Below are positions 1 to 27,739 of a stretch of DNA of 27,739 nt, in pieces (the stretch's first letter is position 1; every line of letters begins with the position of its first letter). The stretch comes from a virus. The translations under genes were made by a program, and so were the position numbers. The notes under the pieces were generated by a model. It did no database searches and was not told where the DNA came from. It was given only the letters and a program-made list of their open reading frames with translations. The stretch lies in the IMG/VR virus record IMGVR_UViG_3300030104_000399, positions 1 through 27,739 of that record; one strand, 5' to 3'.

Positions 1-1
1 C

Positions 2-88
2 CAAGAGGCTAACGATATAATCTATATATTGAAAGAAAACGACAACCCAATAGACCCAAGAGAACAATTTAATAGAATGTTTAAATGA
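2..88 (+). CDS. C-terminal end of an unidentified protein, cut by the window edge
   Basis: An open frame runs from base 2 to the TGA at 86-88 and encodes the last 28 residues of a protein, ending PREQFNRMFK. The stop overlaps the next start as ATGA, the junction used throughout this genome, which supports it as a real gene end. Too little is left to name a family. The following replication genes suggest it belongs to the same early operon. Confidence 0.6.
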   Translation, partial: QEANDIIYILKENDNPIDPREQFNRMFK

Positions 89-303
89 TAGTGAAAAACA
101 ATAGTCAAAAACTGCACAATTTCAAAGCGTGGTCAGGTGCAGTTGACACAAAACAAACAATACTAGACCACCACAAATCAGAAGACTTTGAGTTCTTAAT
201 TGATGAGTTATTTCCTGAAGGATTAACCGATACTCAATTAAATGACTTATTATGGTTTGAAGAAGAATGGATTTATAAACAATTAAATATTAAAAATCAG
301 TAA
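85..303 (+). CDS. Small acidic hypothetical protein (72 aa)
   Basis: I do not recognise this gene. The protein is rich in Asp and Glu, with a C-terminal half that looks helical (FPEGLTDTQLNDLLWFEEEW). It has no membrane segment and no Cys cluster. The start overlaps the stop of the preceding gene as ATGA, and the DUF3127-like gene follows after 2 bases, so it is translated within the early replication operon. A role in DNA metabolism is only guessed from neighbours. Confidence 0.7.
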   Translation: MIVKNNSQKLHNFKAWSGAVDTKQTILDHHKSEDFEFLIDELFPEGLTDTQLNDLLWFEEEWIYKQLNIKNQ

Positions 304-305
304 TT

Positions 306-647
306 ATGAAAGTAACAGGTAAGTTAGTTAATGTGTTAAATACACAAAACGGAAAAAGCACAAACGGAAAAGAATGGGTAAAAAAAGATTTTGTTATTGA
401 AACAGACGCAAAATATAATCCTGAAATTTGTTTTACGCTTTTTGGAAAAGATAAAGTAAGTTTATTAGACGATTTTTCTATAGGTGATGAGTTAGAAGTG
501 TCTTACAACCTCTCTAGTCGTGAATATAAGGGCAAATACTATACTCAAGCACAAGCGTGGAAAATAGAAAAATTATCAACCCATGTTCCTGTTTATGCTG
601 ACAATTATTATCCATCAGGTGATGACGACATTGACCAACCATTTTAA
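306..647 (+). CDS. DUF3127-like OB-fold protein, probable single-stranded DNA-binding protein
   Basis: The 113-aa protein follows the DUF3127 pattern familiar from Bacteroidota: an N-terminal MKVTGKLVNVL strand, a conserved W-x-K-x-x-F-V-I-E-T segment near residues 24-33, and a SREYKGKYYTQAQAWKIE block near residues 71-88. It ends in DDDIDQPF, close to the acidic, hydrophobic-tipped tail that bacterial SSB proteins use to recruit partners. The likely role is coating single-stranded DNA during phage replication. Its place beside replication-initiation genes agrees. The family call is from memory of the pattern, and the SSB role is inferred from the fold and tail. Confidence 0.7.
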   Translation: MKVTGKLVNVLNTQNGKSTNGKEWVKKDFVIETDAKYNPEICFTLFGKDKVSLLDDFSIGDELEVSYNLSSREYKGKYYTQAQAWKIEKLSTHVPVYADNYYPSGDDDIDQPF

Positions 648-657
648 TTTAAGGAAC

Positions 658-1089
658 ATGGATATATCAAAAGAAATAAGGAAAATAAAGTATATAGTTG
701 AAGATACAGCCAATGTGCGTGGAGGTTCTATAGACAACAAAACTAGAAAAAGAGAAGTCGTTTTAGCTAGAATGGTGTTTGCTAATTTTTTGCAATTTGA
801 AGTAGGGTTAAAAGAAGAAACTATGACAAAATACTTGAAGCGTGATAGAAGTTCTTTTTACCACTATCAAAAAAGACACAATTTATATATGTCTAATGAA
901 AAAATATACCCTGAATACAACCACTTGTTTATGCAAGTAAAGTTGAGGTATTATACAGATGAAGAAAGGTTGTTTAGTGGGGTGCATGTAAACGAAAAAT
1001 TAGAATACTTATCAACTATAGATGAAAAATTAAATTCATTGTTAAGGGAAAAATCAATTTTGAAAAAGGAAATAGATATTTTGTCGTGA
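658..1089 (+). CDS. DnaA domain IV-like DNA-binding protein
   Basis: ATG at 658, 10 bases after the previous stop, gives 143 aa; an earlier in-frame ATG at 583 would overlap the OB-fold gene and is less likely. Residues 29-75 resemble the DNA-binding domain IV of DnaA. TRKREVVLARMVF matches the helix carrying the conserved A-R pair, and KRDRSSFYHYQ sits where DnaA has its GRDHSTVxHA signature. There is no AAA+ ATPase domain, so it cannot be a full initiator. It may bind DnaA-box-like sites in the phage origin, act as a regulator, or compete with host DnaA. The C-terminal third is charged and helical. Confidence 0.6.
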   Translation: MDISKEIRKIKYIVEDTANVRGGSIDNKTRKREVVLARMVFANFLQFEVGLKEETMTKYLKRDRSSFYHYQKRHNLYMSNEKIYPEYNHLFMQVKLRYYTDEERLFSGVHVNEKLEYLSTIDEKLNSLLREKSILKKEIDILS

Positions 1090-1697
1090 AAGGTTGGATA
1101 AAACTACATAGAAAGATTCTTGATAATGGCGTTTTTGCTGACGCAGAGTTGTTAAAGGTTTTTATATGGTGTATTTTAAAAGCTAACCGAGGTGAAAACG
1201 ACAAGAATGTTTATGGTGCGGTAATAAAGCAAGGTCAATTTTTAACAGGCAGGGTAAGTGCATCAGAGGAATTATATATAAAACCCTCTACTGTCCACGA
1301 TAGGTTAAAGAGATTACAACGAATGAAATATATTAAGTTAAAGTCTACTAACCGATACACGATAGTTACTGTTTTAAAGTTTGCACAATACCAAATAGGT
1401 GAGGAAAAGCCTGTCAGAGCCATTGAGAAGCGTTTTAGCGACTTCTTTGATGAGGTCTGGGGGTTTGTGTCAGAATACAATGACGAGGTCTTAAATAGCT
1501 TTATTTCATATTGGACTGAAAAGAACAAATCAAAAACCAAAATGCGATTTGAGTTGCAAAAAACTTGGGATACAAAACGCAGGTTAGCAAATTGGAACAA
1601 CAACAACAAAAAGTTTAGCAACAAAACTGAAACAAGCAAGGTTGAACAGCAAATAAGCAATTGGCAGGAAGCCAGAAATATGATAAACAATGGATAA
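1086..1697 (+). CDS. Winged-helix phage replication initiation (replisome organiser-like) protein
   Basis: The protein has 203 aa with a GTG start whose GTGA overlaps the previous stop. The N-terminus GWIKLHRKILDNGVFADAEL and the following SEELYIKPSTVHDRLKRLQR helix-turn-helix (about residues 58-78) match the winged-helix domain of phage replisome organisers and DnaD-like initiators that bind the origin. The C-terminal part (about residues 130-200) carries the FISYWTEKNKSKTKMRFE segment followed by WDTKRRLANW, typical of this phage family, and ends in a basic, Asn-rich linker. It probably recruits the helicase loader encoded next. The winged helix is clear; the partner is inferred. Confidence 0.7.
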   Translation: MKGWIKLHRKILDNGVFADAELLKVFIWCILKANRGENDKNVYGAVIKQGQFLTGRVSASEELYIKPSTVHDRLKRLQRMKYIKLKSTNRYTIVTVLKFAQYQIGEEKPVRAIEKRFSDFFDEVWGFVSEYNDEVLNSFISYWTEKNKSKTKMRFELQKTWDTKRRLANWNNNNKKFSNKTETSKVEQQISNWQEARNMINNG

Positions 1698-2085
1698 GAG
1701 CAAACAAATTTGGTATAGGTTTAAGTCAGACCAAAAGCAATTGAAGTTAGATTGCGTTGATATTCTTGGAAAGTGTTATGTTATGATAGGTCAAAAACCT
1801 GATAGTCAGCAAATAGTTATGATGGCTCAATTATTGTATGATGATTTGATTAACAGATACAGCAGAATGGAAATAGATGAAGTTAAATTTGCCCTAGAAG
1901 AAGGTATAAGAAACGCGGGCACATCTTGTTTTATCAATGTAAATTCTTGGAACGAATGGTTAAAAACCCATCGCAAATCAGAAGAATTAAAAAGGCAGCA
2001 ACGCTTGATAACTGATTACCAAAAACACGAGCAATCACAAAAGAGAATAAGTTTAACAATAAATAAAGCAAAAAAACTAAAATGA
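1690..2085 (+). CDS. Hypothetical replication-associated protein, possible helicase loader
   Basis: The 131-aa protein is mostly helical. A central block, KPDSQQIVMMAQLLYDDL then EVKFALEEGIRNAG, is followed by INVNSWNEWLKTHR and a basic C-terminal tail. It overlaps the end of the initiator gene by 8 bases, the position where many phages encode a helicase loader such as lambda P or a DnaC-like protein. No Walker motifs are visible, so it is not a DnaC-type ATPase. The replication link rests on position and general look only; I cannot assign a family. Confidence 0.6.
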   Translation: MDKSKQIWYRFKSDQKQLKLDCVDILGKCYVMIGQKPDSQQIVMMAQLLYDDLINRYSRMEIDEVKFALEEGIRNAGTSCFINVNSWNEWLKTHRKSEELKRQQRLITDYQKHEQSQKRISLTINKAKKLK

Positions 2086-2336
2086 AAAAGGGAAATTTAA
2101 AATCAGAAACGATTAGGATATTGAAAGCAGTAACGCAACATTTAGAAGGTTGTGAAACTGATTATGACAATATGGACATGAAGTATTTATTAGCTGAAGC
2201 TAGAATGTATTATGAGTTGTATCTGTATAAAAAAGACAACGAAAATATAAAAGCAGAACAATTAGAAAAACTTATAGTCCCAAAATATGAGATAGGATTG
2301 AGAGCAAAATTACAAGAGTATTTAGATGAAGTATAG
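2082..2336 (+). CDS. Hypothetical helical protein (84 aa)
   Basis: The protein is not recognised. It is charged and predicted helical throughout, with a Tyr-rich middle (MYYELYLYKK). It starts in an ATGA overlap with the preceding gene and overlaps the next gene by 11 bases, so it is firmly inside the early operon. It has no signal peptide, Cys cluster or membrane segment. Confidence 0.6.
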   Translation: MKKGNLKSETIRILKAVTQHLEGCETDYDNMDMKYLLAEARMYYELYLYKKDNENIKAEQLEKLIVPKYEIGLRAKLQEYLDEV

Positions 2337-2547
2337 AGAAAAAAACACAGACACATTTATAGAGGTTAGGGGTGTTCTTAGTTTTCAATCACACGAAAGG
2401 CACACGCTTATAGTGTTTGAAGATTATGAAGAAAACACACACACGATAGAAATGCCGACTAATGAATTTCTAGAATGGTTCGATAAAAAAACAATTGAAC
2501 ACGCTTATAAAACTTATCTCAAACATTTAAAATCAAAATGTATATGA
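2326..2547 (+). CDS. Hypothetical protein (73 aa)
   Basis: The protein is not recognised. It begins inside the end of the previous gene. The first 45 residues alternate in a beta-strand pattern (TFIEVRGVLSF, HTLIVFEDYEE, THTIEMP) and the last 25 look helical (EFLEWFDKKTIEHAYKTYL). It probably folds as a small compact alpha/beta domain. Tight coupling to its neighbours is the only functional clue. Confidence 0.6.
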   Translation: MKYREKNTDTFIEVRGVLSFQSHERHTLIVFEDYEENTHTIEMPTNEFLEWFDKKTIEHAYKTYLKHLKSKCI

Positions 2548-2720
2548 AACCGATTTTAGCATTTTCAATAGTATTGTTAATTTTAGCAATCGCCTATGTT
2601 AGCTTGTATTTAATACCATTTCAACATAGGATTGAAAAAAAATACAAAGAGTATCAAACTAGATTAAATAATTTAAAAATTGATGAAAATGAAACTAAAT
2701 CAGAAACAAAAAGTAATTAG
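2544..2720 (+). CDS. Small single-pass membrane protein
   Basis: The 58-aa protein has one strongly hydrophobic segment at about residues 3-22 (ILAFSIVLLILAIAYVSLYL) followed by a charged Lys/Glu-rich helix. I chose ATG 2544 because it forms the ATGA overlap used elsewhere; ATG 2538, two codons earlier, is also possible. The likely topology is an N-terminal membrane anchor with a cytoplasmic tail. Its presence in the early operon rather than the lysis block argues against a holin. The function is unknown. Confidence 0.55.
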   Translation: MKPILAFSIVLLILAIAYVSLYLIPFQHRIEKKYKEYQTRLNNLKIDENETKSETKSN

Positions 2721-2919
2721 ACATTTAGAAACTTATGGCAGCATAACACCATTAGACGCCTTTAGGGATTATGGAATTATGAGGTTAGCAGCAGTTATAT
2801 TTAACCTAAAAGAAGATGGTTACAATATAGACAGCGAGATGACAACTAGCACTAATAGGTTTGGCGAAAAGGTTAATTTTGCTAAATACACAGCAAATGA
2901 GCAAGAAAAAGTTAGCTAA
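2689..2919 (+). CDS. Small helix-turn-helix protein
   Basis: The protein has about 76 aa. MKLNQKQKVIRHLETYGSIT followed by DAFRDYGIMRLAAVIFNLKE matches the small helix-turn-helix domain common in phages, in which a KVIRHLETYGSIT helix precedes the recognition region and a D-G-Y-x-I wing. ATG 2683 and TTG 2680 are alternative starts; I chose 2689 because the recognised domain begins there. It overlaps both neighbours, and its last bases hold the start of the NinG-like gene. It could be a regulator or a DNA-binding accessory protein. Its target is unknown. Confidence 0.6.
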   Translation: MKLNQKQKVIRHLETYGSITPLDAFRDYGIMRLAAVIFNLKEDGYNIDSEMTTSTNRFGEKVNFAKYTANEQEKVS

Positions 2920-3283
2920 AAAATTAGACGCAGTATTCAGTAGATACATTCGTTGGTATTATGCAGACCACACAGGGTATGTAGAGTGCTACACTTGTGG
3001 TGTTCAGAAACCTGTTAAAGAAATGCAATGTGGTCACTTTCAATCTAGGCGACACTACGCTACAAGGTGGAAGGAAGACAATTGCCGACCACAATGTGTA
3101 AAGTGCAACATGTTTGAACAAGGGCAACAATACATATTTGGACAAAAATTGATTAGTGATTTAGGCGAAGAAGCAGTAGATGATTTGATAAAACTATCAA
3201 GAACAACTATCAAAACCACAGAGGAAGAATACAAGGTTCTTATAGATTACTACACCCTAAAACTGAAAGAGTTAACAATGTAA
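2897..3283 (+). CDS. ninG: NinG/Rap-like recombination endonuclease
   Basis: The protein has 128 aa from ATG 2897; an upstream in-frame TTG at 2861 would add residues with no family resemblance. The pattern C31-x2-C34, then QCGHFQSRRHYATRW (residues 44-58) and NCRPQCVKCN (62-71), is the zinc-binding, HNH-like core of lambda NinG (Rap), a structure-specific endonuclease that resolves recombination intermediates. All the expected Cys and His positions are present, so it looks intact. It closes the early replication block, fitting a role in phage recombination. The call is confident at family level. Confidence 0.85.
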   Translation: MSKKKLAKKLDAVFSRYIRWYYADHTGYVECYTCGVQKPVKEMQCGHFQSRRHYATRWKEDNCRPQCVKCNMFEQGQQYIFGQKLISDLGEEAVDDLIKLSRTTIKTTEEEYKVLIDYYTLKLKELTM

Positions 3284-3343
3284 TGTTCATAAGTTTTCCA
3301 TAAATAATTAGAATATAACTTGCGTATGTCGTAAAATTGTCCT

Positions 3344-3868
3344 GTGAATTTAACAGAACGAGAATACAACAAGTTACTTGACATAGCTAAAAACATATGC
3401 AAGACCGAGTTCTGCGAAGACCTGTTGCACGAAGCATTATATGTGTGCTTAAAATACCCAAAAGAAAAAATGGAGTTTATCATAAAAGATGGTAAGCTCT
3501 TTTTTTTTGTAGCTAGAATTATGGCTAATATGTATCATAGTAAAACTAGCACATATTACTACAAGATAGCTAGGTTTTACGACAAGCACACACTACAAGA
3601 TTGCACGAAAATGTCAAAGTTTATATTTACTAATGACAAGCAACAGCAAGAAAACATTGAACTGATAGAGAGTTTGTTAGATAATTTACATTGGTATGAC
3701 AGGGAGTTGTTTAAATTGTATTTTTTCGGTGAGTTAGACGGAAACAAATATACCTTACAATCTTTAGCAGATAAAACAGGTATAAGTAGAAGAAGTATTT
3801 TCACAACAATAAAAAATGTGAAAACTTATATAAAGAATAGAATAAATGAAGCTGAAAGAACTGCTTAA
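3344..3868 (+). CDS. Phage sigma-70-like RNA polymerase sigma factor
   Basis: The 174-aa protein uses a GTG start after a 60-base gap. Residues 25-78 resemble sigma region 2: CEDLLHEAL followed by an aromatic helix FFFVARIMANMY and STYYYKI. Residues 119-166 resemble region 4: DRELFKLYFFGE, then TLQSLADKTGISRRSIFTTI as the helix-turn-helix that would contact a -35 element. The linker is short, as in small ECF-type and Bacteroidota phage sigma factors. It probably redirects host RNA polymerase to phage promoters. The four-copy bipartite motif described elsewhere is its best candidate target. The family call is good, the target an inference. Confidence 0.75.
   Translation: MNLTEREYNKLLDIAKNICKTEFCEDLLHEALYVCLKYPKEKMEFIIKDGKLFFFVARIMANMYHSKTSTYYYKIARFYDKHTLQDCTKMSKFIFTNDKQQQENIELIESLLDNLHWYDRELFKLYFFGELDGNKYTLQSLADKTGISRRSIFTTIKNVKTYIKNRINEAERTA
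3603..3632 (+). promoter_or_regulatory. Copy 1 of the bipartite promoter-like motif, inside the sigma gene
   Basis: GCACGAAA at 3603-3610, an 11-base spacer and TATATTTACTA at 3622-3632 repeat the arrangement seen at 8592, 18401 and 21168. This copy lies within the sigma coding region, about 215 bases before the next gene start, so it could drive the genes from 3846 to the terminase. The upstream box is the most divergent of the four. It may be a coincidence of AT-rich coding sequence. Confidence 0.35.
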
Positions 3869-4076
3869 ATATGCTGACTATGAAATAGAGGGTATTGAGT
3901 TTTACAATGAGTATGGTCAGTTAGAGTATTGTGTTAATTTGTGGGAATGTGAATTAGATGATATAGATGTTGTTTACGGAAGGTGGTTTGAACCTTATGG
4001 AATAATAAAAATAAAGAGATATGAAAAAACCCAATCTAATGGTAAAAGCATACAACCTCCTGAAAGCAAGTTATAA
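3846..4076 (+). CDS. Hypothetical acidic protein (76 aa)
   Basis: The protein is not recognised. It is acidic and aromatic in the first 55 residues (EIEGIEFYNEYGQLEY, ELDDIDVVYGRWFEPYG), with alternating strands, and ends in a short polar tail. It overlaps the sigma gene by 23 bases and the zinc-ribbon gene by 56 bases in another frame, so its last 18 codons double as coding sequence for the next gene. It has no membrane segment. Confidence 0.55.
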   Translation: MKLKELLKYADYEIEGIEFYNEYGQLEYCVNLWECELDDIDVVYGRWFEPYGIIKIKRYEKTQSNGKSIQPPESKL

Positions 4077-4257
4077 AAGGAGTGTTAGTGGTTTCAATGA
4101 CGTGGACGAGGCTACCTTTTATGACAGGGTGCACACTTGCACTAGGTGTGATAAATTTGATTATGTTGAATATGAATGCACAGTGTGTGGCTGCCCAATA
4201 GAAACAAAGGCAAAATGGGAAACGGAAAGATGCCCTAAAGGAAAATGGAATGAATAA
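4021..4257 (+). CDS. Small zinc-ribbon protein
   Basis: The 78-aa protein has CTRC and CTVCGCP motifs in its C-terminal half plus a later Cys in ERCPKGKW. This is a four-cysteine zinc-ribbon layout often seen in small Bacteroidota phage proteins. The N-terminal 35 residues are basic and helical. It probably binds one zinc ion and may contact nucleic acid or another protein. It is co-transcribed with the sigma gene, so a transcriptional accessory role is possible but unproven. Confidence 0.65.
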   Translation: MKKPNLMVKAYNLLKASYKRSVSGFNDVDEATFYDRVHTCTRCDKFDYVEYECTVCGCPIETKAKWETERCPKGKWNE

Positions 4258-4269
4258 TATAATAGTAAT

Positions 4270-4512
4270 ATGGCCAAGCTAACAAAAGAACAAAAAGAAA
4301 AAGTAGCATACATTTGGGAAGGTATCCAAACAGGACAAGCTACAAGTCATCACTACAAGGTAGAGATGATAAAGTTTTATAACGAAATGAATAACACAAG
4401 ATACAAATACACTACCAATTGCAGTAGTTGTTTAAACAATATGTATTTATATTTTGAAAACCTAGTAAAGGCAAAACCTAAAAAAACAAAAAAGAATGGA
4501 AGGAAAAAGTAA
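4270..4512 (+). CDS. Hypothetical basic protein (80 aa)
   Basis: The protein is not recognised. It is helical and basic, with one CSSC pair near residue 55 and a very Lys-rich C-terminus (KAKPKKTKKNGRKK) likely to bind nucleic acid. A C-x2-C pair alone is not enough for a zinc site. Its 3' end overlaps the next gene by 17 bases, in keeping with translational coupling. Confidence 0.6.
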   Translation: MAKLTKEQKEKVAYIWEGIQTGQATSHHYKVEMIKFYNEMNNTRYKYTTNCSSCLNNMYLYFENLVKAKPKKTKKNGRKK

Positions 4513-4771
4513 GTATTATTATGATAGCTGTAGGAATAAAGAATGTGAAAACGAATGCGACAATGATTGCAAAATTCCTGCCTATTATGTAGGTAAAAAA
4601 GGTATGATGGCAAAAGATGTTTGTTGGGAGTTTGATTTATCTTACAACATAGGAACAGCAGTCACATATTTATTAAGGTGTAAACGCAAACACGAAACCC
4701 CAACAAATTGTTTAAAGAAAGCAATTGCACATATAGAGTTTGAAATAAATAATATAGAAAATGAAAGTTAA
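4496..4771 (+). CDS. DUF3310-like protein with Cys-rich N-terminus
   Basis: The protein has 91 aa. Residues 42-88 follow the DUF3310 pattern: a short acidic segment, then FDLSYNIGTAVTYLLRCKRK and the helix NCLKKAIAHIEFEI. DUF3310 is widespread in phages and related to T7 gp1.7, which is linked to nucleotide phosphorylation. The first 30 residues carry five Cys (CRNKECENECDNDC region), an addition that may bind metal. A nucleotide-metabolism role would suit its position just before the DNA modification genes. The enzyme activity is not shown by the sequence. Confidence 0.6.
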   Translation: MEGKSKYYYDSCRNKECENECDNDCKIPAYYVGKKGMMAKDVCWEFDLSYNIGTAVTYLLRCKRKHETPTNCLKKAIAHIEFEINNIENES

Positions 4772-5360
4772 GTTAGTAAAAAGGGATAGTATAAAAATTA
4801 ACCCAAACAACCCAAGAATAATAAAAGACAATAAGTTCAAGAAACTTATAAAAAGTGTAGAGGAATTGCCACAAATGTTAGAGATGCGACCAATAATCGT
4901 AGATGAAGATATGGTTATCCTCGGTGGAAATATGCGTTACCAAGCGTGTGTCCGAGCAGGAATAGTTGAAGTCCCTATAATTCAATACACCAGAAAAGAA
5001 CACGAGAAAACTAAAACAGCAGAAAGCTACGAAGAAACCTGTAGAGAGATTGTTATTAAAGACAATGTAGGGTTCGGTGAATGGGATTGGGATATACTAG
5101 GCAACGAATGGGATAATGTAAAGTTAGGTCAATGGGGTTTAGATGTTTGGCAACCTGAACAAGATGTAGATTACTCTATACTTGACGACCTAGATTTAGG
5201 TGGCGAACTGCACGAAAAAGAAACAGGAGTAAAGAGAGCTATACAGATTGAGTTTGACGGAGAACACTATGAAGAAGCGAACACGCTAATAAACAAAGCA
5301 AGGTCTGAAGGCAAAAATGTAGGACTAATTGTATTAACAGCTATACGCAATAACCAATGA
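4761..5360 (+). CDS. ParB/sulfiredoxin-fold protein of the DNA modification cassette
   Basis: The protein has 199 aa. Residues 5-75 form a ParB-like N-terminal domain: INPNNPRIIKDNKFKKLI, the RPIIVDEDMVILGGNMRYQA segment (GGNMRYQA in the place of the ParB GERR box) and a following helix. The middle has the IIKDNVGFGEWDWDILGNEW block seen in phage ParB-methyltransferase proteins, but no methyltransferase domain follows. Instead a short C-terminal domain (KRAIQIEFDGEHYEEANTLI) ends the protein. The next gene overlaps by 4 bases. It may guide or regulate base modification; partition is unlikely without ParA. Confidence 0.75.
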   Translation: MKVKLVKRDSIKINPNNPRIIKDNKFKKLIKSVEELPQMLEMRPIIVDEDMVILGGNMRYQACVRAGIVEVPIIQYTRKEHEKTKTAESYEETCREIVIKDNVGFGEWDWDILGNEWDNVKLGQWGLDVWQPEQDVDYSILDDLDLGGELHEKETGVKRAIQIEFDGEHYEEANTLINKARSEGKNVGLIVLTAIRNNQ

Positions 5361-6082
5361 TTTGTTACATACCAACAAAAGGAAGACCAAAAACTAATAC
5401 ATATAAATTATTTGAAAATGTTGGTATTGAGGTGTTGCACTTTGTAGAACCACAGGAATATGAAAGCTACAATGTTCCAAACAAAATAAACATAAAGGAA
5501 AACGACAAAGGCATAACCTATGTTAGAAACTATATGTTGAACTACGCAAGAGAAAACAATCACGATTGGATAATTATTTGTGATGATGATGTGAGAGCGT
5601 TTGGGGTTTATAACGGAAAGACTGTAACAAAAGACGCTGGTATTTGGAAAGAAATAAAAAAGGCAGCAGAGAAATTGCCATTTGAGTTGATAGGAATAAA
5701 CTACACGCAACACGCTTGGCACGAAAAAACAAGTTATTCAATAAACAAAAAATTTGCAGAGGTTTGTGTTCTTATGAATGTTGCCAAGATAGATTGGAAC
5801 TACACAGACAACACAAAAGAAGACAGGGATTTTCAATTACAAACAATACAAAATGGACATGGCGTTCTAAGGTTTAACCATTATTGGTTCTCCTGTCCTG
5901 ATGTAGGAACAAACAAAGGAGGGTTACACGACTTATACAAAGCGAAGAAAGATAAACTATGGGCAGAAAACCTAGTTAAGAAATGGCACCCCTACGCAAA
6001 ATTAGTTAGGAAGAAAGATAGGATAGACGCAAAGATTGACATTAAGGGTTACGCATTAAGTTTAAATAAAACAGTAAAATGA
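5357..6082 (+). CDS. TET-associated glycosyltransferase-like protein (GT-A fold)
   Basis: The protein has 241 aa. The N-terminus ICYIPTKGRPKT, the metal-binding cluster CDDDV at residues 75-79 and KEDRDF at 154-159 fit a GT-A glycosyltransferase. The overall pattern matches the TET-associated glycosyltransferase group related to the GREB1 C-terminal domain. Such enzymes are proposed to add sugar to hydroxymethylated bases made by a TET/JBP dioxygenase, and exactly that enzyme is encoded next with a 4-base overlap. The donor sugar cannot be read from sequence. All expected acidic motifs are present. Confidence 0.8.
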   Translation: MICYIPTKGRPKTNTYKLFENVGIEVLHFVEPQEYESYNVPNKINIKENDKGITYVRNYMLNYARENNHDWIIICDDDVRAFGVYNGKTVTKDAGIWKEIKKAAEKLPFELIGINYTQHAWHEKTSYSINKKFAEVCVLMNVAKIDWNYTDNTKEDRDFQLQTIQNGHGVLRFNHYWFSCPDVGTNKGGLHDLYKAKKDKLWAENLVKKWHPYAKLVRKKDRIDAKIDIKGYALSLNKTVK

Positions 6083-6882
6083 AAACAATAGAACTACAAG
6101 AAGTAAAACACAAAGTTAAAGTGGGTGACGAATGCCCTTATTATGAACCAACAATTAAACAAGATTGTTTGTTGCAGAACAACGGAGAGGTAATTGGCTT
6201 TTACATTAACGATATAGACAACTACAACGAAAAGCTAGGAAAGTTGCTTAAAATCGCTAATAAAGAGTTTAGAAGCGACAATGTGCCTAAAGCTACAATG
6301 GTAAGAAGTGCGGCAGTAATGAAAGGTTATAAGGAAACAGGTAAACGAGGCGAAGAAGATTTAGTGGAACAATACTCTACTATATTAGGAAGTGTGGCAC
6401 CTAGACCGCATATGCGTAGACCTTACCCAAACATATCATCAGTTCATAGGGATAAAAAGGCACAAACATTTATTAAAGCAATGTGGGGTTGTTGTGTTGA
6501 AGCAGAAAAAATAATCAAAGAACTAACACCGCACATACACCAAAGGCAAACGGAATTGTTTGAAGACATAAAAAAAGAATGGAGATTCGGCAATATGTTT
6601 ACTAGCAGTATTTCTAACTTCAATATAGCAGCAGGTTTTCATAGAGATACAGGAAATCTAGAAGGAACAGTAAATGTTATATTAACTAAAAGGAATAACG
6701 CTAATGGCGGTTGCTTGAATGTTCCTGATTACAACGCAACATTTGAACAAGCTGACAATTCAATGTTGGTTTATCCTGCATGGAGAAACGTGCATGGAGT
6801 AACACCAATAAAACCAATAAGCAAAGACGGATACAGAAATAGTTTAATCTTCTATCCACTAAAAGCGTTCAAGGGAATATAA
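6079..6882 (+). CDS. TET/JBP-family 2-oxoglutarate/Fe(II) DNA base dioxygenase
   Basis: The protein has 267 aa. The double-stranded beta-helix core lies at about residues 165-262. The iron ligands are H188 and D190 in GFHRDTGN and H239 in RNVHGVTP, and R253 in GYRNSLIFY is the expected 2-oxoglutarate-binding arginine. The spacing fits TET/JBP enzymes, which oxidise 5-methylpyrimidines to hydroxymethyl forms. The preceding glycosyltransferase would then modify the product. No cytosine C5 methyltransferase is in the window, so the methylated substrate must come from a gene outside it, from the host, or from thymine. It ends with a TAATG overlap into the small terminase. Confidence 0.85.
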   Translation: MKTIELQEVKHKVKVGDECPYYEPTIKQDCLLQNNGEVIGFYINDIDNYNEKLGKLLKIANKEFRSDNVPKATMVRSAAVMKGYKETGKRGEEDLVEQYSTILGSVAPRPHMRRPYPNISSVHRDKKAQTFIKAMWGCCVEAEKIIKELTPHIHQRQTELFEDIKKEWRFGNMFTSSISNFNIAAGFHRDTGNLEGTVNVILTKRNNANGGCLNVPDYNATFEQADNSMLVYPAWRNVHGVTPIKPISKDGYRNSLIFYPLKAFKGI

Positions 6883-7232
6883 TGGACAAAAGTAGACACA
6901 TAAAAAAGGAAACAATGTTAAGTGCTTTAGAAAGCAGTTTAGGTGTGGTTACGACAGCTTGTAAAAAAACAGGCATACCTCGTAGCACCTTCTACAAATG
7001 GCTGAAAGAAGATGAGGAATTTGCTAGTCAGGTTAAGGATATAGAAAATGTTAGCTTGGACTTTGCAGAAAGCAAATTGTTTGAACAGATGGCAGACAAC
7101 AATACAAGTGCTACAATCTTTTACCTAAAGACAAAAGGAAGGAAAAGAGGGTATTGGGAAAAGCAACAAATGGATATGACTACTGATGATGAGCCTATAC
7201 AAATCAACATCAAGTTAACAGATGAAGATTAA
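6882..7232 (+). CDS. Terminase small subunit-like helix-turn-helix protein
   Basis: The protein has 116 aa. Residues 18-45 (LGVVTTACKKTGIPRSTFYKWLKE) form a classic helix-turn-helix, followed by a helical oligomerisation segment and the phrase FYLKTKGRKRGYW, typical of phage small terminases. The acidic C-terminus may contact the large subunit. It lies directly before the large terminase with an 11-base overlap, the standard arrangement. It should recognise the packaging site on phage DNA, possibly in modified form given the upstream cassette. Confidence 0.8.
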   Translation: MDKSRHIKKETMLSALESSLGVVTTACKKTGIPRSTFYKWLKEDEEFASQVKDIENVSLDFAESKLFEQMADNNTSATIFYLKTKGRKRGYWEKQQMDMTTDDEPIQINIKLTDED

Positions 7233-8535
7233 CCTTGAGTTTACACCGAAACAAAGCACAGCTATCAGGCACCTGTTTGACAATGAAACAAGCGAGGTGT
7301 TATTCGGTGGTGGTGCAGGTGGTGGCAAATCTTATATTGGTTGTGCTTGGATTATCTACTCTTGTATTAAATACAAAGGTATTAGGTGTCTAATAGGAAG
7401 AAGTAAATTAGACAATTTAAAGAAAACAACACTAAACACATTTTTTGAAATATGCAAAGAGTGGGGTTTAAAATCAAACAAAGATTATCAATTCAATGCA
7501 GGTTCTAATATCATTACTTTTTTCAATGGTTCAGAGGTTATGCTTAAAGACCTTTTCCATTATCCTAGTGATGCTAATTACGATTCCCTTGGTTCTCTTG
7601 AGCTCACTATGGCATTTGTTGATGAGTGCAATCAGATTACACAAAAAGCTAAAGCAATACTATCATCAAGAATAAGGTATAAGTTAGATGAACACAATCT
7701 AATACCTAAATTGTTTATGTCTTGTAACCCTGCTAAAAATTGGGTGTATAACGAGTTTTACCTACCATATAAGCAAAGTGCCTTACCAAAGCATAGAAAG
7801 TTCGTTCAGGCTCTTGCAAGTGATAATATACACATATCTAAACACTACGAAGAACAGCTAATAAAACTTGACGAAATAAGCAAACAAAGATTGCTGTATG
7901 GAAATTGGGAGTATGACGACAGCGAAGACAAGCTGATTGAATACAACGCTATATTGAACATGTTTGAAAACAATTCTTTGCAAGGTGGTGATAAATATAT
8001 ATCAGCAGATATAGCACGTTTCGGAAAAGATAAGACAGTAATTATTTATTGGAATGGTTTAAGGGCAGAGAAAATAAAAACATTTGACACTAACACAATA
8101 ACGGAAGCAGCAAATGAAATACGAGAAATACAAAGAGCAGAAAATGTTCCACTTGGAAACATTATTGTTGATGATGATGGTATTGGTGGTGGTGTTCGTG
8201 ATATACTACGCTGTAAGCCATTTGTAAACAACGGAAAGGTAATCAATAATGAGAACTACCAAAACCTAAAAACACAATGCTACTACAAGTTGGCAGAATA
8301 TGTAAACGCAAACAAAATATATTTACAAACAAATAATACGCAAATAAAAGATTATCTTACAAAAGAATTAGAACAAGTGCGTAGAGATAAAATAGACAAG
8401 GACACAAAGTTGGCTATACTTTCTAAAGAAAAAGTAAAACAAATAATAGGTAGGTCGCCTGACTACTCTGACGCTTTAATGATGCGTATGTGGTATGAGT
8501 TAAAACCAAACGCAGGGAAGTATTATATACAATAA
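7222..8535 (+). CDS. terL: Terminase large subunit
   Basis: The protein has 437 aa, a normal length. The Walker A motif GGGAGGGKS is at residues 29-37, and the Walker B AFVDEC with D134 and E135. SCNPAKNWVYNEFY near 167-180 is typical of phage terminases. The RNase H-like nuclease domain begins near residue 258 with ISADIARFGKD (D263) and continues with IIVDDDGIGGG (D317-D319). It is an ATP-driven motor that cuts concatemeric DNA and packs it into the prohead. The gene appears complete and is followed by a hairpin and a promoter-like motif. Confidence 0.93.
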   Translation: MKINLEFTPKQSTAIRHLFDNETSEVLFGGGAGGGKSYIGCAWIIYSCIKYKGIRCLIGRSKLDNLKKTTLNTFFEICKEWGLKSNKDYQFNAGSNIITFFNGSEVMLKDLFHYPSDANYDSLGSLELTMAFVDECNQITQKAKAILSSRIRYKLDEHNLIPKLFMSCNPAKNWVYNEFYLPYKQSALPKHRKFVQALASDNIHISKHYEEQLIKLDEISKQRLLYGNWEYDDSEDKLIEYNAILNMFENNSLQGGDKYISADIARFGKDKTVIIYWNGLRAEKIKTFDTNTITEAANEIREIQRAENVPLGNIIVDDDGIGGGVRDILRCKPFVNNGKVINNENYQNLKTQCYYKLAEYVNANKIYLQTNNTQIKDYLTKELEQVRRDKIDKDTKLAILSKEKVKQIIGRSPDYSDALMMRMWYELKPNAGKYYIQ

Positions 8536-8536
8536 A

Positions 8537-8576
8537 AGAGGGCAGCTACAAAAACAATGAAAATGAGCCACCCTCT
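8537..8576 (+). terminator. Hairpin after the large terminase gene
   Basis: AGAGGG at 8537-8542 pairs with CCCTCT at 8571-8576, and GCT/AGC adds three more pairs across a 2x2 internal loop; the loop holds about 18 bases. No U-tract follows, only ATTTAAA, so it is not a classic intrinsic terminator. It begins right after the terminase stop and ends 15 bases before the promoter-like motif, so it may end or process the upstream transcript. Confidence 0.4.
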
Positions 8577-8591
8577 ATTTAAAGCAAATAC

Positions 8592-8621
8592 GCACCAAAT
8601 CTAAACAATTTATATTTACTA
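8592..8621 (+). promoter_or_regulatory. Copy 2 of the bipartite promoter-like motif, before the tail operon
   Basis: GCACCAAA at 8592-8599, an 11-base spacer, then TATATTTACTA at 8611-8621. It ends 19 bases before the ATG of the tail chaperone, in one of the few real gaps between genes. The same boxes with the same spacing occur at 18401 and 21168. It probably starts the tail-gene transcript. Confidence 0.6.
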
Positions 8622-8640
8622 ATAGATAACTTAAAAGAAA

Positions 8641-9315
8641 ATGTTATTAACACTTAACGATAAAGAATATTTAGTTCCACAAAAATGGACACAAGTTAGT
8701 TTAGAAAGCTATCAGAAACTTATGCAGTATGTAGGTGATGAAGGAGATGAACACACAAAATCGTTGACTACTATACACTCCTTAACAGGTGCACCAATAG
8801 ATGTTTTAGAGAAGTGTAAAAAGAGTGATATACAAAAGTTACTTAAAGCAGTTTCTAACCTTTTAGAAGTAAAGGTAAACACAACGCTAAATATGGTAAT
8901 AGAAGTAGAGGGTGTAGAGTATGGTTTTCACCCTAACCTACGAGAAATAACATTTGCAGAGTTTGTTGATTTAGATAATTATTTGTCTGAACCTTGGGAA
9001 AACATGCACAGGATAATGTCGGTTTTATACAGACCTATAACAACGCAAAACAAAAAGAAATACAAGATAGAAGAATACGATAGCACAAAGTGTATGCAGA
9101 CAGCAGAAGTGTTTAAAAAAGCGTTAAGTGTAGCAACAGTAAACGGTGCAAGCAATTTTTTTTTGACTATCGCAGGGGAGTATCTGAGCGTTTTGCAATC
9201 ATCTTTGAGCAAGAAACAAAAGAAGATGTTGAAGGATACAGAGATTCAGAACAAGAGTTTAGTAAAAAATGGGGTTGGTATGGAGTTATCTACAACCTCG
9301 CAAATGGCGAAGTAA
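8641..9315 (+). CDS. Tail assembly chaperone, short (unshifted) form
   Basis: The 224-aa product begins after a 105-base gap with a promoter-like motif. Its first part (VPQKWTQVSLESYQKLMQYV) and middle (EYGFHPNLREITFAEFVDLD) follow a pattern I associate with Bacteroidota phage tail chaperones. The end of the family pattern, W-G-W-Y-x-x-x-Y-x-L-A, is found in the -1 frame at 9270-9404. Ribosomes shifting at A-AAA-AAT (9264-9270) would therefore make a 254-aa fusion, like lambda G/GT. The last residues of this unshifted form look like low-information read-on. The chaperone role is inferred from position and frameshift layout. Confidence 0.7.
   Translation: MLLTLNDKEYLVPQKWTQVSLESYQKLMQYVGDEGDEHTKSLTTIHSLTGAPIDVLEKCKKSDIQKLLKAVSNLLEVKVNTTLNMVIEVEGVEYGFHPNLREITFAEFVDLDNYLSEPWENMHRIMSVLYRPITTQNKKKYKIEEYDSTKCMQTAEVFKKALSVATVNGASNFFLTIAGEYLSVLQSSLSKKQKKMLKDTEIQNKSLVKNGVGMELSTTSQMAK
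9264..9270 (+). other. Probable -1 ribosomal frameshift site of the tail chaperone
   Basis: The heptamer AAAAAAT reads A-AAA-AAT in phase with the upstream ORF and is followed by GGGG. A -1 slip gives KSLVKK then WGWYG, restoring the expected family sequence. A T9 run at 9156-9164, also in phase, is an alternative site, but using it would replace the hydrophobic FFLTIAGEYLSVLQ stretch that looks genuine. Confidence 0.6.
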
Positions 9316-9404
9316 CAAAAATGAATGATGTATTAAAATTAACAGCAGATGAGGTTTTTACTTTTTTATGTTATTCAAAAGATTTAAATACAATTAGAAA
9401 ATGA
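9270..9404 (+). CDS. -1 frame extension of the tail chaperone (T-like domain)
   Basis: The 44 residues downstream of the slip site, from WGWYGVIYNLANGEVTKMND to the end, form a coherent helical domain. It matches the C-terminal part I know from Bacteroidota phage tail chaperone fusions, including DEVFTFLCY. It has no suitable start codon of its own; the first in-frame ATG is at 9321. Its stop is TGA at 9402-9404, overlapping the next start as ATGA exactly like genuine gene junctions here. Together these features support expression by frameshifting from the 8641 ORF. A sequencing indel would give the same picture. Confidence 0.65.
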   Translation, partial: WGWYGVIYNLANGEVTKMNDVLKLTADEVFTFLCYSKDLNTIRK

Positions 9405-9883
9405 GTTTTGTAAACCAAGCAGGATTAACACAGAAAAACGCAACGCTATTAAATATAATTAAATTATATGAAGATATAGCGAGTGCCAATTCATATATAC
9501 ACAACGCAACATTTGGCGATATATTTGAAATAGATTTAAACGAAACAGATTATGCGTTATCACACTTATCTATAGAAAGTGCTAATTATACTAACCACGA
9601 ATTAACATACTCTTTAAGGTTATATGTAATGGACTTGGTAAGCAAAGATGAGGGCAACGAAAATGATGTGTTAAGCGACACGCTACAAGTGATTGGTGAT
9701 TTTATCAGTCAGTTTAAGCACAGCACAAGTTTCGGTGATACGGAACAAGATTATAGAATGAACGACAATGTAAGCTGCACACCCTTTACAGAGCGTTTTG
9801 ATAACGAGGTAAGTGGGTGGTCAGCAGATATAAGTATAACAGTCAGCTTCAACGCTAGTGCGTGTAGTGGTGACATAATTTAA
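9401..9883 (+). CDS. Probable minor tail / tail completion protein
   Basis: The protein has 160 aa. It has a helical N-terminus (ATLLNIIKLYEDIASAN), a central beta region around LTYSLRLYVMDLVSKDEGN, the helix DVLSDTLQVIGDFISQF, and a C-terminal EVSGWSADISITVSF strand pair. This layout recurs in Bacteroidota phage tail operons and resembles tail terminator or completion proteins in size and order. I see no diagnostic motif. The gene follows the frameshifted chaperone by ATGA overlap. Confidence 0.6.
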   Translation: MSFVNQAGLTQKNATLLNIIKLYEDIASANSYIHNATFGDIFEIDLNETDYALSHLSIESANYTNHELTYSLRLYVMDLVSKDEGNENDVLSDTLQVIGDFISQFKHSTSFGDTEQDYRMNDNVSCTPFTERFDNEVSGWSADISITVSFNASACSGDII

Positions 9884-9890
9884 TAAATAA

Positions 9891-10346
9891 ATGGCAACGA
9901 CAGTATCAACAGCAACATTAACAGTAAACATTGATGAGGAAATTACTCTAAATGGTGTTACTTACAACAAAACAACACAACAAGAAATACCTGATGTAAG
10001 TCAGTATTTTAGTAGAGTGTATTCTTTAAAAGCAAGCACAACACATACAGTGGTTGAATTTGCGTCAGACCCAACAGGAAATAAGTTTGACACAGAAGAT
10101 TTTAAATATATGCGTATTACTAACCTTGATGATACAAACGCTATCAACCTAACATTTGCAGAAGAAAGCACAGTAGGTTGTGGTTTTCAATTAGATGCAG
10201 GAGAAAGTTTTGTAATATCTGCATTAGTAGTAGACAGCAACACAAGTGGTGCAGCAATTACATCATTAGGACACTCTATAACTGACTTGTTTATAAGAAC
10301 AGGTGCAGCAGAAACAGATGTAGAAATTGTAGTAGCGTTAGCGTAA
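9891..10346 (+). CDS. Probable structural protein (151 aa)
   Basis: The composition is rich in Thr, Ser, Ala and Val with many predicted beta strands (STATLTVNIDEEITLNGVTYN, FKYMRITNLDD). A GESFVISALVVDSNTSG segment looks like a beta-sandwich. There are no catalytic motifs. Its position between a completion-type protein and an HK97 gp10-like protein points to a virion or tail component. I cannot assign a family. Confidence 0.6.
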   Translation: MATTVSTATLTVNIDEEITLNGVTYNKTTQQEIPDVSQYFSRVYSLKASTTHTVVEFASDPTGNKFDTEDFKYMRITNLDDTNAINLTFAEESTVGCGFQLDAGESFVISALVVDSNTSGAAITSLGHSITDLFIRTGAAETDVEIVVALA

Positions 10347-10870
10347 TGTTAGTTAACACCAAAAAGTTAATGGATACTTTTGCTAAAAAAGTTATCAAAC
10401 AATCTATCCGTAATTTAGAAAAACAAGACAAGATTGACAGTGGCAAGTTAGCAAAAAGTTTAAATTACAATCTTGAAGTATACCCTAGTGGTGCTTTAGA
10501 ATTAAATTTCCAAATGCCTGATTATGGATTATACCAAGACAAAGGTGTTAAAGGTAGTCAAAGTGGGCGTAAAGCATACAAATCGCCATACAAATTTAAA
10601 GGCAAAAACATTAAACAAGGTGTTATTGAGAGTTGGATTAAACGGAAAGGTATACAAGGTAGAGATAAAAAAGGTAGGTTTATTACACGCAAATCATTAG
10701 CATTTGTTATTGGGAGAAGTATAGCGTTATATGGCATACCTGCTACAAGGTTTTTTAGTAAAGCATTTAGACAGCATTACAGAAGGTTGCCTGAACAATT
10801 TGCAAAGGTATATGCAAGTGATGTAGAGAAATTTATAAGACAAACAACAGCAGACATATTAAAGAAATAA
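10346..10870 (+). CDS. HK97 gp10-like neck / tail completion protein
   Basis: The 174-aa basic protein has the features of gp10-type completion proteins: a helical N-terminus, GKLAKSLNYNLEVYPSGALE followed by DYGLYQDKGVKGSQSG, which matches the D-Y-x-x-Y-x-x-x-G pattern of this group, and a later FVIGRSIALYGIPATRFFSKAF. Such proteins sit between the head and the tail tube. It starts in a TAATG overlap. The family similarity is moderate. Confidence 0.65.
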   Translation: MLVNTKKLMDTFAKKVIKQSIRNLEKQDKIDSGKLAKSLNYNLEVYPSGALELNFQMPDYGLYQDKGVKGSQSGRKAYKSPYKFKGKNIKQGVIESWIKRKGIQGRDKKGRFITRKSLAFVIGRSIALYGIPATRFFSKAFRQHYRRLPEQFAKVYASDVEKFIRQTTADILKK

Positions 10871-10873
10871 GAC

Positions 10874-12340
10874 ATGGCACTTACAGTAATACAAAAACCT
10901 GACCAAACAAAGAGACTTATCCCTGCTTATAGTGATATTATATTTGTTATTGGTAACGGACAAATAGCAGGTAATTTTAGACACAAATATGTATTAAAAA
11001 TTTATTCAAACCCTGTAGAAGGTTCGGATAGGTATCTTAATGGAAACAAACTATTAGCCACACTTAAAACACCTGCTAATTCTGATGGTAATGGCGTGTT
11101 TAACATAGCTAAAATACTACAAGACAATGTAGAAACAGGCACTAAAGGAATATCAACAACGACACACCCAAGCCAAACACAATGGCGAAGCAAGTTCAAT
11201 GGTCAGGATTATGATGATGCACCACACTCAATACACCAGGTAGATGGTTTTTGTGGGCAAAGGAAAATGATAAGAAGGTTTTATGTAGCATATCAAGAAG
11301 AATTTGCTACGACATCAACAGGTGCAGTAACACTTTCAGGCACAGGAACTAGTCCTCTTTATGGGGTGTTTAATGGCGTGTTACAATTAGAAGATGGTTT
11401 TGAAGGGTTTGATTACACACCATATATTTTAAGTTCTGCTGCAAGAAAGTTTATGTCTACACAACCAAGCACCTACACAAGGAAATGGCGAAGTGGTGAT
11501 TTTGGTGTGATAAGTTTTTTGAATGGTCAATTTGATAGCGACACAACAAACACATCTTTAAATTCTCAAACAAGAAGCATTAGGTTGCAATTTTTCAATA
11601 GTTCACACGCCTTGTTAAACACAATAGATTACCCTATAAATTCATCTTCTTTAGGTGGAACAGCATCTGTGGGTAATACTACAGCAGGACTTAACACCAT
11701 AATTCCAAGAATGTATGACAGCCTTTTTACATACCGAAATATAAATTGTATTCAATCTGTTGGTATTGGTTTTAACAACATAGAGATTAGAAATGGTGTG
11801 CAAACAGGAACATCATACTACACAATACACGCTATAAATTCAGTAGGCTCACAAAAAAGTGTAAAGATTAAAATACAGCTAACAGATGAAGATTGCAAAG
11901 GGTTAGAAACAATTAGGTTAGCGTATGTAAATACATTAGGCACTTGGGATTATTTTAATTTCTACAAAAAATCTACAAGAAAATCAGAAATAAAAAGAAG
12001 TTATTACAGGTCTAATTATGGCGATTATGGTGGTGCAACAACATCACAGGGTTACACGCAGTCAAGTGCAGAAGGTGGTAAAAGGTCTTTTGCTACAAAT
12101 GTAGAGGAAGTAATAGAAGCTAACACAGATTTTCTTACAGAGGTAGAGGTAGGTTTTATGAAAGAATTATTTATATCACCACAGGTTTATATGCAGGTAG
12201 GAACAGCTACTAGCGTTCAATTTGTTCCTGTATGTGTAGAGGAAAAAGAATATATAAAACAAACTACTGCTAACGATATGTTAAAGCAGTATATTATAGA
12301 AGTTCGTAAAGGACACAAAACAAGGGTTCAAGGGTTATGA
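10874..12340 (+). CDS. Large tail/virion structural protein (488 aa)
   Basis: The sequence is beta-rich throughout with many Thr, Ser, Asn and aromatic residues and no enzyme motif. The N-terminus contains IIFVIGNGQIAGNFRHKYVL, a signature I associate with tail structural proteins of Bacteroidota phages. The C-terminal part (FLTEVEVGFMKELFISPQVY) looks like a docking domain. It ends in an ATGA overlap with the next tail gene, suggesting the two products are made together. It is possibly a distal tail or baseplate component; the exact role is unknown. Confidence 0.65.
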   Translation: MALTVIQKPDQTKRLIPAYSDIIFVIGNGQIAGNFRHKYVLKIYSNPVEGSDRYLNGNKLLATLKTPANSDGNGVFNIAKILQDNVETGTKGISTTTHPSQTQWRSKFNGQDYDDAPHSIHQVDGFCGQRKMIRRFYVAYQEEFATTSTGAVTLSGTGTSPLYGVFNGVLQLEDGFEGFDYTPYILSSAARKFMSTQPSTYTRKWRSGDFGVISFLNGQFDSDTTNTSLNSQTRSIRLQFFNSSHALLNTIDYPINSSSLGGTASVGNTTAGLNTIIPRMYDSLFTYRNINCIQSVGIGFNNIEIRNGVQTGTSYYTIHAINSVGSQKSVKIKIQLTDEDCKGLETIRLAYVNTLGTWDYFNFYKKSTRKSEIKRSYYRSNYGDYGGATTSQGYTQSSAEGGKRSFATNVEEVIEANTDFLTEVEVGFMKELFISPQVYMQVGTATSVQFVPVCVEEKEYIKQTTANDMLKQYIIEVRKGHKTRVQGL

Positions 12341-14745
12341 TAAGATTGGTTGTATATAAAGATACAGGCACAGTAGAGCTAGACACTTATGGTGATGAAA
12401 ATATAAACATCACATATACAGTAGACGACTTGCGTGATGTTGAAAGCAAGTCAGGGGATTATAGTAAAGTATTTGACCTACCTGCTACCAAAAACAACAA
12501 TAGATATTTTGGTCACTTAAACGACTTGCAAAGTGATGTTACACAATACGATACTTTAAATGGTGCAAAGTGTGAATTGTTTATAAATCAAGTTTCAGTA
12601 TTTGAGGGTTTGTTATACCTTAACGAGATAGTTAATGTAAACGGAGAAACAAAATACAAGGTTAATTTGTTAGGTGAAAGCGTTAGATTGATTGAAGCGT
12701 TAGGTGATGCTACATTATCTGATTTGGATTTTTCTGAATTATCACACAATTTTACAAATGCTAATATAACATCAGCATCAGGAGTTTCTTTATTAAATGG
12801 TAACACATCAGACGCTATACAATACTCTTTAATACAAAATTTAGGTGTTGTAGGTAATTCAAATGGCGATATAACAGAAATGGTATCGTCTACTAATGTG
12901 CAGCCTTTCGTTAGAATGTGGAATATAATAAACAAAATATTCGCATACGCAGGTTTCCAATATGATAGTTCCTTTTTTAATTCTACAATGAAGCAAGTGT
13001 TTATGGACACAGGTTTGAATGATAGTAGGATAGAAGGAACCACAGGAACAGCACAAAGGGTTATAGGGCATGATGCATCACAAGGTTTAAGCGTTACATC
13101 AAGTCCTTATATAGATTGGTTGTTTGCAGCAGATAGACCACCAAGTTATAGTGGTAGTAATTTTCATTTTGTAGCATCAGACAGGTTTCAGTTTGATAAT
13201 GTCCACGACATAACAACATCATATACACAAATACCTTTTAACCACGAACCTGCAAATTATATTGCTAACACTAACGACCCTGGAAATATAATGGGCACAA
13301 ATGGTCTTGTAACATCTCCTTCTGATGGTTTTGAAGTTGCAGTAACTATGAGGTTGCAAGTTTTTGCTACTGAAAATGAAACTATTAGTGTTATAGCGAG
13401 GCAAACAGAGGCAGGAACAGGAACAGTAACAGACCACGATATGGGAAGTTTCACTATGCCTGATATACAAAATAGCATATTTTTCCAACAGGGTGGTGCA
13501 TCACAACAAACTATAACCTATCAAAACTGCCTTTTCCAAATAACATCAATTAACCCTGTTATATTAGGTGCAGGTGATACACTAGATTTTAGGGTTAAAA
13601 AGAGTGGTGGCGATGCTTGGGTGTCAAGATACAGACATACATGGACACCTTTACAGGGTTTTGCACAATCTGTAAGTAACCCACCAAACGCTTGTGCTGA
13701 CTTTTTAAATCAAGGAACAGCCGCAGGTATTGGTGTTGATAGGTTTTATAAAGGTGATAACGCTGTCAATGGAACAATAAGCGATAATGACCACCTTAAC
13801 GCTATGTGTTTATCATTAACTAAAAGCACAAGTTACAATGGCAACTATGTTACAGTATTTCCATCAGGATTAACACCTGATGCTATACAAACAAGAATAC
13901 ACGAAAACCATGGTGACGTAAAGTTAGCAGATATTATAAAGGACTTGATTAAAATGTTTAATCTTGTTATTGAAAATAGAGATGGTGTTTTAAAAATAGA
14001 ACCATATAACAATTTTATAACAACAGGAACAGCAAAAGATTGGTCAGGCAAAATTGATACTACAGAAATATTACAAAACTACGAGCGAGTTCCTAGCAAA
14101 ATAACCTGGCGATATAATAATGATGAAGATGATTCCGTATTAAATCAATACAAAGCACAAACAGGCGAGGAATATGGTTCTATGACTGTAAATTTACCTG
14201 TAGATTATATTGATGAAAAAGAAATAAAGCTAGAAGTGTTTAGTGCGATGGCTTATGTGCAATTATCAAGTGGTTTAAGGTATAGCACGCTTTACGCTTT
14301 AGAAGATGGCGTGTATGAACAAATAGAAAATAAACCAAGGTTAATATTAAAGCACGGAACATTAGTTTCAGCCAATATAAACGACCTTGCAGGTATATAC
14401 ACAACACAGAGTTATAGGGCGTTAGGACATTTTAGCAAATATCCTACAGCATTAGACCCCGCAAGTGTAAGTTTAAATTTTGGTTACACACAAGGGCTTT
14501 ATATCGCACCAAGTTTTACACCTCCTTTAAATTTATATCAGAATTATTGGTTTAATTATATCAACGAAAGGTATACAGCAGAAAGGGTTTTAGTAAAATG
14601 TAAAGCGTATTTAACAGAAACAGATATACAGGGGTTTAGTTTTGCAGATACTATAACAGTGCAAAATCAACAATACAGGGTTGTAAAAATAGAATATAGT
14701 GCAGGGCGAAGTGGATTGGCTAAATTAGAAATGATAAAAATATAA
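12337..14745 (+). CDS. Large tail hub / baseplate-like protein (802 aa)
   Basis: The N-terminal 110 residues (IRLVVYKDTGTVELDTYGDE, SKSGDYSKVFDLPATKNNN) match a widespread phage tail domain in which the S-K-x-F-x-L-P-x-T-x-x-N phrase is conserved. The middle (about 230-470) is Ser/Thr/Gly-rich and beta-sheet, as expected for a surface or adhesion region. The C-terminal 250 residues include a DIIKDLIKMFNLVIENRDGV segment common in tail hub proteins. It probably forms the tail tip and contacts the host. Its size and order before an adhesin-like gene agree. The receptor-binding part is inferred. Confidence 0.65.
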   Translation: MIRLVVYKDTGTVELDTYGDENINITYTVDDLRDVESKSGDYSKVFDLPATKNNNRYFGHLNDLQSDVTQYDTLNGAKCELFINQVSVFEGLLYLNEIVNVNGETKYKVNLLGESVRLIEALGDATLSDLDFSELSHNFTNANITSASGVSLLNGNTSDAIQYSLIQNLGVVGNSNGDITEMVSSTNVQPFVRMWNIINKIFAYAGFQYDSSFFNSTMKQVFMDTGLNDSRIEGTTGTAQRVIGHDASQGLSVTSSPYIDWLFAADRPPSYSGSNFHFVASDRFQFDNVHDITTSYTQIPFNHEPANYIANTNDPGNIMGTNGLVTSPSDGFEVAVTMRLQVFATENETISVIARQTEAGTGTVTDHDMGSFTMPDIQNSIFFQQGGASQQTITYQNCLFQITSINPVILGAGDTLDFRVKKSGGDAWVSRYRHTWTPLQGFAQSVSNPPNACADFLNQGTAAGIGVDRFYKGDNAVNGTISDNDHLNAMCLSLTKSTSYNGNYVTVFPSGLTPDAIQTRIHENHGDVKLADIIKDLIKMFNLVIENRDGVLKIEPYNNFITTGTAKDWSGKIDTTEILQNYERVPSKITWRYNNDEDDSVLNQYKAQTGEEYGSMTVNLPVDYIDEKEIKLEVFSAMAYVQLSSGLRYSTLYALEDGVYEQIENKPRLILKHGTLVSANINDLAGIYTTQSYRALGHFSKYPTALDPASVSLNFGYTQGLYIAPSFTPPLNLYQNYWFNYINERYTAERVLVKCKAYLTETDIQGFSFADTITVQNQQYRVVKIEYSAGRSGLAKLEMIKI

Positions 14746-15512
14746 TGGCTAGAGATATATTTCAAATAACAGAACAGGTAATTACTTTTGTTGGTGACAA
14801 AGGTGAAGAAGTATCAGGCGATAGTGCAGATTGCAGAATGGTAGGTGGTAAGTATATTTCTGATGGTAGAGGTGGTGGAACTTGCTATTTAAAAAATGTA
14901 GAATTTAGCAATAGCAACTTTACCAACAATAGGAATGTTATAGGTCAAGGAAACACCATACACTCAAAAGCACTTAACAACAATGTTACAGGCGATTACA
15001 ATACAATAGGTAATGTATCAAACACAAACACCGTAGGAAAATTTGCTAAAACAACAAGGCATGGTGAGTTTACAAGGGCAAACGCTTCTGCATTAGGAAG
15101 GTCACAAAAAAGCGTTTTATTCTACGAGGGCGTTACCAACTCTTCTGTAAGTGCTCCTGAAATATTTTTAGAGGGTATAACTAATAAAAGATTAGAAGTA
15201 GACGAATCTTTTGGAATGTCTACTATAGCTTTAGATATACACACCGTAGCCAAGTATACTGATGCAGGCAATGATGGTTCAGGTTATCTGCACAGCAAAG
15301 CAGTATTTCAAAGCACAGGGGGTGTATTAGCTATTAACGGAAGACATACTTCGATATATGAAGAAACTTTAGTCATAGGTAACTTAACTTTAGCAGCAGT
15401 AAGTGGAACTCCTGACTATATAAGTTTTACTTTATCAGGCGATAGGTCAGGTAGGTCTATGGCTTGGAGTGTAATAGTAAATGTATATGAAATTAGAACA
15501 GAAGTAGTATAA
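14745..15512 (+). CDS. Adhesin-like tail fibre / receptor-binding candidate
   Basis: The protein has 255 aa. Residues 45-105 contain short Asn/Gly repeats (NVIGQGNTIHS, NNVTGDYNTIGN, NTNTVGKF) like the left-handed beta-roll head of YadA-type trimeric adhesins, which suggests a trimeric fibre. The N-terminus (ARDIFQITEQVITFVG) is a likely attachment domain, and the C-terminal 90 residues are beta-rich. It lies between the tail hub and the tape measure. The fibre assignment rests on the repeats and position; no enzymatic motif is visible. Confidence 0.55.
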   Translation: MARDIFQITEQVITFVGDKGEEVSGDSADCRMVGGKYISDGRGGGTCYLKNVEFSNSNFTNNRNVIGQGNTIHSKALNNNVTGDYNTIGNVSNTNTVGKFAKTTRHGEFTRANASALGRSQKSVLFYEGVTNSSVSAPEIFLEGITNKRLEVDESFGMSTIALDIHTVAKYTDAGNDGSGYLHSKAVFQSTGGVLAINGRHTSIYEETLVIGNLTLAAVSGTPDYISFTLSGDRSGRSMAWSVIVNVYEIRTEVV

Positions 15513-15658
15513 TGGAAAAAAACACATTTGAATTAGTAGGGGTAAATATGATGATGGGGTTTATAAACCTTAAACAAATATTGCCTTTAATTAGTGAGTT
15601 AAAGATAAAAACAAAGCATAACGACATAATACGAGGCAAATGGCACAAGAAGAAGTAA
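15512..15658 (+). CDS. Small hypothetical protein between fibre and tape measure (48 aa)
   Basis: The ORF begins in the TAATG of the preceding gene's end and overlaps the tape measure start by 19 bases, filling what would otherwise be a 127-base gap. It encodes MEKNTFELVGVNMMMGFINL and continues to a basic tail, RGKWHKKK. It is mostly helical with a slightly hydrophobic middle. The junctions match the genome's style, so I believe it is translated. The function is unknown. Confidence 0.5.
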   Translation: MEKNTFELVGVNMMMGFINLKQILPLISELKIKTKHNDIIRGKWHKKK

Positions 15659-17361
15659 TATTAAAGTTACAAGCCGAAGTAGGAAATGCTACTAAACAGC
15701 TTGAAGAGGTTAAAAAAGGTGTTGAGGGTATAGGCAAAAGCACAGATGGTGCAGAAAAAGGCATTAAAGGAATGGCTAAAGGCATCAAAGGTGTTGGTTT
15801 AGCTATTAAGGCAGCAGGTATAGGTTTGCTATTAAAAGGGTTGCAGTTGCTTGGTGATGCTTTTATGAAAAATCAAAAGGTAACAAATCTTTTTAACACA
15901 GTATTTACAGCACTTTCCAGGACATTAAATGATTTTGTAAATTTTTTAGTAAACAATACAGGCACAGTAATAGATATATTTAAAGATATATTTGAAAACC
16001 CACAAGAAAATTTAAAAGCATTAGGTAAAGCTATAAAAGATAACATAATAGAACGCTTTAATAGTGCAATAGATGCGTTAGGTTTTTTAGCAGATGCGTT
16101 TAAAAAGGTATTTGAAGGTGATTTTAAAGGTGCGTTAGAAAGTGCAAAAGAAGCAGGTAAAGAATATGTAGATGTATTAACAGGTGTTGATGGCACAGTT
16201 GATAAGGTAGTAGAAACTACTAAAAAAGTAGTTGAAGCAACTAAAGAATATGCAGTTAATACATATAATGCAGCAGCAGCACAAATACAATTAAACAATG
16301 CAGCACAAATATCAGCAGCACAGCTAACAGGACTTGTAGAAGAAAATGATAGATTAGCAGAAACGCAAAGGCAAATACGAGATAACGAAAATGCTTCATT
16401 TGAAGAAAGGATTGCAGCAAATAATAAGCTAAAAGAAATACTAGAAAAACAGAAAGAAGATATGTTGGCATTAGCTGACATAAATATTGCAGCAGCACAA
16501 GCCGAATTAGATGCTTTAGATAATACAGAGAACAGGGTAGCACTACAAGATGCTATAAACGAGAAGAAAGGTATAGAGGCACAGATTACAGGGTTTATGT
16601 CAGAGCAAATGACTAACGCTGTATCGCTAGAAAATGAAAGGTTAGAGGTTGTAAATAGTGTCAACGCAGAAATGATGACTGCTAGACAAAGGGAGATTGA
16701 GGATGTAAGGCTGCATTACCAAGAGCAAATCAAACTTGCTAAAAAAGCAGGTATGGATACTGTTGGTTTAGAAAAACAAAAATCCGAAGCGTTAAGAAAA
16801 ATAAAATCAGCACAATTACAAGCTGACCTAGATGCAACAGCAGGAATGTTAAGTAGTGCAGCAGCATTACAAAAAGAAGGAACAGCAGGTTGGAAAGCCA
16901 CAAAAATTGCAGAAACAGTAGTAAGCACATATAGTGGTGCACAGAAAGCATACGAGAGTATGGTTGGTATACCTATCATAGGACCGACACTAGGTGCAAT
17001 CGCAGCAGGTATAGCAGTAGTAGCAGGTTTAAAACAAGTTCAAACAATTAGAAATACACCGATACCTGAAATGGCTATGGGTGGTATAGTAGGTGGTTAT
17101 GGTAGTGGCACTAGCGATAGCGTTAATGCAAGATTAAGCAGGGGTGAAAGCGTTATCAATGCAAAGTCAACAAGGATGTTTAAACCACTTTTAAGCAACA
17201 TAAATCAAGCAGGTGGTGGAGTTGGGTTCGCAGATGGTGGAACGCTTGATACAGGAAGTGCAGGTATGACTACAGGAGTTGTTAAAGCGTATGTAGTTGC
17301 TGATGAAATGACAAATGAACAAGATAGATTAAATAATATTAGAAGAAAAGCATCATTATAA
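15640..17361 (+). CDS. Tail tape measure protein
   Basis: The 573-aa protein has the usual tape measure build. It starts with a helical, Lys/Glu-rich coiled coil (KLQAEVGNATKQLEEVKKGV). Hydrophobic Gly/Ala-rich segments lie near residues 50-72 (GVGLAIKAAGIGLLLKGLQL) and 445-470 (IPIIGPTLGAIAAGIAVVAG). Coiled coils (ENDRLAETQRQIRDNENASF) fill about 230-400, and a Gly-rich C-terminus (AMGGIVGGYGSGTSD) is typical of the family. It sets tail length; by the usual 1.5 angstrom per residue the tail would be roughly 85 nm. It is the largest helical protein in the block. Confidence 0.85.
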   Translation: MAQEEVILKLQAEVGNATKQLEEVKKGVEGIGKSTDGAEKGIKGMAKGIKGVGLAIKAAGIGLLLKGLQLLGDAFMKNQKVTNLFNTVFTALSRTLNDFVNFLVNNTGTVIDIFKDIFENPQENLKALGKAIKDNIIERFNSAIDALGFLADAFKKVFEGDFKGALESAKEAGKEYVDVLTGVDGTVDKVVETTKKVVEATKEYAVNTYNAAAAQIQLNNAAQISAAQLTGLVEENDRLAETQRQIRDNENASFEERIAANNKLKEILEKQKEDMLALADINIAAAQAELDALDNTENRVALQDAINEKKGIEAQITGFMSEQMTNAVSLENERLEVVNSVNAEMMTARQREIEDVRLHYQEQIKLAKKAGMDTVGLEKQKSEALRKIKSAQLQADLDATAGMLSSAAALQKEGTAGWKATKIAETVVSTYSGAQKAYESMVGIPIIGPTLGAIAAGIAVVAGLKQVQTIRNTPIPEMAMGGIVGGYGSGTSDSVNARLSRGESVINAKSTRMFKPLLSNINQAGGGVGFADGGTLDTGSAGMTTGVVKAYVVADEMTNEQDRLNNIRRKASL

Positions 17362-18101
17362 TGGAAAAGAAAACAACAAAAATCGTAGAATTAGTTATAG
17401 ATGAAAGTAACGAAGAATTGGCTATTGACGCAATATCTCTTGTTACTGAACCTGCCATAGCACAGGACTTCGTCTATTTTAACAAAACAAAACATAACCT
17501 AACATTAGCAAAGGTAGATGAGGAACAAAGGTTGCTTGTATCACCTGCACTAATACCTAACAAGCAGATATATCGTTTTGACGCAGATACTAACCAAGAA
17601 TACTATGTATACTTCACTGCTGAAACAGTAAAAAAAGCTAGTGAAATGTATTTGAAGCATAACAACAATAATAATGCGACTGTGCAACACGAAAACAAAG
17701 TTACAGGCGTGCATACTGTAGAAAGTTGGATTATACAAGATGCTGAAATGGACAAATCAAGATTATATGGTTTTGATTTACCTAAAGGCACGTGGATGGT
17801 GAGTATGAAAATAGAAAACCAAGAAATAATAGATAGAATAAAAGAGGGTGAATTAAAAGGATTGTCTATTGAGGGTTATTTTATTGACCGCATGCAGAAA
17901 ATGAGCAAATTTGAAAAAGTAGGCGATATAGATGGTATGCCTGTTTTTGATACAGTAGAAGAAGCAGAGGCAGTAGCTAAAGAAATGGGTTGCGAAGGAT
18001 ATCACGAACACGAACTGAATGGAAAGACTGTGTATATGCCTTGTTCAGACCACGATATTATTTCAGCATTAGACGAAATACTAAAAAAAAAAGTAAACTA
18101 G
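17361..18101 (+). CDS. XkdF-like prohead serine protease, short form
   Basis: The 246-aa product matches the XkdF phage serine protease pattern: LVSPALIPNKQIYRF near 59-73, H110 in TVQHENKV, VESWIIQDAEMDKS, PKGTWMVSMKIENQEIIDRI and S169 in GLSIEGYF. H110 and S169 are the likely catalytic pair. It would trim the scaffold and capsid during head maturation, and it lies next to those genes. The reading frame ends in A10 followed by GTAAACTAG. An intact second domain continues in the -1 frame, so a longer fused form is probably made as well. Confidence 0.75.
   Translation: MEKKTTKIVELVIDESNEELAIDAISLVTEPAIAQDFVYFNKTKHNLTLAKVDEEQRLLVSPALIPNKQIYRFDADTNQEYYVYFTAETVKKASEMYLKHNNNNNATVQHENKVTGVHTVESWIIQDAEMDKSRLYGFDLPKGTWMVSMKIENQEIIDRIKEGELKGLSIEGYFIDRMQKMSKFEKVGDIDGMPVFDTVEEAEAVAKEMGCEGYHEHELNGKTVYMPCSDHDIISALDEILKKKVN
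18083..18092 (+). other. A10 slippery tract joining the protease to its -1 frame domain
   Basis: Ten A's read ctA-AAA-AAA-AAA-gta in the protease frame, giving the perfect slippery heptamer A-AAA-AAA in phase, three codons before the TAG at 18099-18101. A -1 shift leads into SKLESYTDYPQG. RNA polymerase slippage on A10 could also produce the fused message. Confidence 0.65.
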
Positions 18102-18400
18102 AAAGTTATACTGATTACCCACAGGGTGCTACTAACAACGCAAAAAGAGCAATAAAATGGAAGGAGGAAAATGGAAGTAGCTGTGGAACACGTGTGGGTT
18201 GGACAAGAGCTAACCAAATTGCAAATAGAAAACCTATATCACGAGACACTATTGCAAGAATGGCTAGTTTCAAAAGACACCAACAACACAAAGATGTGCC
18301 ATACTCCGAAGGTTGTGGAGGAATTATGTGGGACGCGTGGGGAGGAAGTTCAGGAATCAATTGGGCGATAAGCAAACTGAAAGAAATTGATGGCGAATAA
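18092..18400 (+). CDS. -1 frame C-terminal domain of the XkdF-like protease
   Basis: About 102 residues carry a compact domain: YPQGATNNAKRAIKWKEENG, then CGTRVGWTRANQIANRKPIS, RDTIARMASFKRHQQHK and GGIMWDAWGGSSGINWAISK. I know this domain as a C-terminal part of phage head proteins. In this frame the only start before the domain is a TTG at 17990 inside the protease gene, which yields an Arg-rich nonsense leader; the first ATG (at about 18261) would cut the domain in half. It is therefore probably expressed only as a fusion of about 346 aa through the A10 tract. Its function is unknown. Confidence 0.65.
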   Translation, partial: SKLESYTDYPQGATNNAKRAIKWKEENGSSCGTRVGWTRANQIANRKPISRDTIARMASFKRHQQHKDVPYSEGCGGIMWDAWGGSSGINWAISKLKEIDGE

Positions 18401-18430
18401 GTAACAAAACAAAACATATTATATTTACTA
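18401..18430 (+). promoter_or_regulatory. Copy 3 of the bipartite promoter-like motif, before the head operon
   Basis: GTAACAAA at 18401-18408, an 11-base spacer and TATATTTACTA at 18420-18430. It begins directly after the stop of the protease fusion and ends 25 bases before the ATG at 18456. It probably gives extra transcription of the scaffold and major capsid genes, which are needed in large amounts. Confidence 0.65.
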
Positions 18431-18455
18431 ATAAACACACCTAAATCTTACCGAG

Positions 18456-18902
18456 ATGAGCAAACTATATTTTGAGAAATTAAATACTGAAAAGTTAGCT
18501 AAACTAAAAGAAGTTAAGTTAGCTAAACTGCAAGAGATTAAATTAAGTTTAATAGACGAAGCAAAAACTGTTTTCGGTCAAAGTGCAAAAGTTCTTGCAG
18601 AAATGGAGTCAACAATACCTCAAGCAGAACAATTAGCAGAAAGATTCAAGGATGTTCAAAAAGATTCAACTGAAATGTTCAAAAGAATTGACACTTTGAT
18701 AGACGATGAAAGTGAAGCTTATGATGAAATAGAGTTGATGAAAGAACAATTAGAAAAAAGTGCTGAAGCAATAGGGTTAGATGCGAGTGATATAAAGGAA
18801 TATAAAGATTTAGATAGTTTGTTAGATGATATTTCTGACAGAAGTTCTAAACTTGAAGATATGTTCCAACTATTTCAAGCAATTTTTAATGCGAAAATTT
18901 AA
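18456..18902 (+). CDS. Coiled-coil head-associated protein (148 aa)
   Basis: The protein is highly charged and fully helical. Residues 9-31 contain two near-identical heptad units (KLAKLKEV, KLAKLQEI), encoded by a 14-base direct repeat 21 bases apart (AAGTTAGCTAAACT). A long Glu-rich coiled coil follows (EMESTIPQAEQLAERFKDVQ). It has no catalytic motif. It is first in the transcript that also carries the scaffold and capsid genes, so it may be a second scaffold-like or assembly factor. This is inferred from position. Confidence 0.6.
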   Translation: MSKLYFEKLNTEKLAKLKEVKLAKLQEIKLSLIDEAKTVFGQSAKVLAEMESTIPQAEQLAERFKDVQKDSTEMFKRIDTLIDDESEAYDEIELMKEQLEKSAEAIGLDASDIKEYKDLDSLLDDISDRSSKLEDMFQLFQAIFNAKI

Positions 18903-18917
18903 TAATTATAAATAACT

Positions 18918-19559
18918 ATGGACTTAAAAACTAGAATTAGAGTTGCCCTAGGTATTGAGGAGGAAACTACTCAATTAGCTTATGAAGGCAAATTAGCAGA
19001 CGGAACAATAATCGTTTCAGAAGCAGATGCCCTAGCAGAGGGTGTCGCAGTTAGTGTTCTTGTAGAAGACGGAACACAAATGCCTTTACCTGTTGGCGAA
19101 TACGAAACAGAAGACGGTGTAAAATTTGTTGTTGAAGAAGAGGGTGTTATTGCATCTATGGAAGAAGAAGCAGAGGAAGAAGAAGACGATATGGGTAAAG
19201 ACAAAGATGAAGACGATTATGGTGACGACAAAGAAGAAATGTCTAACGATAACGCTGAATTGTTTGCAGAGATAGGTGCTGTTGTTAAAGAACTTTTAGA
19301 AGAAGTTAGAAACGACATATCACGCCTTAACGCTGAATTAGATGAGTTAAGAGGTGAAAACCTAGCGAAAGACGAAAATATCGCTGAATTACAAGAAGAA
19401 AACACAAATTTATCTGCACAGGTAAAAGAGTTAGGTGAAGCACCTGCTGACAACCCTGTGAAGCTAAATAAGTTTAATAAAGAGAAAGTAGTTTTATCTC
19501 GTTCAGAGTATAACAAACTTTCAAGGAAAGAAAAATTTATATATAACCTTAATAAATAA
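18918..19559 (+). CDS. Scaffolding-like head protein
   Basis: The protein has 213 aa. The first 75 residues form a beta-rich domain (YEGKLADGTIIVSEADALAE, GTQMPLPVGEYETEDG) that resembles a small N-terminal domain of Bacteroidota phage head proteins. Residues 78-110 are an extreme acidic stretch (MEEEAEEEEDDMGKDKDEDD). A long coiled coil follows (LEEVRNDISRLNAELDELRG, IAELQEENTNLSAQVKELGE) and then a basic end. An acidic region plus coiled coil plus a C-terminal basic hook directly upstream of the capsid gene is the usual scaffold arrangement. The XkdF-like protease would be its processor. Confidence 0.7.
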   Translation: MDLKTRIRVALGIEEETTQLAYEGKLADGTIIVSEADALAEGVAVSVLVEDGTQMPLPVGEYETEDGVKFVVEEEGVIASMEEEAEEEEDDMGKDKDEDDYGDDKEEMSNDNAELFAEIGAVVKELLEEVRNDISRLNAELDELRGENLAKDENIAELQEENTNLSAQVKELGEAPADNPVKLNKFNKEKVVLSRSEYNKLSRKEKFIYNLNK

Positions 19560-19566
19560 TTAAAAG

Positions 19567-20484
19567 ATGGGATTTTCAATTACTTCAAACTACGCAGGTG
19601 AACACGCAGGTCAGTATATTTCTGCTGCACTTCAATCTGCTGATAGTTTACAATACTTGACTGTTTTAGAAAATGTTAAGTATAAGAGAAACATCACAAA
19701 AGTAGCAACATCAGGAATGATTGCTGATGCTACTTGTGATTTCACAGATGCAGGAACACTTACTTTAACAGAAAGAGTTCTTAACCCAAAGGAACTACAA
19801 ATCAATGTAGACCTTTGTAAAAAAGATTTACTAGCTGATTGGCAAGCTGCTCAAATGGGTGCAGGTGCACACAACAGAGATATGTCTAACGACTTCACTG
19901 CTTTTGTTATGTCGCACTTATCTGATACTATTGCTGACCATGTTGAAACAAACATTTGGCAAGGTCTTGATGCTTCAGCAGGACAATTTACAGGCTTCTT
20001 ACACGCAGGTAACGGATACTTCGAGAATGATACTGCTATCGTAGAAGCTACTAACACAGGTGGTGCTGGTGTTGCATACACAGCAGGAACTGTTATCGCT
20101 AACCTACAATTGATTGCAGCATCTATTCCTGCAGCAGTTTTAGGAAAAGATGATTTATACATCTATATGTCAACTAGCGTATACAGATTATACATACAAG
20201 CAATGTCTACATTAGGATATGTTAACGCATACCACATGGCACAAGATTATGTTCCAATGTTTGAAGGAATTAAAATCGCTGTTTGTCCAGGAATCCCTAA
20301 TGATATGATGTGTGCTGCTCAAAAATCTAACCTGTTCTTCGGAACTGACTTGGTTTCTGACACTACAACTATCAAAATGCTTGATATGTCTGAACTAGAT
20401 GGTTCTGACAATGTTCGTGTAGTAGCTAAATTTACTGCAGGAGTTCAGCACGCACAAGGTGGCGACATTGTAAGATTAGACTAA
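19567..20484 (+). CDS. Major capsid protein
   Basis: The protein has 305 aa, a normal length for an HK97-fold capsid protein lacking a delta domain. The start MGFSITSNYAGEHAGQYISA, the middle DHVETNIWQGLDASAGQFTG and the end FTAGVQHAQGGDIVRLD follow patterns of Bacteroidota phage capsids. There are alternating helices and strands with few charged runs. It uses different codons from its neighbours, with more C-ending codons (AAC, ATC, GAC), as expected for the most strongly expressed phage gene. It directly follows the scaffold gene and is followed by a hairpin. Confidence 0.8.
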   Translation: MGFSITSNYAGEHAGQYISAALQSADSLQYLTVLENVKYKRNITKVATSGMIADATCDFTDAGTLTLTERVLNPKELQINVDLCKKDLLADWQAAQMGAGAHNRDMSNDFTAFVMSHLSDTIADHVETNIWQGLDASAGQFTGFLHAGNGYFENDTAIVEATNTGGAGVAYTAGTVIANLQLIAASIPAAVLGKDDLYIYMSTSVYRLYIQAMSTLGYVNAYHMAQDYVPMFEGIKIAVCPGIPNDMMCAAQKSNLFFGTDLVSDTTTIKMLDMSELDGSDNVRVVAKFTAGVQHAQGGDIVRLD

Positions 20485-20499
20485 TAATAACTAGCTTAA

Positions 20500-20525
20500 A
20501 GCAAGGGGTGTCAAAACCCTTTGCT
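20500..20525 (+). terminator. Hairpin after the major capsid gene
   Basis: AGCAAGGG (20500-20507) pairs with CCCTTTGCT (20517-20525) across a nine-base loop, with one bulged T at 20520. No U-tract follows, so it is not a textbook terminator. It could stabilise the capsid message, act as a processing site, or partly terminate to keep capsid expression above that of the downstream gene. Confidence 0.5.
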
Positions 20526-20551
20526 AAAAAGCACTTAAAACATATAATAAT

Positions 20552-21103
20552 ATGGCTTGTGAATTAACGAAAGGTAGAGGATTGGATTGCAAAGATGTAA
20601 TGGGTGGCGTTAAAGCTATCTATTTCGCACAGCATGAAGATGCTACTATCACAACAACAGGGGGTGCGGTTAGTGATTTAGACTTGACTACTAATTTATT
20701 CAAATACACATTACCAAGAGGCACAGGTAGTTTTACTGAAACTATCCAACCAAGTGTTGAAAATGGCACTGTGTTCTACGAACCATCAGTTACAATTATG
20801 CTACATAAGATGACTGTTGGCGATAGAAACGAAATTAAATTATTAGCACAAAACAGATTGTTAGTTTTTATTCAAACTAATGTCAAGGACGCTAATGGCA
20901 AAGATAAGATTTGGTGTTTAGGTGCAGATAATGGTTTAGAATTATCAGCAGGAACATCACAATCAGGTGCAGCATTTGGTGATATGAATGGATATAATTT
21001 AACCTTCACAGGGGCAGAGGCAGAACCTTGCTTATTTGTTCAGGCATACACTACAGCACCATTTGATAATGCAGGATTTACTGTAACAGTAACAGCATCA
21101 TAG
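20552..21103 (+). CDS. Probable major tail tube protein
   Basis: The protein has 183 aa. It opens ACELTKGRGLDCKDVMGGVK, a start I associate with tail tube proteins of Bacteroidota phages, and continues as a beta-rich domain (VTIMLHKMTVGDRNEIKLLA, NRLLVFIQTNVKDANG). It ends GFTVTVTAS. It sits alone between the capsid hairpin and a strong intrinsic terminator, which suits a highly expressed structural protein. Tail tube is the best guess; another abundant virion protein is possible. Confidence 0.6.
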   Translation: MACELTKGRGLDCKDVMGGVKAIYFAQHEDATITTTGGAVSDLDLTTNLFKYTLPRGTGSFTETIQPSVENGTVFYEPSVTIMLHKMTVGDRNEIKLLAQNRLLVFIQTNVKDANGKDKIWCLGADNGLELSAGTSQSGAAFGDMNGYNLTFTGAEAEPCLFVQAYTTAPFDNAGFTVTVTAS

Positions 21104-21130
21104 TCCAATAAGGACACAATATATTTGATT

Positions 21131-21156
21131 AAAGGCAGGTTTTTCCTGTCTTTTTT
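21131..21156 (+). terminator. Rho-independent terminator after the tail-tube-like gene
   Basis: AAAGGCAGG (21131-21139) pairs with CCTGTCTTT (21145-21153), with one G-U pair, around a TTTTT loop, and the T-run continues to 21156. This is the clearest intrinsic terminator in the window. It ends the head transcript and is followed 12 bases later by a promoter-like motif. Confidence 0.85.
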
Positions 21157-21167
21157 CGTATATAAGC

Positions 21168-21197
21168 GTAACAAATCATTGTTTTTTATATTTACTA
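21168..21197 (+). promoter_or_regulatory. Copy 4 of the bipartite promoter-like motif
   Basis: GTAACAAA at 21168-21175, an 11-base spacer and TATATTTACTA at 21187-21197. It lies directly after the intrinsic terminator and 8 bases before the GTG at 21206. The short distance implies a nearly leaderless message. It probably drives the decoration, portal, connector and lysis genes. Confidence 0.65.
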
Positions 21198-21205
21198 TAA
21201 AGAAA

Positions 21206-21574
21206 GTGTTATATATCAAAAAAGCATCAGCGAATACATTGAAAGTTACTTTGAAAGACAAGATGACTGCTTCAGTCAGCACTTGGAAATTAAAGATAAC
21301 TAATGATATTAAACAAGCAGAACAAGAAATTACGATAACACCTACTTTAACTAATAGTAGATTTGATACTTTTGCGATTACTGAACCTGCTGATATAACA
21401 CTAACTGATGAAGGTAGTTACACATACGAAATAACAGGTGATGGCGTAACAATGGAAAAAGGAAAAGCGATAGTGTATGATGGAACTTATACAACAGCTA
21501 GTAAGTTTGGTGATGAGGTTACATACACAGAACACACGAACACAACGACTAACACACAATATATAACAATTTAA
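21206..21574 (+). CDS. Small virion protein, possible decoration or fibre-related protein
   Basis: The protein has 122 aa from GTG 21206. A TTG at 21125 would start inside the terminator and is rejected; ATG 21263 would remove the IKKASANTLKVTLKDK strand that seems part of the fold. The body is a Thr-rich beta sandwich (STWKLKITNDIKQAEQEITI, GSYTYEITGDG). This kind of short beta protein is frequent among Bacteroidota phage structural genes. The function is unknown. It may decorate the capsid or be part of a fibre. Confidence 0.6.
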   Translation: MLYIKKASANTLKVTLKDKMTASVSTWKLKITNDIKQAEQEITITPTLTNSRFDTFAITEPADITLTDEGSYTYEITGDGVTMEKGKAIVYDGTYTTASKFGDEVTYTEHTNTTTNTQYITI

Positions 21575-21576
21575 TT

Positions 21577-21846
21577 ATGGCTTACAAGAATACAAACGAC
21601 CACCTACAAGAAATGCTAGGCAAAAAAGGTTCTGTAGAAGTTTTTACAACAGTAGCACAAACAAGTAAAGATTGGTATGCAATTCACTTTGTTACTGAAA
21701 GCACAATTACAAATTGCACAATTACAGGTGCTACTAATGATAGTAATTTAGATGGTAAAACAATACCTGCAGGAACAGTTATTTTTGCACCTTTTACAGC
21801 TATTACATTATCAGGCTCTAGCGTAGCAATAGGATATAACAACTAA
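21577..21846 (+). CDS. Small beta-rich virion protein (89 aa)
   Basis: A short protein with a helical start (NTNDHLQEMLGKKGSVEVFT), a Thr-rich region (ESTITNCTITGATNDSNLDG) and a TIPAGTVIFAPFTAITLSGS end, the last pattern being common in small phage decoration proteins. It begins 2 bases after the previous stop and ends 1 base before the next start. No family is assigned with confidence. A structural role is inferred from neighbours. Confidence 0.6.
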   Translation: MAYKNTNDHLQEMLGKKGSVEVFTTVAQTSKDWYAIHFVTESTITNCTITGATNDSNLDGKTIPAGTVIFAPFTAITLSGSSVAIGYNN

Positions 21847-21847
21847 T

Positions 21848-22627
21848 ATGAAATTTGCACTAGGATTAGGCATAAACGCAAGAGCAGAAAACCTAGAGAC
21901 AATGGGTGCTTTTGACATTGGTAACCTTGATGATTTAGTAACTTGGTTTAAGTTTAACACAAATATATCTACTGCCGATAGAGATAGTGATGGTGACAAT
22001 GATATAACTTGGACATCTAGCCATACTGATGCTAGAACCGCTTCACAAACAACTGACTTACAAGAGCCTACTACAACAAGTGGCTACATTGATTTTGATG
22101 GTAGTGAAGACAATTTAGATTTGTCATCACAATTAACACTTACTCAATTTACAATGTTTTTAGCAATAGATTTTGGTTCATTATCTAATGAAACTGTTTT
22201 AGGTAAAACTAATGATGCTGATATGTTTTTAAGATTTGGCTATCAAACTAATGCTGCTAAATTTAGGTTTCGTAGAGGCGATGCAGCCACAAACAATGTA
22301 GACGGTGTAATGGATGAATCTTTAACAACAGGCGAAATCAATTTAATTACTATTCGTTGCTTTCAAACAGCAGGTGGTAGTGATACAACATTAAAAATTG
22401 AATTATCAAAAATTAGTGGTGGCGAAGTAACTACTAATGAAATATATTCTGAAGATGATTCTACTTTTGACCATGGCGATAACTTGGCTTTAAACACTAT
22501 AGGAGTGCAAACTACTAATTCAGCAGCAGCAGATATGAAGTTATACGAGTGGGTTGTGTTTGATGCTAACCTAACTTCTGCTACAAGAAGAAACATACAA
22601 ATAGATATATTAAACAGAACATCATAA
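21848..22627 (+). CDS. LamG / concanavalin A-like lectin-domain virion protein
   Basis: The protein has 259 aa. LDDLVTWFKFNTNISTADRD, GYIDFDGSEDNLDLSSQLT, QFTMFLAIDFGSLSN and KLYEWVVFDANLTSATRRNI fit the strand order of a LamG/concanavalin A-like jelly roll, which often binds sugars. A calcium-type Asp-rich loop (DRDSDGDND) is visible. On a phage it could help attachment to surface polysaccharides or decorate the capsid. It is encoded next to head genes, so a capsid-borne lectin is plausible. The fold is fairly clear, the ligand unknown. Confidence 0.65.
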   Translation: MKFALGLGINARAENLETMGAFDIGNLDDLVTWFKFNTNISTADRDSDGDNDITWTSSHTDARTASQTTDLQEPTTTSGYIDFDGSEDNLDLSSQLTLTQFTMFLAIDFGSLSNETVLGKTNDADMFLRFGYQTNAAKFRFRRGDAATNNVDGVMDESLTTGEINLITIRCFQTAGGSDTTLKIELSKISGGEVTTNEIYSEDDSTFDHGDNLALNTIGVQTTNSAAADMKLYEWVVFDANLTSATRRNIQIDILNRTS

Positions 22628-22628
22628 A

Positions 22629-24500
22629 ATGGACAAAAATAGATTATTACAAGTATATCTACAACAGCAAACAGCACCTAAAATTACAGAACATGCTGCT
22701 GAAAATTGGGTGTCGTATGGAGATGGTGAGTATAGAAATTCTTACCCACAATTTTTAATAGATATATATAATTCTAGTGCTACACACTCCGCAATTATCA
22801 ATGCGTCAAGTGCTATGATTTCAGGGGGCGAAATACTTATAGAAGAAGATAGTGGTAATTTGTCAGCATTTGTTCAATTAAAAAAGTTTTTAGCTAGTGT
22901 AAATAGAAATGGTGAAACAGCACACGAATTAGTTACTAAATTAGCTTTCGACTTAAAATTATTTGGTGCTTATGCAATGAATGTTATTTGGTCAAAGGAT
23001 AAAAGTAAGATAGCTGAAATACACCACATACCTGTAGAACAGGTTCGTGTAGGAAAAAAGAATGAAAGTGGCTTGGTAGATGAGTATTGGTTAAGTAGCG
23101 ATTGGTCAAAATATAGACAAAAAGAATACACGCCTAGAAGGGTTGCAGCATATAATAAATTAGATAGAAGTGAGCCATCACAAATAATTTATTGTGGTTT
23201 ATATTCTCCAGGAATGGAAGCGTATTTTACACCTGATTATTTAGCCTCTACAAATTGGATATTAACAGACCACTTAACAAGCGAGTTTCATTTATCTAAT
23301 ATAACGAATGGGTTTTCGCCTAGTTTTTGGATAAACTTCAATAATGGTATCCCTACGCAAGAGGAAAGGCACAAAATAGAGCATCAGATTAAGGAAAAAT
23401 TTAATGGTGCAGGAAACGCAGGTAAATTTGTTTTGACTTTCTCTGACGATGCTAATTCAGCACCTGATTTACAACCAATATCTTTAAGTGATGCAGATAA
23501 ACAATACACAGTATTAAACGAATTGTGTATACAAAATATAATGATTGGACACAGGGTTACAAGTCCAATGTTATTAGGCGTTAAGACAGAAGGGCAATTG
23601 GGTGGTAGAAATGAGCTTATGACAGCTTACGAGTTGTATTCTAACACAGTCATCAACCCAATGAAAGATATTGCCTTAAAAGGTCTTAAAATGGTGTTAG
23701 ATTGCAATAATATAAACCTACCTATATCGTTGAGCGAGGTATCGCCACTTTCTAGCATGTTTGATACTGATATATTACAAGATGTATTAACACAAGACGA
23801 AATAAGAGAGCAGTTGGGTTATGAGCCATTAGAACAGGCAGAAGAAGTTAATAGTAGATTTTCAAAAACATGTTGTTCTGCAGAGCCAACAGCGTTAGAT
23901 AATTTTATAAACACTTATGGCGAGGACGCAGATGAAGAAAATTGGGAGTTAATAGATAAACAAGAAGTAGAATTAGATGACGAACACTCTGATTTTGATT
24001 TTGAGCATAATTTAAACGAACTTAACCATAAAGTAAATTTTGTTAGAACAGGTGAAGCTAGGAAACGTGGTAGTAAACAAGATGGTCTTGATAAAGATTT
24101 TAATTTATATCGTGTGCGTTATAGGTATGCAGGTAAAACTAAAAAACATACAAGCGAAAGAACATTTTGTAAAGCAATGGTTAATGCTAACAAAATATAT
24201 AGAAAAGAAGATATTATAGGTCAAGCACATTCTTTAAGCAATATAGCTGCTAACAAAGGTTTTGGACCAAATGGCAGTGATGTTTATAACATTTGGCTTT
24301 ACAAAGGAGGGGTTAACTGCCATCATAAATGGGTTAGAGAAATATATTTTAGAAAGTTTGGAACAGGAAAACCAAACTACGATACAGACGAGGTAATTAA
24401 CAAAACAAAGGCAAGGTCAAGAGGGTTCAGACCAGAGGAAAACGACCAAAGGATTTACCAAGCACCAATTGATATGCCGAACCAAGGAAGACTAAACTAA
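22629..24500 (+). CDS. Portal protein with an extra C-terminal domain
   Basis: The protein has 623 aa. The first 400 residues follow the phage portal pattern: INASSAMISGGEILIEEDSG, a KLFGAYAMNVIWSKDKSKIA strand, EIHHIPVEQVRVG and a long helical stem with QLGGRNELMTAYELYSN. Portals form the ring through which DNA enters the head. After an acidic linker (about 425-470) a second domain appears, with YRVRYRYAGKTKKHTSERTF, C514, YRKEDI, KGFGPNGSDVYNIWLYKGG and CHHKWVREIYFR. It resembles a minor head protein domain fused to the portal. No frameshift or stop separates them. Confidence 0.8.
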   Translation: MDKNRLLQVYLQQQTAPKITEHAAENWVSYGDGEYRNSYPQFLIDIYNSSATHSAIINASSAMISGGEILIEEDSGNLSAFVQLKKFLASVNRNGETAHELVTKLAFDLKLFGAYAMNVIWSKDKSKIAEIHHIPVEQVRVGKKNESGLVDEYWLSSDWSKYRQKEYTPRRVAAYNKLDRSEPSQIIYCGLYSPGMEAYFTPDYLASTNWILTDHLTSEFHLSNITNGFSPSFWINFNNGIPTQEERHKIEHQIKEKFNGAGNAGKFVLTFSDDANSAPDLQPISLSDADKQYTVLNELCIQNIMIGHRVTSPMLLGVKTEGQLGGRNELMTAYELYSNTVINPMKDIALKGLKMVLDCNNINLPISLSEVSPLSSMFDTDILQDVLTQDEIREQLGYEPLEQAEEVNSRFSKTCCSAEPTALDNFINTYGEDADEENWELIDKQEVELDDEHSDFDFEHNLNELNHKVNFVRTGEARKRGSKQDGLDKDFNLYRVRYRYAGKTKKHTSERTFCKAMVNANKIYRKEDIIGQAHSLSNIAANKGFGPNGSDVYNIWLYKGGVNCHHKWVREIYFRKFGTGKPNYDTDEVINKTKARSRGFRPEENDQRIYQAPIDMPNQGRLN

Positions 24501-25063
24501 TGGCAGTATTATTTATATCAGAAAACAAACTAAAAAAATCTACTACTATAAATGGTAATGTAGATGTAGAGTTGTTGCGACCATATATGAAGGTTGCACA
24601 AGACCTGCACATACACACAAAGTTAGGAACAGATTTATACAATAAATTACAATCTGACATTACAGGTAGTTCGTTGTCAGGTAATTACCAAACGCTTGTA
24701 GAAGATTATATACAAGATGCGTTAGTTCATTGGACGCTATACGAATGCATACCATTTTTGGGTTACAAAATTATGAACAAAAATATAGTTCGTAAAACTA
24801 GCGAAACTTCTGATATGGCAGGTTTAGATGAATTAAACTACTTGCGTGAGGTTGTGCGTAATACTGCTGAATGGTATACTGAAAGATTGATAGATTATTT
24901 AAGACACAATAATTCTAATTTCCCTGAATATAGCACAAATAGTAACGAAGATATATCGCCAACAAAACAAAACTATTATAGTGGTATGAACCTTCAAGAA
25001 GTGCCTAAAAGAAGGGGTATAAGATTAGATGATTTTTTAACACCTGATATTAGTATTGACTAA
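24500..25063 (+). CDS. Head-tail connector-like protein (DUF6712-type)
   Basis: The 187-aa helical protein starts AVLFISENKLKKSTTINGNV, followed by VAQDLHIHTKLGTDLYNKL and DYIQDALVHWTLYECIPFLG, the pattern of the DUF6712-type proteins found beside portals in Bacteroidota phages. Its size and helical build fit gp6/gp15-like connectors that attach beneath the portal. It overlaps the portal end (TAATG). The call is good at neighbourhood level. Confidence 0.7.
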   Translation: MAVLFISENKLKKSTTINGNVDVELLRPYMKVAQDLHIHTKLGTDLYNKLQSDITGSSLSGNYQTLVEDYIQDALVHWTLYECIPFLGYKIMNKNIVRKTSETSDMAGLDELNYLREVVRNTAEWYTERLIDYLRHNNSNFPEYSTNSNEDISPTKQNYYSGMNLQEVPKRRGIRLDDFLTPDISID

Positions 25064-25167
25064 TGTATAAGCCAAAAACAAAAAACATAGTTAAGCTGAA
25101 AGCATATTTAGAAAAAAAAGATGAAAGAAATAGCAACACAAAATGCAGACGTTCTAGGTCTAAATAG
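25063..25167 (+). CDS. Very small basic protein (34 aa)
   Basis: The ORF begins in the TAATG of the preceding gene's end and encodes MYKPKTKNIVKLKAYL, then a charged tail ending CRRSRSK. It overlaps the next ORF by 47 bases in another frame. The start context is right for this genome, but the length leaves real doubt. If translated it may mainly couple translation into the lysis genes. Confidence 0.4.
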   Translation: MYKPKTKNIVKLKAYLEKKDERNSNTKCRRSRSK

Positions 25168-25294
25168 CATTACTCTTTTTATTAGTTTTACAGAAGTTGA
25201 GCAAATACTACAGATAGTATTATTGTTGCTTTCTATACTTTATACAGCACAACGATTTATTGACTATAAGAATGGCAAGAAAGGTAGTAAGTAG
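25121..25294 (+). CDS. Small holin-like membrane protein (57 aa)
   Basis: The protein begins with a polar segment (MKEIATQNADVLGLNSITLF), has a hydrophobic span at about residues 29-44 (ILQIVLLLLSILYTAQ), and ends in a charged tail (YKNGKKGSK). This is the build of small phage holins. It stands at the head of the lysis block, just before other small membrane proteins and the endolysin. Holin activity is inferred. The gene overlaps neighbours on both sides. Confidence 0.55.
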   Translation: MKEIATQNADVLGLNSITLFISFTEVEQILQIVLLLLSILYTAQRFIDYKNGKKGSK

Positions 25295-25394
25295 TTTTGT
25301 AACAAAACCTAAAGTAAAGCGTAGAAAACACTCTAAAAACGCTTCTAAAGGGCAAAAAGGATACAAAAAGAAATATCGTGGGCAAGGCAGATGA
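25272..25394 (+). CDS. Extremely basic small protein (40 aa)
   Basis: The sequence contains RRKHSKNASKGQKGYKKKYR and ends GQGR. Lys and Arg make up over a third of the residues, with no hydrophobic core, so it is likely disordered and DNA- or RNA-binding. The same kind of protein, ending K-x-Y-x-G-Q-G, is familiar from lysis regions of flavobacterial phages. It overlaps the next gene as ATGA. It may be a packaged DNA-condensing peptide; the function is unknown. Confidence 0.55.
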   Translation: MARKVVSSFVTKPKVKRRKHSKNASKGQKGYKKKYRGQGR

Positions 25395-25612
25395 TACAAA
25401 AAGATTTGACATTATCGGTTGGCAACATAATTTGGATAGTTGGTATTATATTTACAATGGGTATAGCTTATAGCCAAATTGCACAACTAGATGAAGACAT
25501 TTTAGTATTAGAGAAACGCCTAGAAAAAAAGATTAAGGTAATAAATGAGTGTGAAGACAGAATAGTAGAATTAGAAAAAGAATTAGCAACCATTAAAAGC
25601 TGTAAGAAATAA
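25391..25612 (+). CDS. Membrane-anchored coiled-coil protein, i-spanin-like
   Basis: The protein has 73 aa. There is one membrane segment at about residues 11-28 (NIIWIVGIIFTMGIAYSQ), then a coiled coil (ILVLEKRLEKKIKVINECED, RIVELEKELATIKSCKK) with two Cys. This matches the inner-membrane spanin (Rz-like) layout in which a periplasmic coiled coil links to an outer-membrane partner. No obvious lipoprotein o-spanin was found nearby. It could alternatively be a holin regulator. Confidence 0.5.
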   Translation: MIQKDLTLSVGNIIWIVGIIFTMGIAYSQIAQLDEDILVLEKRLEKKIKVINECEDRIVELEKELATIKSCKK

Positions 25613-25821
25613 TGGAAGAAATACTAAAACTAATAGAAAGATATGGTTTAACACTAATTTTGTTGTTAGGCAGTTTATATGCACTTTACAAATTTTTTGT
25701 ATTCAGTATATATGAGGTTAAAGGAGAGTTTTCTAAACACCACGAAAACGCAGCAAAAGATATGCAATACATAAAGAGTAAAATTGACACTATTTTAGAA
25801 TTTATTAAACAAAAAAAATGA
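25612..25821 (+). CDS. Holin-like small membrane protein (69 aa, BhlA/UviB-like)
   Basis: The N-terminus EEILKLIERYGLTLILLLGS followed by LYALYKFFVF is a single membrane span, with a charged amphipathic helix after it (DMQYIKSKIDTILEFIKQKK). The layout resembles BhlA/UviB-type phage holins. It sits between the spanin-like gene and the endolysin gene, overlapping the latter by 4 bases. Several candidate holins lie in this block, so which one is the true timer is unknown. Confidence 0.55.
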   Translation: MEEILKLIERYGLTLILLLGSLYALYKFFVFSIYEVKGEFSKHHENAAKDMQYIKSKIDTILEFIKQKK

Positions 25822-26168
25822 AACATTTTAAACTTTCTGAATTTGATAGTCCTGACGAAAAAGGTAGTGGTGAAAACATGTGTTCAGAATTTCTTGAAAA
25901 AATAGATAGTGCTAGGGAATTAGCAAAAACACCTTTTAAAATAAATAGTGGTTTTAGAACTATTGCACATAATCGTAGCTTAAATTCTAAAGACACAAGC
26001 AGTCATATTAAAGGTTGTGCAGCAGACATACACTGCAACAATTCTATAGAAAGAGCAAAAATTATATATTCTTTAATACAGGCAGGTTTTCGCAGATTAG
26101 GTATAGCAGAAACTTTTGTGCATGTTGACTGCGATAACGAAAAACCAAATGCGATATGGCTTTATTAA
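25818..26168 (+). CDS. Peptidase M15-family endolysin (D-Ala-type carboxypeptidase)
   Basis: The 116-aa protein is a compact M15A-type zinc peptidase. GFRTIAHN precedes the zinc motif S-x-H-x-x-G-x-A-x-D, here SSHIKGCAAD with H63 and D70, and FVHVD at 100-104 supplies the third ligand H102 with D104. These enzymes cleave peptide cross-links in peptidoglycan and serve as endolysins in many Bacteroidota phages. It has no signal peptide, so it needs a holin to reach the wall, and membrane proteins flank it on both sides. All catalytic residues are present. Confidence 0.85.
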   Translation: MKHFKLSEFDSPDEKGSGENMCSEFLEKIDSARELAKTPFKINSGFRTIAHNRSLNSKDTSSHIKGCAADIHCNNSIERAKIIYSLIQAGFRRLGIAETFVHVDCDNEKPNAIWLY

Positions 26169-26545
26169 CATCACTCTTTTCAAAACTTTTAGGAAATGCT
26201 GATAAAGTTATTGATGAGGTCGTAACTTCGCAAGAAGAAAAATTAGTTCTTAAAAACAAATTACAAGAAATTGTTAATGAACACCAATCTGTAATAGAAC
26301 AAGAGGTTTCTAAAAGATGGGAGGCTGATATGAACAGCGATAATTGGTTGTCAAAATCAATTAGACCATTAGTTATGGGTTGGTTAGTTGTAGCGACCAC
26401 TCTACTTATATTTATAGACGCAGGTTTTATAGCGTTTGAAGTAGAAGACAAATGGGTTGACTTATTACAAATAGTTTTAATAACTGTGATAGGTGCTTAT
26501 TTTGGTAGCAGAGGACTAGAAAAAATCAAAAATGGGAAACAATAG
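26156..26545 (+). CDS. 3-TM-type holin
   Basis: The protein has 129 aa. The first 55 residues are a charged helix. SIRPLVMGWLVVATTLLIFI and LLQIVLITVIGAYFGSRGLE form two clear membrane spans, with R/E/K residues at the end. The pattern RPLVMGW...GAYFGSRGLEK is typical of the 3TM holin group linked to gene-transfer-agent release. It overlaps the endolysin gene by 13 bases. It would let the M15 peptidase cross the inner membrane. This is the strongest holin candidate in the block. Confidence 0.7.
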   Translation: MALLTSLFSKLLGNADKVIDEVVTSQEEKLVLKNKLQEIVNEHQSVIEQEVSKRWEADMNSDNWLSKSIRPLVMGWLVVATTLLIFIDAGFIAFEVEDKWVDLLQIVLITVIGAYFGSRGLEKIKNGKQ

Positions 26546-27266
26546 ATACCGACTTAAACCACACGAAGAAAAACTTATCAAAAAATTAAGAAGTAAAGAA
26601 TCTAGCAATGTTTTAGTTGTCGGAGATTTACACGCACCTTTCATACGAGAAGGTTATCTAGAACATTGTATAAGTGTCTACGAAAAATATAATTGCAATC
26701 AAGTTGTGTTTATTGGCGATATTATAGATAACCATTATTCTAGTTACCACGATGCAGACCCTGACGGATATGGTGCAGGTGAAGAATTAGACAGAGCAAT
26801 AAGCCATATACAACCATGGTATAAGCAATTTCCTGAAGCTAAAGTGTGTATTGGAAATCACGATGCGATTATATGTAGAAAGGCATTTAGTAGTGGTATT
26901 TCAAACAGGTGGATTAGGGATTATGATGAGGTTTTAGGCACTTCAGGGTGGGTTTTCAAGCAAGAACACAACATAGATGGCGTTACTTATGTTCATGGAA
27001 CAGGCAGTAGTGGTAAGGGTGCGACAAAAAGATTAAGAGAATGGCACACTTCTATTGTGCAAGGTCATATTCATACCGAAGCATTTGTTGATTGGTATTG
27101 TAACAAAGAACACAAGCTATTTGCGATGCAGGTGGGGTGTGGTGTTGATGACCGAAGCTACGCAATGGCATACGCAAAGAACTTTACTAAAAAGTATATT
27201 GTTAGTTGTGGTGTTGTTTTAGATAACGGAACATTACCAATCGTAATACCTATGAACTTAACTTGA
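26532..27266 (+). CDS. Calcineurin-like metallophosphoesterase
   Basis: The protein has 244 aa. All core metal motifs are present: GDLH (D32, H34), GDIIDNH (D63, N67, H68), GNHD (N109, H110, D111), H155 in YVHGTG and GHIHTE (H179, H181). This defines a dinuclear calcineurin-type phosphoesterase, which can act on phosphoproteins, nucleotides or nucleic acids. The basic N-terminus (RLKPHEEKLIKKLR) may contact nucleic acid. It is the last gene of the late transcript, after the lysis genes, an unusual place for an enzyme. The substrate cannot be deduced. Confidence 0.8.
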   Translation: MGNNRYRLKPHEEKLIKKLRSKESSNVLVVGDLHAPFIREGYLEHCISVYEKYNCNQVVFIGDIIDNHYSSYHDADPDGYGAGEELDRAISHIQPWYKQFPEAKVCIGNHDAIICRKAFSSGISNRWIRDYDEVLGTSGWVFKQEHNIDGVTYVHGTGSSGKGATKRLREWHTSIVQGHIHTEAFVDWYCNKEHKLFAMQVGCGVDDRSYAMAYAKNFTKKYIVSCGVVLDNGTLPIVIPMNLT

Positions 27267-27359
27267 TTTTCAGTCAGTTACGCACTTCTTCCAACCGCAA
27301 TCCAACTTCAATCCGTCTCAAACAATAAGTTAATAAGTATATAAGTATATATTATATAG

Positions 27360-27390
27360 GTATATATTAGTTATATATTAGTTATTATTA
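27360..27390 (+). repeat. Three AT-rich near-repeats of 10-11 bases
   Basis: GTATATATTA (27360-27369), GTTATATATTA (27370-27380) and GTTATTATTA (27381-27390) follow one another directly, and related AAGTATATAA units precede them from 27335. Such tracts can serve as an easily melted zone of an origin or as a promoter UP-like element. In DNA this AT-rich, low-complexity repeats also arise by chance. Confidence 0.5.
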
Positions 27391-27427
27391 TATATATATA
27401 AAGGTTACAAACTTTTTTTACTAGAGT

Positions 27428-27441
27428 AAAACAAAAGTTTT
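27428..27441 (+). promoter_or_regulatory. Short palindrome upstream of the promoter-like box, possible operator
   Basis: AAAAC and GTTTT flank AAAA, a perfect 5-base inverted repeat. It lies about 35 bases before the -7 box. Similar A/T tracts (ACAAACTTTTTTTA, TTTTTTAACAAATTCC) surround it. It may bind a repressor, but the simple sequence makes chance likely. Confidence 0.2.
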
Positions 27442-27476
27442 TTAACAAATTCCTTTTTTATTCCGAAAATAGTTTT

Positions 27477-27484
27477 TATCTTCG
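27477..27484 (+). promoter_or_regulatory. Bacteroidota-type -7 promoter box, likely early promoter
   Basis: TATCTTCG matches the Bacteroidota -7 consensus TAnnTTTG at 5 of 6 fixed positions and is followed by C, as in many flavobacterial promoters. A typical TTG at -33 is missing; TTTTTTATTCC occupies that place. It would be read by the host primary sigma factor, unlike the four late motifs, and would start transcription near 27491. Confidence 0.45.
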
Positions 27485-27504
27485 CTTCGTCTTAAACGAC
27501 AAAA

Positions 27505-27516
27505 GTTCTTTAAATA
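27505..27516 (+). promoter_or_regulatory. boxA-like antitermination element
   Basis: GTTCTTTAAATA resembles the core CTCTTTAA of bacterial boxA and the GTTCTTTgA sequence I recall before Bacteroidota rRNA genes. It would lie about 15 bases into the transcript from the promoter at 27477, the right place for an NusB/NusE-bound element controlling a long early operon. The match is short. Confidence 0.3.
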
Positions 27517-27564
27517 ATGAAAATAAATATTACAAGGAAAACTGCATTACCGAAGGTAAGTTAA
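27517..27564 (+). CDS. Possible 15-codon leader peptide
   Basis: ATG at 27517, directly after the boxA-like sequence, encodes MKINITRKTALPKVS and then TAA. It is the first ORF of the predicted early transcript. No codon bias hints at attenuation. A chance ORF in AT-rich sequence is equally likely. Confidence 0.2.
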   Translation: MKINITRKTALPKVS

Positions 27565-27613
27565 ATTTAAGGGAACAGGATTGAAAGAGTATCCTAAACA
27601 TTGAGGTTGAGTA

Positions 27614-27739
27614 GTGAATTTTAGAATTAAAAGATTGCAAGAGAATAACCAAATACTTGCAATTAACCAAAAATCAAAAGATGTTTCCTTTGCAGATTGG
27701 GGGGTAAAACCATTAACCCTTAAACGAAAGATAAGTAAC
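27614..27739 (+). CDS. Possible start of a gene running off the window (HTH-like end)
   Basis: From GTG 27614 the frame stays open for 42 codons to the edge. An in-frame TGA at 27608-27610 fixes the 5' limit. The sequence includes VNFRIKRLQENNQILAINQK and ends GVKPLTLKRKISN, the latter resembling the recognition helix of a Cro/CI-like helix-turn-helix. The other + frames contain stops. It could be a regulator. A hairpin at 27634 overlapping its codons raises the chance that this is untranslated RNA instead. Confidence 0.3.
   Translation, partial: MNFRIKRLQENNQILAINQKSKDVSFADWGVKPLTLKRKISN
27634..27663 (+). other. 8-bp perfect inverted repeat near the window end
   Basis: ATTGCAAG (27634-27641) and CTTGCAAT (27656-27663) are exact inverted copies around a 14-base loop. 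A second small hairpin, AGGAT/ATCCT, lies at 27577-27595. Eight exact pairs are unlikely to be chance within such a short stretch. It may be an operator for a dimeric repressor or an RNA structure in the early leader. Confidence 0.45.

Follow-up and report, generated by a model that had tools for sequence, protein, structure and literature searches.

The DNA analysed here (the window) is a stretch of 27,739 nucleotides from a 30,043-base virus record, IMGVR_UViG_3300030104_000399. It carries a gene for a putative ECF-like phage sigma factor (3344-3868, + strand; GTG start, 174 aa), the small and large terminase subunits (6882-8535; PHROG and Pfam), the latter encoded by terL at 7222-8535 on the + strand (PHROG terminase large subunit), a probable major capsid protein (19567-20484, + strand) and a portal protein (22629-24500; PHROG and Pfam). 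The capsid candidate matches phrog_11320, for which no function is annotated; its role is probable from its position and from synteny with the cultured phage P12024S, and a capsid search in bacterial genomes gave no matches. Interspersed with these genes on the + strand are four copies of a two-box motif. One is embedded in the stretch of the sigma gene that encodes the linker (3603-3632), 5' of the terminase genes. The other three are putative late promoters, located just 3' of terL and before g8641 (8592-8621; ATG 19 nt 3' of the core), before the g18456/g18918/capsid block (18401-18430; ATG 25 nt 3' of the core), and ahead of the block that runs up to the portal gene (21168-21197; possible GTG start at 21208). 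The terminator scan further identified two clear forward elements resembling intrinsic terminators, a hairpin of up to 12 base pairs with a run of nine T after it within the sigma coding sequence (3472-3508), 94 bases 5' of the internal motif copy, and a hairpin followed by a T run directly 5' of the 21168 site (21131-21153).

The core of the motif, TATATTTACTA, occurs at 3622, 8611, 18420 and 21187, all on the + strand of the whole 30,043-base record, where neither the - strand nor a reversed-pattern control gave a match. The upstream box lies exactly 11 bases 5' of each core and reads, in copy order, GCACGAAA, GCACCAAA, GTAACAAA and GTAACAAA. With up to two mismatches allowed and the gap fixed at 11 bases, GYAMSAAA-N11-TATATTTACTA had four matches in the window against 0.03 expected, and none of 100 dinucleotide shuffles reached four; the four equally spaced copies reported in a preliminary description of this DNA were thereby borne out, and the comparison with shuffled sequence that it had proposed placed the motif far above chance. 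With a scoring matrix trained on the intergenic sites of relatives and of the window, the intergenic copies scored 45 (8592), 39 (18401) and 37 bits (21168) and the one inside the sigma gene 20 bits; elsewhere in the window the highest score was 12.5, and in 20 shuffles 6.1. Non-coding sequence makes up 3.6% of bases 85-27266, yet the 8592-8621, 18401-18430 and 21168-21197 sites lie entirely within gaps. The earlier placement of three copies in gaps is correct, and the copy at 3622 falls inside the sigma-like ORF; the claim of the same description that two copies follow hairpins or terminators holds for the 21187 copy, no terminator being found by the scan before those at 8611 or 18420. As expected of a late promoter, the motif recurs on one strand 5' of virion operons.

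The sites do not conform to the Bacteroidota sigmaA promoter (-33 TTG, -7 TAnnTTTG). They lack the final G of TAnnTTTG (TATATTTA) as well as, in agreement with the preliminary description, a TTG at the expected upstream distance. Across the window, a generic sigma-70 promoter scan returned matches no more numerous than in shuffles, and the host-type pattern TTG-N19-TAnnTTTG was not enriched (2 found, 1.25 expected).

The product of 3344-3868 was examined by structure prediction, with a 32-sequence alignment yielding a two-domain AF2 model (pLDDT 76, pTM 0.43) composed of an N-terminal helical domain resembling sigma region 2, a disordered linker at about residues 75-97 (pLDDT <50) and a C-terminal HTH resembling region 4. 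The 174-aa protein has no region 1 or 3 domains, and the flexible linker connects the region 2-like and region 4-like parts. The top Foldseek matches in the PDB were sigma factors, including sigma32, ECF sigma L, sigmaA region 4, sigmaE and SigW; none reached E≤0.001, the whole-length matches to sigma32, sigmaL and sigmaE having E values of 0.01-0.2. For the region 4 HTH, a Foldseek probability of 1.00 was obtained with an rmsd of 2-3 Å over approximately 58-70 residues (best E about 0.1). Pfam region 4 and region 2 matches were weak and below the cut-off for the window protein, and Sigma70_r2 weakly matched 3 of 32 family members. In PHROG, the protein weakly matched RNA polymerase sigma factor, with phrog_36, 'transcriptional regulator', as the best match. 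A PDB sequence search with the family profile gave nothing at E≤1, and direct tblastn against named phages gave no matches. The identification as a sigma factor, proposed earlier, is weak by Pfam and is backed by the fold and by the Sigma70_r2 match of P12024S_33; the protein would act as an active sigma factor.

Relatives were collected with the sigma, capsid and terL proteins as queries, giving a first set of 237 loci in which exact TATATTTACTA cores numbered 113 forward and 26 reverse, with a single match to the reversed control. The forward cores are concentrated at four places: inside the sigma gene and upstream of g8641, of g18456/g18918 and of g21208 or its counterpart. An unbiased scan for exact GYAMYAAA-N11-TATATTTACTA over all 2.9 million IMG/VR contigs identified 64 distinct sites, 56 of them in this phage family and all of these at the four homologous places, with the remaining eight scattered over unrelated contigs. 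The scan of related phages suggested in the preliminary description thus found the motif to be kept in position and specific to the family. The hosts of these marine phages are probably Flavobacteria.

Clades whose sigma proteins have diverged to 35-45% identity carry different cores at homologous places. The clade B core, TATATTTTATA (94 forward, 5 reverse), lies before the counterparts of g8641, g18918 and g21577 and inside the sigma gene; the clade C core, TCTATTATATA (28 forward, 1 reverse), lies before g8641 and before parB, the latter copy replacing the sigma-internal one; and the core of clade D is TATATATTA. When the linker is left out of the sigma tree, core type requires 5 changes (minimum 4). 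For the 32 loci whose core was typed, it requires 7 on the capsid tree and is more interspersed there, the close capsids of L125 and L115/L116/L119, for instance, being accompanied by B and D promoters, respectively. Because plain vertical descent also makes core type follow the sigma tree, mosaic genomes provide a better test. Among genomes with a terL close to that of the window, L036 (85% identical) has sigma B and promoter B, and L176 (87%) has sigma D and promoter D; among those with a window-like capsid, L097 (76%) and L125 (74%) have sigma B with promoter B, and L094 (77%) has sigma D with promoter D; for comparison, L177 (capsid 73%) has sigma A with promoter A. Each of the mosaics carries the promoter of its own sigma, which shows that the motif tracks the sigma gene and not its neighbours. 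Such linkage to a cognate sigma across relatives is what is anticipated for a late promoter, and it bears out the earlier proposal that motif and sigma gene be conserved together. What the covariation shows is linkage to the sigma locus and not binding of the motif by the sigma protein.

The capsid protein led to a cultured relative, Nonlabens phage P12024S, which infects the flavobacterium Persicivirga and encodes a homologue with 26% identity. Its sigma gene (20595-21074) lies upstream of terL, and the product, P12024S_33, passes the Sigma70_r2 cut-off. In this genome CGTTA[AC]TATA occurs four times in the forward direction (167, 3019, 5400 and 23949), always two bases 5' of an ATG and in three cases with TAAAACAAA upstream, and the motif stands ahead of the capsid and portal blocks as well as of the genes that follow terL. 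The looser P12024S core has 4 matches on the other strand as well and is not rare there, but the position two bases before an ATG is confined to the four forward copies. Since the motif also abuts the start codon in clades B and C, late mRNAs with little or no leader are predicted for P12024S and these two clades. In flavobacteria, ECF promoters are reported to carry the -10 signature CGT, and sigmaA recognizes TAnnTTTG at -12 to -5 (PMC9723704).

Comparison across genomes establishes, at the level of sequence, that the motif exists with a fixed spacing and with set positions and strand, that it is specific to the family and that its core covaries with the sigma, mosaics included. The interpretation proposed here, to which we attach a probability of roughly 0.86, is that the motif is a late-gene promoter read by host core RNA polymerase together with the small ECF-like sigma factor of the phage. 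The dedicated pair of sigma factor and late promoter put forward in the preliminary description is supported by the family specificity, the core-sigma covariation and the mosaics. Bound to the host core enzyme, the phage sigma would direct it to the promoters of the virion and packaging genes, which are presumed to be late, with the upstream YAMYAAA box serving as a -35-like element contacted by region 4 and TATATTTACTA as a -10-like element contacted by region 2. The three intergenic copies would start the tail-side, head and portal blocks, and the fourth, in the linker-coding DNA of the sigma gene, is predicted to drive the ter block.

An alternative is that these sites are host-type promoters, variants of TAnnTTTG read by the host sigmaA, perhaps assisted by the phage protein in the role of a RinA/ArpU-type activator. 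The clade A core TATATTTA does resemble the flavobacterial -7 box at -12 to -5 (PMC9723704), and the label of phrog_36 would suit an activator. This is nevertheless improbable, given that the full host pattern is not enriched in the window, that the core differs radically between clades (TCTATTATATA, CGTTAATATA) along with the phage sigma, that the clade C and P12024S cores are still further from the sigmaA consensus, and that both halves of the protein fold resemble sigma regions. A signal for translation start or RNA processing in mRNA leaders could account for an element that abuts the start codon in clades B, C and P12024S, but it fits poorly with a clade A element 10-25 nt from the start, with a copy that lies within a gene and away from any start, with two boxes at fixed spacing and with the terminator-like sequences directly 5' of some copies, and is considered very improbable. 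There is equally little to recommend a sequence that serves recombination or packaging or marks the boundary between gene modules: the surrounding modules do recombine, but the motif is always on one strand and always 5' of operons, has one copy within a coding linker, and follows the sigma in type and not the neighbouring module.

For the internal copy, a further alternative is a conserved peptide (KFIFTN) alone, with no promoter. The same residues are encoded throughout clade A, the matrix score is well below that of the intergenic copies (20 versus 37-45 bits), and synonymous shuffles of the site within individual genomes are weakly significant. The weakness of the single-genome test is explained by codons that are AT-rich in any case, and comparisons across clades, codon conservation and matrix scores were therefore used instead. 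The copy sits in the hypervariable linker between regions 2 and 4, where gaps in the sigma alignment are densest. There, the five successive codons TTT ATA TTT ACT AAT are free of synonymous substitutions across 21 clade A genes whose identity falls as low as 59%, in contrast to 60 of 73 conserved columns that do vary. At the same place, clade B sigma genes have TTA TAT TTT ATA and clade D genes TTA TAT ATT AAT A, which are the respective clade cores in another reading frame. When a matrix was derived solely from the intergenic sites of clade B, its top-scoring position was this spot in L187 and in the clade B sigma genes that do not belong to sub-clade B2; in the remaining B2 genes the site is degenerate. 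The leucine codon at the site is TTA in 21/21 cases against a usage of 38%. The internal copy is missing from clade C sigma genes and from that of P12024S. Conservation of the peptide alone is accordingly unlikely, and the internal copy is, judging from these codon and matrix patterns, an element of the DNA itself, a point missed in the preliminary description.

The same description overlooked the terminator-like hairpin at 3472-3508, which the present analysis adds as a conserved feature of the sigma gene. The hairpin and its T run are present in 21/21 clade A sigma genes, and in each of five clade A genes tested the hairpin beats all 60 synonymous shuffles. Four of ten pairs show two-sided changes, and 97.5% of cells are paired, a figure that falls to 38-55% when the hairpin alignment is slid. 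Some clade B sigma genes have a hairpin with T7 elsewhere in the gene. The conserved, covarying hairpin with T9 in clade A is probably an intragenic terminator, slippage on T9 being an alternative role, and it may stop early transcripts inside the sigma gene, so that sigma production would be delayed or limited. There is about an even chance that the sigma gene constitutes a built-in switch, combining an embedded terminator, a hidden late promoter and a linker peptide shaped by that promoter. In such a switch, the terminator would end most early transcripts too soon for full-length sigma to be produced and, once sigma accumulates, the hidden linker promoter would restart transcription of the packaging genes; the reading frame in which the promoter is encoded would shift when the promoter specificity of the lineage changes.

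Phage sigma factors with late promoters of their own are a known class of system: the late sigma factors gp55 of T4 and gp28 and gp33-34 of SPO1 turn host RNA polymerase to short AT-rich late promoters. Full-text searches of openly available papers gave no description of a sigma/late-promoter pair for Bacteroidota phages, nor of the present two-domain version with its lineage-diverging specificity and regulatory DNA inside the sigma gene. At least five natural sigma/promoter pairs with diverging specificity (clades A-D and P12024S) provide ready material for studying promoter reading by sigma domains and are possibly useful as orthogonal expression tools in Bacteroidota; the motif further allows late-gene operons to be mapped in many uncultured marine phages, and the sigma gene exemplifies a regulator whose coding sequence seems to have been selected for a promoter as well as a terminator. 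As in T4 and SPO1, a phage sigma is combined with short AT-rich late promoters, but here the factor is a 174-aa protein with parts resembling regions 2 and 4, the promoter has two boxes, the phages are small (~30 kb) and probably infect Flavobacteria, and one promoter copy lies inside the sigma gene. The protein resembles the ECF (group IV) factors SigW, sigmaE and Mtb sigmaL in its two-domain build (parts like regions 2 and 4 with a linker) and in fold, and the AAC-type -35-like box of the motif is a further similarity to the ECF group. The P12024S core begins with CGTTA, like the flavobacterial ECF CGT box (PMC9723704), whereas the cores of clades A-D are TATA-like and not CGT; the linker is hypervariable, and no anti-sigma gene was identified here. 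P12024S and P12024L (Inhavirus) likewise possess a capsid homologue, a sigma-region-2 gene upstream of terL and a late motif of their own, the core being CGTTA[AC]TATA and P12024S having no internal copy. RinA/ArpU-type proteins are likewise small phage regulators of late genes encoded near the terminase genes, but the sigma-like fold and the presence of two boxes spaced as in a promoter speak for a sigma factor more than for an activator.

In the containing 30,043-base record (G000:C1), the ssb-like gene at window position 306 has a near copy encoded at the record end (about 29855-30043 of G000:C1 versus window 306-500), which suggests that the record is circular or that strains overlap. The largest intergenic gap in 85-27266 spans 327 bases (window 25064-25390) and contains no copy of the late motif, the predicted late promoter. 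Beyond this region, a long stretch without annotated genes (G000:C1 27267-28030, equivalent to about 1268-2030 of locus L237) may represent a non-coding RNA or an origin region. AT tandem repeats, an N gap and two mutually similar 'cagattggggnntnaaaacc'-like stretches occur within it, and a terminator-like hairpin lies close to its end.

Adjoining genes encoding a ParB-like protein, a TET-associated glycosyltransferase (TAGT) and a Tet/JBP 2OG-Fe oxygenase (window 4761-6882) probably form a DNA base hypermodification cassette. The gene after terL, g8641, contains a second T9 run (window 9156-9164) without a strong hairpin, a possible site of transcriptional slippage. In L035 and L041, loci of clade D relatives carrying a diverged sigma factor, a hairpin-like stretch, AGCCCACTTTTGCAAGTGAGCCC in reverse-strand reading, is located immediately 5' of the sigma gene and is adjoined by reverse-strand TATATTTACTA.

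Follow-up and report, generated by a model that had tools for sequence, protein, structure and literature searches.

Organization of the protease locus

In a marine phage record of 30,043 bases and 34% GC that carries a tailed-phage morphogenesis module, we have analysed one stretch of 27,739 nucleotides (hereafter the window), in which an XkdF-like head protease ORF ends directly downstream of a run of ten A's (Table 1). The protease scores 66.9 bits against the PF14550 profile (cut-off 24). In an alignment with 56 relatives H110 is invariant and G167, S169 and G172 are conserved at 90% or above; by analogy with related head proteases, H110 and the serine of the GxSxG-type motif are candidate catalytic residues of the predicted enzyme.

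Table 1. Features of the protease locus, numbered from the first base of the window
Feature	Position	Strand	Basis or remark
XkdF-like head protease ORF; its default product is the short form of 246 aa, end ...LKKKVN*	17361..18101	+	Pfam PF14550, E 2.1e-18; PHROG head maturation protease matches
Peptidase_S78_2 domain, residues 48-172	17502..17876	+	Pfam
DUF3721 module, residues 196-231	17946..18053	+	Pfam; located in the portal in related phages
A10, putative slip tract; the frames would be joined by one A added to the mRNA or by a -1 shift of the ribosome	18083..18092	+	sequence; run census in relatives; twin contig
TAG stop of the short form, overlapping CTA-GAA (Leu-Glu), the first codons of the domain in the -1 frame	18099..18101	+	
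C-terminal five-helix domain, 100 aa plus TAA stop (18398-18400), -1 frame, predicted to be read only after slippage	18098..18400	+	

The XkdF-like protease of Nonlabens phage P12024L, also a PF14550 member, is homologous to that of the window (37% identity over residues 24-224); unlike in the window, a tblastn search of the Nonlabens records retrieved no copy of the C-terminal domain. Comparison by DNA with a phage collection gave no match to the window, and a check for isolates and prophages among 84,980 genomes, made with the A-run pattern and with the fused protein of the relative L002, retrieved no relative and hence neither a host nor an isolate-quality sequence.

The protease gene ends with ATA CTA AAA AAA AAA GTA AAC TAG, the stop being the third codon past the run, and a heptamer A_AAA_AAA of the slippery form X_XXY_YYZ stands in phase with the protease frame at 18083-18089. 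It is followed, in the -1 frame relative to the protease, by a domain that extends from LESYTDYPQGATNNAKRAIKW to GINWAISKLKEIDGE (coding 18098-18397). With one added A, the predicted long product would count 244 + S,K + 100 = 346 aa, its predicted junction peptide being LKKK-SKLESYTDYPQ, with the stretch ILKKKSKLESYTDYPQ spanning the joint. The window has no other A/T homopolymer of 10, and its two T9 runs both lie inside intact ORFs. A near-twin contig (L001) carries the same A10; it aligns with the window at 99.85% identity across 10,064 bases, with 15 mismatches and 0 gaps.

The initial annotation is thus borne out as regards the stop three codons past an A10 with an in-phase A-AAA-AAA, and its product sizes of 246 and about 346 aa agree with our arithmetic. 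The domain frame was said to have no usable start; it holds no ATG or GTG, while two TTG codons exist upstream. The onset of the domain, placed there about ten residues past the slip point, has to be corrected, as the conserved domain begins 2 residues past it.

An AT-rich motif, similar to AACAAAACATATTATATTTACTA, is present in the window as two copies of 80% identity (18393-18433 and 8584-8624), adjoining the 3′ side of the protease gene and another gene. It is reminiscent of a promoter-like element repeated between the genes of relatives.

The junction in related phages

Scanning the whole of IMG/VR for runs of at least A8 that lie no more than 27 nt from the domain yielded 78 loci. Run lengths at these junctions peak at A10 (A8:10, A9:11, A10:41, A11:16), whereas those of runs elsewhere in the same loci decay (A8:103, A9:36, A10:14, A11:1). 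Including A7 added about 29 further loci, none of them split. Both scans were chosen for a run and cannot give its frequency; in a sample collected by the domain only, A9 or longer was present in 5 of 119 loci. Since A10 is unique in the window and A9-A11 is enriched at the junction across relatives, the coincidence of run and frame junction goes beyond chance.

Grouping at 95% identity resulted in 46 clusters, of which 27 are fused in frame, 13 are split, 2 are mixed and 4 are truncated at contig ends, so that about two thirds of the A-run lineages are fused with the run kept and about one third are split. Every split lineage requires a -1 shift, except strain L223 (A9), which is out by one more base than its strain set. 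All splits have A9 or longer and none is found at A7 or A8 junctions; L189 and L233 are listed as A8, but an A11 sits just upstream.

The closest protease relatives in IMG/VR have the same C-terminal domain, mostly in one frame. L002 is fused with A9 (protease 83% and domain 93% identical to the window), L006, L010, L012, L038, L084 and L107 are fused with A10, and a run is absent from the fused L121 and L125; the near twin L001 as well as L003, L005, L007 and L011 are split, each requiring -1, with A9 to A11. Hence both arrangements that the initial annotation had envisaged for relatives, the two parts in one frame or a retained slip site, are seen. In the tree, A9 or longer is present in 16 of the 19 rows of the window clade, split and fused states being intermixed, and over the whole tree the well-supported branches force at least seven split/fused changes among A-run lineages. 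Lineages without a run are all fused, L325 excepted.

Concerning other homopolymers in the same loci, 10 runs are read through intact, and the 4 frame-break candidates lie on the opposite strand in spurious-looking ORFs. In L182, L204 and L214 a second in-frame A10 (...GKCVKKKSSYAEVGPRGG...) is located about 534 nt past the domain start, at the next module boundary of the fused gene; coding A10 runs besides those at the junction are few in these loci.

A mobile helical domain under purifying selection

The AlphaFold2 model of the domain (pLDDT 95.9) is all-helical, with five helices, and is not an Ig-like beta-sandwich. The domain matches no Pfam family and falls into PHROG 2859, where its function is unassigned. 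The best hit among PDB sequences had an E of 0.52, and structure comparison returned nothing below E 1.2 with Foldseek and a best Z of 3.2 with VIA-align, giving no fold assignment.

The genes in which it occurs mark the domain as a mobile head module, shared by protease, portal, capsid protein and stand-alone genes. It forms the C-terminus of XkdF proteases, in other XkdF proteases (L166 with A9, L229 with A10) it is inserted close to the N-terminus, and portal-like proteins also carry it as an insert (L186 with A10, L206 with A11; as for L385 below, the portal assignment is a sequence resemblance judged by eye). Moreover, cyano-, roseo- and haloviruses have it in proteins whose annotation reads capsid, portal or prohead protease. 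Domain-bearing records have a single close copy each, and in many relatives a stand-alone domain gene lies elsewhere in the genome. Records with the stand-alone domain possess an XkdF protease without DUF3721 and C-terminal modules, and there DUF3721 occurs in a protein of 570-730 aa; the one such protein that was inspected, in L385, resembles the portal of the window.

That portal-like protein (L385:854-2854, record G011) bears the DUF3721 module placed in the protease in the window, which points to a swapping of small modules between portal and protease. The stand-alone domain of L331 (record G012) is 98% identical to that of the window, its protease only 68%, and this domain appears to be a recent module transfer. 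In L387 / L009 (3001-3735) a protease with DUF3721 has neither a run nor a copy of the domain anywhere in the 30-kb record; from this case, the short form alone seems viable.

The domain is under strong purifying selection in split lineages, its dN/dS being mostly below 0.1, in the main 0.03-0.08 (0.027-0.046 among L001/L003/L005/L007), and highest, at about 0.25, in pairs with L201. It is therefore very probably translated and used there.

Polymerase slippage as the favoured explanation

We propose that RNA-polymerase slippage on the A10 run yields the 246-aa and 346-aa products from one gene, a reading whose probability we put a little above even. By standard decoding, the gene would give the 246-aa protease (S78_2 + DUF3721), ending three codons past A10. 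If the RNA polymerase slips on the ten A's, a fraction of the mRNAs would carry an extra A (A11), or A8 by the loss of two, and on such mRNAs the ribosome would enter the conserved five-helix domain and complete the 346-aa long form. In fused relatives the same run would work in the reverse sense, slippage producing a minority of short forms; split or fused, the phage would obtain the protease both with and without the domain. The domain itself may be a low-copy accessory, brought into the prohead by whichever head protein bears it, a passenger role that is our guess from the company it keeps. We infer from the sequences that slippage occurs and that the polymerase rather than the ribosome slips, and the ratio of the forms and the role of the domain are proposed in the same sense.

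The initial claim of one gene with two products is supported comparatively, because relatives are fused, A9-A11 is retained where they are split, and purifying selection acts on the domain. The ribosomal -1 frameshifting proposed with it is not the best supported mechanism, slippage having been allowed as its alternative. An A run of about 9 or more lies at the frame junction and is kept in relatives, as is typical of transcriptional slippage. Polymerase slippage is favoured because splits need at least nine A's and occur only at pure runs, because fused relatives keep the run, and because no RNA structure or Shine-Dalgarno-like stimulator stands out. In fact, the downstream RNA folds of the window, L003 and L005 have z values of -1.2 to 0.6 against shuffles (stems only), so that no structured -1 stimulator was found in these three, and no GGAG-like element was seen in 18041-18082. 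One E. coli study reports that slippage of the bacterial polymerase is weaker on A runs than on T runs (PMC6260861), which counts against our reading. Many relatives have no long run (102 fused loci have less than A8) and L009 has the short form only; therefore, not every phage needs both forms.

Perhaps the domain takes the poly-A junction along with it, the two forming a portable recoding cassette: at each place of attachment (protease C-terminus, protease insert or portal), A9-A11 at the front edge would make the attachment partial, and only some copies of the head protein would bring the domain into the head. We offer this as a tentative and rather doubtful extension of polymerase slippage.

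Alternative explanations

Programmed -1 ribosomal frameshifting on A_AAA_AAA or A_AAA_AAG would give the same products from unaltered transcripts. The slippery heptamer is in phase in the window and split loci are almost all -1, as this would require; the E. coli dnaX site is A_AAA_AAG, and phage coat proteins are known to be extended by -1 shifts (PMC5009743). Yet a 7-nt site would suffice for the ribosome, whereas splits are restricted to pure runs of 9-11, the stems are no better than shuffles and the run is also retained where no shift is needed, in fused relatives. It is the chief rival as to mechanism. As the sole mechanism we consider it unlikely; a ribosomal shift may act alongside polymerase slippage.

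It could also be hypothesized that the frame drifts neutrally, the long A runs lying at a Lys-rich linker or a module seam at which indels are tolerated because unavoidable slippage restores enough of the full-length product, with a functionless short form. Frequent split/fused flips inside the A-run clades are what such drift would produce, broken endosymbiont genes are rescued by long A runs (PMC5009743), and the run also marks the domain edge in unrelated partners (the portals of L186 and L206), like a recombination seam. In addition, L179 (A10/fused) and L232 (A9/split) share 99.96% identity across 6.75 kb and differ by 2 mismatches and one gap; they look like one phage, whose variation in run length could be either a natural polymorphism or a technical error.

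Codon usage speaks against such drift. AAA makes up 78% of Lys codons in the contigs holding these loci, and outside this gene Lys-Lys-Lys is pure AAA AAA AAA in only 2/31 cases, far below expectation (binomial p 6e-7). At the junction it is pure in 12 of 15 loci, which were found via the protease or the domain and not via the run (Fisher p 9e-7 against the triplets outside this gene; p 0.013, a weaker excess, against codon usage alone); as strains share descent these p-values overstate the effect, the direction being clear. The contrast persists through divergence that saturates synonymous sites, and the run lengths peak at 10 instead of decaying. Nine-A Lys runs thus appear to be avoided elsewhere yet maintained at the junction, a signal that favours use of the two forms, and we regard neutral drift as unlikely.

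A homopolymer sequencing or assembly error, hiding a genome that is truly A11 with an intact fused gene, is very improbable. The contigs do come from metagenomes, errors are common at homopolymers of 10, relatives often have the two parts in one frame, and L011/L232 differ by one A from L010/L179. Nevertheless, split A10 is kept in separate strain sets (L195/L213/L215/L220, L165/L177/L190/L226 and L188/L201/L209) without any A11 member, with a DNA divergence inside the three sets of mostly 1-6% and up to about 11% in one, which rules out sequencing error as a general cause and largely refutes it for the replicate sets. The twin of the window, with its 15 mismatches, has the identical A10, and the T9 runs of the window sit in intact ORFs.

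Translation of the domain alone, from an internal or re-initiation start, has hardly any probability left. In its favour, stand-alone genes with their own ATG exist, in L325, a relative of two split lineages, the domain is an overlapping ORF whose own ATG overlaps the protease stop, and in the window TTG occurs in the domain frame at 36 and at 19 codons ahead of the domain. The window, however, is one of only two among 24 split loci with any such codon; in the other 22 no ATG, GTG or TTG lies between the domain and the nearest preceding stop in its frame, which rules such a start out there, and in several split loci a stop shuts that frame at the run itself. Because of these 22 loci, the stand-alone copies, which the initial annotation would have counted against a joint product, indicate mobility of the domain and do not refute slippage.

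Comparison with known systems and implications

Polymerase slippage of this kind has precedents. The tssM gene has A11 and is split in Citrobacter rodentium, has A9 and is in frame in Yersinia pseudotuberculosis, and gives two length forms in both, those of C. rodentium having been demonstrated to arise by polymerase slippage (PMC4256274). Our locus resembles it in the A run before a premature stop, in having split and in-frame relatives and in the expected forms with and without a C-terminal domain. Unlike tssM, a bacterial type VI secretion gene with experimental proof, we deal with a phage head protease and a mobile helical domain, on comparative evidence only. In Thermus thermophilus dnaX slippage takes place on nine A's (PMC5009743), and likewise an in-frame long form and a slippage-made short form would be expected in the fused A9-A11 relatives; dnaX encodes a replicase subunit, whereas here both polarities of the arrangement occur within one family. 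The coat proteins of T7, T3 and Lactobacillus phage A2 have frameshift-made C-terminal extensions with Ig-like domains (PMC5009743). The likeness lies in a promiscuous domain that only some copies of a head protein receive, via a frame change at its end; those are ribosomal shifts in coat proteins with mostly Ig-like beta domains, while here the domain is all-helical, the carrier a head protease and the site a pure A run. Our literature search retrieved no paper joining a head or prohead protease with frameshifting. The kind of slippage is already known and the setting is new: a head protease, a mobile domain and many natural split/fused replicates.

The unannotated helical head domain, which belongs to no Pfam family, is hereby described as moving among protease, portal, capsid and stand-alone genes. 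In about a third of the A-run lineages gene callers truncate the protease and miss this domain. The natural split and in-frame replicates offer a comparative system for when long homopolymers are selected and when they are tolerated. If polymerase slippage on the A10 run holds true, uncultured marine phages would make their head-maturation protease in two lengths.
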